The notes under the pieces were generated by a model. The model was not told where the DNA came from. It did no database searches and saw only the letters and a list, made by a program, of their open reading frames with translations. Shown here one piece after another: positions 1 to 64,000 of a stretch of DNA of 64,000 nucleotides; within the stretch, counting starts at the first letter, position 1, and each line of letters opens with the position of its first letter. A program made the position numbers and the translations under genes. The stretch is from the NCBI RefSeq assembly GCF_002407205.1, contig NZ_CP023548.1, positions 2,070,501 through 2,134,500 of the forward strand, read 5' to 3'. The stretch comes from Rhodobacter sp. CZR27 (GTDB taxonomy: Bacteria > Pseudomonadota > Alphaproteobacteria > Rhodobacterales > Rhodobacteraceae).

Positions 1-1112
1 GCGTCATCAACTCGGGCACTGCGGCGAGCCAGCTGCTGCGCGAACTGGTCGATGCCACGGGCTTCCCGATCACCTCGACGCTGATGGGGCTGGGCGCTTA
101 TCCGGCTTCCGGCAAGGGCTGGCTCGGGATGCTGGGGATGCACGGGCTTTACGAGGCCAATCTCGCCATGCACGGCTGCGACCTGATGATCAACGTCGGC
201 GCCCGCTTCGACGACCGCATCACCGGGCGCGTCAAGGATTTCAGCCCGACCTCGAAGAAGGTCCACATCGACATCGACCCATCCTCGATCAACAAGGTGA
301 TCCGGGTGGACGTGCCGATCGTCGGCGACGTCGGCCACGTGCTGGAGGACGCGCTGCGGCTGTGGAAGTCGCGCGGCCGCAAGGTCAACAAGGAGGCGCT
401 CGCCGCCTGGTGGAAGCAGATCGCCGAGTGGAAGGCGGTGGGCTGCCTCGACTTCCAGAACTCGTCCAAGCTCATCAAGCCGCAGCACGCGCTGCAGCGG
501 CTGGAGGCGCTGACCAAGGGGATGGACCGCTACATCACCACCGAGGTCGGCCAGCACCAGATGTGGGCCGCGCAGTTCCTGAACTTCGAGGCGCCGAACC
601 GCTGGATGACCTCCGGTGGCCTCGGGACGATGGGCTACGGCCTGCCGGCCTCGATCGGGGTGCAGGTGGCGCATCCCGAGGCGCTGGTGATCAACATCGC
701 AGGCGACGCATCCTTCCTGATGAACATGCAGGAGCTCGGCACCGCGATGCAGTTCCGCCTGCCGGTCAAGCAGTTCATCCTGAACAACGAGCGCCTCGGC
801 ATGGTGCGCCAGTGGCAGCAGCTGCTGCATGGCGAGCGCTACTCGCAAAGCTGGTCGGAAAGCCTGCCGGATTTCGTGAAGCTTGCCGAAGCCTTCGGCG
901 CCAAGGGCATACAGTGCTCGGACCCGGCGGATCTGGACGAGGCGATCATGGAGATGATCCGCTACGACGGGCCGGTGGTGTTCGACTGTCTGGTGGAAAA
1001 GCACGAGAACTGCTTCCCGATGATCCCCTCGGGGCGGCCGCACAACGAGATGCTGCTGGGCGACGCCGAGACCGAGGGCGCCATCGGCGCCCGCGGCGCG
1101 GTGCTGGTCTGA
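1..1112 (+). CDS. ilvI: Acetolactate synthase large subunit (5'-truncated by window)
   Basis: C-terminal part of the thiamine-diphosphate enzyme that condenses two pyruvates (or pyruvate plus 2-oxobutyrate) in valine, leucine and isoleucine synthesis. The reading frame is open from the first bases, so the N-terminal substrate domain lies outside the window. Visible are the middle FAD-binding-like domain (GARFDDRITG) and the C-terminal ThDP/Mg domain with the GDASFLMN motif. The regulatory subunit gene ilvH follows 59 bp later on the same strand, which supports the assignment over other ThDP enzymes such as glyoxylate carboligase. Confidence 0.95.
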   Translation, partial: VINSGTAASQLLRELVDATGFPITSTLMGLGAYPASGKGWLGMLGMHGLYEANLAMHGCDLMINVGARFDDRITGRVKDFSPTSKKVHIDIDPSSINKVIRVDVPIVGDVGHVLEDALRLWKSRGRKVNKEALAAWWKQIAEWKAVGCLDFQNSSKLIKPQHALQRLEALTKGMDRYITTEVGQHQMWAAQFLNFEAPNRWMTSGGLGTMGYGLPASIGVQVAHPEALVINIAGDASFLMNMQELGTAMQFRLPVKQFILNNERLGMVRQWQQLLHGERYSQSWSESLPDFVKLAEAFGAKGIQCSDPADLDEAIMEMIRYDGPVVFDCLVEKHENCFPMIPSGRPHNEMLLGDAETEGAIGARGAVLV

Positions 1113-1171
1113 TCCAAGCGGCGGGGGCCAGCCCCCGCCCCATGACACTCCAACGAAAGGGAGCAGGACGC

Positions 1172-1732
1172 ATGGCGCCGCTCAACATCAAGCAGGGATC
1201 GACGTCGCATTCGGCCTATGACCTCCGCGACCCGAACGCCGAGGTCATCGAACAGCACACGCTGGCGCTGGTCGTGGACAACGAGAGCGGGGTTCTGGCC
1301 CGTGTGATCGGCCTCTTCTCGGGCCGGGGCTACAACATCGACAGCCTGACCGTGGCCGAGGTGGACCACACCGGCCACCGCAGCCGCATCACCATCGTGA
1401 CGCGCGGCACGCCGCAGGTCATCGACCAGATCAAGGCGCAGCTCGCGCGTCTGGTCCCCGTGCACGAGGTGCACGACCTGACCGTCGAGGGGCCCTCGGT
1501 GCAGCGCGAACTGGCGCTGTTCAAGGTCTCGGGCAAGGGCGAGGCGCGGATCGAGGCCCTGCGTCTGGCCGAGATCTTCCGCGCCAAGGTGGTCGATTCG
1601 ACGCTGGAGAGCTTCGTGTTCGAGATCACCGGCACGCCGGAGAAGATCGACGCGCTGGCCGATCTGATGCGCCCGCTGGGCCTGCGCGAGATGGCGCGGA
1701 CCGGGGTTGCGGCGCTGTCGCGCGGGATCTGA
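1172..1732 (+). CDS. ilvH: Acetolactate synthase small (regulatory) subunit
   Basis: A 186-residue protein with an N-terminal ACT domain (about residues 29-105, LALVVDNESGVLARV) and the C-terminal half typical of IlvH/IlvN. The family binds valine and controls the large subunit encoded just upstream. Length is a little above the usual 160-175 because of an N-terminal extension of about 25 residues. The ATG start is preceded by an AAAGGGAGCAGG ribosome-binding region. It is followed by a strong stem-loop, so ilvI-ilvH probably ends the transcript here. Confidence 0.95.
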   Translation: MAPLNIKQGSTSHSAYDLRDPNAEVIEQHTLALVVDNESGVLARVIGLFSGRGYNIDSLTVAEVDHTGHRSRITIVTRGTPQVIDQIKAQLARLVPVHEVHDLTVEGPSVQRELALFKVSGKGEARIEALRLAEIFRAKVVDSTLESFVFEITGTPEKIDALADLMRPLGLREMARTGVAALSRGI

Positions 1733-1753
1733 GCGATCCGGTGAAGGACAATC

Positions 1754-1781
1754 GGCGGCCCGGCCACCCCGGGCCGCCTTT
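1754..1781 (+). terminator. Intrinsic terminator after ilvH
   Basis: A 10-bp perfect GC stem (GGCGGCCCGG / CCGGGCCGCC) with a 5-nt loop is followed by TTT. It lies 21 bp past the ilvH stop codon. Confidence 0.75.
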
Positions 1782-1855
1782 GCATTACAGGCGCGTCTGT
1801 CGTCGCGGCGTCGGCACGCCATTGGCTGAGGCGATGCCCCCCGGCGCCTTGCGCC

Positions 1856-2632
1856 TCAGCGGCCGGTGAACCGGGCGGGCCGCTTTTCCAGAAAGGCGGC
1901 CACCCCTTCGGCGAAATCGGCCGTGGCGCCGCATCCCGCCTGCAGTTCCGCCTCCAGCGCAAGCTGCGCCTCGAAGCCATTGGCATAGCTTTCCCGCAGC
2001 GCCCGCTTCAGCGCCCGGTAGGCGGTGGTGGGCCCCGCGGCCAGATGCGCGGCCCGCGCCTGCCAGTGCGCGACGAAGACCTCGTCGGGGACCGCCTCCC
2101 AGATCATCCCCCAGTCTTCGGCCTCGCGCGCGCTGACCTTGTCGGCGAAAAGCGCGGCGCCCATGGCGCGGGCGAGACCGATCTGGCGCGGCAGGGTCCA
2201 TGTGCCGCCGGCGTCGGGGATCAGGCCGATCCGGGTGAAGGCCTGGATGAAGCTGGCGCTTTCCGTGGCGATCACCACGTCGCAGGCCAGCGCGAGGTTA
2301 GCCCCAGCGCCCGCAGCCACCCCGTTCACCGCCGCCAGCGTCGGCACCGGGCAATCGGCGATGGCGCGCAGCAAGGGTTCGTATTCCTCGCGCAGGATGC
2401 GGCCAAGGTCCGGCGCGCCAAGACCCGCCGCATCGCCCAGATCCTGACCCGAGCAGAAGCCCCGCCCCTCGCCCGTCAGCACGATGACCCGGGCGCTGGA
2501 GGCGGCGGCCGCAACCGCTTCCAGCAGTTCGGCGCGCATCCGGCCCGACAGTGCGTTCATCACCTCGGGCCGGGCCAGCGTCAGCAGCGCGATGCCGTCC
2601 CGTTCCTCGGCCCTGATCGTCTGATAGGTCAT
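1856..2632 (-). CDS. Enoyl-CoA hydratase/isomerase family protein
   Basis: A 258-residue crotonase-fold protein. Residues near 60 (GEGRGFCSGQDL) form the oxyanion-hole CoA-binding region, and the NGVAAGAGANLALACD block is the family signature. The sequence resembles 2-(1,2-epoxy-1,2-dihydrophenyl)acetyl-CoA isomerase (PaaG) and general enoyl-CoA hydratases; the substrate cannot be fixed from sequence alone. The start was set at the ATG preceded by GGGAAAGGGAGGG rather than an earlier in-frame ATG 27 nt upstream. No other phenylacetate genes are in view. Confidence 0.85.
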   Translation of the reverse strand: MTYQTIRAEERDGIALLTLARPEVMNALSGRMRAELLEAVAAAASSARVIVLTGEGRGFCSGQDLGDAAGLGAPDLGRILREEYEPLLRAIADCPVPTLAAVNGVAAGAGANLALACDVVIATESASFIQAFTRIGLIPDAGGTWTLPRQIGLARAMGAALFADKVSAREAEDWGMIWEAVPDEVFVAHWQARAAHLAAGPTTAYRALKRALRESYANGFEAQLALEAELQAGCGATADFAEGVAAFLEKRPARFTGR

Positions 2633-2695
2633 GCCATCCCTCCCTTTCCCCCGCAGCATAGGCCGGGGACCGGAGCGGAAAAGCGCGACGGTGCG

Positions 2696-3151
2696 TCAGT
2701 CCTTCAGGATCTCGGCCAGTCGGGCCTTCTCGTCCTCCGACAGGCGCGCGGCCTCGGGCTCGGGCGCGTTGCGGCGGCGACGCAGGTAGAGCGCGGCAAT
2801 GCCGAGGCCGGCGGTCAGCATCGCGGGCCCCGCGACCCACAGGATCAGGTTGGCGCCACCGGTCGTCGGGTTCAGCAGCACGTATTCGCCGTAGCGGTCC
2901 ACCACGAAATCCATGACCTCGGCATCGCTGTCGCCCGCCACCAGCCGCTCTCGCACAAGAAGGCGCAGGTCGCGCGCAAGCTGGGCGTTCGAATCATCGA
3001 TGTTCTCGTTGCGGCAGACGAGGCAGCGCAGCCCTTGCGAGATGTCGCGCGCCCGGGCCTCGAGCGCCGGATCGGGCAGGACCTCGTCCGGCTGGACGGC
3101 AAGGGCGGGACCGGCCAGCAGCCCCATGAGGAGAAGTGCCGCGAGCCTCAT
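2696..3151 (-). CDS. ccmH: Cytochrome c maturation protein CcmH (Ccl2)
   Basis: A 151-residue periplasmic, membrane-anchored thiol-disulfide protein that keeps apocytochrome c heme-binding cysteines reduced for heme ligation. It has an N-terminal signal peptide (ending ALAVQP), the LRCLVCRNE redox motif near residues 42-50 and one C-terminal membrane helix (about residues 103-123) before a basic RRRR stretch. Short CcmH of this type corresponds to Ccl2 of Rhodobacter capsulatus. Its ATG overlaps the ccmF stop by 4 nt, so the two are translationally coupled. It would mature the c-type cytochromes encoded later in this window. Confidence 0.95.
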   Translation of the reverse strand: MRLAALLLMGLLAGPALAVQPDEVLPDPALEARARDISQGLRCLVCRNENIDDSNAQLARDLRLLVRERLVAGDSDAEVMDFVVDRYGEYVLLNPTTGGANLILWVAGPAMLTAGLGIAALYLRRRRNAPEPEAARLSEDEKARLAEILKD

Positions 3152-5118
3152 TCCGCGGCCACCGCGGCAGGGGCACGCCGGGCGCCCGCGGCAATCCTGT
3201 AGCGCCGGTCCGAAAGGCTCAGGAACCCGCCCAGCGCCATCAGCATCGCCCCGCCCCAGATCCAGTTGGCATAGGGCTTGATGTAGCTGCGCACCGCATA
3301 GCCGCCGCCATCCTGCGCATCGCCGATCACCAGATAGAGGTCGCGGGTCAGGCCGTAGTCGATGGCGGCCTCGGTCGTGGGCATGGCCGCGACAGGATAG
3401 ACCCGCTTTTCAGGATGCAGCACCGCCACCTCCTGCCCGTCCCGCGTCACGCGGAACGCGGCGGTGGTGGAGCGATAGTTCGGCCCCTCGACCTCATCCA
3501 CGCCCTGAAGCGTGATCTCGTAGCGGCCGAGGGCGAAGCTTTCGCCCTCGCGCATCACGCGGATGTCCTCGACCTGCCAGGCGGTGATGGCGGCGACGGC
3601 GAAGATCGTCACGCCCAGCCCGGCATGGGCCGTGGCCTTGCCCCAGTCGGCACGCGGCAGGCGGCCAAGGCGCGACAGGCGGCCCGCGACGCTGCCGCGG
3701 CCGGTCCGGCCCCAGAGATCTACGAGCGTGGCGAACACCAGCCAGGTCCCCAGCGCCAGCCCCACGGGTCCGAGGAGCGAGCGCCCGGTCTGCATCGCAT
3801 AGACCAGCCCGCCCAGCGCCAGCGACAGCGCGAGCGCGCCCCACAGCGGCCGCATCGCCCGACCGATCTGCGCGCGCTTCCACGGCAGCATCGCCCCGAG
3901 CGGCAGCACAAGCGCGATCGCCACCATGAAGGGCGTGAAGGCCGCGTTGAAGAAGGGCGCGCCGACCGACAGCTTGCGACCCCACAGAAGCTCGGCCAGC
4001 AGGGGCCAGATCGTGCCGATGAAGACGACGAAGCAGGCCACGGTCAGCAGGACGTTGTTCAGCACAAGACCCGACTCGCGGCTGACGATGGAGAACACGC
4101 CCTTCGCCTCCATCGCCGAGGCGCGGGCGGCAAACAGCGTCAGCGCCCCGCCCATGAAGGCCGCGAGGATCAGCAGGATGAACACCCCGCGCTCGGGGTC
4201 GTTGGCGAAGGCGTGCACGCTGGTGATGACGCCCGAGCGGACGATGAACGTCCCGATCAGCGAGAAGCCGAAGGCGAGGATGGCGAGCAGGATCGTCCAG
4301 CTTTTCAGCGCCTCGCGCTTTTCCACCACGATGGCCGAGTGCAGCAGCGCCGCCGCGATCAGCCAGGGCATGAAGGAGGCGTTCTCGACCGGGTCCCAGA
4401 ACCAGAAGCCGCCCCAGCCAAGCTCGTAATAGGCCCACCACGATCCCAGCGCGATGCCGATGGTGAGGAAGATCCAGGCCGCCAGCGTCCAGGGCCTGAC
4501 CCACCGGCCCCATGCGGCATCGACGCGCCCCTCGATCAGCGCGGCCACGGCGAAGGAGAAGGCCATCGAAAGCCCGACATAGCCGAGGTAGAGGAAGGGT
4601 GGATGGAAGGCGAGACCCGGGTCCTGCAGCAGCGGGTTCAGGTCGCGCCCGTCGAACGGCGCCTCGGGCACGCGCAGGAACGGGTTCGAGGTGAAGAGCA
4701 GGAAGGCGAGGAACGCCGCTCCGATCATGCCCTGCACCGCCAGCACCCGCGCCTTCAGCGTCGCAGGCAGGTTCTGCCCGAAGGCCGCCGCACAGGCACC
4801 GAACAGCGCGAGGATCAGCACCCACAGCAGCAGCGAGCCCTCGTGGTTCCCCCAGACGCCGCTGATCTTGTAGAGCATGGGCTTCAGCGTGTGCGAGTTC
4901 AGCACCACCAGACGCACCGAGAAGTCCGAGGTCACGAAGGCCCAGGTCAGTGCCGCGAAGGAAAAGCCGATCAGCAGAAGCTGGGTCATGGCGGCCGGTT
5001 CCGCGACGGCCATCCAGCCCGACCAGCGCCGGTGCGCCCCCACCAGCGGCGCCACCGATTGCACCAGCGCGACGGCCAGCGCCAGCACGAGTGCGAAATG
5101 GCCGAGTTCGACGATCAT
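3148..5118 (-). CDS. ccmF: Heme lyase CcmF (Ccl1), cytochrome c maturation
   Basis: A 656-residue polytopic membrane protein that, with CcmH, attaches heme to apocytochrome c at the periplasmic face. The tryptophan-rich WWD segment is visible (GSWWAYYELGWGG, then FWFWDPVENASFMPW), as are many hydrophobic helices and a large C-terminal periplasmic region. The start at MIVELGHFAL was chosen because AAGGAGAGGG precedes it; in-frame codons further upstream give no hydrophobic N terminus. Forms an operon with ccmH. Confidence 0.96.
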   Translation of the reverse strand: MIVELGHFALVLALAVALVQSVAPLVGAHRRWSGWMAVAEPAAMTQLLLIGFSFAALTWAFVTSDFSVRLVVLNSHTLKPMLYKISGVWGNHEGSLLLWVLILALFGACAAAFGQNLPATLKARVLAVQGMIGAAFLAFLLFTSNPFLRVPEAPFDGRDLNPLLQDPGLAFHPPFLYLGYVGLSMAFSFAVAALIEGRVDAAWGRWVRPWTLAAWIFLTIGIALGSWWAYYELGWGGFWFWDPVENASFMPWLIAAALLHSAIVVEKREALKSWTILLAILAFGFSLIGTFIVRSGVITSVHAFANDPERGVFILLILAAFMGGALTLFAARASAMEAKGVFSIVSRESGLVLNNVLLTVACFVVFIGTIWPLLAELLWGRKLSVGAPFFNAAFTPFMVAIALVLPLGAMLPWKRAQIGRAMRPLWGALALSLALGGLVYAMQTGRSLLGPVGLALGTWLVFATLVDLWGRTGRGSVAGRLSRLGRLPRADWGKATAHAGLGVTIFAVAAITAWQVEDIRVMREGESFALGRYEITLQGVDEVEGPNYRSTTAAFRVTRDGQEVAVLHPEKRVYPVAAMPTTEAAIDYGLTRDLYLVIGDAQDGGGYAVRSYIKPYANWIWGGAMLMALGGFLSLSDRRYRIAAGARRAPAAVAAE

Positions 5119-5271
5119 GGCCCTCTCCTTCCGAAATCCGGGCGACTTTAGCGAAATCCCCCGGCCGGCACCATGGCGCGCCGGCACCTCCCGTCATTTT
5201 GATGGGCCGCTCGGGCTGGTCCGCAGGGCCGGCAGCCGCCATGATGGCGCGGTCCCGCCAAGGAGAGACTT

Positions 5272-6198
5272 ATGCGCAAGACCTGCATCCTGATCGGCGC
5301 GCCGATCGACACCGGCCAGCGCCGCCCCGGCTGCCTGATGGGACCGGCGGCCTATCGCGTGGCCGGCCTTGCGAAGGCGCTGACCGATCTGGGCCTCGAT
5401 GTGCAGGACCGGGGCGACGTGGCCTGCGGGCCGCTGCCCGAGGTGACCGCAGCCCGTCCCGGACTGCATGCCCTGCCCGAGACGATCGGCTGGACGACGG
5501 CACTGACCGAAGCCGTGGACCGCGCCCTGGACGAGGGCTTTCCCATCGTGATGGGGGGCGATCATTCGCTGGCGCTCGGCACCGTGGCGGGTGCCGCCGC
5601 CCACGCCGCAGCCGAGGGGCGGCCGCTGTTCCTGCTGTGGCTGGATGCGCATTCCGATTTCCACACCCTGCTCACGACCACCTCGGGCAACCTGCACGGC
5701 GTGCCGGTGGCCTATGCCGCGGGCCGCGACGGCTTCGACGGATTCCCGCCCTTCCCGGCGCCGCTGCCGGCCGACCGGATCTGCCTGTTCGGCATCCGCT
5801 CGGTCGATCCCGAGGAACATGCGGCCCTTCTTCTGCACGAGGTCTCGATCATCGACATGCGCGTGATCGACGAGTTCGGGATCTGCGCGCCGATGCGTGG
5901 CTTTCTGGACCGCGTGCGCGCGGCGAACGGCATGCTCCACGTCTCGCTCGACGTGGATTTCGTCGACCCGAGCCACGCGCCGGCTGTCGGAACCACGGTT
6001 CCGGGCGGCGCCACGGTGCGCGAGGCCCATCTGGTGATGGAGCTTCTGCACGAGAGCGGCCTTGTCACCTCGCTCGATCTCGTGGAGCTGAACCCGTTCC
6101 TTGACGAGCGCGGCCGCACGGCGCGGCTGATGGTCGAGCTTGCCGCCTCGATCATGGGGCGCAAGGTGTTCGACCGGCCGACGCGCGGCTTCGGCTGA
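5272..6198 (+). CDS. rocF: Arginase
   Basis: A 308-residue ureohydrolase that splits arginine into ornithine and urea with a two-manganese centre. The metal-ligand motifs are all present: GGDHSLALG, DAHSDFHT and SLDVDFVDPSHAP. The GNLHGVPVA stretch is typical of arginases rather than agmatinases. A good AAGGAGAGAC site precedes the ATG. It stands alone, converging on usg with a 3-bp gap. Ornithine made here could feed ornithine lipid synthesis through the acyltransferase encoded near 20 kb, but that link is inference. Confidence 0.92.
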   Translation: MRKTCILIGAPIDTGQRRPGCLMGPAAYRVAGLAKALTDLGLDVQDRGDVACGPLPEVTAARPGLHALPETIGWTTALTEAVDRALDEGFPIVMGGDHSLALGTVAGAAAHAAAEGRPLFLLWLDAHSDFHTLLTTTSGNLHGVPVAYAAGRDGFDGFPPFPAPLPADRICLFGIRSVDPEEHAALLLHEVSIIDMRVIDEFGICAPMRGFLDRVRAANGMLHVSLDVDFVDPSHAPAVGTTVPGGATVREAHLVMELLHESGLVTSLDLVELNPFLDERGRTARLMVELAASIMGRKVFDRPTRGFG

Positions 6199-6201
6199 GC
6201 G

Positions 6202-6465
6202 TCAGTTCAGCCGGAACTCGCCCACGACGTTGCGCCATTCGCCGGGCTTGATCAGCTTGCGATGCGTGAAGCGCACCGAATGCAGCGGCCCCTCGATCTT
6301 TTCCTGCCAGAACTCGATGAAGCGGAAAAGCGCAGGGTAGTCCGGGGCAAGGTCGTATTCCTGCCAGACGAAGGTGTTCAGGACGTTCCGGTGGTCCGGC
6401 ATCCGATAGAAGATCTCGGCCGTGGTCAGCCCATAGCCGTTCAGCATCAGTTCCGTTTCGCGCAT
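6202..6465 (-). CDS. usg: Usg-family conserved protein
   Basis: A small (87-residue) protein rich in aromatic and charged residues (LNGYGLTTAEIFYRMPDH, TFVWQEYDLAPDYP). It matches the Usg family, first named from an ORF upstream of trp genes in Caulobacter, whose function is unknown. Two adjacent ATG codons are possible starts; the second was chosen because GGAGGG sits 5 nt from it and only 2 nt from the first. No trp genes are adjacent here. Confidence 0.8.
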   Translation of the reverse strand: MRETELMLNGYGLTTAEIFYRMPDHRNVLNTFVWQEYDLAPDYPALFRFIEFWQEKIEGPLHSVRFTHRKLIKPGEWRNVVGEFRLN

Positions 6466-6594
6466 CATGGCCCTCCACTGGTTGGCGATGCTTAAAAAGA
6501 TGATGCAGAATCATGAATTTTCAATCTAAACAGCGTGTTGGCACTCCTTCCCGGCGGCTGCTTCACCCGCCCTGCGCACGGGGGACACCCGGCA

Positions 6595-6624
6595 TTGCAC
6601 CCCATATCCGCGATGGTCTATAGT
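6595..6624 (+). promoter_or_regulatory. Predicted sigma-70 promoter of gyrA
   Basis: TTGCAC and TATAGT hexamers are separated by 18 bp, ending about 43 bp before the gyrA GTG codon. Both hexamers are close to consensus in an otherwise GC-rich stretch. Confidence 0.6.
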
Positions 6625-6667
6625 CCGCGCCAACGAGATCTAGTTCCCCGCGAGAAAGAGCGCCCCC

Positions 6668-9388
6668 GTGACCGACCGTCCCGAAGAGCCCGGCGATGAT
6701 GAAGAAATGGGCAGGCCTCATCATGGCCTGCCGCAGGTCTCCATCGCCGAGGAGATGAAGACCGCCTATCTCGACTATGCGATGAGCGTCATCGTCAGCC
6801 GCGCGATCCCCGACCTGCGCGACGGGCTGAAGCCGGTGCACCGGCGCATCCTCTATGCGATGCACGAGACCAACAACACGCACGACAAGCCCTATCGCAA
6901 GTCGGCGCGGCCCGTGGGCGACACGATGGGGAAATACCACCCGCACGGCGACGCGGCGATCTATGACGCGCTGGTGCGGATGGCGCAGCCCTTCTCGATG
7001 GGGCTGAAGCTGCTGGACGGTCAGGGCAACTTCGGCTCGATGGACGGCGACGGCGCGGCGGCGATGCGCTACACCGAAGTGCGCATGGACAAGCCGGCGG
7101 CCTTCCTGCTGGCCGACATCGACAAGGAAACCGTCGATTTCCAGGACAACTATGACGGCAAGGACCGCGAGCCCACGGTGCTGCCGGCGCGCTTCCCGAA
7201 CATGCTGGTCAACGGCGCGGGCGGCATCGCCGTCGGCATGGCGACGAACATTCCGCCGCACAACCTTGGCGAGGTGATCGACGCCACGCTCGCGATGATC
7301 GAGAACCCTGACATCTCGACCGAGCGGCTGATGGAGATCATCCCCGGCCCGGACTTCCCCACCGGCGGCGTGATCCTCGGCCGGTCCGGGGCACGCAAGG
7401 CCTATCTCGAAGGCCGCGGCTCGGTCATCATGCGGGCGAAGGCCCGCGTCGAGGAGATCCGCTCCGGCCGCTTCGCCATCGTGCTGGACGAGATTCCGTA
7501 TCAGGTCAACAAGGCCACCATGATCGAGAAGATCGCCGAGATGGTGCGCGACAAGAAGATCGAGGGCATCGCCCACGTTCAGGATGAATCCGACCGCGTC
7601 GGCGTCCGCGTGGTGATCGAGCTTCGCCGCGACGCCACGCCCGAGGTGGTGCTGAACCAGCTCTGGCGCTTCACCCCGATGCAGACCACCTTCGGCTGCA
7701 ACATGCTGGCGCTGAACGGCGGCCGGCCCGAGCAGCTGACGCTGCGCGATTTCCTTGCCCATTTCCTGACCTTCCGCGAGGAAGTCGTCGCGCGTCGAAC
7801 CGCCTATGAACTGCGCAAGGCGCGCGAGCGCAGCCACATTCTCTGCGGCCTTGCGGTCGCGGTCTCGAACGTGGACGAGGTTGTGGCCACGATCCGCTCC
7901 TCGGCCGATCCGGCGGAAGCGCGCGAGCGGCTGATGACGCGGCGCTGGCCCGCCGCCGACATCGCCGACTACATCCGGCTGATCGACGATCCCTCCCACA
8001 AGATCAACGAGGACGGCACCTACAACCTGTCCGAGGTGCAGGCCCGCGCGATCCTCGACCTCAGGCTCCAGCGCCTGACCGCGATGGGCGTGAAGGAAGT
8101 CACGGACGAGCTGGCCGAACTGGCCGGCAAGATCCGCGACTACCTCGACATCCTCGGCAGCCGCGAGCGGATCATGGCGATCATCTCGGACGAGCTGCGC
8201 GAGGTGAAGACCCTCTTCGCGATCCCGCGCCGCACCGAGATTTCGGAATGGGCGGGCGACCTCGAGGACGAGGACCTGATCGAGCGCGAGGACATGGTGG
8301 TGACCATCACCTCCGCGGGCTACATCAAGCGCACGCCGCTGGCCGAGTTCCGCAGCCAGAACCGCGGTGGCAAGGGCCTCGCCTCGATGGCGACCAAGGA
8401 AGACGACGTGGTGACGACGCTCTTCGTCGCCAACACGCACACGCAGATCCTGTTCTTCTCGACCGACGGGATGGTCTACGACCTGAAGTGCTGGCGCCTG
8501 CCGCTGGGCGGCCGCACCGCCAAGGGCAAGGCCATCGTCAACATCCTGCCCATCGCCACCGGCGTCACGATCGCCGCGCTGATGAAGATCGACGAGCCCG
8601 AGGAGGAATGGAATCGCCTGCAGGTGGTCTTCGCCACCTCCGACGGCGACGTGCGCCGCAACCGCCTGTCGGACTTCACCAACGTGAAGCGCAACGGCAA
8701 GATCGCGATGAAGCTGCCCGAAGGCGTCAGCCTCGTGAACGTCTCGATCTGCGACGAGAACGACGACGTGATGCTGGTCACGGCGATGGGCCGGGCGATC
8801 CGCTTCCCGACCACCGACGTCCGGGTGTTCTCGGGCCGCGATTCGACCGGGGTGCGCGGCATCCGTCTGGCCGAGGGTGATCGGGTGGTGTCGATGTCCG
8901 TGATCCGCCACTTCGAGGCCGATCCGGCGGAACGCGCGGCCTATCTGAAGCAGCGGCGGCTGGTGGCCGGCGTGACCGAGGAGATGGAGGCCGACGAGGA
9001 CGAGGAAGAGGCCGAAGCTGGGCAGCTTTCCCAGGCCCGCTATGCCGAGATGTCTGCGGCCGAGGACCTGATCCTGACCATCACCGCGCGCGGCCAGGGC
9101 AAGATCTCGTCCAGCCACGATTATCCGGTGCGCGGCCGCGGTGGCCAGGGCGTCACCGCCTTCGAGAAGTCGATGCGGGGCGGCCAGCTCGTGGCCTCCT
9201 TCCCGGTCGAGACCTCGGACCAGGTGATGCTGGCGACCTCGGGCGGCCAGTCGATCCGGGTGCCGGTCGAACAGATCAGCTTCCGCTCGCGCTCAGCCGG
9301 CGGGGTGCGGGTGTTCGACACCGGCGGCAGCGAAGAGGTCGTCTCGGTCGCGCGCATTGCCGAGCAGGGCGACGAGGAGGAGGCGTAA
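6668..9388 (+). CDS. gyrA: DNA gyrase subunit A
   Basis: A 906-residue type II topoisomerase subunit that breaks and rejoins DNA during negative supercoiling. The catalytic tyrosine is Tyr135 ([10 protein letters not shown]). The quinolone-pocket region reads [13 protein letters not shown], so the residue equivalent to E. coli Ser83 is Ala96, while Asp100 (E. coli Asp87) is kept. The C-terminal domain has a GyrA box (QNRGGKG), separating it from ParC, and an acidic insertion ([10 protein letters not shown]) near residue 780. The start is a GTG. trmFO follows after 5 bp. Confidence 0.97.
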
Positions 9389-9393
9389 GCCTC

Positions 9394-10728
9394 ATGGCGC
9401 GCACACTGCACATCGTGGGCGCCGGCATGGCCGGCTCCGAGGCGGCATGGCAGGCGGCCCGGATGGGCGTGCCGGTCGTGCTGCACGAGATGCGCCCCAC
9501 CGTCGGCACCTTCGCCCACCGGACCGGCCACTTCGCCGAGATGGTCTGTTCCAACTCGTTCCGCTCGGACGACGACGAGCGCAACGCCGTGGGCCTCCTG
9601 CACTGGGAAATGCGGGCGGCGGGCGGGCTGATCATGGAGATGGCCTCGGCCCACCGTCTACCCGCCGGCGGCGCACTGGCGGTGGACCGCGATCCCTTCG
9701 CGGAAAGCGTGACGCGCCAACTGCGCGAGCATCCGCTGATTTCGGTTTCGGAAGAGGAAGTTACCGATCTTCCCTCGGACGGCGACTGGATCATCGCTAC
9801 CGGCCCGCTGACCTCGGGCCGGCTGGCCGAGAGCATCCGCGCGACGACGGGCGCGCAGTCGCTCGCCTTCTTCGACGCGATTGCTCCCATCGTCTATGCC
9901 GAGACCATCGACATGTCGGTGGCCTGGCTCCAGTCGCGCTACGACAAGGGCGAGACCGAGGAGGAGCGCACCGCCTACATCAACTGCCCGATGAACCGCG
10001 AGCAGTACGAGGCCTTCATCGACGCCCTGCTCGCCGCCGACAAGACCGAGTTCCACGAAGGGGAAACGGCCGGATACTTCGACGGCTGCCTGCCCATCGA
10101 GGTGATGGCCGAGCGCGGACGCGAGACGCTGCGCCACGGGCCGATGAAGCCCGTGGGCCTGACCAACGCGCACCGGCCGGACGAGAAGGCCCACGCCGTC
10201 GTCCAACTGCGCCGCGACAACAAGCTGGGCACGCTCTACAACATCGTGGGCTTCCAGACCAAGATGAAGTACGGCGCGCAAACCGATGTATTCCGGATGA
10301 TCCCCGGTCTGGAGAACGCGAGCTTCGCGCGCCTTGGCGGCATCCATCGCAACACCTTCCTCAACTCGCCGACGCTTCTCGACGCGCAGATGCGGCTGAA
10401 GTTGAGGCCGAACATCCGCTTCGCCGGGCAAGTCACGGGCGTGGAAGGATATGTCGAGAGCGCGGCCATGGGACTTCTGGCCGGTCGAATGGCCGCGGCC
10501 GAGATCCTCGGCCGCGATCTGCCGCCGCCGCCGCCCGAGACGGCGATGGGCGCGCTGATCACCCACATCACCGGCGGAGCGGAGGCCAAGACCTTCCAGC
10601 CGATGAACGTGAACTTCGGGCTCTTCCCGCCGATCGACGCCAAGGGGGGCCGGCGCGGGCGCAAGGACCGCTACAAGGCCTATACCGACCGGGCCAAGGC
10701 AGCCTTCACGGAATGGCTGGCCGCGTAA
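9394..10728 (+). CDS. trmFO: Folate/FAD-dependent tRNA (uracil-5-)-methyltransferase TrmFO
   Basis: A 444-residue flavoprotein that makes 5-methyluridine at position 54 of tRNA using methylenetetrahydrofolate. An N-terminal dinucleotide-binding motif ([14 protein letters not shown]) is followed by the family block [14 protein letters not shown] and CSNSFRSDD. Length and C terminus fit the family (formerly Gid). It lies directly behind gyrA, and its 3' end overlaps gluQ by 16 nt, so the three genes are probably co-transcribed. Confidence 0.96.
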
Positions 10729-11543
10729 CCCGCTTCGCGCCCTCGCCGACGGGGCCGCTGCACCTCGGCCACGCCTTCTCGGCCCTGACAGTGTGGGACC
10801 GGGCGGCGGGCGGAACCGCGCTGCTGCGCATCGAGGACATCGACCGAAGCCGCTGCCGACCCGAGTGGGAGGCGCAGATCTTCGACGACCTGCACTGGCT
10901 GGGACTCGACTGGCCGCTGCCGGTCATGCGCCAGTCCGAGCGCGCTGACGCCTATCGCGCGGCGCTGGACCGGCTTGCCGGCATGGGCCTCACCTACCCT
11001 TGCCGCTGCAGCCGCGCCGACATCCGCGCGGCGCTCTCGGCCCCGCAGGAGGGCGCGACCGGGCCGGACGGGCTGATCTATCCCGGCACCTGCCGCGGCC
11101 GCAGCATGGCGGAGGCCGGCCCCGAGGACACGATCCGCCTCGACATGGCGGCGGCGCTGCGCCTCGCCGGGCCGCTCCGGTTCCGCGAGACGGGGCCGGC
11201 ACGCGAGGGCTGGCACGAGGTCGGGCCGCTCGACCGGACGGCGGGGGACGTTGTGCTGTCGCGGCGGGGCTTCGGCACCTCATATCACCTCGCGGTGGTG
11301 GTGGACGACGCTGCGCAGGGCGTGACCGAGGTCGTGCGCGGCGAGGACCTGTTCGAGGCGACGGCGATCCACGTCCTGCTGCAGCGCCTGCTCGACCTGC
11401 CGGTGCCGGACTTCCACCATCACCGCCTGATCCGCGACGAGGCCGGCAAGCGGCTGGCCAAGCGCGACGATGCGCGGGCGCTGGCCACCTATCGGGCCGA
11501 GGGGCTTGCCCCGGCCGACATCCGGGCGATGGTGGGGCTGTGA
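10713..11543 (+). CDS. gluQ: Glutamyl-Q tRNA(Asp) synthetase
   Basis: A 276-residue paralogue of the glutamyl-tRNA synthetase catalytic core that glutamylates the queuosine base of tRNA-Asp. It has the class I motif as [12 protein letters not shown], a zinc-type cluster (PCRCSR, then Y and GTCRGR), and a KLAKRDDA sequence in place of KMSKS. It lacks the anticodon-binding domain of a full GluRS. The ATG lies inside the end of trmFO, suggesting coupled expression; two neighbouring tRNA-modifying genes make functional sense. Confidence 0.93.
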
Positions 11544-11547
11544 CGCC

Positions 11548-11907
11548 TCAGCCCATTGGCACCTGGATCTCGACCTCCGCGCCCTCGCGCAGCGCCGTGT
11601 AGAAGCAGGAGCGGCGGTTGGTGTGGCAGGCCGGACCCTCCTGCTCGATCAGCATCAAGAGGCAGTCGCGGTCGCAATCCAGCCGCATCTCGACCAGCCG
11701 CTGCACGTGGCCCGAGGTCTCGCCCTTCACCCAGAAGCTCTGGCGCGAGCGCGACCAGTAGGTGACGCGCCCCGTCTCCAGCGTGCGCGCCACGGCCTCG
11801 ACGTTCATCCAGGCGAGCATCAGCACCTCGCCCGAGGCCGCATCCTGCGCGATGGCCGGGATCAGGCCGTTCGCGTCGAACTTCAGCGAGGCGGGATCGA
11901 AGGTCAT
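11548..11907 (-). CDS. hisI: Phosphoribosyl-AMP cyclohydrolase
   Basis: A 119-residue histidine-biosynthesis enzyme that opens the adenine ring of phosphoribosyl-AMP. Family motifs present are [20 protein letters not shown] and the zinc/magnesium-binding DCDRDCLL and [10 protein letters not shown] stretches. The start was placed at [10 protein letters not shown], preceded by GGAAAGGAA; an upstream in-frame ATG would add 22 unconserved residues. It is monofunctional, with no fused HisE domain. It converges on gluQ with a 4-bp gap and is divergent from the next gene. Confidence 0.95.
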
Positions 11908-11971
11908 CCGGGTTCCTTTCCAACGGGCGCAGGGCCGCTTATCTAGAGGCTTCAGCGCGAAGAGGAAAGCC

Positions 11972-12415
11972 ATGAGCGACAGCGACCTGATCAGCCTCTA
12001 TTCGGGGCGCATCCTCGAACTGGCGGCGGACATCCCGCACACCGGCCGGCTTCCCGATCCGCAGGGCAGCGCGCGGCGCCGCTCGCCGGTCTGCGGCTCC
12101 ACCGTCACGGTGGACCTGCGGCTGAAGGACGGGCGCGTGGCGGATTTCGCGCAGGACGTGAAGGCCTGCGCCCTCGGGCAGGCCTCGGCCTCGATCATGG
12201 GGCGGGCGCTGGCCGGTCGCAGCCGCGCCGAGGTGGAGGCCGCCCGCGATGCGCTGCGCGCGATGCTGGCGCAGGGCGGGCCGGTGCCGGCCGCGCCCTT
12301 CGACGGCTACGAGGTGCTGATGCCGGCGCGGGACTACCGCAACCGCCACGCCTCGATCATGTTGCCGCTGGAAGCCGCGGCCGAGGCGATCGCAGCAGCC
12401 GAAGGCGGCGAATGA
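11972..12415 (+). CDS. Iron-sulfur cluster scaffold-like protein (NifU/IscU N-terminal family)
   Basis: A 147-residue protein related to IscU/SufU. Two of the three scaffold cysteines are visible (SPVCGSTV and KACALGQAS). At the place of the third, the sequence reads RNRHASIML, aligning with HCSIL in IscU, so that ligand is alanine. It may be a carrier or a paralogue with a changed role rather than the main scaffold. No iscS or suf genes are adjacent. The start follows AGAGGAAAGCC. Family assignment is good; the role is uncertain. Confidence 0.75.
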
Positions 12416-12445
12416 AAAGGCCGCCGCCTTGGGGAAGGCGGCGGC
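12412..12445 (-). terminator. Terminator, chiefly for the minus-strand small ORF
   Basis: An 11-bp perfect stem (GCCGCCGCCTT / AAGGCGGCGGC) with a 4-nt loop. Read on the minus strand it is followed by CTTTTC, a T-run; on the plus strand no T-run follows. It therefore fits the small gene at about 12.6 kb better than the scaffold gene that ends beside it. Confidence 0.7.
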
Positions 12446-12524
12446 AAGGAGCGTTTCCGGCCGTCAGGCGTCCTGGGGGACAGGCAGCGGGGCAACTGCC
12501 ACCGACCGGACCGCAGGCAGGGCG

Positions 12525-12647
12525 TCAGACGAGGTGCGGCAGGTAGAGGGCCGCGAACAGCAGGGAAAAGACGGTGGCCACGCCAAGGGCATCCTCGACG
12601 AGGGTGGCAGAGCAGCGGGACAGAATTTCCTTCATTTCGGTCAGCAT
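12525..12647 (-). CDS. Small predicted membrane protein (40 residues)
   Basis: The ORF reads MLTEMKEILSRC at the start and has one hydrophobic helix from about residue 21 to 38 (LGVATVFSLLFAALYL), ending PHLV. A CCGGAGACACGCC ribosome-binding region precedes the ATG, and about 80 nt after its stop a GC stem-loop with a T-run is oriented for this strand. These signs make it a real gene rather than a chance frame. I do not recognise a named family. It sits alone between the Fe-S scaffold gene and recG. Confidence 0.65.
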   Translation of the reverse strand: MLTEMKEILSRCSATLVEDALGVATVFSLLFAALYLPHLV

Positions 12648-12758
12648 GGCGTGTCTCCGGCCTGAATGTTCCTATATTGTTCCCACAGCCGTTAATGTCT
12701 GTAAAGAACTTTCTAAGAACGTAGCCGGAGAGCGTGACAGAAACTGTCGTGGTAGCCC

Positions 12759-17317
<4,559 letters not shown>

Positions 17318-18031
17318 TCAGGCCCCGACGGCGAAGCGGCGGTCGGATTCGGACGGCACCGGATCCCGCAGCACATAGCCCCGGCCCCAGACCGTCTCGA
17401 TGTAGCTTTCGCCACCCGTCGCCTCGGCCAGCTTCTTGCGCAGCTTGCAGATGAAGACGTCGATGATCTTCAGCTCCGGCTCGTCCATGCCGCCGTAAAG
17501 GTGATTCAGGAACATCTCCTTCGTCAGGGTGGTGCCCTTCCGCAGCGAGAGCAGTTCCAGCATCTGGTATTCCTTGCCGGTCAGATGCACGGGCTTGCTT
17601 TCCACCTCGACGGTCTTGGCATCGAGATTGACCACGATCTTGCCGGTGCGGATCACCGACTGGGCGTGTCCCTTGGACCGGCGGATGATGGCGTGGATCC
17701 GCGCGACCAGTTCCTCGCGGTGAAACGGCTTGGTCATGTAGTCGTCGGCGCCGAAGCCGAAGCCCTTGATCTTGTTCTCGGTATCGTCCGCGCCCGAGAG
17801 GATCAGGATCGGAGTGTCCACCCGCGCGAGGCGAAGCTGACGAAGCACCTCGTGCCCGCTCATGTCCGGAAGATTCAGATCCAGCAGGATGAGATCGTAA
17901 TCGTAGAGTTTCGCGAGATCGATCCCGTCCTCGCCCAGATCGGTGCAATAGACGTTCAGGTTCGCGTGGGTCAGCATCAGCTCGATGCTTCGGGACGTCG
18001 TCGGATCATCCTCAACCAGCAGTATTCTCAT
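17318..18031 (-). CDS. ctrA: Cell cycle response regulator CtrA
   Basis: A 237-residue OmpR-type response regulator. The receiver has Asp51 in [10 protein letters not shown] and a conserved [11 protein letters not shown] end; the C-terminal winged helix contains [10 protein letters not shown] and [14 protein letters not shown], a near-identical hallmark of CtrA. In alphaproteobacteria it controls flagella, gene transfer agents and, in some orders, replication and division; in Rhodobacterales it is usually not essential. It lies 95 bp downstream of sciP, on the same strand, with TTAA half-sites in the gap. Confidence 0.97.
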
Positions 18032-18061
18032 CGTTTACGCTCCGCATCGCCACCATGGGTA

Positions 18062-18088
18062 TTAACTACAATGGCCGCCAATGGTTAA
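18062..18088 (-). promoter_or_regulatory. Candidate CtrA half-sites upstream of ctrA
   Basis: The minus strand carries TTAACCAT (18081-18088), matching the CtrA half-site, and a second TTAA at 18062-18065. They lie 31-57 bp before the ctrA start, in an AT-richer patch between sciP and ctrA. The standard TTAA-N7-TTAA spacing is not met, so binding would be to a half-site. Confidence 0.45.
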
Positions 18089-18126
18089 TCACAAGTTACT
18101 CTTGCAGAAGCAGAGCGGAAAACAAT

Positions 18127-18405
18127 CTAAAGTTGCCGAAACTTCTGGATCATCGTGACCTTCAGGGCTTTCTCGCCGTGCGACATGACGGCGGACCGCC
18201 AGAGCGCGAATTCCTCTTCGGAAAGGGCATACCGGTCGAGTGCCTCCTTTTCGGTCAGAAGGCCGTGGACCACGGCCTTGACCACCGCGGCCTTGCGACT
18301 CGCCACCCAGCGCCGGGTGTCCGGGGGCGGAAGATCGGCGCGGCTGAGAACCGTGCCGTCCGGCAGCGTGACCTGCCGGGGACCGTCGACTCGCTTGAGA
18401 TACAT
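18127..18405 (-). CDS. sciP: CtrA inhibitor SciP (DUF1153)
   Basis: A 92-residue protein with the DUF1153 helix-turn-helix core (RRWVASRKAAVVKAVVHGLL, then TEKEALDRYALSEEEF). In Caulobacter SciP binds CtrA and blocks its recruitment of RNA polymerase. The ATG was chosen because GGAGGG lies 8 nt before it; upstream in-frame codons add unconserved residues. Its place directly before ctrA means activator and inhibitor could share a transcript. Only a small share of annotated genomes name it; most call it DUF1153. Confidence 0.88.
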   Translation of the reverse strand: MYLKRVDGPRQVTLPDGTVLSRADLPPPDTRRWVASRKAAVVKAVVHGLLTEKEALDRYALSEEEFALWRSAVMSHGEKALKVTMIQKFRQL

Positions 18406-18469
18406 CACCACATCCCTCCAACGAGCCGCAGGCTGACCCAGCAGGCTTAAGCATCGGTGAAACGTGGGG

Positions 18470-18497
18470 TTGAGACTGCGCAGCATTTTCCTATATT
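18470..18497 (+). promoter_or_regulatory. Predicted sigma-70 promoter of mnmA
   Basis: TTGAGA and TATATT are separated by 16 bp, with the -10 box ending 27 bp before the mnmA ATG. The hexamers are close to consensus. Confidence 0.6.
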
Positions 18498-18524
18498 GCG
18501 CGCTTCACCTCTCAAGGCCCTGCC

Positions 18525-19661
18525 ATGCTCGACCATCCGCTCAATTCGCTCGGCTTCGCCAAGCCGCCCTCCGCCACGCGCGTCGTGGTGGCCATGTCGG
18601 GCGGCGTGGACAGCTCGGTCGTGGCGGCCGAGCTTGCGGCCGAAGGCTATGACGTGGTGGGCGTGACGCTGCAGCTTTACGACCACGGGGCGGCGCTGGC
18701 AAAGAAGGGCGCCTGCTGCGCGGGCCGCGACATCCATGACGCCCGCCGCGTGGCCGAGACGATGGGCTTTCCGCATTACGTCCTCGACTACGAAAACACC
18801 TTCCGCGAGGCGGTGATCGACGAATTCGCCGATGCCTACCTTGCCGGGGCGACGCCGGTGCCCTGCATCCGCTGCAACGAGCGGGTGAAGTTCAAGGACC
18901 TGCTGCAGACCGCGAAGGAGCTGGACGCCGACTGCATGGCGACCGGGCACTACATCCAGCGCAAGATGGGCGCCGCAGGGCCGGAACTGCATTCGGCGGC
19001 CGATCCGGCGCGCGACCAGAGCTACTTCCTGTTCTCCACCACGCGCGAGCAACTGGACTACCTGCGCTTTCCGCTCGGGCATCTCGCCTCGAAGGCCGAG
19101 ACGCGGGCGCTCGCGGCGAGGCATGGCCTGCCCGTGGCCGACAAGCCCGACAGCCAGGACATCTGCTTCGTGCCGAACGGCAATTACGCAGCGGTGATCG
19201 AGAAGCTGCGCCCCGGCGCCGCCGATCCGGGCGAGATCGTGGACCTCGCGGGCAACGTGCTGGGCACCCACCGTGGCGTGATCCACTACACGATCGGCCA
19301 GCGCCGCGGCCTCGGCATCGGGGGCCTCGGCGATCCGCTTTATGTCGTGCGCCTCGATCCTGCGACGCGGCAGGTGGTGGTGGGGCCGAAGGAGGCGCTG
19401 TCCACCCGGATCGTGCCGGTGCGCGAGATCAACTGGCTGGGCGATGCGCCGCTGATGAGCCGCGCGGAATGGCCGGTGCTGGCCAAGGTCCGCTCCACCC
19501 GCGCGCCGCGCGAGGCGGTGATCCGGCCGGTATCGGACACCGAGGCCGAGGTGGAACTGATCGCGCCGGAAGACGGAGTCTCTCCCGGGCAGGCCTGCGT
19601 GTTCCATGCGGCCGAAGGCAGCCGCATCCTCGGCGGCGGCTGGATCTGGCGCGGCCGCTAG
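18525..19661 (+). CDS. mnmA: tRNA-specific 2-thiouridylase MnmA
   Basis: A 378-residue enzyme that thiolates U34 of Lys, Glu and Gln tRNAs using ATP and sulfur relayed from IscS. It has the PP-loop SGGVDSSV near residue 28, the catalytic cysteines in [10 protein letters not shown] and in [11 protein letters not shown], and the C-terminal beta-barrel half ([16 protein letters not shown]). Monocistronic with its own predicted promoter; its end overlaps the convergent olsB gene by 4 nt. Confidence 0.96.
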
Positions 19662-20407
19662 CCCGCGACCGCGCGCAGGGCGCGGGCGCGGGCCGGCGGA
19701 ATCGCCCGGATCTCGAGCCCGGTAAAGACGTGGAGCGTGTTCAGGTCGCGGTCAACCACGGCGTGATCCGACACCCATCCCCCCATCATCAGGTAGGTCC
19801 GCAGCAAGGGCGGCATCAGCAGCAGCGCGCGCTTGGCATCGGGCTTGCGCAGCGCGAGCTTCTGCGCGAAGCGGAAGACGTTGGGCGCCTTGACCCGCGG
19901 CAGCCAGCGCTTGGGGGCAAGGTGACGATCCTTCAGCATGGCGAAGGCGTCGTGATAGGCCTCGGCCTCGGTGCCGTGGAAGGACGAGCAGCCGAACAGC
20001 ATCTCCACCCCGGCCTCGTCCACATGCCGCGTCATCGCCCCCCAGGCGACGCGCAGGATGTCGGGATCGCGCCGGTCGGGATGGATGCAGAACCGCCCCA
20101 TCTCGACCATCGGACCGTCGAAGCTTTCCAGCGCCGACAGCTCGTAAAACTGCGCCGAATAGCTGCGGCCGATCTCGCCGCCGTGGGTCAGGGGCAGGAA
20201 CCGGAAGCAGCAGACCAGCTCGCCCGAGGCCGCATCCTCCACCAGCACATGGGTGCAGATCCGGTCGAAGTCATCGGCATCGAGACCCGCCCCCTCCTCC
20301 GCATGACCGCCGCGGAAGGCCAGCCAGCGCAGCGCCTGGGCGCGGCGGACATCCTCGGCGCCGGCAGCCAGGCGCGCGACATAGCGGCCCTTGCTGAGCG
20401 CGAGCAT
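19658..20407 (-). CDS. olsB: Ornithine-acyl-ACP N-acyltransferase (OlsB-like, GNAT fold)
   Basis: A 249-residue acyltransferase that would transfer a 3-hydroxyacyl group from ACP to the alpha-amino group of ornithine, the first step of ornithine lipid synthesis. The block [12 protein letters not shown], then [19 protein letters not shown] and [10 protein letters not shown], is typical of the OlsB/hemolysin-like family. The start at MLALSKGRY was chosen because GAGGAG lies 6 nt upstream; another ATG 6 nt earlier leaves no spacing. OlsA is not in the window. Confidence 0.85.
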
Positions 20408-20510
20408 CGACATCTCCTCGTGTCTTGGCGGTGCGGAAAGGCGCCCTAGATATGAGGCGCGCCGCGGGGCGAAGCAAGCGGTCAAGCAGCCGCGGATCAG
20501 GGGAGCGACG

Positions 20511-20915
20511 ATGACGGACAGCGGGGAAAAGCTGGTGAAGACGGATGCGGAATGGAGGGCACAGCTGTCCGATCTGACCTACAAGGTCACCCGCAAGCAC
20601 GGGACCGAGCGGGCCGGAACGCATGACGACTTTCCGAAGGTGCCGGGGGTCTTCCACTGCGTCTGCTGCGGCGCGCCGCTGTTCGACCAGGCGCAGAAAT
20701 ACGAAAGCGGCACCGGCTGGCCCAGCTTCTGGGCGCCCATCGAACCCGAGGCGGTGGAGACGAGCACGGACCGCAGCTTCTTCATGCGCCGGACCGAGGT
20801 GCATTGCGCGCGGTGCGAGGCGCATCTGGGCCATGTCTTTCCCGACGGGCCCCAGCCTACGGGCCTGCGCTACTGCATGAACGGCGTGGCGATGACCTTC
20901 CAGCCCAAGGACTGA
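20511..20915 (+). CDS. msrB: Peptide-methionine (R)-S-oxide reductase MsrB
   Basis: A 134-residue repair enzyme for oxidised methionine. It has two zinc-type CxxC pairs (CVCCG and CARCEAHLGH), the substrate motif GTGWPSFW and the catalytic cysteine in RYCMNGVAM. Full-length for a free-standing MsrB with no fused MsrA. The start follows GGGGAGCGACG. Divergent from olsB, with a 103-bp gap. Confidence 0.95.
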   Translation: MTDSGEKLVKTDAEWRAQLSDLTYKVTRKHGTERAGTHDDFPKVPGVFHCVCCGAPLFDQAQKYESGTGWPSFWAPIEPEAVETSTDRSFFMRRTEVHCARCEAHLGHVFPDGPQPTGLRYCMNGVAMTFQPKD

Positions 20916-20975
20916 GGCGGGCGAACCCTCGCCCGTCGGCGCTCTCCGCCCTTGCGGCGGGGCGCCGGGCGGGGG

Positions 20976-21452
20976 TCACTCGATGACGTCCTCGGCGCGC
21001 AGGCGGCCGATGTTGCCGAACAGCTGGCGCAGGAAGCTGGTGCCCTGGATGTTCGATTCCGTCACACGGCGCGACAGCGGGACGATCCGCCCCTGTTCCA
21101 GCCCGAAGCGTTCGACGTTCTGCACCACGCCCGCCTCGGTGAAGCTGATCGCCAACACTTCGCGATCGACCTCCTGCGGCTGGCGGGCGCCGTAGTGGCG
21201 GTAGCGGCTCTGGACGTAATACCAGCCGGTATCGTTCAGCAGGCCCGAGGCCGAGGGGCGCCCGACCGTCTCGGCCACAGTCTCGCGCGTGTCGCGGCCG
21301 ACCTGCACCTGTTCCAGATCGGTGTCGGTGGGGATGTAGCCGTGGTTGCGGTAGATCGGCTGGCAGGCGGCGACCGCCACGGAAAGCGACAGGGCCAGCG
21401 CCGCCCTGCGCCATCCGAGTCCTGCCGATCCCAACCTGACTTCCCGCGCCAT
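20976..21452 (-). CDS. bamE: Outer membrane assembly lipoprotein BamE
   Basis: A 158-residue lipoprotein of the SmpA/OmlA family, a small subunit of the BAM complex that inserts outer membrane proteins. The signal peptide ends in a lipobox (SVAVAACQP), so mature Cys30 would be lipidated. The BamE core follows (VGRDTRETVAETVGRPS, then WYYVQSRYRHYG). It is divergent from the yceD gene with a 220-bp gap. Confidence 0.9.
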   Translation of the reverse strand: MAREVRLGSAGLGWRRAALALSLSVAVAACQPIYRNHGYIPTDTDLEQVQVGRDTRETVAETVGRPSASGLLNDTGWYYVQSRYRHYGARQPQEVDREVLAISFTEAGVVQNVERFGLEQGRIVPLSRRVTESNIQGTSFLRQLFGNIGRLRAEDVIE

Positions 21453-21672
21453 GACGACCCCTTGCCTTGGGGACCGAAGCCCCGTATCCCGAAACCCGAC
21501 GATGGACCGTCTGCGGCTCCGCCACCGGCTTACAGAAGGTCCGGCCTCTGTTCAAGAAAGGAACGAGGCCGCGCCCTGCCCCGGTCGCCCGGCAGCCGAG
21601 CGACACCACCGGCGGTAGCCCCCCGGCGCGGCCTTGCCCGCAACCGCCCGAAAACCGGAAAGAAACCGCGTC

Positions 21673-22269
21673 ATGTCGGAACCCGTGAACGCCTCGAACG
21701 CCGACCTTCCCCTTACCGTTCCCTTTCGCGTCGCCACCCTTTCGGCGCATCGGCCGACGTCCTTCTCGGTCGAGCCGGATGCCGAGACGCAGGCCCTGGT
21801 GGCCGCGCTTCTCGGCATCAGCGCGGTTCGGGGCATGGCCTTCCGCGGCGAGATCCGCCCGCTCGGCAAGCGCGACTTCGAACTGGAGGGCCGCCTTGCG
21901 GCGACCGTCGTGCAGCCCTGTTCGATCACGCTGACCCCGGTGACGACCCGCATCGAGGAGACGGTGACGCGGCGCTACCTCGCGGATTATGCGATGCCCG
22001 AGGGCGAGGAGGTCGAGGTTCCCGAGGACGACAGCGAACCGCTGCCCGAGGTCATCGACGCGGGCGCCGTCGCGGTCGAGGCGCTGGCGCTTGCCCTGCC
22101 GCTCTATCCCCGCGCCGCCGGGGCGGAACTGACCGAGGCCGCCTTCGGCCCGCCCGGCGCAGCGCCGCTCGGGGATGCCGACGTGAAGCCCTTCGCCGGC
22201 CTCGCCGACCTGCGGCGCCGGATGGGGGGCGACCCGCACGGCGGCGACGACCCGCAGGGCGACGCCTGA
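21673..22269 (+). CDS. yceD: YceD-family (DUF177) protein upstream of rpmF
   Basis: A 198-residue protein of the DUF177/YceD family, with the core RGEIRPLGKRDFELEGRLAA, the conserved cysteine in VVQPCSITLTPV, and an acidic stretch (EEVEVPEDDSEPLPE). In plants and bacteria the family has been tied to 23S rRNA maturation, and the gene is usually next to rpmF, as here. The start follows GGAAAGAAACCGCGTC. The C-terminal tail is Gly/Asp-rich and probably disordered. Confidence 0.85.
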   Translation: MSEPVNASNADLPLTVPFRVATLSAHRPTSFSVEPDAETQALVAALLGISAVRGMAFRGEIRPLGKRDFELEGRLAATVVQPCSITLTPVTTRIEETVTRRYLADYAMPEGEEVEVPEDDSEPLPEVIDAGAVAVEALALALPLYPRAAGAELTEAAFGPPGAAPLGDADVKPFAGLADLRRRMGGDPHGGDDPQGDA

Positions 22270-22407
22270 GGCCCCCGCGAAGGCCCGCCCGCGCCCCGCG
22301 CCCCGCGCGACCGAGGCTGCGGCACCCGGGCCCGGGCGGGCCCGGCATTCCCCCGCGCCGACTGGGACGGCCTGTCGCGGGCCCCGCGCCGGGGCACACA
22401 AAGGGGC

Positions 22408-22435
22408 TTGCGCCGGGCCAGAATCCCACTATGTT
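22408..22435 (+). promoter_or_regulatory. Predicted promoter of rpmF-plsX-fabH
   Basis: TTGCGC and TATGTT hexamers with a 16-bp spacer lie in the 273-bp gap between yceD and rpmF, leaving a leader of about 100 nt. That leader includes a compact inverted repeat (AGGGGCC-T-GGCCCCT). Confidence 0.45.
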
Positions 22436-22542
22436 CCGCGCCTCGTTCGACAAGTGGATCAGGCATGGGCGCCCCATGGGCCAGAGGCCGGATCCCGCAG
22501 GAAAAACAGGGGCCTGGCCCCTCCGTAACACGAGGTTGAGAC

Positions 22543-22749
22543 ATGGCTGTCCCTCAGAACCGAGTCACCCGCTCCCGCCGCAACATGCGTCGCTCGCATG
22601 ACGCTCTCGTCGCCGCCAACCCGGCCGAATGCCCGAACTGCGGCGAGCTGAAGCGCCCGCACCACGTTTGCGGCGCCTGCGGCCACTACGATTCGCGCGA
22701 GGTCGTGGCGACCTCGGCCGAGACCGACCTGGACGAGGACGCGGCGTAA
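22543..22749 (+). CDS. rpmF: 50S ribosomal protein L32
   Basis: A 68-residue ribosomal protein starting [21 protein letters not shown], with the zinc-ribbon pairs CPNCG and CGACG intact, so it is the zinc-binding form. The C-terminal tail is acidic (ETDLDEDAA). First gene of the widely conserved rpmF-plsX-fabH order. Confidence 0.97.
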
Positions 22750-22774
22750 GCCGCGCCCCATCGCCCCGACCGCC

Positions 22775-23890
22775 ATGGCAAGGGACACCGCACTGCCGGC
22801 GACGGGCGCAGGGCGAATCGTCATTTCCGTCGATGCGATGGGCGGCGACCGCGGTCCGGCCGCAGTCGTGGCCGGCATCGTGCAGTCGGCTGCAGCCAAT
22901 CCGGGCGCCCATTTCATCGTCCACGGGGACGAGGCCCAGATCGGGCCGATGATCGCCAGGCGCAAGGACCTCGCCAGCCGTTGCGAGATCCGCCACGCGC
23001 CGCGCGTCGTCACCATGAACGACAAGCCGAGCCAGGTCATGCGCAACGGCGAGGGCACCTCGATGTGGTCCTGCATCGAGAGCGTCCGCGCGGGCGAGGC
23101 GACCGTGGCCGTCTCCTGCGGCAACACCGGCGCGCTGATGGCCGTGTCGATGATCCGCCTGCGCAAGTTGCCGGGCGTCAACCGGCCGGCCATCGCCTGC
23201 CTCTGGCCCTCGCGCAATGCCGGCGGGTTCAACGTGATGCTGGACGTGGGCGCCGACATCAAGGCCGACGCCGAGGATCTGCTGCAATACGCGATGATGG
23301 GCGCCTCGTATGCGCGCAACGGCCTCAGCCTCGAACGGCCCCGCGTCGGCCTGCTGAACGTCGGCACCGAGGAGCACAAGGGCCGCGCGGAACTCAAGGC
23401 CGCGCAGGAACTGATCGCCGCGAATGCGGAGGCCGGGTCCTATGACTTCGTGGGCTTCATCGAGGGCGGCGACATCCCCGGCAAGCGGTGCGATGTGATC
23501 GTGACCGACGGCTTCACCGGCAACGTGGCGCTGAAGACTGGCGAAGGCACGGCCAAGCTGATCTCGGACTTCCTGAGGGAAGCCTTCGGCGCCAACATCC
23601 TGTCGAAGATGGCCGCGGTGCTGGCGCTCGGCTCGCTCAAGCGGTTGCAGAAGCGGATCGATCCGCGTCGCGTGAACGGCGGCGTGTTCCTCGGTCTGAA
23701 CGGCACGGTGGTGAAGTCGCACGGCTCGGCCGATGCGACCGGGGTTGCCGCGGCCATCGGCCTTGCGGTGCGCCTCGCCCGATCGGGCTTCCACGAGCGG
23801 CTGGCGGCGCGGCTTGCATCCGCCGGACGCGCGGGGCAGGATGCCCCGCAGGACGAGGTGGCCACCCCGGGCAGATCTGAGAAACGGTAG
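22775..23890 (+). CDS. plsX: Phosphate acyltransferase PlsX
   Basis: A 371-residue enzyme that converts acyl-ACP to acyl-phosphate for phospholipid synthesis. The N-terminal ISVDAMGGDRGPAAVVAGI and the central SCGNTGALMA and DVGADIKADAEDLLQYA blocks are family signatures. Only a weak ribosome-binding site precedes the ATG, which fits coupling to rpmF 25 bp upstream. A basic/acidic tail of about 30 residues extends past the usual end. Confidence 0.96.
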   Translation: MARDTALPATGAGRIVISVDAMGGDRGPAAVVAGIVQSAAANPGAHFIVHGDEAQIGPMIARRKDLASRCEIRHAPRVVTMNDKPSQVMRNGEGTSMWSCIESVRAGEATVAVSCGNTGALMAVSMIRLRKLPGVNRPAIACLWPSRNAGGFNVMLDVGADIKADAEDLLQYAMMGASYARNGLSLERPRVGLLNVGTEEHKGRAELKAAQELIAANAEAGSYDFVGFIEGGDIPGKRCDVIVTDGFTGNVALKTGEGTAKLISDFLREAFGANILSKMAAVLALGSLKRLQKRIDPRRVNGGVFLGLNGTVVKSHGSADATGVAAAIGLAVRLARSGFHERLAARLASAGRAGQDAPQDEVATPGRSEKR

Positions 23891-23896
23891 AACTGA

Positions 23897-24868
23897 ATGA
23901 CAATACGCGCCGTGGTGCGGGGCGTCGGGCACTACCTGCCCGACCGCGTGGTCCCGAACTCCGAACTCGAGACGAAGGTCGACACCTCCGACGAGTGGAT
24001 CCGCACCCGCTCCGGCATCGAGAGACGCCATTTTGCAGCCGAGGGCCAGACCACCTCGGACCTCGCCATTCGCGCTGCGCGGGCGGCCCTCGAGGATGCC
24101 GGGTTCGAGCCGGACGACATCGATGCGGTGATCGTCGCCACCTCCACGGCCGACCTGACCTTCCCCTCCGCCGCGACCATGGTTCAGGCGGGTCTCGGCA
24201 TGACCCGCGGCTTTGCCTTCGACGTGCAGGCGGTCTGTGCGGGCTTCGTCTATGCCCTTGCCAATGCCGATGCGCTGATCCGTGCCGGTCAGGCCCAGCG
24301 GGTGCTGGTGATCGGCGCCGAGATCTTCAGCCGCCTGATGGACTGGACCGACCGCTCGACCTGCGTCCTCTTCGGCGACGGCGCGGGCGCCGTGGTGCTG
24401 GAGGCCGCCGAGGGCACGGGCGCGCCGTCCGATCGTGGCATCCTTTCGACCGATCTTCATTCCGACGGTCGCTTCCGCGACCTCCTGTATGTCGATGGCG
24501 GCGCCTCGACCGGAACCACCGGCCACCTGCGGATGCAGGGGCGCGAGGTCTTCCGCCATGCCGTCGAGAAGCTCGCCGAAACCGCCCATGCCGCGCTGGA
24601 CAAGGCCGGCCTGACCTCGTCCGACGTGGACTGGATCGTGCCGCACCAGGCCAACCTGCGCATCATCACGGCCACCGCACAGCGGATGCAGGTGCCGATG
24701 GAGCGGGTCGTGCTGACGGTGCAGGACCACGGCAACACCTCGGCCGCCTCGATCCCGCTGGCGCTTTCGGTCGGAAAGAGCCGCGGGCAGATCAAGACGG
24801 GCGATCTGGTCGTCACCGAGGCGATCGGCGGCGGGCTCGCCTGGGGCTCGGTGGTGCTGCGCTGGTAA
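23897..24868 (+). CDS. fabH: 3-oxoacyl-ACP synthase III (FabH)
   Basis: A 323-residue condensing enzyme that starts fatty acid synthesis from acetyl-CoA and malonyl-ACP. The catalytic triad is visible: Cys114 ([10 protein letters not shown]), His in [11 protein letters not shown] and Asn in DHGNTSAAS. Length is standard. It lies 6 bp after plsX. Confidence 0.97.
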
Positions 24869-24958
24869 GCGCGTATCAAGGCGCTGCTCCAAGCCGTTGA
24901 TATTGACTCGGAATCCCTGATACCTCATCCTGTGCCGGCAGCATGGGTGGGGAATGAC

Positions 24959-25261
24959 ATGGGCGACAATACCTTGACTCGCATGGACTTGAGCGAAGCC
25001 GTGTTCCGCGAGGTCGGCCTGTCGCGCAACGAATCCGCCCAGCTGGTGGAATCGGTGCTTCAGCACGTCTCGGACGCGCTGGCCTCGGGCGAGACGGTGA
25101 AGATCTCTTCCTTCGGCACCTTCACGGTGCGCGACAAGTCGGCCCGGATCGGCCGGAACCCGAAGACCGGGGACGAGGTGCCGATCTCGCCGCGTCGCGT
25201 CCTGACCTTCCGTCCCTCGCATCTGATGAAGGAGCGTGTCGCCGCCGGCGGCAAGCGCTGA
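24959..25261 (+). CDS. ihfA: Integration host factor subunit alpha
   Basis: A 100-residue DNA-bending protein ([52 protein letters not shown]). The beta-arm with its intercalating proline (GRNPKTG) is intact. The start was placed at MGDNTLTRM, preceded by GGGGA. The merR-type gene follows 13 bp later, a pairing common in alphaproteobacteria. Confidence 0.96.
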
Positions 25262-25274
25262 GCGGGAGATGCGG

Positions 25275-26273
25275 ATGGAGAAATCGGCCGAGGCCTTCCG
25301 CACGATCAGCGAAGTCGCCGAGATTCTGGATACGCCGGCGCATGTCCTGCGCTTCTGGGAAAGCCGGTTTCCGCAGATCCGGCCGGTGAAGCGCGCCGGC
25401 GGGCGGCGCTATTACCGCCCGGCCGACGTGGCGCTGCTCGCCGGCATCCGGCGCCTGCTGCACGACGAGGGCATGACGATTCGCGGCGTGCAGAAGATCC
25501 TGCGCGAGCAGGGCGTGCGTCATGTGGCCGGGCTGGGCGGACACGATCCGGGACCGGCACCGGTCGAGGAGGCCGAGGCCGCCGAAGCGCAGGCCGGGTT
25601 CGCCTTCGAAGAGACTGAGGAACCGCGGGGCGAGGTCGTGCCCTTCGCGCGCGAGGCCCCGCGCGTGCCGTCGCTTCGTGCCGAGGCCCTGCCCCGGCCG
25701 CCCTCCCCTGTCGGCGACCGCCAGCCCGCAGGCACCGCGGTCGCCGGCCCAGCGGCGACCGCGACCGCAGACGCTCCTGGTCGGATCGCCGGGGCGGAGG
25801 ATGCCCCGCCTGCACCCCCCGAGCCCGTTGTGTCGGCCGCCCGGGCCGATCGCGGCGTCGAGTCGCCAGCCGCAGAAATCGAACCCGCGGCGGAGGCGGT
25901 CCTTCCGCCGGTCCGGCAGGAGCCTGCGAGTGACGGGGAGGTTCCGGTATGGTCTCCTCCGGCGCCCCTCGTTCCGCGCGAGGCGACCGGCGCGACCGCG
26001 GGCCGCGGCCCCGAGCGTGGCGCGCTGCCGCCAGCGCCCGAGCCCGTGGAGCCGGGCGCGATGGCCGCGTCTTCCGGAGCGGCAGAACACACCCCGCCCG
26101 CGCCCGAGGCCGAATCGGACCCGGAAGGCGCGATCTCGTGGCGGCCTGCCCTGCTGCGTGCCCTTCCGCCGCGTGCGCTGGCGCATCGGCGCGAGGAGGT
26201 GGCCCGGCTTCGGGCGCGTCTTCTCGATCTGCAGCAGCGGTTGCGGGCCGAGGGCGAGGAGCCGCGCGGGTGA
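25275..26273 (+). CDS. MerR-family transcriptional regulator with long disordered tail
   Basis: The first 80 or so residues are a MerR winged helix ([40 protein letters not shown]). From about residue 90 to 285 the protein is low-complexity, rich in Ala, Pro, Glu and Arg, and ends in a basic helix ([21 protein letters not shown]) with heptad-like leucines. There is no cysteine cluster for metals. The ATG at 6 nt from GGGAG was preferred to one 6 nt earlier. Target unknown; probably co-transcribed with ihfA. Confidence 0.8.
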
Positions 26274-26336
26274 CCGCAGGCAAGCTGCGCTTTCCCGCTT
26301 GCTCCCGCGGCGAATCTCGTTATGTATCCCGCCTGT

Positions 26337-26414
26337 CGGGCCGTGGCGCAGCCTGGTTAGCGCGTCCGTCTGGGGGGCGGAAGGTCGCGAGTTCGAATCT
26401 CGCCGGCCCGACCA
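26337..26414 (+). tRNA. tRNA-Pro (anticodon GGG)
   Basis: A full cloverleaf can be drawn: acceptor CGGGCCG/CGGCCCG, D arm closed by GCGC/GCGC, anticodon stem TCCGT/GCGGA around loop CTGGGGG, T arm with GTTCGAATC, discriminator A and an encoded CCA. It reads CCC (and CCU) proline codons. Confidence 0.96.
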
Positions 26415-26419
26415 TCCGA

Positions 26420-26450
26420 AAAGGCCCGCCTCCGCAAGGGGCGGGCCTTT
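26420..26450 (+). terminator. Terminator after tRNA-Pro
   Basis: An 11-bp stem (AAAGGCCCGCC / GGCGGGCCTTT) with a 9-nt loop begins 6 nt after the encoded CCA. Confidence 0.75.
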
Positions 26451-26502
26451 CCGCATTCAGAAGGGCTGACGCACGGTCTGCCGGTCGAGGGAGGGCGAGG
26501 GC

Positions 26503-27579
26503 ATGACGGGCGTTCTGGCGTCGCAGAGGATACGGGCGCTGATCGCATCGGGCGCGATCGGAGCCGAGCCTGCCATCGTCCCCGAACAGATCCAGCCTGC
26601 GAGCCTCGACCTGCGCCTCGGAACCGTCGCCTACCGCGTGAGGGCCTCCTTCCTTGCGGGCGGGGGCCGCACCGTCGCCGAACGCCTTGCCGAATTCGAG
26701 ATGCACCGCATGGACCTCACCGGCGGCGCGGTGCTGGAGAAGGGCTGCGTCTACCTCGTCCCGCTGATGGAGCGGCTTCGCCTGCCTGCCGGCATCACGG
26801 CCGTTGCCAATGCGAAAAGCTCCACCGGGCGTCTCGACCTGCTGACCCGGACGATCGCCGACGGCGGCACCGAATTCGACCGCATCCGCGACGGCTACGA
26901 AGGCCCGCTCTATGCCGAGGTCTGCCCGAGGAGCTTCTCGGTGCTGGTCCGTCCCGGCATGCGGCTGAACCAGATCCGCTTCCGCGCGGGCCAGGCGGTG
27001 CTGTCGGACGAGGAACTGGCTGCTCTCCACGCCCGCGAGCCGCTGGTCAGCGGTCAGGCCGTCATCTCCGAAGGGCTGGGCTTCTCGGTCGACCTGCGGC
27101 CCGAGCGCGGCGACCTCGTGGGCTACTGCGCGAAGCCCCATACCGGCCTGATCGATCTCGACCGCATCGGGCACTATCCTGCCTCGGACTACTGGGAGGA
27201 GGTCCGCTCGCGCGATGGCCGGATCATCCTCGACCCCGGCGCCTTCTACATCCTCGTCAGCCGCGAGGCGGTCACCATTCCGCCCGACCATGCCGCCGAG
27301 ATGGCGCCCTACCTTGCCATGGTGGGAGAGTTTCGCGTTCATTACGCCGGCTTCTTCGATCCCGGCTTCGGCCATGCGCAGGCGGGCGGCGTCGGCTCGC
27401 GCGGGGTGCTCGAGGTGCGCTGCCACGAGGCGCCCTTCGTGCTGGAGCATGGCCAGGTGGTGGGCCGGCTCGTCTATGAGCGGATGGAAGAACGGCCGGA
27501 CATGCTCTACGGCGCCGGCATCGCCTCGAACTACCAGGGCCAGGGCCTGAAGCTCGCCAAGCACTTCCGCATGGGCTAG
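26503..27579 (+). CDS. dcd: dCTP deaminase-family protein, double-length form
   Basis: A 358-residue protein with two dUTPase-like beta-barrel halves. The first half carries the nucleotide-binding NAKSSTGRLDLLTRTIADGGTEFD region and QPASLDLRLG. The second half (about 190-358) repeats the fold, with HYAGFFDPGFGHAQAGGVGSRG. The family makes dUTP from dCTP for thymidylate synthesis. Classical Dcd proteins are about 190 residues, so this is close to twice that length; such long forms are annotated as dCTP deaminases in alphaproteobacteria. It stands alone. Confidence 0.82.
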   Translation: MTGVLASQRIRALIASGAIGAEPAIVPEQIQPASLDLRLGTVAYRVRASFLAGGGRTVAERLAEFEMHRMDLTGGAVLEKGCVYLVPLMERLRLPAGITAVANAKSSTGRLDLLTRTIADGGTEFDRIRDGYEGPLYAEVCPRSFSVLVRPGMRLNQIRFRAGQAVLSDEELAALHAREPLVSGQAVISEGLGFSVDLRPERGDLVGYCAKPHTGLIDLDRIGHYPASDYWEEVRSRDGRIILDPGAFYILVSREAVTIPPDHAAEMAPYLAMVGEFRVHYAGFFDPGFGHAQAGGVGSRGVLEVRCHEAPFVLEHGQVVGRLVYERMEERPDMLYGAGIASNYQGQGLKLAKHFRMG

Positions 27580-27893
27580 CGGCTCGGGCTCACGCCCCTC
27601 GTCCCGACGCATGCGAACCGCCGAAGCCGGGGCGTCGGCTTGCCGGGCTTTGCGCGAGACCGCCAGCCCCGGCCTGCCGGCCCGGTTGCCGCACACGGGG
27701 GCTCGCGAACGCACCAGGCCCGCGCCGCGGCCCTGTATTCTCCGGATGCCGCAGGCGCGGGGCCCGCGGGTCGAGACGCTGCCCGAGAGGAATGTTCCCG
27801 GCCCGGTTGCCGCACGCCCGGGGGCTCGCGGTCACGCCATGCCCGCGGCGCGGCCCTGTGCTGCCCGTCGCCCCAAGCGCGGGGCTTGCGCCG
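27580..27893 (+). repeat. Intergenic region with degenerate direct repeat
   Basis: A 314-bp gap with no convincing gene. GGCCCGGTTGCCGCAC occurs at 27679 and at 27800, each followed by a related stretch (GGGGGCTCGCG, then CGCGGCCCTGT, ending in a GCGGGGC-rich part). The unit is about 100-121 bp and imperfect. Origin unknown. Confidence 0.55.
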
Positions 27894-28883
27894 CTAAAGC
27901 CAGTTCTTCCAGCGGAAGAACGCCCAGGCCCCGCCGGCCGAGGCGAGCATCAGCGCCAGCGCCAGCGGATAACCCCAGGGCTGCGCAAGCTCCGGCATGC
28001 GGGCGAAGTTCATGCCGTAGATGCTGGCCACCAGCGTCGGCGGCAGGAACAGCACCGCCACCACCGAGACGATCCGCACCGTCGCGTTCTGCGCAAGGTT
28101 GATCATCCCCAGCGTCGCATCCGTCGCCAGCGCCACGCGTTGCGACAGGAAGTCGGCATGGACCTCCATCGCCGTCATGTCGCGCTGCAGGGTCTTCACG
28201 ACCGGCTTCAGCCCCTCCCGCTCCACGCGGTCGGGCAGGGTCTGGGCGAAGAAGCCCAGCGCCCGCTCCAGCGTCAGCAGCGCAAGGCGGATGTGGCCGA
28301 TCCGCTCGCCCTCTCGGCCGATCTGCTCCAGAAAGCCCTGAAGCTGGGCCGCCGGGGGCGTCCCGCGCGGCCGGTCCGACGGCTGGAAGATCGCGCGCGC
28401 GACGGTGTCGAGGCTACGCCCCGAGGCTTCCAACAGGTCGGCCAGCCGCCCGACGATCTCCTCGATCAGCCCGAGGAAGATCTGCTCGGGCGTGGCGCAG
28501 CCGGTGCCCACCTTGTCAGCCCGCTCGGGATAGGTCTCGAACGGGCGGGGCGCGTGGTGGCGCACGGTGACCAGCCGCTTGCGCGTCAGGACGAAACAGA
28601 CCGGCGCCGAGATCTGCTCCTCCATTTCGGTCTGGCCGGGCAGCACCACGGTCATGTAGTCGATGCCGTCCTCGCGGTAGAGCCGGCTGGAGACCTCGAT
28701 CTCCTCCATGTCGGCCAGCGAGGGCACCTCGATCCCGAGGCGTTGCACGGCTGCGGTCTGGGTAGGCAGCGGCTTGTAGAGGTCGATCCAGATCGCGGTG
28801 CCCAGCCAGGCGTCCGGGTCCGGGCCGGTGGGCGGCGGCAGGCGCTGAAGCTTCGCGCCGTCTCTCTGGTAGGCGAAGAGCAT
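27894..28883 (-). CDS. CorA-family divalent metal transporter
   Basis: A 329-residue protein with a long soluble N-terminal part, coiled helices (residues about 150-260), and two C-terminal membrane helices separated by YGMNF, the signature loop of CorA/ZntB channels. The class moves magnesium or exports/imports zinc; which cannot be told here. Two adjacent ATG codons are possible; the second has better spacing from GGAG. No gene partner. Confidence 0.88.
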   Translation of the reverse strand: MLFAYQRDGAKLQRLPPPTGPDPDAWLGTAIWIDLYKPLPTQTAAVQRLGIEVPSLADMEEIEVSSRLYREDGIDYMTVVLPGQTEMEEQISAPVCFVLTRKRLVTVRHHAPRPFETYPERADKVGTGCATPEQIFLGLIEEIVGRLADLLEASGRSLDTVARAIFQPSDRPRGTPPAAQLQGFLEQIGREGERIGHIRLALLTLERALGFFAQTLPDRVEREGLKPVVKTLQRDMTAMEVHADFLSQRVALATDATLGMINLAQNATVRIVSVVAVLFLPPTLVASIYGMNFARMPELAQPWGYPLALALMLASAGGAWAFFRWKNWL

Positions 28884-29103
28884 CATGCGACTCCGGCTGG
28901 ATGCACCTTCAGTAACGCGCCCGGGCGGTGGTGCAAGCCCCGGGGCGCGCCCGGGCCCCGGTCTCCGCAACACCTTGCGCGCCCCCTGCCCGGCCCGACG
29001 CCGATGCGACGCATTGCGCATCCGGCCGGATCGTGAGACGTGGAACCGCCCGGCGCGGCGCGGGACGCAGGCGCGGCCCGGACGGACGACAGGAGAGCCC
29101 GAG

Positions 29104-29604
29104 ATGACGCAGGAGGCCGTCTTTGCCCCCGATGCCGACGCGCGCGCCTTCCGCGACGCGCTTGGCCGGTTTGCGACCGGGGTGACGGTGGTCACCATCC
29201 TCGCCGAATCCGGTCCGATGGGCATGACGGCGAACAGCTTCGCCTCGGTCTCGCTGGATCCGCCGCTGGTGCTGTGGTCGCCGGCGCGCGCCTCGAGCCG
29301 GTTCGACCTGTTCGCCGGGGCCGAGCATTTCGCCATCCATGTGCTGGCTGCCGAGCAGGCGGAACTGGCCGGCCGCTTCACCCGCGGCGGCGGCGGCTTT
29401 GATGGCCTGTCCTACCGCTCCGGCCACGAGGGGGTGCCGCTGCTGCCCCTGCCGCTGGCGCGGTTCGACTGCCGCCGCGCGGCGATCCATGACGGGGGCG
29501 ACCACGCCATCGTGGTGGGCCGGGTGCTGCGCGCCTCGATGCGCCCCGGCGAGCCGCTGCTGTTCTCGCAGGGCAGATTCGGCCGGTTCCACACCGCTCC
29601 GTGA
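29104..29604 (+). CDS. Flavin reductase-like domain protein
   Basis: A 166-residue FMN-binding split-barrel protein (LGRFATGVTVVTI, GMTANSFASVSLDPPLVLWSP). It resembles the HpaC/RutF-type reductases that supply reduced flavin to monooxygenases or reduce flavin with NAD(P)H. The start at MTQEAVFAP follows AGGAGAGCCCGAG. No partner monooxygenase is adjacent, so its physiological job is open. Confidence 0.85.
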   Translation: MTQEAVFAPDADARAFRDALGRFATGVTVVTILAESGPMGMTANSFASVSLDPPLVLWSPARASSRFDLFAGAEHFAIHVLAAEQAELAGRFTRGGGGFDGLSYRSGHEGVPLLPLPLARFDCRRAAIHDGGDHAIVVGRVLRASMRPGEPLLFSQGRFGRFHTAP

Positions 29605-29648
29605 CGGCATGCGACATCTCGCCACCCACTGTCCGTTGTGCTAGACCT

Positions 29649-29664
29649 ACTCCGATTGAGGAGT
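29649..29664 (+). promoter_or_regulatory. Inverted repeat before the ArsR-type gene
   Basis: ACTCC-N6-GGAGT ends 9 bp before the start codon; its right arm contains the probable ribosome-binding site. It could be an operator or a small leader hairpin masking translation. Confidence 0.3.
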
Positions 29665-29673
29665 TTCAAGACC

Positions 29674-30021
29674 ATGTCACTCGACTCGGCCGATTCCGCC
29701 CCCGGCGCCCGTTCCGAAACGCAGGTTCCGCCCGAGCGGATGGTGACCCAGGCGCAGGCAGCCGCCGCCTTCCTCAAGGCGCTGTCGCACGAGGGCCGGC
29801 TGATGATCCTGTGCCACCTGTCCAACGGCGAGCGGTCGGTGACGGAACTCGAGACGCTGCTGGCCAGCCGGCAGGCCGCGGTCAGCCAGCAGCTCGCCCG
29901 GCTGCGGCAGGAGGGGCTGGTCTCGGCGCGGCGAGAGGGCAAGACGATCTGGTATTCCATCGCCGATCCCAAGGTGAGGCGGACCGTCGCCATGCTCTAC
30001 GACATGTTCTGCCGGCCCTGA
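29674..30021 (+). CDS. ArsR-family regulator, SqrR/BigR-like dithiol sensor
   Basis: A 115-residue winged-helix repressor (EGRLMILCHLSNGERSVTEL, SRQAAVSQQLARLRQEGLV). It lacks the metal-site CVC motif of ArsR but has exactly two cysteines, Cys47 in helix 2 and Cys113 near the C terminus, 66 residues apart. That spacing equals the regulatory pair of SqrR of Rhodobacter capsulatus and BigR, which sense persulfides through a tetrasulfide bridge. No sulfide:quinone reductase gene is adjacent in this window, so the target is unknown. Confidence 0.75.
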   Translation: MSLDSADSAPGARSETQVPPERMVTQAQAAAAFLKALSHEGRLMILCHLSNGERSVTELETLLASRQAAVSQQLARLRQEGLVSARREGKTIWYSIADPKVRRTVAMLYDMFCRP

Positions 30022-30030
30022 GGCCCTGCC

Positions 30031-30723
30031 ATGTGCGGACGCATGGCGCACAAGGAGCTGACCTGGGCGGAACTCGCCGAATGGATGCGCGGCCTTGCCC
30101 CCGGCGCCGGCGTGATCGAGACGCGCTACAACGTGCCGCCCACGGCGATGCTTCCCATCGTGCGGCGCCTGCCGGACGGCAGCCTCTGCGGCGACCTCGC
30201 GCGCTGGGGCCTGATCCCGCCCTTCCACAAGGGCAGCCTGAAGGACTGGAAGGCCACCACGATCAACGCGCGCGTGGAAAGCGTGGCCAGCGCGCCCAGC
30301 TTCCGCACCGCCTATCGCCACGGCCGCTGCCTCGTGCTCGCCTCGGGCTACTACGAATGGCAGGTGCGGGATGGCGTGAAGCATCCCCATTTCATCTCCC
30401 CCGCCGGCAACGCGCCGGCCCTGATCATGGCGGGCCTCGCAAGCGCGGTGCGACTGCCGGATTACGAAGGGCTGACCTGCGCCGTGCTGACCGAACCGGC
30501 GCGGCCCGGCCTCGACGGCATCCATGACCGGATGCCGGTGATGATGGGGCTCGAGGCCGTCGACGACTGGCTGGGCGGCGGCCCCGTCGAGGCGCTGCCC
30601 CGACTGCCGGTCGGGGCGCTGCGCTGGCACGAGGTCGGACGGGCCGTCGGGTCTGTCCGCCACGAGGGGCCGGAGCTGATCGAGCCGCTTGATCCCGTGG
30701 TGCCGGACCTGTTCTCGCGCTGA
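30031..30723 (+). CDS. SRAP-domain protein (YedK/HMCES family)
   Basis: A 230-residue protein that forms a covalent thiazolidine crosslink with abasic sites in single-stranded DNA, shielding them during repair. It starts MCGR, giving the catalytic Cys2 after Met removal. Other conserved residues are in TRYNVPPTA, TTINARVES, SGYYEW (Glu) and HDRMPV (His). Begins 9 bp after the ArsR-type gene; co-transcription is likely. Confidence 0.93.
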   Translation: MCGRMAHKELTWAELAEWMRGLAPGAGVIETRYNVPPTAMLPIVRRLPDGSLCGDLARWGLIPPFHKGSLKDWKATTINARVESVASAPSFRTAYRHGRCLVLASGYYEWQVRDGVKHPHFISPAGNAPALIMAGLASAVRLPDYEGLTCAVLTEPARPGLDGIHDRMPVMMGLEAVDDWLGGGPVEALPRLPVGALRWHEVGRAVGSVRHEGPELIEPLDPVVPDLFSR

Positions 30724-30867
30724 CCGTCTGCCGGGACTGCAAGGGGGCGGTCGACCCATCGCCGTGCGGGCCGTCTTCGGCAAGCCCGTCGCGGGGGCCG
30801 GAGCGGATGGCGCTGCGAAACCGGGAAGCCTCGCCGGGGATCGGTCCGCCGGGGGCGTGTTACAAAA

Positions 30868-30885
30868 CTGTCATCGAACTGCAAT
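30868..30885 (+). promoter_or_regulatory. Pho box upstream of pstS
   Basis: CTGTCAT-N4-CTGCAAT matches the PhoB-binding repeat (two CTGTCAT-like 7-mers with a 4-bp gap), with one mismatch in the second unit. It lies 74 bp before the pstS ATG and implies activation under phosphate limitation by the PhoB encoded at the operon end. Confidence 0.8.
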
Positions 30886-30959
30886 AAACCCGACTCCCGA
30901 CGAGTCTAGGACAGCGCCAAGGTCGCCCGCCGCGACCGCAAACGACAAGGAGTGTCCCA

Positions 30960-32003
30960 ATGTCCCTTCTGAAGCTCACGGTCTCGACGCTGGCCGTTGC
31001 TGCCGTCTCGGCCGGTGCCGCCGCCGCGCGCGACAACATCCAGACCGCCGGCTCCTCGACGGTGCTGCCCTATGCCACCATCGTGGCCGAGGCCTTCGGC
31101 GAGAACTTCGACTTCCCGACGCCGGTCGTCGAATCGGGCGGCTCGGGCGCGGGCCGCAAGAAGCTGTGCGAGGGCGTGGGCGAGAACACCATCGACATCG
31201 CGAACTCGTCCTCGCGCATCAAGCAGTCGGACATCGACCTGTGCAAGGCGAACGGCGTGAACGACATCATGGAAGTCCGCATCGGCTATGACGGCATCGT
31301 CTTCGCCTCGGCCATCGACGGCCCGGATCATGCCTTCACCCCGGCGGACTGGTTCAATGCGCTGGCAGCGCAGGTCGTGGTGGACGGCAAGGTCGTGGCC
31401 AACCCGAACAAGTCGTGGAAACAGGTGAACGCCGAACTGCCCGACCAGCCGATCCTGGCCTTCATCCCCGGCACCAAGCACGGCACGCGCGAGGTCTTCG
31501 ACGAGAAGGTGATCCTTGACGGCTGCGAGGCCTCGGGCGCGCTGGAAGCGTTCAAGTCCGCGGCGGGCGGCGACGAGGACAAGGCCGAGGAGATGTGCAC
31601 CACGCTGCGCACCGACGGCGCGTCGGTGGACATCGACGGCGACTACACCGAGACGCTCTCGCGCATCGAGGCCAACAAGGACGCGATCGGCGTGTTCGGC
31701 CTGTCGTTCTACCAGAACAACACCGACAAGCTGAAGGTGGCGCCGATGTCGGGCGTCGTCCCCTCGGTCGAGACCATCGCCTCGGGCGACTATCCGGTGT
31801 CGCGGCCGCTGTACTTCTACGTGAAGATGGCGCATCTCGACGTGATCCCGGGCCTGCAGGAATACATCGAGTTCTTCGTCTCCGACGACATCGCCGGCCC
31901 CGAGGGTCCGCTGGCCGCCTATGGCCTCGTCTCGGATCCGGAACTGGCCAAGACCCAGGAGATGATCGCGAACCGCGTGCCGATGGGCCCGCTGAGCAAC
32001 TGA
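30960..32003 (+). CDS. pstS: Phosphate ABC transporter substrate-binding protein
   Basis: A 347-residue periplasmic phosphate-binding protein. A signal peptide ends near AGAAAARDNI, then the ligand motif AGSSTVLPY and ESGGSGAGRK follow, with SSSRIK and KHGTREVF further on. First gene of pstSCAB-phoU-phoB, preceded by a Pho box. A GC-rich stem-loop separates it from pstC, which would leave pstS more highly expressed than the rest. Confidence 0.95.
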   Translation: MSLLKLTVSTLAVAAVSAGAAAARDNIQTAGSSTVLPYATIVAEAFGENFDFPTPVVESGGSGAGRKKLCEGVGENTIDIANSSSRIKQSDIDLCKANGVNDIMEVRIGYDGIVFASAIDGPDHAFTPADWFNALAAQVVVDGKVVANPNKSWKQVNAELPDQPILAFIPGTKHGTREVFDEKVILDGCEASGALEAFKSAAGGDEDKAEEMCTTLRTDGASVDIDGDYTETLSRIEANKDAIGVFGLSFYQNNTDKLKVAPMSGVVPSVETIASGDYPVSRPLYFYVKMAHLDVIPGLQEYIEFFVSDDIAGPEGPLAAYGLVSDPELAKTQEMIANRVPMGPLSN

Positions 32004-32011
32004 CGCCATCC

Positions 32012-32039
32012 GGGCGGCGCGGGACAGGTCGCGCCGCCC
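32012..32039 (+). terminator. Stem-loop between pstS and pstC (attenuator-like)
   Basis: A 10-bp perfect stem (GGGCGGCGCG / CGCGCCGCCC) with an 8-nt loop is followed by a mixed C/T tract (CTTCCCCTTCTT). Probably partial termination or mRNA protection rather than full stop, as pstC lies just 22 bp further on. Confidence 0.6.
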
Positions 32040-32061
32040 CTTCCCCTTCTTCGGAATTTTC

Positions 32062-33504
32062 ATGAGCACCGGCATTCTCGTTCTCGCCGTCCTGATCCTC
32101 GCCGCCGCGGGCTTCCTGCTCGGGCGGCGACGCGCGTTATCCACGGCGGGCGGCGACCCGCGCCGGTTGCATTCGCTGCCCGGACATTATGGCCAGTTCG
32201 CCGCGCTGTTCGCGGCGGTGCCGGCGCTCGCGGTACTCGCGGTCTGGCTGGTCGTGCAGCCGGTCGTGCTCGACAGCCGGATCTCGGCCCTGCTGCCCGC
32301 GGGCGGCGCGGCCGAAACGGGCCTGCTGATGGCGGATGTCCGGCGCATTTCCGAGGGCCTTCGCCTCATCGCCGTGGCCGACGGGCTGTCCGAGCCCGCA
32401 ATCGAGGCGCTGGTGGCAGACGACCTCGGGCCGCGCCTGCGCGCGGTGGGCGCGGCTGCGACCAGCCTCGACGCCGGGACGCTGGCGGCCGCGAAGGCGC
32501 ACCGCATCCTGCAGCAGGACCTGCACCGCTGGATGGCCGTGGTTGTCGCGGTCGTGGCCGTGGCGGGCTTCCTGCTTGCGCTGTTGCGCATCCACCCGGA
32601 CTTCCGCGCCCGCAACGTCTCGGAACGCTTCGTGATGTGGCTGCTGGTCGCGGCCTCGCTGGTGGCGGTCGCGACGACGGCCGGCATCGTGCTGTCGCTG
32701 GTGTTCGAGACGGTGCATTTCTTCCAGATCTATCCGATCGAGGAGTTCTTCCTCAGCCTGACATGGAACCCGCAGTTCCGCGGCGGGTCGGACCTCGGGA
32801 TCTGGCCGCTGCTCTGGGGCACGATGTATATCTCGGTCATCGCGCTGGTCGTCGCGGTGCCGATCGGCCTGCTGACGGCGATCTACCTGTCGGAATACGC
32901 GAGCCGCCGGATGCGGGGCCTTGCCAAGCCCGCCATCGAGATCCTCGCGGGCATCCCCACCATCGTCTACGGCCTCTTCGCGCTGATCACCGTAGGCCCG
33001 GCGCTGCGTGACTGGTTCGCCCAGCCGCTGGGCCTGGGCGCGAGTTCGTCCTCGGTGATGACGGCCGGCCTCGTCATGGGGATCATGCTGATCCCCTTCG
33101 TGTCGTCGCTCTCTGACGACATCATCAACGCGGTGCCGCAAAGCCTGCGCGACGGCTCCTACGGGCTTGGCGCCACGCCCTCCGAGACGGTGAAGCAGGT
33201 GGTGCTGCCCGCCGCCCTGCCCGGCATCGTCGGCGCCATCCTTCTGGCCGCCAGCCGCGCCATCGGCGAGACGATGATCGTGGTGCTGGGGGCCGGTGCG
33301 GCCGCGAAGATGTCGCTGAATCCGTTCGAGGCGATGACCACCGTCACGGTGAAGATCGTAAGCCAGCTGACCGGCGACACCGAATTCGCCTCGCCCGAGA
33401 CGCTGGTGGCTTTCGCGCTCGGCCTCACGCTCTTCGTGATCACGCTGATGCTCAATGTCCTCGCGCTCTACATCGTCCGCAAATACCGGGAACAGTACGA
33501 ATGA
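32062..33504 (+). CDS. pstC: Phosphate ABC transporter permease PstC
   Basis: A 480-residue inner membrane permease. It is longer than E. coli PstC (about 320) by an N-terminal part with extra membrane helices and a periplasmic loop (residues about 1-200), as is usual in alphaproteobacteria. The permease core contains GIPTIVYGLFALI and the EAA-type loop SLRDGSYGLGATPSETVKQV. Its stop overlaps the pstA start by 4 nt. Confidence 0.94.
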   Translation: MSTGILVLAVLILAAAGFLLGRRRALSTAGGDPRRLHSLPGHYGQFAALFAAVPALAVLAVWLVVQPVVLDSRISALLPAGGAAETGLLMADVRRISEGLRLIAVADGLSEPAIEALVADDLGPRLRAVGAAATSLDAGTLAAAKAHRILQQDLHRWMAVVVAVVAVAGFLLALLRIHPDFRARNVSERFVMWLLVAASLVAVATTAGIVLSLVFETVHFFQIYPIEEFFLSLTWNPQFRGGSDLGIWPLLWGTMYISVIALVVAVPIGLLTAIYLSEYASRRMRGLAKPAIEILAGIPTIVYGLFALITVGPALRDWFAQPLGLGASSSSVMTAGLVMGIMLIPFVSSLSDDIINAVPQSLRDGSYGLGATPSETVKQVVLPAALPGIVGAILLAASRAIGETMIVVLGAGAAAKMSLNPFEAMTTVTVKIVSQLTGDTEFASPETLVAFALGLTLFVITLMLNVLALYIVRKYREQYE

Positions 33505-34850
33505 CCGACGCAGCCGCTCCCGACCGCCCGATGCACCGCTCCGGCTCGCTCTTCGCCGCCGACATCCGCACCCGCCGCCGCAACGCGGCCGAGCGCCGGT
33601 TCCGCGCCTATGGCCTGACGGCCGTGGGCCTTTCGATCGCGGCGCTGGTGATCCTGCTGGTCTCGGTCCTGGGCAACGGTGCCGGCGCCTTCCGGCAGAC
33701 CTTCATCGAGATCCCGGTGACGCTGGACGCGACGATCGTGGACCCGAAGGGCAACCGCAATCTCGACGAGATGAAGAAGGTGACGACCATCGGCTACGGC
33801 AAGCAGCTTGAAGCCTCGATGGTCGCGGCCGTCGCCGCGGCGGGCCTGCAATCCGAAGGGATCAGCAGGAAGGACATCGCGGGGCTCCTGTCGAAGGAGG
33901 CCGCCGCCGGCCTGCGCGACAGGGTGCTGGCCAACCCGGAGCTGATCGGCAGCACGATCACCTTCCGCGCGCTCGCCAACGGCCGGGTGGACGGCTACTT
34001 CAAGGGCCGCGTGTCGATGGAGAGCGCGAAGCTCGACAGCAACGTGACGCCGGAACAGCTGGACCTGGCCGAGCGGATGCGCGCCGCGGGCCTGATCACC
34101 ATCGCCTTCAACCCGCAGTTCCTGCTGGGCGCCGACGCCTCCGAGGTCCGCCCCGAGGCCGCCGGGCTGGGCGTCGCGATCCTTGGCTCCGCCTACATGA
34201 TGATCATCGTGCTGGTGCTGGCGCTGCCGATCGGCGTCGCGGCCTCGATCTACCTCGAGGAATTCGCGCCGAAGAACCGCTGGACCGACCTGATCGAAGT
34301 CAACATCGCCAACCTCGCCGCGGTGCCCTCGATCGTGTTCGGCATCCTCGGCCTTGCGATCTTCATCAACTTCATGGGGCTGCCACAGTCGGCGCCCATC
34401 GTGGGGGGGCTGATCCTGACGCTGATGACGCTGCCCACCATCATCATCGCGACGCGCGTGAGCCTTGCCGCCGTTCCGCCCTCGATCCGCGACGCGGCGC
34501 TGGGGGTCGGCGCGTCGAAGATGCAGTCGGTGTTCCACCATGTCCTGCCGCTGGCGCTGCCCGGCATCCTGACCGGCACGATCATCGGCATGGCCCGCGC
34601 GCTGGGCGAGACAGCGCCGCTTCTGCTGATCGGCATGGTGGCCTTCGTTCGCGAGTTTCCCGCCGCCCCGCCCGAGGGCTTCTTCGACCCCGCCTCGGCC
34701 TTGCCGGTGCAGGTCTACAACTTCACCCAGCGCGCCGACCCCGCCTTCGTCGAGCGGGCCTCGGGCGCCATCATCGTGCTGCTCGTGTTCCTGATCTGCA
34801 TGAACGCCGCCGCCATCATTCTTCGCCGCCGCTTCGAGCGTCGCTGGTAA
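33501..34850 (+). CDS. pstA: Phosphate ABC transporter permease PstA
   Basis: A 449-residue permease with a DUF3333-type N-terminal extension: one membrane helix near residues 38-58, then a periplasmic domain to about residue 220. The C-terminal core has [15 protein letters not shown] and the coupling loop [22 protein letters not shown]. Partner of PstC. Confidence 0.94.
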
Positions 34851-34860
34851 GGAGCCTTCC

Positions 34861-35658
34861 ATGGATGACATCCGATATGCAGAACGCGTCGTGAGCACCG
34901 CCGACGTCAAGATCACCGCCCGCAAGGCCCAAGTCTACTACGGCACGAACCACGCCCTGAAGGACGTCGACGTGGACATCCTCGGCAAGACCGTGACCGC
35001 CTTCATCGGGCCGTCGGGCTGCGGCAAGTCCACCTTCCTTCGCTGCCTGAACCGCATGAACGACACCATCCCCGGCTGCCGCGTCGAGGGGAAGATCACG
35101 CTCGACGGCGAGGACATCTACGATCCGCGCGTCGATCCGGTGCAGCTGCGCGCCAAGGTCGGCATGGTGTTTCAGAAGCCGAACCCGTTCCCGAAGTCGA
35201 TCTACGACAACGTGGCCTACGGGCCCCGCATCCACGGCCTCGCCCGCGGCAAGGCGGAGCTTGACGGGATCGTGGAAAGCGCGCTGCGCCGCGCGGCGCT
35301 CTGGGACGAGGCCAAGGACCGCCTCGCCTCGCCCGGCACCGGCCTGTCGGGCGGCCAGCAGCAGCGCCTCTGCATCGCGCGCGCCATCGCGACCTCGCCC
35401 GAGGTCCTGCTGATGGACGAGCCCTGCTCGGCGCTCGACCCGATCGCCACTGCCCAGATCGAGGAGCTGATCGACGAGCTGCGCGAGCAGTTCTCGGTGG
35501 TCATCGTCACCCATTCGATGCAGCAGGCCGCCCGCGTCAGCCAGCGCACCGCCTTCTTCCATCTCGGCCGGCTGGTGGAATTCGGCGAGACCGGACAGAT
35601 CTTCACAAACCCGAAGGATCCCCGCACGGAAAGCTACATTTCCGGCCGGATCGGCTGA
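34861..35658 (+). CDS. pstB: Phosphate ABC transporter ATP-binding protein PstB
   Basis: A 265-residue ATPase. Walker A is GPSGCGKST, the signature is LSGGQQQR, Walker B is [11 protein letters not shown], and the switch is VTHSMQQA. The phosphate-subfamily traits NRMND and [22 protein letters not shown] are present. AAGGAG precedes the ATG. It follows pstA by 10 bp. Confidence 0.97.
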
Positions 35659-35668
35659 GGAGGACAGC

Positions 35669-36391
35669 ATGATCACCGAACCCCACATCTTCCAGGCGTT
35701 CGACCGCGATCTCGAGGCCGTTCAGGCGCTGATCATGAAGATGGGCGGCATGGTCGAGGCGGCGATCCTCGACGCGGCTCAGGCGCTGGAAACCCGCGAT
35801 GCGGAGCTGGCCGACGAGGTCCGCCGCAACGACGCGGCGATCGACGCCCTCGAGGAGCGCATCCATACCGAGGCCGCGCGGCTCATCGCGCTGCGCTCGC
35901 CCACGGCCACCGACCTGCGCACCGTGCTGACGGTGATGAAGATCGCGGCGGCGCTGGAGCGGTGCGGCGACTACGCCAAGAACCTCGCCAAGCGGTCGAT
36001 GGTGCTGAGCCGGATGGAGCCGGTGGGCGATGCCGCGGGCGCCATCCGGCGCATGGCAAAGGCGGTGGAGTTGCTGCTCAAGGACGCGCTCGACAGCTAT
36101 ATCCAGCGCGACGTGGCGCTGGCCCATGACGTGCGCCAGCGCGACCGCGAGATCGACCAGATGTACAATGCGCTGTTCCGGGAGTTCCTGACCCACATGA
36201 TGGAGGACCCGCGCAACATCACCGCCTGCATGCACCTGCATTTCATCGCCAAGAACATCGAGCGGATGGGCGACCATGCCACCTCGATCGCCGAGCAGGT
36301 GATCTATCTCGCGACAGGCGCGATGCCGGGCGACGAGCGGCCGAAGGAAGACCTGACGGCCAGCGCCGCGGCCAGTGGCGGAGATTGCTGA
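35669..36391 (+). CDS. phoU: Phosphate signalling protein PhoU
   Basis: A 240-residue protein of two three-helix bundles with the repeated metal-binding motifs (LEERIHTEAARLIA..., YNALFREFLTHM). It links PstB transport state to the PhoR/PhoB system and limits Pho activation. The stop TGA overlaps the phoB ATG by one base. Confidence 0.95.
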   Translation: MITEPHIFQAFDRDLEAVQALIMKMGGMVEAAILDAAQALETRDAELADEVRRNDAAIDALEERIHTEAARLIALRSPTATDLRTVLTVMKIAAALERCGDYAKNLAKRSMVLSRMEPVGDAAGAIRRMAKAVELLLKDALDSYIQRDVALAHDVRQRDREIDQMYNALFREFLTHMMEDPRNITACMHLHFIAKNIERMGDHATSIAEQVIYLATGAMPGDERPKEDLTASAAASGGDC

Positions 36392-37083
36392 TGGCGGCGG
36401 CCGATCAGCCCGTGGTGCTGCTGGTCGAGGACGAGCCCGCCCAGCGCGAGGTGCTGTCCTACAACCTCGAGGCCGAGGGCTTCCGCGTCGTGCAGGCGGC
36501 CACCGGCGACGAGGCGCTGGTGCTGGTCGACGAGGCCGGTCCCGACGTCATCGTGCTGGACTGGATGCTGCCCAGCGTCTCGGGGATCGAGGTGTGCCGG
36601 CAGCTCAAGTCCCGCCCCGCGACGCGGTCGGTGCCGATCATCATGCTGTCGGCGCGATCCGAGGAGGTGGACCGGGTGCGGGGCCTTGAGACCGGCGCCG
36701 ACGACTATGTGGTCAAGCCCTATTCCGTGGTCGAGCTGATGGCGCGCGTGCGCAGCCAGCTTCGCCGGGCGCGACCCTCCAGCGTCGGGCTGTCGCTGGA
36801 ATTCGACGACATCCGGCTCGATCCCGAGACCCACAAGGTCCACCGCGGCGCCCATCTGCTGAAACTCGGGCCGACCGAATTCCGCCTGCTCTCGACCTTC
36901 ATGGAGAAGCCCGGCCGGGTCTGGAGCCGCGAGCAGCTGCTGGACCGGGTGTGGGGACGCGACATCTATGTCGACAGCCGGACGGTCGATGTCCATGTCG
37001 GGCGGCTGCGCAAGGCGCTCTGCGCCTTCGGCGGCGAAGATCCGCTGCGCACCGTCCGGGGTGCCGGCTACGCCCTGGGCTGA
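36391..37083 (+). CDS. phoB: Phosphate regulon response regulator PhoB
   Basis: A 230-residue OmpR-type regulator with receiver Asp57 (VIVLDWMLPSVSG), the KPYSVVELMARV end and a winged helix (GPTEFRLLSTFMEKPGRVWSREQLLDRVWG, VDSRTVDVHVGRLRKAL). The ATG overlapping the phoU stop was preferred to a TTG 6 nt upstream because GGAG lies 7 nt away. It would bind the Pho box before pstS, giving autoregulation. phoR is not in this window. Confidence 0.95.
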   Translation: MAAADQPVVLLVEDEPAQREVLSYNLEAEGFRVVQAATGDEALVLVDEAGPDVIVLDWMLPSVSGIEVCRQLKSRPATRSVPIIMLSARSEEVDRVRGLETGADDYVVKPYSVVELMARVRSQLRRARPSSVGLSLEFDDIRLDPETHKVHRGAHLLKLGPTEFRLLSTFMEKPGRVWSREQLLDRVWGRDIYVDSRTVDVHVGRLRKALCAFGGEDPLRTVRGAGYALG

Positions 37084-37186
37084 CCGGTCGCAGCAGCTTC
37101 CCCGCCGGGCCTCCCCCTAAAGTTGGATTGCCCACCCTGCCGCGTTCCTGCAACCCTTGGGTCTCGACGGCCAGGGGAGGGGTCGG

Positions 37187-37987
37187 ATGGCGGCAGGAAT
37201 GACAGCGGTCGGCTCCGGCCGGCGCCCGACGGGTGCCGGGACGCTTCTGCTGCTGCGCCTCGGCTTCCTGGCCTTTCTCCTCCTGCTCTGGTGGCTCGCC
37301 TCGGCCACGGTGCCGCGGGGGCTGATCCCCTCGCCCGCCGCCACCGCCGAGGCAGCCGCAAGGCTCTGGTCCGAAGGCCGGCTGCAGGCGGCCCTGGGCC
37401 AGAGCCTTGTCGTCTATGGCACGGGCCTCGCCGCTGCCGTGCTGGTCGGCATCCCGGTCGGCGCGCTGATGGGCGGGATCCGGCTGTTCGGCCGCACGGT
37501 GGACATCTTCGTCTTCGCGCTGGCCGCCACGCCGCGTGTGGCCTTCATCCCGCTGATCATCGTCCTTCTCGGCCTCGGGATCGAGGCCAAGGCGGTGATC
37601 GTCTTCCTCGGCGCCGTCATGCCGATCATCCTCAACACCTACGCGGGCGTCCTTGCCCGCGACGAGGAGCTGATCGAGATGGCGCGCTCGACCGGGGCCT
37701 CGCCCGCGCGGATCTACGGCCATATCGTGCTGCCCGGCGCGCTGCCCTTCCTGGTGGTGGGGCTGCGCCTCGGCGCCACCATCGGCCTGATCAACACGGT
37801 GGTGGCAGAACTCTATACCGCCGTGACCGGGCTGGGGGGGCTCCTCGCCCTCTATGGCAACACCTTCCGCATGGCGGAGTATTTCGTGATCGTGCTGGCC
37901 CTCGCCACGATCGGCGTGATCGTGACCGAGAGCCTTCGCCTGGCCGAGACCCGCCTGTCGCGCTGGCGGATCGCGGACCGGCCGTAA
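37187..37987 (+). CDS. ABC transporter permease (nitrate/sulfonate/taurine type)
   Basis: A 266-residue permease with about six helices and the SsuC/TauC-type coupling loop (EELIEMARSTGASPARIYGHIVLPGALP). The start follows AGGGGAGGGGTCGG. It is the first of three genes making a full importer of the NMT1/SsuA class. The substrate may be a sulfonate, pyrimidine or other small compound; nothing in the sequence decides it. It starts 103 bp after phoB. Confidence 0.85.
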   Translation: MAAGMTAVGSGRRPTGAGTLLLLRLGFLAFLLLLWWLASATVPRGLIPSPAATAEAAARLWSEGRLQAALGQSLVVYGTGLAAAVLVGIPVGALMGGIRLFGRTVDIFVFALAATPRVAFIPLIIVLLGLGIEAKAVIVFLGAVMPIILNTYAGVLARDEELIEMARSTGASPARIYGHIVLPGALPFLVVGLRLGATIGLINTVVAELYTAVTGLGGLLALYGNTFRMAEYFVIVLALATIGVIVTESLRLAETRLSRWRIADRP

Positions 37988-38006
37988 CCTGTAACCCGGA
38001 GGATCC

Positions 38007-38993
38007 ATGACCCGACTGTTCGCCCTGCTCGCCCTTGCGCTCGCCCTCGCCCCGCCCGCGATGGCCGAGCCGTTCCGCCTGATCGTCAGCGATCTGGAAA
38101 CTCCGCTGGTGCCGAACTCGGTGATGGATCTGGCGCTTTCGAACGGCTACTTCGAGCGCGCGGGCGTCGAGGTCGAACTGGTCCGCGTTCAGCAGACGCC
38201 GATGGCGATGGCCGCGCTGCAGGCCGGCGAGGGCGAGATGGCCAATGTCTCGACCGATGCGCTGCTGCAGCTGGTGGCGCGCGGCACCTCCGACCTGCGG
38301 GCGGTGATGTCGCCGAACAAGTCCCTGCCCTTCCTGATCGCCTCGAAGCCCGAGATCACCGAGCCTGCGCAGCTGGAAGGCCGCAGCTTCGGCATCGGCC
38401 GCGTGGGCTCGCTCGACCATTCCCTCAGCGGCAAGGTGCTGGCGTCGAAGGGGGTGGACGTGGCGAAGCTGGACCTCGTGCCACTGGGCCAGCCCGCCGT
38501 TCGGGCGCAGGCGCTGCTGGCGGGCCAGGTCGATGCCACCACCATGTCGATCGGCACCTGGACCGCGATGCCCGAGCGGGACAGCGTGAACATCCTGATC
38601 GGCATGGACGACTATTTCGCCGCCGCGCCGGTGACCACGAAGGTCAACATCGTCACGACCGAGACGCTGGAAACCCGCCGCGCCGAGGTCGAGGCGGTGA
38701 TCGAGGCGCTGGTTCTCGCCTCGCGCGACTTCCAGGACCCGGCGACGTGGGTGGAGCGGATGGTGGTGGCGCGTCCCGACGTGCCGCGCGCCGATCTGGA
38801 AACGCTGGCCGAAGCCTACCGGCAAAGCTGGAGCGTGGACGGCGGGCTGAACCGCGAGGAGCTGAAGGTGACGACGGAATGGATGTACGGCACGGAGGAT
38901 TTCCAGGGGCTCCGCCCGGTCAGCCTCGAGGAATGGACCGATTTCGGCCCGCTCGAGGCGGTGCTGCAGAAACTGGGTCCGGCGGCGGGGTGA
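38007..38993 (+). CDS. ABC transporter substrate-binding protein (NMT1/SsuA-like)
   Basis: A 328-residue secreted protein; the signal peptide ends PPAMAEP. The mature part has the type II binding fold of the SsuA/ThiY group (LALSNGYFERAGVEVELV, AALQAGEGEMANVS). It lies 19 bp after the permease, with GGAGGATCC before the ATG. Ligand unknown. Confidence 0.82.
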   Translation: MTRLFALLALALALAPPAMAEPFRLIVSDLETPLVPNSVMDLALSNGYFERAGVEVELVRVQQTPMAMAALQAGEGEMANVSTDALLQLVARGTSDLRAVMSPNKSLPFLIASKPEITEPAQLEGRSFGIGRVGSLDHSLSGKVLASKGVDVAKLDLVPLGQPAVRAQALLAGQVDATTMSIGTWTAMPERDSVNILIGMDDYFAAAPVTTKVNIVTTETLETRRAEVEAVIEALVLASRDFQDPATWVERMVVARPDVPRADLETLAEAYRQSWSVDGGLNREELKVTTEWMYGTEDFQGLRPVSLEEWTDFGPLEAVLQKLGPAAG

Positions 38994-39784
38994 CAGCGCC
39001 CCACGTCCGGCTGGAGGGCGTCTCGCGCGGCTTTGGCGACGGGGATGGCCGGACGCAGGCGCTGGAGGCGGTCTCGCTGTCGGTCGCGCGGCAGGAGGTC
39101 GTGGTGCTGCTCGGCCCCTCGGGCTGCGGCAAGACCACGCTTCTGCGCCTCGTCGCGGGGCTGATCGCGCCGGATGCGGGCCGGGTGACGGTGGACGGCC
39201 GCCCGCCCGAGCCGGGCCGCGAGGCGGCGATGGTGTTCCAGTCGTTCCGGCTGATCCCGTGGAAGACGGCGCGCGAGAACATCGCCTTCGCGCTTCCCGG
39301 CCTGCCCCGCGCCGAGGCCCTCGCGCGGGCGGACCGTTACCTCGCGCTGGTCGGTCTTTCGCGCTTCGCGAAACGCTGGCCGGCGCAGCTTTCGGGCGGG
39401 ATGCGGCAGCGGCTGGCGCTGGCCCGGGCGCTGGCGGCCGAGCCGCAGATCCTCTTGATGGACGAGCCCTTCGCCAGCCTTGACGCGCAGTCGCGCGAGC
39501 TGATGCAGGTCGAGCTGATGCGGCTGATGGCCGAGCGGCCGGCAACCGTGCTGTTCGTCACCCATTCCGTCGATGAGGCGCTGATGCTGGCCGACCGGAT
39601 CGTGCTGATGTCCCCCCGCCCCGGCCGGATCGTCGAGGAGATCGCGGTTCCCTTCCCGCGCCCGCGCTGGGAGCATGACGCCCGCGCCCTGCCCGACTAC
39701 GTCCGCCTGCGCCGCCACCTTTGGGAGCGGCTGCGCGACATGGTCCTGAACGATCCAGACTCGGACTTCCACGGCCGGCGGTGA
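38990..39784 (+). CDS. ABC transporter ATP-binding protein (SsuB/TauB-like)
   Basis: A 264-residue ATPase with GPSGCGKTT, LSGGMRQRLALARA, LLMDEPFASLD and VTHSVDEAL. The start is a GTG overlapping the previous stop (GTGA), so it is translationally coupled to the binding protein. Completes the three-gene importer. Confidence 0.88.
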   Translation: MTAPHVRLEGVSRGFGDGDGRTQALEAVSLSVARQEVVVLLGPSGCGKTTLLRLVAGLIAPDAGRVTVDGRPPEPGREAAMVFQSFRLIPWKTARENIAFALPGLPRAEALARADRYLALVGLSRFAKRWPAQLSGGMRQRLALARALAAEPQILLMDEPFASLDAQSRELMQVELMRLMAERPATVLFVTHSVDEALMLADRIVLMSPRPGRIVEEIAVPFPRPRWEHDARALPDYVRLRRHLWERLRDMVLNDPDSDFHGRR

Positions 39785-39810
39785 CGGGGGCGGGTCGCCC
39801 GCGCCTCCGG

Positions 39811-40245
39811 TCAGAAGCAGACGATCTCGGCCTCGGCCTGCGCGCGGCGCAGGTCCGCCACCCCGGTCTCGGTTGCCGGTATGCGGAACAGCGACGACCG
39901 CTCGCCGGTGGCAAGCCGCATCGACAGCACGGTCTCCGCCCGCTCGTAGGCCTCATAGGGCAGGATCGAGGCGATGACGTCGATCGAACAGGCGCAGCGC
40001 CGCATCGTGTCGCGATCCTGCCCGTTCGTCGCGAGGCAGCCGAAGATGTAGTCGGCGCGCGCCAGCGTGGGATAGTCGTTCAGCGTCTCGTCCATGGTCG
40101 AGGACGGCACGGCAGGGACGGCTCCCGCGTCGGGTCCCCCCGGCCGCATCACCGCCGGCGGAGCGGCGGGATCGGGCGCCGGGCTCTGCGCCAGCGCGGT
40201 GACCGGCAGAAGGGCGAGGGTCGCGAGCAGGAGGCGCAGGGTCAT
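39811..40245 (-). CDS. Secreted protein of unknown function (144 residues)
   Basis: A signal peptide (LLLATLALLPVTALAQS) is followed by a Pro/Ala-rich linker and a domain with three cysteines (FGCLATNG, RRCACSIDV) and a final VCF. I do not recognise a named family. It overlaps the preceding secreted-protein gene by 4 nt and is the last gene of the methanol-regulator operon read leftwards. Confidence 0.7.
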   Translation of the reverse strand: MTLRLLLATLALLPVTALAQSPAPDPAAPPAVMRPGGPDAGAVPAVPSSTMDETLNDYPTLARADYIFGCLATNGQDRDTMRRCACSIDVIASILPYEAYERAETVLSMRLATGERSSLFRIPATETGVADLRRAQAEAEIVCF

Positions 40246-40850
40246 GGCGCCTCCAGCGTCAGCGTCTCGCGATAGCTGCCGCCCGCCCCGGTCGTGTCGG
40301 CCGACAGCTGGCGCAGCGGCACATCCCGGGACGGATCGACCGTGATCCGCAGCACCATGTCGGCAAAGGGACCCATCTCGGCGCGCCGGGCGTCGGTCGC
40401 GAAGGGGCGAAGCTCGGCGGTGACCGGCCCTTCGGCTTCGTCCAGACCGGCAGCACCCAGCGCCTCGCGCATCCGGTTGCGGATGTAGAACGGGCTGCCC
40501 TCGGTCAGTATCGCCATGCTGCGCACGGTATTCTCGAGGAACCACAGCAGCACCGGATCGCCGCCCGAGGCCGGGAAATCCGCGACGGGCTGGTCCTGCC
40601 CATCGACGCGATGGGTCAGGGTCAGGAGCGGGCCGCGCTCTCCCTTGCCGGGCGTCACGATCAGCTCGCCCGCGGCGACCCGGCGGAAGCCCTCGGTGTC
40701 CGGTCCTGCGCGCTCGTGTGCGTAGCGGGTGACGCCCTCGGTCGCCGCGAAGGCACCGGGGCGGAAGATCACCTCGGCCAACTGACCGGCCCAGGCCCCC
40801 GGCGCGGCAAGGACCGCCGCCCCGATCAGGATCGCTCGGATATGATGCAT
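40242..40850 (-). CDS. Secreted protein of unknown function (202 residues)
   Basis: An N-terminal signal peptide (ILIGAAVLAAPGAWAG) is followed by a mostly beta, soluble domain without cysteines. No motif I recognise. It is sandwiched between a hybrid kinase gene (10 bp upstream) and another secreted protein (4-nt overlap), so it may take part in the same methanol/formaldehyde response. Confidence 0.7.
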   Translation of the reverse strand: MHHIRAILIGAAVLAAPGAWAGQLAEVIFRPGAFAATEGVTRYAHERAGPDTEGFRRVAAGELIVTPGKGERGPLLTLTHRVDGQDQPVADFPASGGDPVLLWFLENTVRSMAILTEGSPFYIRNRMREALGAAGLDEAEGPVTAELRPFATDARRAEMGPFADMVLRITVDPSRDVPLRQLSADTTGAGGSYRETLTLEAP

Positions 40851-40860
40851 GCCTTCCCTC

Positions 40861-42291
40861 TCATTCCGCGGCGGCGGCCCCCCGCCGCCGGCCTTCCAGA
40901 AGCGCCGAAAGCGTCCGGCGCAATTCCGCCTCGGTCACCGGCTTGCGCAGCAGCGCAGCACCCAGCCGGTCCACCCGCGCCTGAAGCTGCGGATCGGGTT
41001 CCGCCGTGACCACCAGCGCCGGCAGCCGCTGGCCAAGCCGTCGGCGCAGCGCCGCGATGGTCTGCAAGCCTGTCTCGCCGCGCTCCAGCCGGTAATCCGT
41101 CACCACCGCCTCGGGCGGAAGCCGCTCCAGCGCGGCCAGCGCCGTGCCGGTTCCGTCGGCGGTGGCAACCTCCACCCCCCAGCGCCGCAACAGCAGGGCA
41201 TAGGCCTCGCGCATCGCGGCATCGTTCTCGACCACCAGCACGCGCCGTCCCGCCAGTTGCACGGGCGGCGCCGAGGCCGTGGGCTCGGCCAGCATCACCG
41301 GCTCGGCCCCGCTGCCGGCAAGTCGCTGCACCGCCCCGGTGGCCGAGGCGGGATCCGGCCCCGCTGCCAGCGCCCCGGGTGCCTCCAGCGCGCGGGGCAG
41401 ACGGATGCGGAACACCGACCCCCGCCCCGGCTCGCTCCGCAGGTCGATGTCATGGCCAAGCCTGAGACAGGCCCGCCGCACGATGGACAGGCCAAGGCCG
41501 GTGCCCGGCTCCTCGCCATCCGGCGCCAGCCGCTCGAATTCGTTGAAGATGCGCTCGCGATCCTCCACCGCGATGCCGGGTCCGGTGTCGTGGACCTCCA
41601 GCCAGACATCCGCGCCCTGCCGCCTGGCGCCGACCAGCACGCGGCCCGAGGCGGTATACTTGATCGCATTGGACACCAGGTTCTGCGCGATGCGGCGCAG
41701 GAAGACCGGGTTCGACATCACCGTGGCCGACGAGATCACGAAGCGCAGGTCGAGGCCCCGCGCCTCGGCCGCGCCCTGAAAGTCGACGGCCAGCCGCTGG
41801 AACAGCCGGCCGAGCGACACGCGCTCGCAGCTGACGTCGAGCCGGACGGAATCCAGCCGCGAGATTTCCAGCAGCGCGCGGATCAACTCCTCGGTCGAGT
41901 CGAAGGCCGTGCCGATCCGCGCCACGAGGTCAGACTGCAGCGGATCCGACAGCGTCTCGGACAGGTGCGACAGGAACAGCTTGGCCGCGCTCAGGGGTTG
42001 CAGCAGGTCGTGGCTCGCCGCGCGCAGGAAGCGCGACTTCGAACGGTTGGCCTCGTCCGCCGTCTCGCGCGCCAGCGCCAGTTCGCGGTTGGTCAGTTCC
42101 AGATGCGACAGCGCCTGTTCCAGATCGCGGTTGCGGGCGAGAAGTTCCTGTTCCAGCACGGCGGCGGTCTGGAACAGCATCCAGTGCGATCCGCGCGAGG
42201 CATCGGCCCGGTCCAGCCGGTCGATCAGCGCGGCATTGATGCGCTTCAGCTTCTCGATCTGGCGTTCCGGACTGTCCCCGTCACGCAGCAT
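40861..42291 (-). CDS. Hybrid sensor histidine kinase (FlhS/AfdS-like)
   Basis: A 476-residue cytoplasmic kinase with no membrane segment. A coiled coil (about 40-85) precedes the phosphoacceptor His94 (AASHDLLQPLSAAK), then the N box (NLVSNAIKYT), G1 (DTGPGIA), G2 (GTGLGLSIV), and a C-terminal receiver (about 350-465) with its Asp in VVTDYRLERGETG. It is next to a FIST protein and a LuxR-type regulator and close to adhI/xoxF. Paracoccus FlhS and Rhodobacter AfdS occupy this role for formaldehyde induction, so an equivalent job is likely but inferred. Confidence 0.82.
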   Translation of the reverse strand: MLRDGDSPERQIEKLKRINAALIDRLDRADASRGSHWMLFQTAAVLEQELLARNRDLEQALSHLELTNRELALARETADEANRSKSRFLRAASHDLLQPLSAAKLFLSHLSETLSDPLQSDLVARIGTAFDSTEELIRALLEISRLDSVRLDVSCERVSLGRLFQRLAVDFQGAAEARGLDLRFVISSATVMSNPVFLRRIAQNLVSNAIKYTASGRVLVGARRQGADVWLEVHDTGPGIAVEDRERIFNEFERLAPDGEEPGTGLGLSIVRRACLRLGHDIDLRSEPGRGSVFRIRLPRALEAPGALAAGPDPASATGAVQRLAGSGAEPVMLAEPTASAPPVQLAGRRVLVVENDAAMREAYALLLRRWGVEVATADGTGTALAALERLPPEAVVTDYRLERGETGLQTIAALRRRLGQRLPALVVTAEPDPQLQARVDRLGAALLRKPVTEAELRRTLSALLEGRRRGAAAAE

Positions 42292-43441
42292 GGTCGGGCT
42301 CCATCAGTGCGAGACCGACGAAGGTCTGGTTCACATGCACGCCGCCATGCTGCTCGCCGTAGGTGTTGAAGCCCGCGATGCGCCAGTCGGCGAAGAGCCT
42401 TGCCACCGCAGGCTCCAGCCCCGCCTGTTCCAGCGCCAGCCGGCGCAGGATGCAGTCGAAGGCCAGGATCAGCGCCGGCCGGCCGCCGAGGTCGCGAAGT
42501 CGCGCCTCGAGCCCGTGGGTCAGGTCATCCGCCCTGCCCAGCGCCAGAAGCACCCCGGTCTCGATCGAGGACATCAGCGTCAGGCCGCCCTCGGGCGTCA
42601 CCTCGCGGATCGCGCGGACATGGTATTGCCCGCCCATGCGCACCAGCAACGGATTTTCGGCGAAGACGCGCGGGTTCAGCGCCTCGGGATCGAGGCCGAT
42701 CAGCCGGGCATATTCCTCGGCCGCGGGCTCGGCGTTGATCTCGAGGATCAGCCGCTCCTCCGGGATTGCGGCTGTCACCACCATCCGGCCGCCCTCGGGC
42801 GAGAAGTGGTCGAAGATCACCTGCTCCAGCGCGAAGTCGGTCTCGAACAGGGCGAAGATCGCGCTGTCTCGGTGGGTCTCGCCATCGAGGACAAGGCAGG
42901 TCTCCTCGAAGCGCAGCCCGTCGCCGGCAGAGCCACCCAGCACCGGCAGACGATGGGCGACCGCATCGACCGTGGCTGCCACCAGTTCCTCCTGCCGGCT
43001 CAGCCCGTCGATCAGCAGCAGGCCGAAGCGCTGCCGCCGCGGCTGCGCGTCGAACCGCGTGAGCAATCCGCGCAGGCCGGTCATCCATTCCGACACACCA
43101 AGGCCCGAGAGGTTGCGCAGCCAGACCGCATCGGCGCGGAAGCGGCGCGCGGGCAGGCCCACCGCCACGACGTTGCCGTTGCCATAGCCGCCGCAGGCGA
43201 ATTCCCCCGCCGAGGAACAGCCGATGACCCGCGCCCCCAGCCCCGTGCGGAGCGTCGCGGCAAGGCTGGGCAGATCTGTGCCGGGCGAGGCGAACAGCAG
43301 CACGGCGGCCGGCGCCGCGGGTGCAAGGCCGTCCAGCAGCCGGGCGGCGAGGTCAGGCGCCGCCGCCGGATGGGACAGCACCACCGGCGCCCCCGCCGCG
43401 AGATCCGGGAGCGTCTCGCCGACGGCAAGTCCCTCGATCAC
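42281..43441 (-). CDS. FIST-domain sensory protein
   Basis: A 386-residue protein with an N-terminal FIST domain (VIGCSSAGEFACGG, VLGGSAGDGLRFEET) and a C-terminal FIST_C domain (DPEALNPRVFAENPLLV, FNTYGEQHGGVHVNQTFVG). FIST domains are predicted small-ligand sensors in signalling operons. A GTG was chosen as start with AGGAGG 7 nt upstream. Its end overlaps the kinase start by 11 nt, and the response regulator gene ends 41 bp before it, so all three form one unit. Confidence 0.85.
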   Translation of the reverse strand: MIEGLAVGETLPDLAAGAPVVLSHPAAAPDLAARLLDGLAPAAPAAVLLFASPGTDLPSLAATLRTGLGARVIGCSSAGEFACGGYGNGNVVAVGLPARRFRADAVWLRNLSGLGVSEWMTGLRGLLTRFDAQPRRQRFGLLLIDGLSRQEELVAATVDAVAHRLPVLGGSAGDGLRFEETCLVLDGETHRDSAIFALFETDFALEQVIFDHFSPEGGRMVVTAAIPEERLILEINAEPAAEEYARLIGLDPEALNPRVFAENPLLVRMGGQYHVRAIREVTPEGGLTLMSSIETGVLLALGRADDLTHGLEARLRDLGGRPALILAFDCILRRLALEQAGLEPAVARLFADWRIAGFNTYGEQHGGVHVNQTFVGLALMEPDHAA

Positions 43442-43482
43442 TCGCACTCCTCCTGCGGACGTCCCCTGGTCAATCCCGACCC

Positions 43483-44193
43483 CTAGCGCGCGAAGATCCG
43501 CGCCTTGCTCGCCAGAAGGGCGGCCTGCGTGCGGTTCCTCACGTTGATCTTCGACATGATGGCCGCGATGTGGGTCTTCACCGTCGCCTCGGCGATCGAA
43601 AGCTCGTAAGAGATCAGCTTGTTCGGCCGGCCCTGGCAGATCAGCCGCAGGATGTTCATCTGCTGCGGTGTCAGCGTGGCGAAACTGCGGGCGAGTTCGC
43701 GCATCTGCTCGCCCCCGTCCTCGGCGGCACCCTCGGCGTCGTATTCCTCGGGCGTCACCGGCTCTCCCGCCCACATCCGCTCGAAGGCGTCGATCATCTG
43801 CGGACGCGGCAGGCTCTTCGAGACGTAGCCCAGCGCGCCGGCCGCCATGACCGCCATCACCATGTCGGAATCGACCTCGGCCGAGATCACCGTCAGCGGC
43901 ACGTTGCGGGCCAGCCGCTTCAGCGTCATCACGCCCTCGATCCCGCGCACGTCCGGCAGGTTCAGGTCAAGCACGATGGCATCCGGCAGCGCCCCCTCGT
44001 GCAGCAGCTTCTCGGCGGCGGCGAGGCTTGCCGCGCTGCGCACGCGCTTCAGCCCGAAGGCATGCGTGAGCGTCATCGCCAGAGCATCGCACATCAGCGG
44101 ATGATCATCGACGATCATCACGTCGCTGATCCCGCGCGCGGGCACCTTTTGCGCTCCCGCGCAACCGATGCTCCACCCAGGAACATGTCCCAT
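43483..44193 (-). CDS. LuxR/NarL-family response regulator (FlhR/AfdR-like)
   Basis: A 236-residue regulator with receiver Asp76 (AIVLDLNLPDVRG) and a C-terminal HTH (LTPQQMNILRLICQGRPNKLISYELSIAEATVKTH...; the recognition helix is ATVKTHIAAIMSK). In Rhodobacter sphaeroides AfdR activates adhI after phosphorylation, and Paracoccus FlhR has the same role; location and partner kinase favour that assignment here. GGGAGGAAGAC precedes the ATG. Identity with AfdR itself is not proven. Confidence 0.82.
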   Translation of the reverse strand: MGHVPGWSIGCAGAQKVPARGISDVMIVDDHPLMCDALAMTLTHAFGLKRVRSAASLAAAEKLLHEGALPDAIVLDLNLPDVRGIEGVMTLKRLARNVPLTVISAEVDSDMVMAVMAAGALGYVSKSLPRPQMIDAFERMWAGEPVTPEEYDAEGAAEDGGEQMRELARSFATLTPQQMNILRLICQGRPNKLISYELSIAEATVKTHIAAIMSKINVRNRTQAALLASKARIFAR

Positions 44194-44398
44194 GTCTTCC
44201 TCCCGTTTCCGCGCGGGCTTCCTCCTCCCTGCGCGGCACCCCTCCTGTCAGGCCCGACCCCTGCGTCCCCCGTGTTCCCGGACTCCCGTCCGACCTCGGA
44301 CCCTGACCGTCCCGGCAGACCCGGTCCGCGGCAAAATCGTGCCGGAAGAAACGCGCAAGGTCACCCTGCGGTTCCGGCGAACTGCGAAATCCGGCGCC

Positions 44399-45208
44399 TC
44401 AGCCGGCCGGAACCGGGAAGGTGCCGCCAAACTCCGCGCCGTCGGTATCCACGGCGCGCACCTGAATCGCACCCGCTCCGTTGTCACGGTAGCGGAAGGT
44501 GAAGACCGGGTCTTCCGAGATCGAGATCCCGCCGGTCATCGTGAACAGCAGATCCTCGCCCTGCCGCACCTCGAGCAGGTCGATGAAGCGGGCGGGAATG
44601 GTCATCAGCGTGACCTGATCGCGCTGGAGCCCCGAATAGTTCGGATGCCGGATCATCAGCTTCGCCTCGCGCCGCAGGCCGCCGGCATCCTCGGCCGCGG
44701 CGAGCGGCTGGAACCGCATCTCGCCCAGATGCGCAAGAGCGGCTTCGGCATTCTTGCTTGACGGCGCGGCGCAGCCACCGCTGGCGCGAACGAAGCGCCC
44801 CGCCATGGTCCAGTCGCCCTCGTCCGTCCGCCCCACGGCCCGCACGTTCGAATAGGCGTTCACCCGGACGCGGACCTCGAGATCGAGCGGATGCATCGCC
44901 TCGCCCAGCGTGAAGGTGGCGGCGACCGGCGAGGGATTCTCGTCGATCATCAGCGTCATCTCGGTCAGGCGCGGCGCGTCGGCCGGCTGGGTCACGTGGA
45001 CGGGCACCAGCGCCGGGTCATGCGCGCGGAACGGCGCGTCGAGGGCCAACGCCGCGGGGGTTTCGGAAATGGCATCCGCTCCGAACACATCGAGGCGGAG
45101 GCTCTCCCACGCCTCGCCGGGCTGCAGCGGGCTCGGCTTCGGCTCCTCGGCCCAGAGCGGTGTCGCGATCAGAACTGCACAAATGATTGTCGGCCGGACG
45201 ATGCGCAT
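44399..45208 (-). CDS. Quinoprotein dehydrogenase-associated SoxYZ-like carrier
   Basis: A 269-residue periplasmic protein: signal peptide (LIATPLWAEE), a SoxY-like half (about 30-150) ending in a single-cysteine arm (ASGGCAAPS), then a SoxZ-like half (about 165-269, LMIRHPNYSGLQRDQ). In thiosulfate oxidation SoxY carries sulfur on a C-terminal GGCGG arm; here both subunits are fused and the cysteine is internal. Members of this family occur near PQQ dehydrogenases; their cargo is unknown. Divergent from the metallohydrolase gene. Confidence 0.85.
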   Translation of the reverse strand: MRIVRPTIICAVLIATPLWAEEPKPSPLQPGEAWESLRLDVFGADAISETPAALALDAPFRAHDPALVPVHVTQPADAPRLTEMTLMIDENPSPVAATFTLGEAMHPLDLEVRVRVNAYSNVRAVGRTDEGDWTMAGRFVRASGGCAAPSSKNAEAALAHLGEMRFQPLAAAEDAGGLRREAKLMIRHPNYSGLQRDQVTLMTIPARFIDLLEVRQGEDLLFTMTGGISISEDPVFTFRYRDNGAGAIQVRAVDTDGAEFGGTFPVPAG

Positions 45209-45223
45209 GGCGATCTCCTGTGC

Positions 45224-45235
45224 TGTCGTGCGACA
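45224..45235. promoter_or_regulatory. Candidate operator between divergent carrier and hydrolase genes
   Basis: TGTCG-TG-CGACA, an inverted repeat, lies in the 107-bp gap between the two start codons, 15 bp upstream of the carrier gene. A partly similar CGACGACA follows 17 bp later. Could serve both directions. Confidence 0.3.
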
Positions 45236-45315
45236 TCAAACCACGCGACGACAGGCCCGCCTATCAGACTTTCGGCTGAGTCCGCGGATGGGCGGAAAGC
45301 CGCTAGGCAGGGGGA

Positions 45316-46359
45316 ATGTTTCATCTGCTGCTCACCGCCTGCCTTGCGGCCGAGCCCGCCACCTGCGCCGAGCGGCTGCTGCCGGCGCCGTCCCCTCTCA
45401 CACGCGAGGAATGCGAGACGGGGGCAGAGGCACGGGCCGCAAGCTGGCTGGCGACGCATCCGGATCTTGCGGGACGCGGCACGCGCTGCGCCGCTACCGA
45501 CTCGCTGCCGGCCCTGACCCTGTCCGAGGTCGTGCCGGGCGTTCTGGTGCACGAGGGCACCCCCGCCCTGCCCGACCGCGCGAACCGCGGCGCGATCGCC
45601 AATCTCGGGGTGGTGATCGGGACGGATGCGATCGCCGTGATCGACGCCGGATCCAGTCGGGCCGAGGCCGAGGCCCTGTTCGCGGCCATCCGCCTTCACA
45701 GCCCGCTGCCGATCCGCGCGCTGATCGTGACCCACATGCACCCCGACCACAGTTTCGGCGCGGACCTGTTCCGCGAGGCCGGGGCCGAGGTTCTCGGCGC
45801 GCCGAAGCTTGCCGCCGGCATCGAGTCCCGCGCCGCCGCATGGCTGCAGAGCTATCCGCCGCAGGTCGGGACAAAGGCCCTGCTGGGCACCCGGCCCATT
45901 CCCCCAGACCGCGGCGTCGCCGAGGAGCGGATCGACCTTGGCGGTGCGACGCTGCACCTGCGCGCCGCGGCCACCGCCCATACCGACAATGACCTGACCG
46001 TGCTCCACGCGGAGTCGGGCACGCTCTTCACGGGCGATCTGGTGTTCAACGGGCTTCTGCCCACGCTGGACGGCTCGCTGACCGGCTGGCTCGGCTGGCT
46101 GGGCGAGAGCCGCCCCGAGGTGCGCCGGATCGTGGCGGGACACGGTCCCGCTCCGCTGCCCTGGCCCGCGGGCGCCGCGGCCACCCGGGGCTATCTGGAC
46201 CGGCTGCGGACTGACATCCGCGCCGCCATTGCCGCCGGCCAGCCGATGAGCGAGGCGATCCGCCAGAGCCATCCGCAGGACGCCGCGCGCTGGCAGGGCT
46301 ACGATGTCAGCCACCCGCGCAACGCCTCGGCGGCCTATGCGGAACTGGAATGGGAATGA
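45316..46359 (+). CDS. Quinoprotein relay system zinc metallohydrolase (MBL fold)
   Basis: A 347-residue secreted metallo-beta-lactamase-fold protein. The zinc motif is THMHPDHSFGADLF, with further ligands in ATAHTDNDLTV, FTGDLVFNG and VAGHGPAP. A short N-terminal hydrophobic segment (LLLTACLAAEPATCAE) may be a signal. The family is known only from genomes with PQQ dehydrogenases, next to SoxYZ-like carriers, as here. Its reaction is unknown; thiol-ester hydrolysis on the carrier is conceivable. Confidence 0.82.
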   Translation: MFHLLLTACLAAEPATCAERLLPAPSPLTREECETGAEARAASWLATHPDLAGRGTRCAATDSLPALTLSEVVPGVLVHEGTPALPDRANRGAIANLGVVIGTDAIAVIDAGSSRAEAEALFAAIRLHSPLPIRALIVTHMHPDHSFGADLFREAGAEVLGAPKLAAGIESRAAAWLQSYPPQVGTKALLGTRPIPPDRGVAEERIDLGGATLHLRAAATAHTDNDLTVLHAESGTLFTGDLVFNGLLPTLDGSLTGWLGWLGESRPEVRRIVAGHGPAPLPWPAGAAATRGYLDRLRTDIRAAIAAGQPMSEAIRQSHPQDAARWQGYDVSHPRNASAAYAELEWE

Positions 46360-46371
46360 CGCGCCGGGGCG

Positions 46372-46965
46372 CTACTTCGGCAGGTGCCGGACCACTGCCC
46401 GTCCCAGCGCGAAGGCCCGGCGCTCGAGGATCACCGGCGTCTCGCAGACATAGGTCAGCGCCTGCTGGCGGTCGCGGAAGATCCGGGTGTCCCAGTCCAG
46501 CCGCTCCTCCAGCGCGTCGATGCGGTCGAAATCCTTCGGCTCGGCCGCCATCAGCGTGGCCATCTCGGCCCGGGTCCCGTCAATTCGCCGGTCGAGTGCC
46601 GCCTGGCTATGGGCATAGCGCGCGATACCGGCCATGACGCGGGTCCGCACTGCCTCGATCCGCTGGAAGGTCGCAAGGAACAGCGCCACGAGTTCCGCGG
46701 GCTCGTGCCCGTTCGCGAACTCGGCGATCATGGTTTCGGCCTCCTCGACCGGCAGGCGGCGCTGCTCCAGGGTTCGGGCCAGCGCCTCGATCTCGGGCGA
46801 GGCGGCCAGCTCCTCGGCCCGCGCATCGGGCACCGGCCCGCCCCAGACCTGCCCCAGCGACAGATGGGGCTGCTTGCGCTGCACGCAGGGCCAGTCGGGA
46901 TCGGAGGTTTCCGCCGCCCCGGCCGTGCCGGCCGCGAGGATCGCCGGAAGGACCCATCTGAGCAT
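46372..46965 (-). CDS. Secreted helical protein in the xox cluster (197 residues)
   Basis: A signal peptide (AILAAGTAGAAETS) precedes a mainly alpha-helical domain with two cysteines (DWPCVQRKQPHLSLGQVW and TYVCETPV). The region resembles unnamed proteins encoded beside the PQQ-associated ABC transporter; I cannot give a function. AGGAGG precedes the ATG, 9 bp after the permease gene ends, so it is the last gene of that operon. Confidence 0.7.
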   Translation of the reverse strand: MLRWVLPAILAAGTAGAAETSDPDWPCVQRKQPHLSLGQVWGGPVPDARAEELAASPEIEALARTLEQRRLPVEEAETMIAEFANGHEPAELVALFLATFQRIEAVRTRVMAGIARYAHSQAALDRRIDGTRAEMATLMAAEPKDFDRIDALEERLDWDTRIFRDRQQALTYVCETPVILERRAFALGRAVVRHLPK

Positions 46966-46974
46966 CGAAACCTC

Positions 46975-47835
46975 CTAGCGCTTGCGCAGCGACCAAAGAC
47001 CCTTGGACGGGTCATACATGAAGACCGCCGCCCCGAAGAACGCCGCCGCACAGCCGAGGACGATCGCGAAGGCCAGCGGCTCGAACTGCAGGTAGAGCGC
47101 GAAACGGATCAGCTCCACGGCATGGGTGAAGGGATTGGCGAAGGCGATGTCGGCCAGCAGCGGGCTTGAATCGCGCAGCCGCCACAGCGGATAAAGCGCG
47201 GTCGAGGCGAAGAACATCGGGAAGATCACGAAGTTCATCACCCCCGCGAAATTCTCCAGCTGCCGGATCGCCGACGAGATGAAAAGGCCCAGCGCCCCCA
47301 GCATGATGCCCGACAGGAACAGCGCCGGCAGCACGGCCAGATAGCCGAGCGGCGGCGGCTCGATCCCCCAAGCCCAGGCGATCAGCAGGAAGGCATAGAC
47401 CTGCAGGATCGAGACCAGCACCCCCGCCACCAGCTTCGAGCCGAGCAGGAACCAGCGCGGGTAGGGGCTGACCAGCAGCGTCCGCATCGCCCCCGTCTCG
47501 CGGTCATAGACCATCGAGAGCGAGGACTGCATGCCGTTGAACAGCTGGATCATCGCGCAAAGGCCGGGCGTGACGTAGACTTCGTAGAGCACGTAGGTCT
47601 GGTAGGGCGGCGTGATCGACAGCCCGAGCACCGCGCGGAACCCCGCGGCGAAGATGAACAGCCAGACCAGCGGACGCACCAGCGCCGACAGGAAACGCTC
47701 GCGCTGGCGGGTGAAGCGCAGCACCTCGCGCCCGGCAATGCCGGAAAACGCGATGAGGTAGCCGCGCAGGGATCGCCCATGTCCCAGCGGTGGCCGCGGA
47801 GTCGCCACGGCAGGCGGACGGTGGGGCGCGGTCAT
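46975..47835 (-). CDS. ABC-2 type transporter permease, PQQ-dependent catabolism type
   Basis: A 286-residue membrane protein with about six helices and the ABC-2 layout (YDRETGAMRTLLVSPYPRWF amphipathic loop). It overlaps the ATPase gene by 4 nt. Such exporters accompany PQQ alcohol dehydrogenase clusters; the substrate is unknown. Confidence 0.88.
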   Translation of the reverse strand: MTAPHRPPAVATPRPPLGHGRSLRGYLIAFSGIAGREVLRFTRQRERFLSALVRPLVWLFIFAAGFRAVLGLSITPPYQTYVLYEVYVTPGLCAMIQLFNGMQSSLSMVYDRETGAMRTLLVSPYPRWFLLGSKLVAGVLVSILQVYAFLLIAWAWGIEPPPLGYLAVLPALFLSGIMLGALGLFISSAIRQLENFAGVMNFVIFPMFFASTALYPLWRLRDSSPLLADIAFANPFTHAVELIRFALYLQFEPLAFAIVLGCAAAFFGAAVFMYDPSKGLWSLRKR

Positions 47836-48560
47836 GCGTCCTCTCCGGTCAGCGCGAGGAACCCCTGCGCGAGGCTACCCCCCAGATCCGCAGCGCGCCC
47901 GGCCAGGCGCACCTCGCCCCGGTGCAGCACCACCACGCGATCCACGGGCGCAATTTCTTCCATCATGTGCGTGGCCCAGAGCGCCGAGACCCCCTCGGCC
48001 GCGATCAGGGAGCGCACGACCGTCTGCACCTCGTCGCGCGAGCGCAGGTCAAGGCCCGCCGTCGCCTCGTCGAGCAGCAGAAGCTCGGGCCGGTGCAGCA
48101 GGGCCCGCGCGATCTCGGCGCGACGCTGCTGCCCGCCCGAGAGCGTGGCGACCCGCGCCCCCGCCTTGTCGGTCAGGCTGACCAGCGCCAGAACCTCGTC
48201 GATCCGCAGCGCCGCCTCGCGCCGGCCGATCCCGTGCAGCGCCGCGTGATAGCGCAGGTTCTGCACGAGGGTCAGGTCGGCATCCAGCGCCCGGCTCTGG
48301 AACACGATGCCAAGCCGGGCCAGCGCCTCGCCGGGCTGGCGCCGCGCATCGAAGCCCGCCACGCGGATCGTCCCGCTGGTCGAATCGTAAAGCCGCGTGA
48401 TGAGCGAGAAGAGCGTGGTCTTGCCCGCCCCGTTCACGCCCAGAAGCGCCACAAAGGCACCGCGCGGGACAGTGAAGCTCACATCGCGCAGGGCATGGAC
48501 CGAGCCGAAGGAATGGCTCAGCCCGGTGATCTCCAGCGCGGGCGGCGGGGCCTGCATCAT
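47832..48560 (-). CDS. ABC transporter ATP-binding protein, PQQ-dependent catabolism type
   Basis: A 242-residue ATPase with Walker A GVNGAGKTT, signature LSGGQQRRAEIARAL, Walker B LLLDEATAGLD and an H-loop in WATHMMEE. It pairs with the ABC-2 permease downstream and overlaps the small secreted protein gene upstream by 4 nt. Two adjacent ATG codons are possible starts. Confidence 0.9.
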   Translation of the reverse strand: MMQAPPPALEITGLSHSFGSVHALRDVSFTVPRGAFVALLGVNGAGKTTLFSLITRLYDSTSGTIRVAGFDARRQPGEALARLGIVFQSRALDADLTLVQNLRYHAALHGIGRREAALRIDEVLALVSLTDKAGARVATLSGGQQRRAEIARALLHRPELLLLDEATAGLDLRSRDEVQTVVRSLIAAEGVSALWATHMMEEIAPVDRVVVLHRGEVRLAGRAADLGGSLAQGFLALTGEDA

Positions 48561-48799
48561 TCCTTGCGCTTCTCCGTCACGGCGAAATTCGCGTCGAGCT
48601 TGATGTCATACTGCCCGTCGGCGCAGAACACGTCATCCAGTTCCCATCCGTCCCCCTCGGCCTCGATGTTGGCAGGATCGACCTCGCATTGCATCGCGGC
48701 AAGCAGCGCCGTCACCTTCTCGACGGTGGCCGGGTCGGCCTCCTGCGCCATGGCCGGTGCGGCGGCGAGCAGAAGGCCCAGCGTCACGATCTTCTTCAT
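48557..48799 (-). CDS. Small secreted protein (80 residues, PepSY-like end)
   Basis: A signal peptide (LLLAAAPAMAQE) leaves a mature part of about 60 residues with two cysteines (AMQCEVDP and DVFCADGQ). The C-terminal YDIKLDANFAVTEKRKE resembles the strand pair of PepSY domains. Function unknown. GGGAGAGAGGA precedes the ATG; it sits between the beta-propeller group and the ABC ATPase in one operon. Confidence 0.72.
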   Translation of the reverse strand: MKKIVTLGLLLAAAPAMAQEADPATVEKVTALLAAMQCEVDPANIEAEGDGWELDDVFCADGQYDIKLDANFAVTEKRKE

Positions 48800-48812
48800 T
48801 CCTCTCTCCCTG

Positions 48813-49244
48813 TCAGCGGATGGTGAACGTCGCGCGCTGGCTTTCGCCGGACGAGCCGGGAATGCTCAGCGTGAAGCTGCCCGGGACCACGGCCACAAAG
48901 GAGATCAGCGCCTCGCCCGCCTCGTCGAACTCGATCGAATGCACGCCCATCGGGCGGATCTCGATGCCGTTGATGACGATCTCGTTGATCCAGATCGCGC
49001 GGAAGAAATCCCCGCCCGACAGCGCAAGCTCGGCCGAGCCGTCGGCCACGAGCTTGATGCGGTAGAAGCCGCCCGACTTCAGCTCGTAGGGTGTCGCCGC
49101 CACCGGCTTGCCCGAGGCCAGCGTCAGATCCGCCAGATCCTCGCGGTTGCTGGCCGACATCAGCCCGGCAAAGCCGAAATCATGCGCGCCGGCCGGGGCC
49201 GCGACCAGTGCTGCCAGCCCGAGGGCGAATATCCGTCCGATCAT
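48813..49244 (-). CDS. Secreted protein of unknown function (143 residues)
   Basis: A signal peptide (ALGLAALVAAPAGAHD) is followed by an all-beta domain (YELKSGGFYRIKLVADG, ...ALISFVAVVPGSFTLSIPG) that looks like a small immunoglobulin- or cupredoxin-like sandwich, without visible copper ligands. The start with GGAGG 6 nt upstream was chosen. It lies between the beta-propeller gene (14 bp) and the 80-residue protein (13 bp). Confidence 0.72.
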   Translation of the reverse strand: MIGRIFALGLAALVAAPAGAHDFGFAGLMSASNREDLADLTLASGKPVAATPYELKSGGFYRIKLVADGSAELALSGGDFFRAIWINEIVINGIEIRPMGVHSIEFDEAGEALISFVAVVPGSFTLSIPGSSGESQRATFTIR

Positions 49245-49258
49245 CCCTGTCCTCCGTT

Positions 49259-50218
49259 TCAATCCACCACCACGACGCCCCAGGGCTGCTCGCCCACCTG
49301 CACCGACTGGATCACCTCGTCCGCGGCAACATCGATCACCGAGATGTCGTTCGAATTCCCGTTCGTCGTGAAAAGGTATTTCTCATCCGGCGAGAAGGCG
49401 AGCTGCCAGACCCGCTGGCCGACCAGAAGGTAATCCGTCACCTCCCAGCTCGTGCCGTCCACCACCGCGACGCGGTTGGCTGGCCCCAGCGCCACATAGG
49501 CCTTCGAGCCGTCCTTCGTCACCCGCACGCCCACGGGCTGCAGCGCCTCGGGCAGGACGCCCGGCACCTCGAAGGTGATCTTCTTCTCGATCTGGCCATT
49601 CGCCGGGTCAATCACCGACACCGTGCCGCCGATCTCGGACGACACCAGAAGCCGGCTGCCGTCCGCCGTGAACTGCGCGAAGCGCGGGCGCTGGTCCACA
49701 AGCACGTTCTGCACGATCTCGAAGCTCTCGGTATCGATGAAGTGCGCCATGTTCGTGGTCTCGGAGGTATTGACCACGAACTTCCCGTCGGGAGAAATCC
49801 CCATCCCCTCCGGCTCGACGCCCACCGGCACCTCGGCCAGAACGGTGCGCGTCTCGACATCCACCACGGTCACGATGTTGTCGTCCTCGTTGGCGATATA
49901 GAGCGGGTTGCCCGAGGGATGCAGGATGAACAGCTCCGGGTCCGGCCCCGAGGGCAGCGTGGGCAGTTCCTCGTAGGTCTCGGTATCGAACACCCGGACG
50001 AGGTTGTCATCCGAGGCACAGACATAGAGCCGCTTGCCATCCGGCGAGGCGGTGATGCCGCGCGGGCGCTGGCCGCCGGGGAAGGTGGTCAGCACCTCGA
50101 AGCTCTCGCTGTCGAGCACCGTGATGTCATTGCCCTTCTCGTTGCTGACGAAGATCTTGCCGGCGAACGCAGGGCTCGCGGCGCAGAGGCAGGCCACGAG
50201 GCCGGTCAGTCGTATCAT
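49259..50218 (-). CDS. PQQ-dependent catabolism-associated beta-propeller protein
   Basis: A 319-residue periplasmic protein: signal peptide (LCAASPAFAGK), then about seven YVTN-type blades (repeated GITASPDGKRLYVC, IANEDDNIVTVVD, AFSPDEKYLFTTNGNSNDISVID). The family is found only near PQQ alcohol dehydrogenases. It may scaffold or deliver a cofactor; the function is not known. It lies 9 bp after the ABC binding-protein gene. Confidence 0.88.
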   Translation of the reverse strand: MIRLTGLVACLCAASPAFAGKIFVSNEKGNDITVLDSESFEVLTTFPGGQRPRGITASPDGKRLYVCASDDNLVRVFDTETYEELPTLPSGPDPELFILHPSGNPLYIANEDDNIVTVVDVETRTVLAEVPVGVEPEGMGISPDGKFVVNTSETTNMAHFIDTESFEIVQNVLVDQRPRFAQFTADGSRLLVSSEIGGTVSVIDPANGQIEKKITFEVPGVLPEALQPVGVRVTKDGSKAYVALGPANRVAVVDGTSWEVTDYLLVGQRVWQLAFSPDEKYLFTTNGNSNDISVIDVAADEVIQSVQVGEQPWGVVVVD

Positions 50219-50227
50219 TCTTCCTCC

Positions 50228-51406
50228 CTATCGCTCGATCTTGCAGGTGGTTTCCGGGCGGTCGATGCCGAGCGTGTCGAGCTGGGAGACCTGATGCAGA
50301 TATTCGGCCTGCGGCGAGACCGTGGCCACGATCGGGCCCGAGCCGAGCAGGATCGGCTGGCGCAACTGGCCATCCCAGTCGCGCCAGGTCAGTGGCTGGC
50401 CCTTGAAGGCGCCAAGCTGGAACTGGTCGGACAGCATGTAATCCCTGAGCACGGCCATCTCGGCGGAACCGGTGCGCGTCGCGGCCTCGCCCACCGCGCG
50501 CAACGCAAGCCAGACCTGATAATCCTCCTCGCGCGCGGGGCGGTTCGCCAGCTTCTCGAACCGGCTCTGGAACTGGGTGCCGCCCCACATCTCCATCGCG
50601 GGGTGCCAGCTCATCGGCCGCAGGCCGGCGGAACCCGCAACCGGGCGCGGCTCCCAGGTGTGATAGGGCAGATAGGCGGCGAACAGACCGGTCTCGTCGG
50701 CCGCCACCACCACGTCGTGATCCTCGGCCCGCTGGGTGAACGAAGGGATCTGCGCCTGGATCTGCACGAGGCCGCTGTCGGTGGCGCGGGCGCCGCCGGT
50801 ATCCTCGAACACGCGCTCCTCGACGATCTCCGCGCCGAACTTGGTTGCGGCGCGGCGGTAGGCCCCGGCCATGGCCTTGTCGCCCGGGTGGCTGCCCTCG
50901 ATCAGGAACCACTCGCCCCATTTCTTCCAGACGAGGAACTGCGCCAGCGCGTCGGCCAGCATCGCGCGGCTGGGCGCGGTGTGGAACAGGTTCGCACGGC
51001 ACTGCTCGCCCCGCAGGGCATCGCCGCGGGCACGGGCGTTGAAGACCATCACCCCCTCGCCCGCCGCATCGGCCAACGCCACGGTCGTCTCGTCGTCCGC
51101 CAGCGTCACGACCAGCTTCGCGCCGGAAGCCACGATCTTCTGCATCGCCTCCAGCGCGGTCTCGGGCGTCGCCGTCACCTCCTCGGTGACGAAGTTCTGT
51201 CCCATGAACCGGCCGGTGGTGGCGTTGTCAGCCGTGCCGAGCCTTGCCCCGGCGAAACCCAGATCCTCGGGCGGCAGGTCGAGCCGGGACACGGGCGGTC
51301 GGCCAGCCACGTCCACGCGCAGCACCGCCGCCCGGATGTCGATCTGCGCCATCGCCGTTCCCGGCAGAAGCAGGGCCGCGACCAGCGCGGCTCGGATCCT
51401 GTGCAA
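50228..51406 (-). CDS. ABC transporter substrate-binding protein, PQQ dehydrogenase-associated
   Basis: A 392-residue periplasmic protein of the type I fold seen in branched-chain amino acid binders (FLVWKKWGEWFLIEGSHPGD, VVAADETGLFAAYLPYHTW). The signal peptide ends PGTAMAQID. The start is TTG, placed 5 nt after GGAGGAG; no ATG is available. The family is restricted to PQQ-alcohol dehydrogenase gene sets. Its ligand is unknown, and it may not pair with a classical importer, since the nearby permease is of ABC-2 export type. Confidence 0.85.
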   Translation of the reverse strand: MHRIRAALVAALLLPGTAMAQIDIRAAVLRVDVAGRPPVSRLDLPPEDLGFAGARLGTADNATTGRFMGQNFVTEEVTATPETALEAMQKIVASGAKLVVTLADDETTVALADAAGEGVMVFNARARGDALRGEQCRANLFHTAPSRAMLADALAQFLVWKKWGEWFLIEGSHPGDKAMAGAYRRAATKFGAEIVEERVFEDTGGARATDSGLVQIQAQIPSFTQRAEDHDVVVAADETGLFAAYLPYHTWEPRPVAGSAGLRPMSWHPAMEMWGGTQFQSRFEKLANRPAREEDYQVWLALRAVGEAATRTGSAEMAVLRDYMLSDQFQLGAFKGQPLTWRDWDGQLRQPILLGSGPIVATVSPQAEYLHQVSQLDTLGIDRPETTCKIER

Positions 51407-51448
51407 GGCGTCTCCTCCCGATCGTCAACCCGCCGGCAGGCCGGGGCG

Positions 51449-51982
51449 TCAACCCGGCGCCGGCGCCACTTCCTCCAGATCCCCGCCGAGATCCTGCCAT
51501 GCCTCCACGCCGCCGGGGAACCAGTGAACCCCCGTAAAGCCCCAGCCGATCGCGCGTTTCGCCGCGTTCCACGACATCCAGCAGTCGCGCTTGCAGAAGA
51601 TCACCACCTCGGCAAGCGGCTGCCCCCGCGTCACCCGCTCCAGCCCCTTGCGCAGGTAGGCCTCTTCCGCCGGGGCCAGCGCCTCGTAGCCGGTGTTGGG
51701 CAGCCAGATCGCGCCGGGGATGCTCTGGTGCGGCTTCTCGCGCCAGACCGTGCCTTCGGGCAGCCCCTCGGGTTTCGCCTCGCGCGGCAGCACGTCGACG
51801 AAGGGCACGCCGCGATCATGCAGCGCCCGGGCCTCTTCCGCCGCGATGCCGGCGCGACCCAGCACCGTCGCGGGGACCGCCTCTCGGTAGGGCGGGCCGC
51901 GGAAGCCCTCCGGCTCCGGCACCTCGGCCGTGGCCGGCCCGGCCAGCGCCAGCGACAGAAGCAGGGCGGCCGCAGCCCTCAT
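51449..51982 (-). CDS. PQQ-associated Cys-Trp motif protein (rhodanese-like)
   Basis: A 177-residue periplasmic protein with a signal peptide (SLALAGPATAEV) and a rhodanese-type domain ending in IFCKRDCWMSWNAAKRA. The family is known as the PQQ-dependent catabolism CXXCW protein, but here three residues separate the cysteines. FVDVLPREAK is the rhodanese N-terminal loop. Likely handles a thiol or sulfur relay. Overlaps xoxJ by 4 nt. Confidence 0.85.
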   Translation of the reverse strand: MRAAAALLLSLALAGPATAEVPEPEGFRGPPYREAVPATVLGRAGIAAEEARALHDRGVPFVDVLPREAKPEGLPEGTVWREKPHQSIPGAIWLPNTGYEALAPAEEAYLRKGLERVTRGQPLAEVVIFCKRDCWMSWNAAKRAIGWGFTGVHWFPGGVEAWQDLGGDLEEVAPAPG

Positions 51983-52791
51983 CCGGCCTCCTTCAGCCCG
52001 CGGCCGTAATCGTCCAGCAGCGGCACGCCTGCGTCCCTCAGGATCGCGTCGAGCGCCCCCTGCTCGCGCCGGATCAGGGAGTTCAGCTCGCGCTTCCAGA
52101 CATCCTCGCCCTGCCTGACGCCCATCGTGATGCGATAAAAGAGCTTCGGCGCCCCCTCCTCCTTCACCAGCGGAATGGCCTTGAGCGCCGGATGCGCCTT
52201 CACCAGCGGCCCGCCGACCGGCCCCCACAGCACGGCTGCGTCGATCTCGCCCGACTCGACGGCCGCCAGCATGTCGCCGGCCGGATCCTCGACCCGCCGG
52301 TCCACCATGAGGCTGTAGGGTCTGGCCTTCGCCATCAGCCCGTTGCGCGCCAGATGCGAGGCCGGGGGCGAGCCTGCGACCACGCCGATCCGGTGGCCCT
52401 TCAGCGCGGGATCGGCCAGCCGCTCGATGCCTGCGAGCGGCCCGTCGGCGCGCACCACCAGCACATGCGTCGAGGTGTAGTAGTGGTTGGTGTTCAGCAC
52501 CAGCTCGTCGCCCTGCGCGTAGCCGATCACCACGTCGCACTTGCCGGCGAACAGCGTGTTCCGCACGAAGCCGGTCGCCATCGGAAACCAGGTGTATTCA
52601 AGCGGCTTGCCGAGGGCCGATGCCAGATGCTCCGCAATGCGGTTCTCGAAGCCCGAGCCGTCCCGGCTGGACATCGGCACCAGCGCCGGATCGGCGCAGA
52701 CGCGGAACGCCGCATCCGAGACCAGATCGGCCACCTGCGCCGCGGCCGGCTGCGCGGCCAGCGCCGCGGCAAGCAGCACGCCCCGCATCAT
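51979..52791 (-). CDS. xoxJ: XoxJ-like periplasmic binding protein of the methanol oxidation system
   Basis: A 270-residue type II periplasmic binding fold protein (FRVCADPALVPMSSRDGSGFENRIAEHLA..., VGYAQGDELVL-like core). Signal peptide ends AAQPAAAQ. The family (MxaJ/XoxJ) is thought to help fold or activate the methanol dehydrogenase rather than transport a solute. The ATG overlaps the stop of the cytochrome gene (ATGA). Confidence 0.88.
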   Translation of the reverse strand: MMRGVLLAAALAAQPAAAQVADLVSDAAFRVCADPALVPMSSRDGSGFENRIAEHLASALGKPLEYTWFPMATGFVRNTLFAGKCDVVIGYAQGDELVLNTNHYYTSTHVLVVRADGPLAGIERLADPALKGHRIGVVAGSPPASHLARNGLMAKARPYSLMVDRRVEDPAGDMLAAVESGEIDAAVLWGPVGGPLVKAHPALKAIPLVKEEGAPKLFYRITMGVRQGEDVWKRELNSLIRREQGALDAILRDAGVPLLDDYGRGLKEAG

Positions 52792-53318
52792 TCCATGCAC
52801 GTCTTTTCCACCTCGGCATATTCGGGCGTCTTGTCGGCGCGCTTCGCCGGCCGGCCCCGATCCAGCGCCCCCGACCCGCGGGCGCGCAGATAGGTCCAGA
52901 TGTCGTCGACATAGCACATCACGTTCGGGTTGGTCCCGAAGGCCGGCATCACCAGCGTGGTCGCCTTGCCCACCTCCTGCTTGCCGTTCGCGATCGTGGC
53001 GAGGAAATCGTAGTAGTCCAGCCGCATCACGCTGTCCTTCAGGGGGGGGGCATAGGTCGAGCCCATGCCGTCCGGCCCGTGGCAGACGTGACATTCCGAC
53101 TGGTAGCGCCGGTAGCCCGAGAATGTGGGCCAGTCCACCGTCCCGTCCTCGGCGATGTTGAAGGTCGGCACCTCCTCGGCGTTGTAGGACCGGATGCCAT
53201 CCGTCGAGGCGACGGCCACATCCGCGCCCTGCGCCGCAGCCTCGGCCGAAGCCAGCGACGAGGCGCCGGCCATCAGGGCGAGGGCTGCCATCGCGCCCAG
53301 GGACATAGCGGTCTTCAT
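52788..53318 (-). CDS. xoxG: Cytochrome c XoxG-like (c-553i type), electron acceptor of XoxF
   Basis: A 176-residue periplasmic c-type cytochrome. Signal peptide about 1-25; one heme site C76HVCH80; two further cysteines (VMCYVDD and KTCME) as in methanol-metabolism '4-cys' cytochromes. Paracoccus cycB (cytochrome c553i) is the comparable gene, also beside xoxF. The codons for APPL contain nine C in a row (9 G on the plus strand), a possible slippage site; the frame is intact here. Confidence 0.92.
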   Translation of the reverse strand: MKTAMSLGAMAALALMAGASSLASAEAAAQGADVAVASTDGIRSYNAEEVPTFNIAEDGTVDWPTFSGYRRYQSECHVCHGPDGMGSTYAPPLKDSVMRLDYYDFLATIANGKQEVGKATTLVMPAFGTNPNVMCYVDDIWTYLRARGSGALDRGRPAKRADKTPEYAEVEKTCME

Positions 53319-53343
53319 TCGGTTTTCTCCTCCCGGTAGAAAA

Positions 53344-53371
53344 CCGCCCCTCCGGTGGCCCGCAGGGGCGG
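53344..53371 (-). terminator. Stem-loop between xoxF and xoxG
   Basis: On the transcribed (minus) sense, CCGCCCC / GGGGCGG form a 7-bp stem with a 14-nt loop, followed by TTTTC. The gap is 87 bp. Likely partial terminator or mRNA 3' stabiliser, giving much more xoxF than downstream mRNA. Confidence 0.65.
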
Positions 53372-53405
53372 CTTCGTCATCAGGGGACCCAAGGCCCCCG
53401 CGAGG

Positions 53406-55208
53406 TCACTCCGGCACGGCGAAGACGGTCAGCTGACCGCCAAGCTCGGTGTAGTCGGACAGGGCCGCATAGCCGCCGACGGCGCCGAGGCCCTCGTTCG
53501 GGTTGGTGAGGCCCGCGGCAAGGCCGATGCCCGCCCAGCCGCCGACGCCCGAGAGCACGCCGACATACTGCTTGCCCTCGTGCTCGTAGGTCATCACGTT
53601 GCCGATGATCCCCGAGGGCGTCTTGAACTTGTAGAGTTCCTTGCCCGTCTCGGCATCGACCGCCTTCAGGTAGCCCTCCAGCGTGCCATAGAACACCACG
53701 TCACCCGCCGTCGCGAGAGCACCCGACCAGACCGAGAACTGCTCGGGCAGCGACCACTTGATCTCGCCCTTCGTCGCGTCCCAGGCGATGAAGTTGCCCA
53801 TGCCGCCATGGCTGTCCGGCGCTGGATACATCGAGAGCGTGGCGCCGACATAGGGCTGGCCGGCGGCATAGCTCACCCGGTAGGGCTCGTAATCCATGCA
53901 GACGTGGTTCGTCGGCACGTAGAACAGGCCGGTCTTCGGCGAGAAGGCTGCAGGCTGCTGGTCCTTGGTGCCCAGCGCCGCCGGGCAGACGCCCGCGGTG
54001 TTGGTGTCCTCGCCGTTCTGCGCGGTCGAGTATTGCGCCACCACCTGCGGACGGCCGTACTGGTCGGACTCCTTGTCCATCACGACTTCCGTCGCCCAGT
54101 TCACCGCCGGGTCATACTTCTTCGCGACGAGAAGTTCGCCTGTCTCGCGATCCAGCGTGTAGGCAAAGCCGTTCCGGTCGAAGTTCACCAGCAGCTTGCG
54201 CATCTGCCCGTCGATCTCCTGATCGACGAGGATGTTCTCGTTCACGCCGTCATAGTCCCACTCGTCATGCGGGGTCTTCTGGTACATCCACTTGGCCACG
54301 CCGGTGTCGGCGTCGCGGGCCATGATGGTCATCGACCACTTGTTGTCGCCCGGACGCTGCGAGGGGTTCCAGGTCGACGGGTTGCCGGTGCCATAGTAGA
54401 TCAGGTTCAGGTCGGGGTCGTAGGAATACCAGCCCCAGGTCGTGCCGCCGCCGATCTGCCACTGGTCGCCTTCCCAGCTCTTGATCGAGCTGTCGGCGCC
54501 CACAGGCTTGCCGAGCACCATGGTCTTCTCGGGATCGACGAGCATCTCGGCGTCCGGGCCGGTCGAGAAGGCGCGCCACACCTGCTTGCCGGTCTTCATG
54601 TCGTAGGCCGTCACATGGCCGCGCACGCCGAACTCGCCACCCGAGATGCCGACGAGGATCTTGTCCTTGACCGGCATCACGGTCGCCGTGTTGGTCTGGC
54701 CCTTGGTGGGATCGCCGTTCTGGACGGTCCACTTGACCTCGCCGGTTTTGGCGTCGAGCGCGACCACCGTCGTATCGGCCTGGTGCAGGAAGATCATGCC
54801 GTCGGCATAGGCCACGCCGCGGTTGACGGTGTCGCAGCACATCACGCCGATCACGTCGGGGTTCTGCTTCGGCTCGTAGCGCCACAGGATCTTGCCGTCG
54901 TTGTTCAGGTCGAGGGCGTAGACGTTGTTCGGGAACGGCGTGTGGACATACATGACGCCATCCACCACGAGCGGCGAGCCCTCGTGGCCGCGCAGCACGC
55001 CGGTCGAGAAGGTCCACGCGACCTGCAGCTTGCCCACGTTCTCGCGGGTGATCTGGTCAAGCTCGGAATAGCGCGTGTTGGCGTAGTCCCCGGTCTGGAT
55101 CGCCCACTGCTTCGCGTCGTCGGTCGCCTTGATGACCGAGTCATTCGCCAGGACCGGTGCGGCCGACAGCATCAGCGCGGCACACAGACCCGTATTGAGA
55201 ATCTTCAT
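53406..55208 (-). CDS. xoxF: Lanthanide-dependent PQQ methanol dehydrogenase XoxF
   Basis: A 600-residue periplasmic eight-bladed quinoprotein oxidising methanol. Signal peptide ends PVLAND. The vicinal cysteine pair is Cys124-Cys125 (GVMCCDT). The active-site motif is EWDYDGVNE: catalytic Asp318 and Asp320, the extra aspartate that marks lanthanide-binding XoxF and is Ala in calcium MxaF. Glu192 (GGEFGV) and Asn276 (GTGNPSTW) complete the metal site. GGGAGGAGCC precedes the ATG. No mxaF or mxaI is present. Confidence 0.96.
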
Positions 55209-55301
55209 TGGCTCCTCCCGATGTTGATTTCTTGGAATTGATCGTGAAAATCGCCGGTTGCGGCCCCCTCCTCCGGATCCCTCAACCCTCCCGTCGGGAC
55301 A

Positions 55302-55330
55302 TGCTAAGGCGCGGCGAATTGAAGCGTCAA
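55302..55330 (-). promoter_or_regulatory. Predicted promoter of xoxF
   Basis: On the minus strand TTGACG and TTAGCA are separated by 17 bp, leaving a leader of about 90 nt. It lies in the 208-bp gap between cycI and xoxF. Confidence 0.45.
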
Positions 55331-55416
55331 CGCTGCCGGCACCCCAGTAAGCCCAAAGTATGACCGGCTGGCGAGGGGCGCGTGGATGCGCGAAACGCCT
55401 GCACCGGCGACATTTT

Positions 55417-55836
55417 TCAGCCCCCCGCGGCCGGGGTCGCGGCTTCGCCGCCGGCCGCCGGCGCGAAGGTGCCGAGATAGGCGATGAGGTCTGCGATCTC
55501 CTCGGGCTTGCGGATGCCGGGGAACGACATCTTGGTGCCGGGCATCGCCTTGCGCGGATTCTCGAGGAAGCCGGCAAGGCTCTCCTCGGTCCAGACCAGA
55601 CCGCCCGCGGCGGCCTCGGTCATGGCCTTGGAATAGGCGAAGCCGTCGACGCTGCCTGCAGGCCGGCCGACGACGCCGGTCAGGACGGGGCCGGTCTTGT
55701 TCTCGGCCTCGGGGCCGATCTGGTGGCAGACCATGCACTTGCGAAAGGACTTCTCGCCTGCGGCGGGATCGCCCTCGGCAAAGGCTTCCGGCGCGGCCAC
55801 CATGGCAGCGCCGGTCAGGAACGTCATCAGTCTCAT
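55417..55836 (-). CDS. cycI: Isocytochrome c2
   Basis: A 139-residue secreted class I cytochrome c. Signal peptide about 1-20; heme site C34MVCH38; the axial Met is in GTKMSFPG. The C-terminal tail is Ala/Gly-rich. In Rhodobacter sphaeroides cycI lies directly after adhI, as it does here (131-bp gap), and isocytochrome c2 can replace cytochrome c2 in photosynthetic electron transfer. It may also accept electrons from methanol oxidation. AAAGGGAGAAG precedes the start. Confidence 0.85.
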
Positions 55837-55967
55837 CGTCTTCTCCCTTTGCGGATCGCTGGCGGGCGCTGCCTCGGGCAGGCCGCCGTCCCGCCGGCGG
55901 GGGCCGACGGGGCTCACTGGCACCGACACTCGGGAAAATCGTCACGCTTCGGCGGGCGGGGCCGCGG

Positions 55968-57098
55968 TCAGAAGACCACGACCGAACGGATGCTCTCGCC
56001 CGATTTCATCAGGTCGAACCCCTTGTTGATATCCTCGAGCTTGAGGATATGCGTGATCATCGGGTCGATCTGGATCTTTCCTTCCATGTACCAGTCGACG
56101 ATCTTGGGCACATCGGTCCGGCCCCGCGCGCCGCCGAAGGCCGAGCCCTTCCAGACCCGCCCCGTCACCAGCTGGAACGGCCGGGTCTGGATCTCGGCCC
56201 CCGCCGGCGCCACGCCGATCACGATGGACTGGCCCCAGCCGCGGTGGCACGCCTCGAGCGCCTGGCGCATCACCTTCACATTGCCCGTGCAGTCGAAGGT
56301 GTAATCGGCCCCGCCGATCTGGTCGAAGGGCGTCTTGGTCATATTGACCAGATGGGCCACGATGTCGCCCTCGATCTCGGTCGGATTGACGAAATGCGTC
56401 ATGCCGAACCGCTCGCCCCAGTCCTTCTTCGCGTTGTTGAGGTCCACGCCGATGATCATGTCGGCGCCGGCAAGGCGCAGGCCCTGGATCACGTTGAGGC
56501 CGATGCCCCCCAGCCCGAACACCACCGCCTTGGCGCCGATCTCGACCTTCGCCGTGTTGATCACCGCGCCGATGCCGGTGGTGACCCCGCAGCCGATGTA
56601 GCAGATCTTGTCGAAGGGCGCGTCCTCGCGGACCTTGGCCACCGCGATCTCGGGCAGCACCGTGTAGTTCGAGAAGGTCGAGCAGCCCATGTAGTGCAGG
56701 ATCGGCGTGCCATCGAGCATCGAGAAGCGGCTCGTGCCGTCGGGCATCAGTCCCTGGCCTTGCGTCGCGCGGATCGAGGTGCAGAGGTTCGTCTTCTGGG
56801 AAAGGCAGGACGGGCACTGCCGGCATTCGGGGGTGTAGAGCGGGATGACGTGGTCGCCCGGCTTCACGCTCGTCACGCCGGGGCCGACCTCGACCACCAC
56901 GCCCGCGCCCTCGTGCCCGAGGATCGCCGGGAACATCCCCTCCGGGTCGGCGCCCGAGAGCGTGAACTCGTCGGTGTGGCAGATGCCGGTGGCCTTGATC
57001 TCGACCATCACCTCGCCGGCCTTCGGCCCTTCGAGGTTCACCTCCATGATCTCCAGCGGTTTTCCCGCGGCAACGGCCACGGCGGCACGCGTGCGCAT
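55968..57098 (-). CDS. adhI: S-(hydroxymethyl)glutathione dehydrogenase (class III alcohol dehydrogenase)
   Basis: A 376-residue zinc enzyme that oxidises the formaldehyde-glutathione adduct to S-formylglutathione with NAD+. Conserved parts include catalytic zinc ligands in [13 protein letters not shown] and GHEGAGVV, structural zinc cysteines ([15 protein letters not shown]) and the cofactor motif [13 protein letters not shown]. Regulated in Rhodobacter by AfdRS (activator) and RfdRS (repressor). It follows gfa by 180 bp, which contains a terminator. Confidence 0.95.
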
Positions 57099-57162
57099 GA
57101 TACTGTTCCTCCCTTGAACCCGCGTCAGCGCCGCGAGCCTTTGTCCTGACCTGACCTTAAGG

Positions 57163-57193
57163 GGAAAAAACCGACGCGGCAGATCGGAAAAAA
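57163..57193. repeat. Paired GGAAAAAA motif before adhI
   Basis: GGAAAAAA occurs at 57163-57170 and 57186-57193, 23 bp start to start (about two helical turns), 65-95 bp upstream of the adhI start. A possible activator site for the AfdR-type regulator; no direct evidence. Confidence 0.35.
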
Positions 57194-57226
57194 GGATGAG
57201 GCGACAAGGGCTTCGATAAGCGGAAA

Positions 57227-57256
57227 GCGCCCTCCGGCCGGCTGGCCGGAGAGCGC
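57227..57256 (-). terminator. Terminator after gfa
   Basis: A stem of about 13 bp with one G-T type mismatch (GCGCTCTCCGGCC / GGCCGGAGGGCGC) and a 4-nt loop is followed by TTTCC on the minus strand. Confidence 0.7.
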
Positions 57257-57278
57257 GGAGCCGCAGCGAGGGGCTGCG

Positions 57279-57872
57279 TCAGGCGGCGAGCTTGCCCGAC
57301 CGCTTGGCGAGATGGGTGGCGATCGCGTCCATCAGCGGCGGCGACAGCGCGTCATAGGGCTCGAGCCCCAGTTCGCGCAGCCGCGCCCGGATGCCGTCCA
57401 TCCGGTCGGGCGAGACGCCGCTCTCGATCACCGAGGAGACGAAGGCCGCGAAGCCCGGAGCGGCCCAGCCATCCTCGGACGACAGTTCGGTATGAATGAA
57501 GTCGAGCCCGTAGAACGGATGGTCCTTGTTCTCGATCCGCCCATACATGTGCGTGCCGCAGCCCGTGCAGGCATAACGCTGAATCGCCATGTTCGGATCG
57601 ACAACCTTCAGCTTGTCGCCGTTGGCCACGACCTCGACCGCACCGCGGGGCACCACGGCCACCATGCTGAAGATCGCCCCGTCGGGCTTCCAGCACTTGG
57701 TGCAGCCGCAGACGTGGTTGTGCGCCGATTGCGCGTTGATGCGCACTTCGACCGGGCGGTCCGTGCACTTGCAGCGCAGCGTGCCGCCCTGGAAGTCCTC
57801 GCGGCCCGGCTTCACGCCGTTATCGACCGAAGGATGGATCTTCACGTCGCTTCCCTGTGTCATGTCGGCCAT
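57279..57872 (-). CDS. gfa: Glutathione-dependent formaldehyde-activating enzyme
   Basis: A 197-residue Gfa protein, proposed to speed or channel the joining of formaldehyde and glutathione. Zinc-type cysteine sites are clear: [17 protein letters not shown] and [12 protein letters not shown]. The start at MADMTQG has GGAGG 5 nt upstream. Directly upstream of adhI, as in Paracoccus. Confidence 0.93.
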
Positions 57873-58017
57873 TGCATCCTCCCTGAAATGCGCGCCGATT
57901 GTCGCAAGCACCGCCGAGTCCTTCGAGTCAGCCATTGGGCGGAGGGATCCGCCGACCCGCGGCCTGCAACCTTCGTCCGACTTGCCCGCCCCCCCGGCCG
58001 CGCGCCACAGTTGCGGC

Positions 58018-58509
58018 ATGACCCGCCTCATCCTGCTTCTGCTGCTGATGGCAGCGCCCGCAGCGGCCGACGATCCCTGGCAGGGTCGCAGCGCCGCCTT
58101 CTTCGGCGTAAGCTTCCTCGACACCTCGACCGAGGGCGACCTGAACGGCGCGCGTGCCGACGAGGCCGCCCGGGTGGAACTGGTGGAGCGGCAGGCGGCC
58201 GAGGCCTTCCGCGCCCGGGGGGTGACGCTGCTCGATCTTGGCCCGGTGGCCGAGGATCTGGGGCGCATCCGCAATCCGGCGAAATGCAACGGCTGCGAGC
58301 TGCGCATGGCACGCCGGCTCGGCGCCGACTATGCCATCGTGGCCGAAGTGCAGAAGGTCTCGAACCTCATCCTTGCGATGAACCTCTATGTGAAGGAGGT
58401 GGCGACCGGCGCCCAGATCCGCGGGCAGGCGGTCGATATCCGCGGCAACACCGATGAAAGCTGGCAGCGCGGCATGCGCTACATCCTGGAGCGCAACGTC
58501 TTCCGGTGA
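58018..58509 (+). CDS. Secreted DUF3280/DUF2380-type protein
   Basis: A 163-residue protein with a signal peptide ([17 protein letters not shown]) and a domain with two close cysteines ([21 protein letters not shown]). Similar unnamed proteins occur near methanol oxidation genes. The sequence [13 protein letters not shown] and [17 protein letters not shown] resembles lipoprotein-like periplasmic domains that sense or report. Function unknown. It is divergent from gfa with a 145-bp gap. Confidence 0.72.
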
Positions 58510-58566
58510 GGTCCGTTCACGAAGCGCGAACGGCAGGGGCGCCGGAGCGGACGCCCCCGCCGCGCC

Positions 58567-59316
58567 TCAGATGCGCCGCAGCCGGTTCACCAGCCGTTCC
58601 GCAGGAACGACCGGCGCCGCGAGCGGCAGGTCCAGCCCTGCCAGATCCTCGAGCAGGGCAAGCTGAGGGATCTCGATCCCGCCATCCGCGTGCAACACGA
58701 TCAGACCGCGCCGCACGAGCTCGTTGCGGGCCTCGTCAAGCTGCGCTCCGGACAGCGCCAGCAGCGTGGCGAGGTCCTCGTGCCGGCACTGCAGCGTCAG
58801 GCGAAGCGCGCCGAGGCGGTCGCGGTCGGCCAGCCGATGCGCGCAGATCGCAAGGCAGCCCGCCAGCCGCTCGACCGGAGCGAGGGTCGAGCGCATCCGG
58901 GTAAAGATCCGCCGCAGCCCCGAGGCCTGCGAGGACGCCGAGGCAAGCGCACTGTAGAGCCGCGGATCGCGCAGCGCCGCCGCTTCCACCTCATGCACGT
59001 CATACCAGCAGATCTCCGACGGCACGACGGCGGTGACGCGCATCTCGCGATGCCCGCGGAACGCCTCGCCCAGCGGCTCGCCGATCGAGACGATGTCCAT
59101 TCCGGTCTCTGCCCCGCAGCGCAGCAGCAGGCCGGAATGCAGGATGCCGAAGCGCCCCCCCTTGAGGCTGACATCGACGGGCTCCGATCCGGGCAGCAGC
59201 CCGTCGAATTCCGGCAGAAGCGGGCAGACCGATACCGCACGGGCACGGATGGCGGAACACAGGGCGCTGTGGCGCTGGACGCAATTCTCGCAATGAAGGG
59301 TCGCTCGGCACGTCAT
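58567..59316 (-). CDS. Crp/Fnr-family regulator with FNR-type cysteine cluster
   Basis: A 249-residue regulator. Cysteines 9, 12 and 20 have the C-x2-C-x7-C pattern of FnrL (HCENCVQRHSALC), and Cys103 (EICWYD) could be a fourth ligand, suggesting an oxygen-sensitive 4Fe-4S cluster. The cyclic-nucleotide fold is short and divergent. The HTH is degenerate (ALSGAQLDEARNELVRRGLIV) and lacks the E-x-x-S-R recognition set of true FNR, so DNA specificity is unclear. GGGAGG precedes the ATG. Confidence 0.8.
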   Translation of the reverse strand: MTCRATLHCENCVQRHSALCSAIRARAVSVCPLLPEFDGLLPGSEPVDVSLKGGRFGILHSGLLLRCGAETGMDIVSIGEPLGEAFRGHREMRVTAVVPSEICWYDVHEVEAAALRDPRLYSALASASSQASGLRRIFTRMRSTLAPVERLAGCLAICAHRLADRDRLGALRLTLQCRHEDLATLLALSGAQLDEARNELVRRGLIVLHADGGIEIPQLALLEDLAGLDLPLAAPVVPAERLVNRLRRI

Positions 59317-59430
59317 GTCGTCAGTCCTCCCGGAAAGCTCGCCTTCATGGGCAAGGGTTTCAGTCCGACAACCTTTTCACTGGGTAAGTCCGTCCGCCGA
59401 TGGCGGGAGCACGGACCCTGACTAGGGAGT

Positions 59431-59460
59431 TCGAAGCTTCGACTCTTTGACCTGCGTCAA
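59431..59460. promoter_or_regulatory. FNR/NNR-type box and adjoining palindrome
   Basis: TTGAC-CTGC-GTCAA (59447-59460) is a perfect FNR/NNR-type inverted repeat. A perfect 12-bp palindrome, TCGAAGCTTCGA (59431-59442), lies beside it. Both are in the 175-bp gap upstream of the cysteine-containing regulator. Confidence 0.6.
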
Positions 59461-59491
59461 TACGCCCGCCGCCTCATGATGCCTCACCCGG

Positions 59492-60265
59492 TCAGGCGCG
59501 CAGACCGGCGATCAGGGCGTCCGCGTCGAATTCATCATTGTCCGACAAGACGATAAGGGCCGGAAGATCGAGGATTTCGAAGCGCAGGGGGGTGAGAATC
59601 GATATGAGTCCGTCCCTCGAGAAAGCCTGGACGGTGCGCGAAATGGATTCGACGGTGGTGCCCAAATAATGAGCAAGATCATTGCGCGCGATGGGAACAT
59701 TGACGACGATTCGTTGCCGGTCGCCGGTCAGTTCGCTGGTCTGGTGCGGCCAGCGGCGGCACAGCATCAGCAGATAGGTGGCCAGCCGCGCGGCCACGGT
59801 CGCCCCCGCGCGCAGCGTGATCCATTCGCGCGCGGCATCCAGTTCGTCCAGCACGGCCAGCAGCACCGCATGTTCCAGATCGGGACAGGTCCGCACGAGG
59901 CTTTCGAAGGCGTGCCGCTCGAAGCAGCAGAGCGTGACCTCGGTCGCGGCCTCGATGGAATAGTCGGAGCGTTCCGAGAAGACGCGGCCGAACATGTCGC
60001 TCGGCACCAGAAGGCCCACGATCTGCGACCGCCCGTCCGAGAGAAGCCGCTCCATCCGCAGCACCCCCCGCACGACATTTCCGACATATTCCAGCGCCCC
60101 GCCCTGCGGCACCACCACCGCGTCGCGCGGAAACACGCGCAGGCGCGAGATCGCGTCCAGCTTGCGCAGCGTGGCCGGAGTCAGGCCCTGGCGCAGCCCG
60201 GCATGGTTGAACTTGGCATCCAGACCAAGCCGCGTGACTTCACTGCGCGCCGTAGGACGCTCCAT
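59492..60265 (-). CDS. Crp/Fnr-family regulator (FixK/DNR-like, no Fe-S motif)
   Basis: A 257-residue regulator with an N-terminal cyclic-nucleotide-binding fold (PQGGALEYVGNVVRGVLRM) and a C-terminal HTH whose recognition helix reads TVESISRTVQAF. The E-S-x-S-R set is that of FNR/FixK, so it should read TTGA-N6-TCAA sites such as those found at 59447 and 62035. It lacks the N-terminal cysteines for a cluster. Target genes unproven. The ribosome-binding site is weak. Confidence 0.82.
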   Translation of the reverse strand: MERPTARSEVTRLGLDAKFNHAGLRQGLTPATLRKLDAISRLRVFPRDAVVVPQGGALEYVGNVVRGVLRMERLLSDGRSQIVGLLVPSDMFGRVFSERSDYSIEAATEVTLCCFERHAFESLVRTCPDLEHAVLLAVLDELDAAREWITLRAGATVAARLATYLLMLCRRWPHQTSELTGDRQRIVVNVPIARNDLAHYLGTTVESISRTVQAFSRDGLISILTPLRFEILDLPALIVLSDNDEFDADALIAGLRA

Positions 60266-60401
60266 CGCTACCGCCCCGAACCTTGAACATCAAAGACCTG
60301 CCGATCATTAACGCCGGCATCCGTCACCGCAACCAAGGATAGCAGATCCCCCGATGGCCGGCCACCGGGCGGCCGGCCTTGTGGCAAATCGGCAGCGGCG
60401 G

Positions 60402-61433
60402 TCAGCCGCGGCCAAGGATGTCGCGCACCATCGGGATCACTTCGCGGCCGAAAAGCTCCACCGAGCGCATCAGCGCCCCATGGGCAAGCGGCCCCATCGA
60501 GTATTTCAGCTGGAACCGGGCCAGATCCAGCGTCTTGACCGTCTGCGCGATCTTGCGCGCCACGGTCGCGGGCGAACCGACATACATCGAGCCGTGCTCG
60601 ACCTCGCGCAGGAAATCGTCCCGGCCAAGGCGGGGCCAGCCGCGCTCCGCGCCCAGCCGGTCGTGCAGCGCCTTGTAGGCGGGAAAGGCTTCCTCGCGCG
60701 CCTGCGCGTCGGTGGGCGCGATGTGGCCGGGGGAATGCACGCCCAGCGGCATCGGCTCGAGCCCCGCCTGCGCGGAGGCGCGGCGGTAGAGATCGGCGAA
60801 GGGCAGGAAGCGACCTGGCGCCCCGCCGATGATGGCGAGGATCATCGGCATGCGGAACCGCACCGCCCGCACCACGGATTCGGGGCTGCCGCCCACGCCG
60901 ATCCAGGCCCGCAGGCCATCCGGGCCGAGCGGCGGCCACACCCGCTGCCGCACCAGCGCCGGGCGCATGGTGCCGGACCAGCTGACCTCCGGCTCGCGCA
61001 GCAGACGCGAGAAGAGATCCAGCTTCTCCTCGAACAGGGTGGCATAGTCCGAGAGGTCGTGGCCGAACAGCGGGAAGGATTCGGTGAAGGATCCCCGGCC
61101 GAGCGTGACCTCCGCCCGCCCGTCGGTGATCGCGTCGAGCGTGGAGAAGCGCTGGAACAGCCGCACCGGATCGTCCGAGCCCAGCACGGTGACCGCGGTG
61201 CCCAGCCGGATCCGCCGCGTCCGGGCACCGATCGCCGCAAGCAGGATCTCGGGCGCCGAGATCGCGAAATCGTCGCGATGATGTTCGCCCAGCCCGATGG
61301 CATCGACTCCCACCTCATCGGCCAGCACCGCCTCCTCCACCACGTTGCGCAGCACCTCACGCTGGGACAGCAGCCGGTGGTCCGCATCCCATGTGACGTC
61401 GCCGAAGGTATCGAGGCCGAATTCAAGGGTCAT
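60402..61433 (-). CDS. LLM-class flavin-dependent oxidoreductase
   Basis: A 343-residue bacterial-luciferase-like TIM barrel (GLGEHHRDDF, RIRLGTAVTVLGSDDPVR, ITDGRAEVTLGRGSF, AWIGVGGSPESVVRA). Such proteins are monooxygenases using reduced FMN, or F420-linked enzymes; the substrate is unknown. It stands alone, 136 bp from the FixK-like gene. The flavin reductase near 29 kb might supply reduced FMN, though that is speculative. Confidence 0.85.
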   Translation of the reverse strand: MTLEFGLDTFGDVTWDADHRLLSQREVLRNVVEEAVLADEVGVDAIGLGEHHRDDFAISAPEILLAAIGARTRRIRLGTAVTVLGSDDPVRLFQRFSTLDAITDGRAEVTLGRGSFTESFPLFGHDLSDYATLFEEKLDLFSRLLREPEVSWSGTMRPALVRQRVWPPLGPDGLRAWIGVGGSPESVVRAVRFRMPMILAIIGGAPGRFLPFADLYRRASAQAGLEPMPLGVHSPGHIAPTDAQAREEAFPAYKALHDRLGAERGWPRLGRDDFLREVEHGSMYVGSPATVARKIAQTVKTLDLARFQLKYSMGPLAHGALMRSVELFGREVIPMVRDILGRG

Positions 61434-61778
61434 GTTGCGTCATCCTGCGTGGATCTTGGCGCCTGTCTAGCACGGCCGGCGCCTCGGCGCCTCCGGCCGC
61501 GGGGCACAGCCGCCCTGCCCCCCTGCACAGTCGCCGAGCCCCGCGGCTCGGTCTTGCGAGTGCGGGGTAGGAGCCGGCCCGCTGGGGACCTGTGTGACCC
61601 GCCCGCAAGAACCGGCGCGCCTCAGCCGCTTCCGCAGAGTCCCGGGATGGGGGCAGGGTCAGACGCGCACAACACCGCTTCCGCAGCGCATGACCTGCCG
61701 GAGGTCCCGGGTTCGGCGTCGCGGCCGCTTCGCCGGGCGCGTGACCTGACGCAGGACGGAGGTCGCGAACGCCCCGCC
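61434..61778. other. Intergenic region, no gene seen
   Basis: A 345-bp GC-rich gap. CCGCTTCCGCAG occurs twice, 49 bp apart (61626 and 61675), and GACCTGC/GGAGGTC-type fragments recur, so it looks like a degenerate repeat. No frame has both a ribosome-binding site and a plausible protein. Confidence 0.45.
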
Positions 61779-61961
61779 TCAGACGACGCGCAGCATCGGG
61801 GCGCGCGGGCTGACCGCCTCGGGCGCCGTGCGGCAGGCGACCAGCGGAGACACCCGCTCGGCCGCCTCGATCAGCGCCCCGGCCACCCCATCCATCGCCT
61901 GTTCCTCGGCGTATTCGATCATCATGATCAGGGTGGCGATCATCCAGCGGTCCTTGTTCAT
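61779..61961 (-). CDS. Small protein of unknown function (60 residues)
   Basis: Begins MNKDRWMIATLIMMIEYAEEQAMD, an amphipathic helix; the second half (VSPLVACRTAPEAVSPRAP) is less ordered. AGGAGG lies 6 nt before the ATG, a strong signal. An FNR-type palindrome is found 72 bp upstream. I do not recognise the family. The good ribosome-binding site and upstream palindrome favour a real gene. Confidence 0.6.
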   Translation of the reverse strand: MNKDRWMIATLIMMIEYAEEQAMDGVAGALIEAAERVSPLVACRTAPEAVSPRAPMLRVV

Positions 61962-62032
61962 CCGGTTCCTCCTGCCGGCCGCGCCCTTCACGCGGCCATC
62001 GGCAGACCATGCCCCGCCCCGGTGCCGACTGT

Positions 62033-62050
62033 ATTTGAGCGATGTCAAAT
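62033..62050. promoter_or_regulatory. FNR-type palindrome upstream of the 60-residue ORF
   Basis: ATTTGA-N6-TCAAAT, a perfect 6-bp inverted repeat with the TTGA-N6-TCAA core of FNR sites. It could control the small minus-strand ORF or, less likely, sqdB about 500 bp away on the other strand. Confidence 0.6.
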
Positions 62051-62547
62051 GACCTTTTTTCCCTGGATTCTCTCGACGCCCGTCCTGCCGCCTCACGCAG
62101 CCCCCGGAAGCCCCCGCCCCGATTGCATTTTCTCAGTATGAGCACATTAAGCGATGATGCCGTCGGGGCCGCCATGGGCAGCGAAGCCCGGATGGCGCAC
62201 TATTCACGGCAGACTCCGCCCTCTCCGCTGCCCTCGGCCCTCAGACCATCCCTGCAGTCGATTCGCCGGAACGGACGCCGCGGCATCCGGGCGGCGCCGC
62301 TGCCATCCGGCATTCCCCTCCGGACGGCTCGCCACCAAGGACCCTGCGGCGACCACCGCCCCTGCGCGCGGGACGCCCGCACGGGCTCGTGCCTCGGCGT
62401 GGTTCTCGGCGCTTCGGGATCGGCAGCGGCTTGCCGAGCGTCGTGAAAACTTCATTCGACGCTTGGACATGAAGCGGTTACGGACCAACATGGTCACGAG
62501 GACGTGCGCGGCCGCAGGCGGCGCACGAGATTCACCAAGGAGGCTTC
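62051..62547 (+). other. Long region upstream of sqdB, no gene seen
   Basis: About 500 bp without a convincing gene. A weak promoter-like pair (TTGCAT at 62123 and ATTAAG at 62146, 17-bp spacer) could drive sqdB from a leader of nearly 400 nt. No riboswitch or terminator fold was recognised by eye. Confidence 0.35.
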
Positions 62548-63762
62548 ATGCGCATTGCAGTTCTCGGTGGAGACGGGTTCGTCGGCTGGCCGACGGCGCT
62601 TCATCTCTCGGCTCTCGGTCACGAGATCCACATCGTCGACAACCTCTCCCGGCGCTGGATCGATACCGAACTGGGGGTCCAGTCTCTCACGCCGATGGAC
62701 TCGATCCAGGAACGCTGCCGGATCTGGCATCAGGAGACCGGGCAGCGGCTGCATTTCCACTTCCTCGACCTGCGCGAATACGACCGGATCCGGGCCTGGC
62801 TGGACGAGTTCCGCCCCGAGGCGATCATCCATTTCGCCGAGCAGCGCGCCGCGCCCTATTCGATGAAATCGGACCGGCACAAGGTCTATACCGTCAACAA
62901 CAACGTCAATGCCACGCACAACCTGCTGGCGGCCATGGTCGAGACGGGGGTGGATGCCCATCTCGTCCATCTGGGCACAATGGGGGTCTATGGCTATTCA
63001 ACCGTCGGCGCCCCGATCCCCGAGGGCTACCTCGATGTCTCGGTCGAGACACCCACCGGCCCGCGCGAACTGGAGATCCTCTATCCGACGCGCCCCGGCT
63101 CGATCTACCACATGACCAAGAGCCTCGATCAGATCCTTTTCCAGTTCTATGCCCAGAACGACGGGCTCAGGATCACCGACCTGCATCAGGGCATCGTCTG
63201 GGGCACCCATACCGACCAGACGCGCCGGCATCCGCAGCTGATCAACCGCTTCGACTATGACGGCGACTATGGCACGGTGCTGAACCGCTTCCTGATCCAG
63301 GCGGCGATCGGCTATCCGCTTACCGTCCACGGCACCGGCGGGCAGACCCGCGCCTTCATCCACCTGCAGGATTCGGTGCGCTGCGTCGAGCTTGCGCTGT
63401 CGGACGCGCCGAAGGCGGGCGACCGCGTCAGGATCTTCAACCAGATGACCGAGACGCACCGCGTCCGCGACCTGGCCGAGCTGGTGGCCCGGATGACGGG
63501 CGCCAAGGTCGCGTTCCTGCCCAACCCGCGCAAGGAAGCCGACGAGAACGAGCTGCTGGTGAAGAACGACCAGTTCCTCGAGCTGGGGCTGAAGCCGATC
63601 ACCCTGGCCGAGGGGCTGCTGGCCGAGGTGGTGGACGTGGCGAAGAAGTTCGCGCACCGGATCGACCGCAGCCGCGTGCCCTGCGTCTCGGCCTGGACGA
63701 AGGACATTGCCCAGCGCGTCGAACGCGATCCCGAGGGGCGGCGGCTGCGCTCGGTGTCGTAG
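62548..63762 (+). CDS. sqdB: UDP-sulfoquinovose synthase
   Basis: A 404-residue short-chain dehydrogenase-like enzyme that makes UDP-sulfoquinovose from UDP-glucose and sulfite for the photosynthetic membrane sulfolipid. NAD-binding motif GGDGFVGWPTA; catalytic Thr in HLGTMGVYG and the YHMTKSLD (Y-x3-K) pair correspond to the SQD1 active site. AAGGAGG lies 4 nt before the ATG. First gene of the sqdBDC operon of Rhodobacter sphaeroides. Confidence 0.96.
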   Translation: MRIAVLGGDGFVGWPTALHLSALGHEIHIVDNLSRRWIDTELGVQSLTPMDSIQERCRIWHQETGQRLHFHFLDLREYDRIRAWLDEFRPEAIIHFAEQRAAPYSMKSDRHKVYTVNNNVNATHNLLAAMVETGVDAHLVHLGTMGVYGYSTVGAPIPEGYLDVSVETPTGPRELEILYPTRPGSIYHMTKSLDQILFQFYAQNDGLRITDLHQGIVWGTHTDQTRRHPQLINRFDYDGDYGTVLNRFLIQAAIGYPLTVHGTGGQTRAFIHLQDSVRCVELALSDAPKAGDRVRIFNQMTETHRVRDLAELVARMTGAKVAFLPNPRKEADENELLVKNDQFLELGLKPITLAEGLLAEVVDVAKKFAHRIDRSRVPCVSAWTKDIAQRVERDPEGRRLRSVS

Positions 63763-64000
63763 TTGGATTTTTTGCCCGAGGGCCCGGCGCGGGCCGACCG
63801 CGCCTATGTCACGCTGGTCACGAACGCGGACTATGCGCTCGGGGCGAAGGCGCTGCTGCGCTCGCTGGTGCTGAGCGGCACGACGGCCGATCTCGTGGTG
63901 CTGCATACCGACGTGGCCGAGGCGGCGCTTGCGCCGCTTCGCGCGCTGGGGGCGCGGCTGGTGCGCGTCGCGCTCCTGCCGACCTCGCAGGCGTTCAACG
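63763..64000 (+). CDS. sqdD: SqdD glycosyltransferase (3'-truncated by window)
   Basis: The frame opens immediately after the sqdB stop and reads a glycogenin-like (GT8) N terminus: AYVTLVTNADYALGAKALL, SLVLSGTTADLVVLHTDV. This fits sqdD, the second gene of the sqd operon, thought to transfer sulfoquinovose. No ATG is present; the first TTG next to the sqdB stop is the likeliest start, but the start is uncertain. It runs off the window end. Confidence 0.8.
   Translation, partial: MDFLPEGPARADRAYVTLVTNADYALGAKALLRSLVLSGTTADLVVLHTDVAEAALAPLRALGARLVRVALLPTSQAFN

Follow-up and report, generated by a model that had tools for sequence, protein, structure and literature searches.

The 64,000-nucleotide stretch of DNA that we analysed (the window), from the Cereibacter relative Rhodobacter sp. 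CZR27, contains a XoxF methanol/lanthanide island that, by homology, gene order and distribution, is built of separable modules. The xoxF-xoxG-xoxJ module lies on the minus strand and encodes XoxF (53406..55208; TIGR03075, 784 bits, cut-off 480), the cytochrome XoxG (52788..53318; TIGR03874, 245 bits, cut-off 162) and XoxJ (51979..52791; TIGR03871, 284 bits, cut-off 212). The starts of XoxF and XoxJ were set by eye, the full open reading frame of XoxF being 53406-55577. XoxF carries the CC pair and the WDYDG lanthanide motif with the extra lanthanide aspartate, and its best solved-structure matches are the XoxF structures 6oc5 and 6dam. Also on the minus strand are a c-type cytochrome (55417..55929; PF00034), which we take to be cycI-like, and a module of glutathione-dependent formaldehyde genes (55968 to about 57872). 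The latter encode a class III, glutathione-dependent formaldehyde dehydrogenase (55968..57098), assigned from its sequence by eye and from the annotation of its Sinorhizobium meliloti counterpart, and Gfa, an S-(hydroxymethyl)glutathione synthase (57279..57872; TIGR02820; start set by eye). A module of NosP/NahK/ErdR-like regulators (40861-44193, minus strand) belongs to the same island and consists of a NahK/ErcS-like hybrid histidine kinase (40861..42291; 336 bits, below the family cut-off of 400), an ORF with a NosP-like FIST protein (42281..43774, true start unsure; 42281-43474 scores 320 bits, below the cut-off of 450) and a LuxR-type response regulator nearest to ErdR (43483..44193; 140 bits, below cut-off). 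An NMT1-type ABC transporter, a possible further member of the island, is encoded at 37157-39784, and transporters of that kind also occur in the S. meliloti and Paracoccus islands; its binding protein matched neither the S. meliloti counterpart nor any ORF in the loci that we compared, which were the best 80 of 300 confirmed loci and mostly alphaproteobacterial. The initial annotation had described a XoxF island with a carrier, a hydrolase, a Cys-Trp protein, an ABC-2 exporter, a binding protein, a beta-propeller and five small secreted proteins. We located each of these parts, and in profile searches they scored above the curated NCBIfam cut-off wherever such a family exists; the hydrolase gene needs correcting, as it lies on the plus strand, divergent from the carrier gene. 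Secretion was called from N-termini inspected by eye.

The transporter genes, all on the minus strand, encode an ABC-2 permease of the PedC/LutF type (46975..47835; TIGR03861, 390 bits, cut-off 241), an ABC ATPase of the PedB/LutE type (47832..48560; TIGR03864, 321 bits, cut-off 302), a PedA2-like beta-propeller in the lutB position (49259..50218; TIGR03866, 528 bits, cut-off 287) and a type I periplasmic binding protein of the PedA1/LutA type, a PQQ-associated family (50228..51406; TIGR03863, 491 bits, cut-off 414). Three small secreted proteins accompany them: one in the lutD position (48557..48799) and one in the lutC position (48813..49262), both placed by gene order, and sp46 (46372..46965), which has two invariant cysteines and was placed in the lutG position, likewise by gene order. 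The protein in the lutD position has a sub-threshold PepSY_2 match (E 0.044). Together these genes follow the order of lutABCDEFG, a lanthanide-uptake locus, as given in the available text of PMC7391723, and a putative function of the set here is lanthanide transport. According to the same text, lutE and lutF mutants of strain AM1 do not grow on methanol with La.

Three further proteins make up a thiol module. The first is a fused SoxYZ-like carrier (44399..45208, minus strand; TIGR04557, 264 bits, cut-off 140, covering model positions 1-225 of 226) with Cys146 in a GGC tip; against true SoxY (TIGR04488) and SoxZ (TIGR04490) it scores 51 bits each, below the cut-offs of 125 and 76. Among the best 80 of 300 loci the carrier cysteine is conserved in 80/80, and 25 of these loci have a second SoxYZ-like match, with a GAC[AS]AP motif in 25/25. 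The second is a zinc hydrolase of the metallo-beta-lactamase fold (45316..46359, plus strand; TIGR04559, 329 bits, cut-off 280), called quinoprotein relay hydrolase 2, 'quinoprotein relay' being the wording of NCBI family names. Its seven metal ligands are intact in 73/73 aligned sequences, which gives a full dinuclear metal site; 73 of 75 sequences had passed the length filter that we used for alignments, in which sequences outside 0.7-1.35 times the length of the window protein were left out. The third is a rhodanese-like protein (51449..51982, minus strand; TIGR03865, 206 bits, cut-off 128) whose 'CXXCW' motif reads C-X3-C-W, with two invariant cysteines, in the window protein and throughout an alignment of 35 sequences (37 before the length filter). 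Alignment A1 took in 38 of 120 listed proteins.

We followed these families through an even sample of 200 Pseudomonadota genomes and a 189-genome family sample. A PQQ alcohol dehydrogenase was found in 41 of the 200 genomes and XoxF in 17, the window XoxF grouping in a XoxF clade with 16 other genomes of the sample. The carrier was present in 23 genomes, all of them among the 41; the CX3CW protein (22 genomes) and hydrolase 2 above cut-off (17 genomes) occurred only among these 23. Carrier calls were restricted to matches lying in one open frame, which kept 23 of the 44 genomes above the TIGR04557 cut-off; in the 21 dropped genomes the match crosses stop codons or needs joined neighbours, and we took these as separate soxY and soxZ. 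In the family sample all 29 genomes above this cut-off have a stop-free match, and 27 of them have a PQQ dehydrogenase, while in the other two no PQQ dehydrogenase matched the window XoxF at E 1e-60. Occurrence apart from PQQ dehydrogenases, which if widespread would by the initial annotation have counted against its proposal, was seen in 0/23 carrier genomes of the even sample and 2/29 of the family sample. Because all 23 carrier genomes have a PQQ dehydrogenase, while 7/23 have no XoxF and one of the 17 XoxF genomes (G070) has no detected carrier, the carrier appears to serve PQQ dehydrogenases broadly; the thiol module is common to other PQQ alcohol dehydrogenases. A relay specific to XoxF is rejected on the strength of the same genomes, together with G286, a XoxF genome of the family sample in which the carrier was likewise not detected. 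Of the periplasmic thiol relay proposed in the initial annotation, the co-occurrence is supported: PQQ alcohol dehydrogenases are found together with a carrier that bears a thiol, a hydrolase whose dinuclear metal site is complete and a rhodanese-like protein with two cysteines. Service to XoxF alone is not supported.

Two other predictors of the trio were rejected. A lanthanide-type dehydrogenase is not a strict predictor, as the carrier is missing from 7 of 13 genomes, a set drawn by eye, that have lanthanide-type but no XoxF sequences; G147, whose sequence has WDFDST and falls among the quinohemoproteins in the tree, was excluded from this set and also lacks the carrier. G054 counts against this predictor as well, having a carrier and no lanthanide-type sequence above cut-off. 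The vicinal disulfide fails too, as the CC pair occurs in 83/87 PQQ dehydrogenases and in all 18 of the PQQ genomes that lack a carrier. The latter result weighs on the suggestion, put forward in the available text of PMC12997753, that the trio is a maturation device for the PQQ dehydrogenase, either making or mending its vicinal disulfide or assisting cofactor insertion. Such a device would suit a CX3CW protein with two invariant cysteines and trio members that adjoin xoxJ in Azoarcus, but the trio is not named in a XoxF screen (below) and the distribution tables argue against the vicinal disulfide being what the module exists for. We consider this explanation unlikely. Our literature search returned no paper joining PQQ, rhodanese, vicinal disulfide and alcohol dehydrogenase.

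We propose instead that the thiol module would resemble SoxYZ acting together with a hydrolase. In the periplasm a sulfur (or aldehyde-derived) adduct may be loaded onto the carrier's invariant cysteine; the CX3CW protein would then exchange the adduct and the zinc hydrolase would remove it, with the outcome that PQQ and the dehydrogenase are kept free of nucleophiles. This would be a conditional clearing and not a step that XoxF needs. Consistent with a conditional role, a XoxF-dependent screen in M. extorquens yielded 28 genes, none of which is named as a carrier, hydrolase or rhodanese in the available text of PMC7391723; that screen lists only genes hit at least four times, so small genes may be missed, and orf6 and orf7 are among its unknowns. 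The RB-TnSeq effect in P. putida without lanthanide is also little, as told in the available text of PMC12997753. For sulfur as the adduct, thiosulfate hinders methanol growth of Hyphomicrobium, as told in PMC12997753 and PMC11237559; in Sulfurimonas, SoxH is described as taking the place of SoxB (PMC11237559; both papers in their available text); and genes for the YeeE-like PmpAB adjoin those for Sox(YZ), SoxH and a PQQ enzyme (PMC11582611). Against it, the same report saw no sign that sulfur oxidation depends on PmpAB, and their expression was unresponsive to thiosulfate (PMC11582611).

Since the hydrolase fold is common to glyoxalase II, the carrier adduct need not be sulfur. The carrier cysteine could bind formaldehyde or another aldehyde from the dehydrogenase, to be oxidised to a thioester from which the glyoxalase-II-like hydrolase frees the acid. 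The hydrolase has a weak hydroxyacylglutathione hydrolase match (E 1.2e-4) and full ligands, glutathione-formaldehyde genes are neighbours, and the available text of PMC11237559 argues that SoxYZ fusions belong to carbon metabolism. Those same glutathione genes already deal with formaldehyde, however, no enzyme for the oxidation step was identified, and the CX3CW protein is left unexplained; we find this aldehyde-thiol relay very doubtful.

The remaining small secreted proteins, sp39 (39811..40245) and sp40 (40242..40850), are encoded on the minus strand. None of the five small secreted proteins has an NCBIfam match at E 0.001 or a Pfam match above cut-off. The comparison of sp39, which has four invariant cysteines, with solved folds gave nothing convincing; one sp39 relative carries an HdeA/HdeB family label. 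The model of sp40 tentatively resembles the LolA/LprG/LppX fold. In the even sample sp39 was present in 17/17 XoxF genomes and in 0/183 others, sp46 in 16/17 XoxF genomes and nowhere else, and sp40 in 9/17 XoxF genomes and nowhere else, the other eight giving no detection; the 24 PQQ genomes of this sample that lack XoxF yielded neither sp39 nor sp46. The family sample gave sp39 in 25/25 XoxF genomes (XoxF being at least 65% identical to that of the window, with G207 and G278 represented only by fragments at contig ends), in 0/31 genomes with only other PQQ dehydrogenases, and in one genome without detectable xoxF. Among 72,556 plasmid records, XoxF was found on 132 and sp39 on 126, compared as totals, with equal counts in the nine leading genera. 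The flanks read around the plasmid xoxF of one Methylocystis and one M. bullatum contained no sp39; at the M. bullatum locus xoxF was seen without sp39, sp40, xoxG or xoxJ. The length filter, with the window protein included, kept 59 of 68 sp39, 66 of 66 sp40 and 53 of 53 sp46 sequences, and besides the window protein alignments A3, A2 and A4 took in 36/67 sp39, 44/65 sp40 and 31/52 sp46 sequences. No partner tested was a more constant companion of XoxF than sp39, in alphaproteobacteria, betaproteobacteria and one further family.

Block inheritance or transfer of the island might produce such a pattern even if sp39 and sp40 had a job unrelated to XoxF, for example in support of the carrier or in taking up lanthanide. 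In many of the best 80 of 300 loci sp39 adjoins the carrier, and sp46 and the trio have near-identical distributions in alphaproteobacteria. Yet sp39 and XoxF lie on different contigs in G004, G059, G167 and G175 and about 0.8 Mb apart, counting from the nearer XoxF, in G187; sp39 accompanies XoxF without carrier or sp46 in G070, and it is absent from the seven carrier genomes without XoxF. We regard this explanation as rather unlikely. The sequence evidence suggests that sp39 and sp40 are putative XoxF accessory proteins, and in Azoarcus the order in one direction is xoxFGJ-sp40-sp39-hydrolase-carrier. They might act beside XoxJ to mature or stabilise XoxF. The stronger reading, that helical sp39 with its four invariant cysteines and sp40 with its LolA-like fold are dedicated XoxF biogenesis factors and thereby unnamed components in the assembly of lanthanide methanol dehydrogenase, is tentative, and we put it somewhat short of an even chance. 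To the account as a whole, with its modules, conditional clearing by the thiol module and sp39 and sp40 beside XoxJ, we would give even chances of being right. XoxF is a central lanthanide enzyme in the oxidation of methanol; the occurrence of sp39 equals that of XoxF in the even sample and nearly does so in the two others. The distribution tables also separate three things blurred by a shared neighbourhood: lut uptake, a thiol module for several dehydrogenases, and XoxF-only partners.

Most of the island is already catalogued or described, and the view that the whole set is an undescribed system is not supported. Curated NCBI families exist for the members of the trio, about which hypotheses have been published (PMC12997753, PMC11237559); the transporter genes are arranged as in the lut locus (PMC7391723); and a xoxF5 cluster that includes adhI and soxH has been reported from Rhodobacter sphaeroides (PMC5934484), each as far as the available text of these papers goes. 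By the searches made, only sp39 and sp40 are new here. The xoxF5 clusters of R. sphaeroides 2.4.1 and roseobacter strain La 6 share adhI, soxH, xoxF5, xoxG, xoxJ and gfa with the window, as listed in a figure legend of PMC5934484, whose available text does not mention the carrier, sp39 or sp40. In the lut cluster of Methylorubrum extorquens AM1 the available text of PMC7391723 gives the same order of binding protein, exported protein, two periplasmic genes, ATPase, permease and exported protein; the window's small genes were assigned by this order and not by sequence comparison with AM1, and a lutH receptor or lanmodulin was not recognised among the window genes examined, without a dedicated search. 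The ped cluster of Pseudomonas putida, in the available text of PMC12997753, has PedA1A2BC, the rhodanese PP_2666, the SoxYZ-like PP_2677 and SoxH PP_2678, along with NosP-type, kinase and LuxR regulators beside PQQ dehydrogenases, and differs in having PedE/PedH in place of XoxF. The SoxYZ fusions S2 and S4 of lucinid symbionts likewise have soxH nearby, together with either a PQQ dehydrogenase or xoxF, and were proposed to shield methanol dehydrogenase from thiosulfate (PMC11237559); these symbionts belong to another lineage, and the available text of that paper does not mention sp39 or sp40. Nearly the whole island is found on the S. meliloti plasmid CP050561.1, where sp40 and sp39 are annotated as hypothetical proteins and fghA, a thioredoxin, a DUF3280 protein and Calvin-cycle genes are present in addition.

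The island spans 39.8–57.9 kb of the window (G000:C1:2070501-2134500, within a 4.44 Mb genome), with most genes on the minus strand. It comprises two formaldehyde-glutathione genes, a c-type cytochrome gene, xoxF (encoding the lanthanide methanol dehydrogenase), xoxG, xoxJ, a rhodanese-like CX3CW gene (51449-51982), genes for a binding protein and a propeller, two small genes and the genes of an ABC-2 pair, then a gene for one further secreted protein (sp46), a zinc hydrolase gene (hydrolase 2, 45316-46359) divergent from that of a fused SoxYZ-like carrier (44399-45208), three regulators, and genes for the secreted proteins sp40 (40242-40850, minus strand) and sp39 (39811-40245, minus strand). 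The carrier, zinc hydrolase, rhodanese-like protein, ABC-2 pair, binding protein, propeller and five small secreted proteins that the initial annotation placed around XoxF were all present. The carrier is 83% identical to its Cereibacter azotoformans counterpart, and pqqE lies outside the island (C1:2672995 of the same genome). Pfam families in the ~31–37 kb flank point to a phosphate uptake operon, and this operon (30960-37083, with PhoU and a response regulator) adjoins the island; a link between the two is conceivable, given the low solubility of lanthanide phosphates. Immediately downstream of sp39 is an ABC transporter of the NMT1/THI5 type (37157-39784), with permease, binding protein and ATPase; transporters of a similar kind, with no close kinship to it, occur in the S. 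meliloti and Paracoccus islands.

Neither sp39 nor sp40 matched Pfam at E 0.1 or NCBIfam at E 0.001, and our family, sequence-relative and literature searches, which stopped short of a full reading of the field, returned no description of either. The sp39 family is large, with at least 7,991 relatives at E 0.001 (of 7,999 scored candidates); the 120 matches listed were called hypothetical or uncharacterized protein, apart from one labelled HdeA/HdeB and some labelled lysyl-tRNA synthetase. Four cysteines are invariant in 59/59 aligned sequences; the window protein has the spacing C-x13-C-x-C, and its last cysteine adjoins the C-terminal phenylalanine.

We compared the occurrence of sp39 with that of XoxF in 200 evenly sampled Pseudomonadota genomes. 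Of these, 41 encode a PQQ alcohol dehydrogenase that exceeds the TIGR03075 cut-off. In a tree of 87 dehydrogenase sequences fetched from these 41 genomes plus the window XoxF, the XoxF clade represented 17 genomes, and sp39 was found in the same 17; the chance of such a match is ~10^-24 for random sets, a figure that ignores relatedness. Only one of them, G070, lies outside the window's class. The two genes were on separate contigs in four genomes (G004, G059, G167 and G175), and in G187 the shortest distance between them was ~0.8 Mb. Among 189 genomes of the window's family, nearly each from a different genus, sp39 was present in 26, namely all 25 with XoxF and G245, and in none of the 31 with only other PQQ dehydrogenases. 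The samples share G000, the window genome, and G175, so sp39 accompanies XoxF in 40 of 40 different genomes. G245 has no XoxF genome-wide at E 1e-60. The 40 kb around its sp39 (G245:C16:450000-489990) retain the regulators, sp40, carrier, sp46 (46372-46965, minus strand, in the window), adhI, gfa and a cycI-like piece, and gave no match to xoxF, xoxG, xoxJ, CX3CW, binding protein or propeller; the hydrolase is split over two frames. We read this genome as having lost the XoxF enzyme.

Plasmids gave a similar picture when compared by genus counts and 60 listed records per search: of 72,556 records, 132 encode XoxF (E 1e-180) and 126 encode sp39 (E 1e-4), and the two proteins were equally frequent in Sinorhizobium (75), Azospirillum (10), Rhizobium (9), Paraburkholderia (8), Phyllobacterium (4), Sagittula (3), and Salipiger, Alloyangia and Microvirga (2 each). 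Methylocystis, with XoxF on three plasmids, did not appear in the sp39 list of genera. Two plasmid xoxF genes run counter to the rule: the flanks of one in Methylocystis (12 kb) and of one in M. bullatum (20 kb) contained no match to sp39, xoxG or xoxJ. The betaproteobacterium Azoarcus KH32C has xoxF-xoxG-xoxJ-sp40-sp39-hydrolase 2-carrier-second hydrolase in a single direction. This placement behind xoxJ, together with the match to the XoxF distribution, points to sp39 and sp40 working on XoxF itself, and our best guess is that they serve its maturation. Elsewhere, almost all of the island is present on a S. meliloti plasmid, where sp40 and sp39 adjoin the carrier and are annotated as hypothetical; sp39 and xoxF are ~8 kb apart in Paraburkholderia phymatum; and several Paracoccus loci have the carrier, hydrolase, regulators, sp40 and sp39 close to what we took, by eye, to be pqq genes.

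The carrier, hydrolase 2 and CX3CW protein (the trio) are distributed more broadly. The carrier, counted as a fusion in one open frame, occurred in 23 of the 200 genomes, and all 23 encode a PQQ alcohol dehydrogenase; the CX3CW protein (22 genomes) and hydrolase 2 (17 genomes), each over cut-off, fell entirely inside these 23. The carrier was found in 16/17 XoxF-clade genomes (the exception being G070), and in seven genomes without XoxF; of the 13 that, by our judgement, have lanthanide-type sequences but no XoxF, 6 have the carrier. In the family sample it exceeded the cut-off in 29/189 genomes: 24 of the 25 with XoxF, G245, three with another PQQ dehydrogenase, and G219, which has no PQQ dehydrogenase at E 1e-60 to the window XoxF. 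The trio is linked to PQQ dehydrogenases, with XoxF the more frequent but not the sole one; the proposed relay would serve PQQ dehydrogenases in general, and the distribution does not support service to XoxF alone. We also considered the CC pair of the dehydrogenases as an explanation of the trio and rejected it, since 83/87 sequences have the pair, and every one of the 18 PQQ genomes lacking a carrier encodes at least one dehydrogenase with it.

We then scanned GTDB representative contigs for the carrier. In the best 80 of 300 confirmed loci (up to 10 kb each side), which were picked by carrier and in which many flanks stop early at contig ends, partners were hydrolase (74/80), sp39 (67), sp40 (65), sp46 (52), XoxF (40), xoxG (38), xoxJ (37) and CX3CW (36). 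In the carrier, a single cysteine, located in a GGC tip, is invariant (38/38 and 80/80 sequences). The hydrolase keeps all seven ligands of a dinuclear site (73/73), in a pattern that we take to be that of the metallo-beta-lactamase fold. Two cysteines are invariant in the rhodanese-like part of the CX3CW protein (35/35 aligned sequences); its NCBI family is named CXXCW, yet the motif is C-X3-C-W in all 35. A second fused SoxYZ-like carrier paralogue (tip GAC[AS]AP, median 33% identity to the first) was present in 25/80 loci (for example, L058:1020-1823 and L066:878-1702), adjoining the CX3CW gene in most; none exceeded the cut-off in the window genome. In 16–17 of the 80 loci (among them L012, L015, L016, L026 and L029), genes that by eye resemble those of vWA-domain and BatD-like proteins, presumably of the mxaACKL type, follow the island beyond the response regulator.

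SoxYZ with a hydrolase offers an analogy, and in the simplest reading based on it the carrier would be loaded and then unloaded by hydrolysis. Most likely, the trio would clear sulfur or similar adducts near PQQ; we favour this because of accounts of thiosulfate effects in Hyphomicrobium, the YeeE-like pair neighbouring the genes there and the lack of any trio member among the genes named in a XoxF screen. By the parts of two accounts available to us, thiosulfate impairs growth of Hyphomicrobium on methanol (PMC12997753, PMC11237559); a YeeE-like pair adjoins the same genes there, and its authors saw no role in sulfur oxidation (PMC11582611). The XoxF screen, which yielded 28 genes, names no trio member in the portion available (PMC7391723).

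Most of the island is already known, and the initial annotation's view of it as a candidate 'undescribed system' is not supported. 'Quinoprotein relay system' is the wording of NCBI's families, and in the literature searched the phrase turned up in a single paper, a 2026 review. As far as the excerpts seen go, this review discusses the rhodanese, the carrier and the hydrolase jointly, offering disulfide formation or cofactor stabilisation, or shielding of PQQ from sulfur nucleophiles (PMC12997753), and a SoxYZ fusion near xoxF in lucinid symbionts was proposed in 2024 to guard methanol dehydrogenase against thiosulfate (PMC11237559). The seven genes at 46372-51406 follow the lutA-lutG order of M. 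extorquens, the small lut genes being assigned by order. In the available text on that organism, growth on methanol in the presence of lanthanum was absent in lutE and lutF mutants and slow in lutA, lutB and lutG mutants, and loss of lutC or lutD caused a small or no significant defect, respectively (PMC7391723); according to an excerpt of PMC12628762, Bradyrhizobium and Sinorhizobium have homologues of lutA, B, E, F and G. In S. meliloti, the CX3CW and lutA-like genes are separated by the gene for a DUF3280 protein (L247:29875-30396). PedA1A2BC of P. putida is the same ABC set and, in the part of the review seen, is said to carry lanthanide into the cytoplasm (PMC12997753), so by these reports (also PMC7391723) the supposed ABC-2 exporter is instead an uptake system. 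The R. sphaeroides xoxF5 cluster, as displayed in the portion seen of a roseobacter paper (PMC5934484), includes adhI and soxH.
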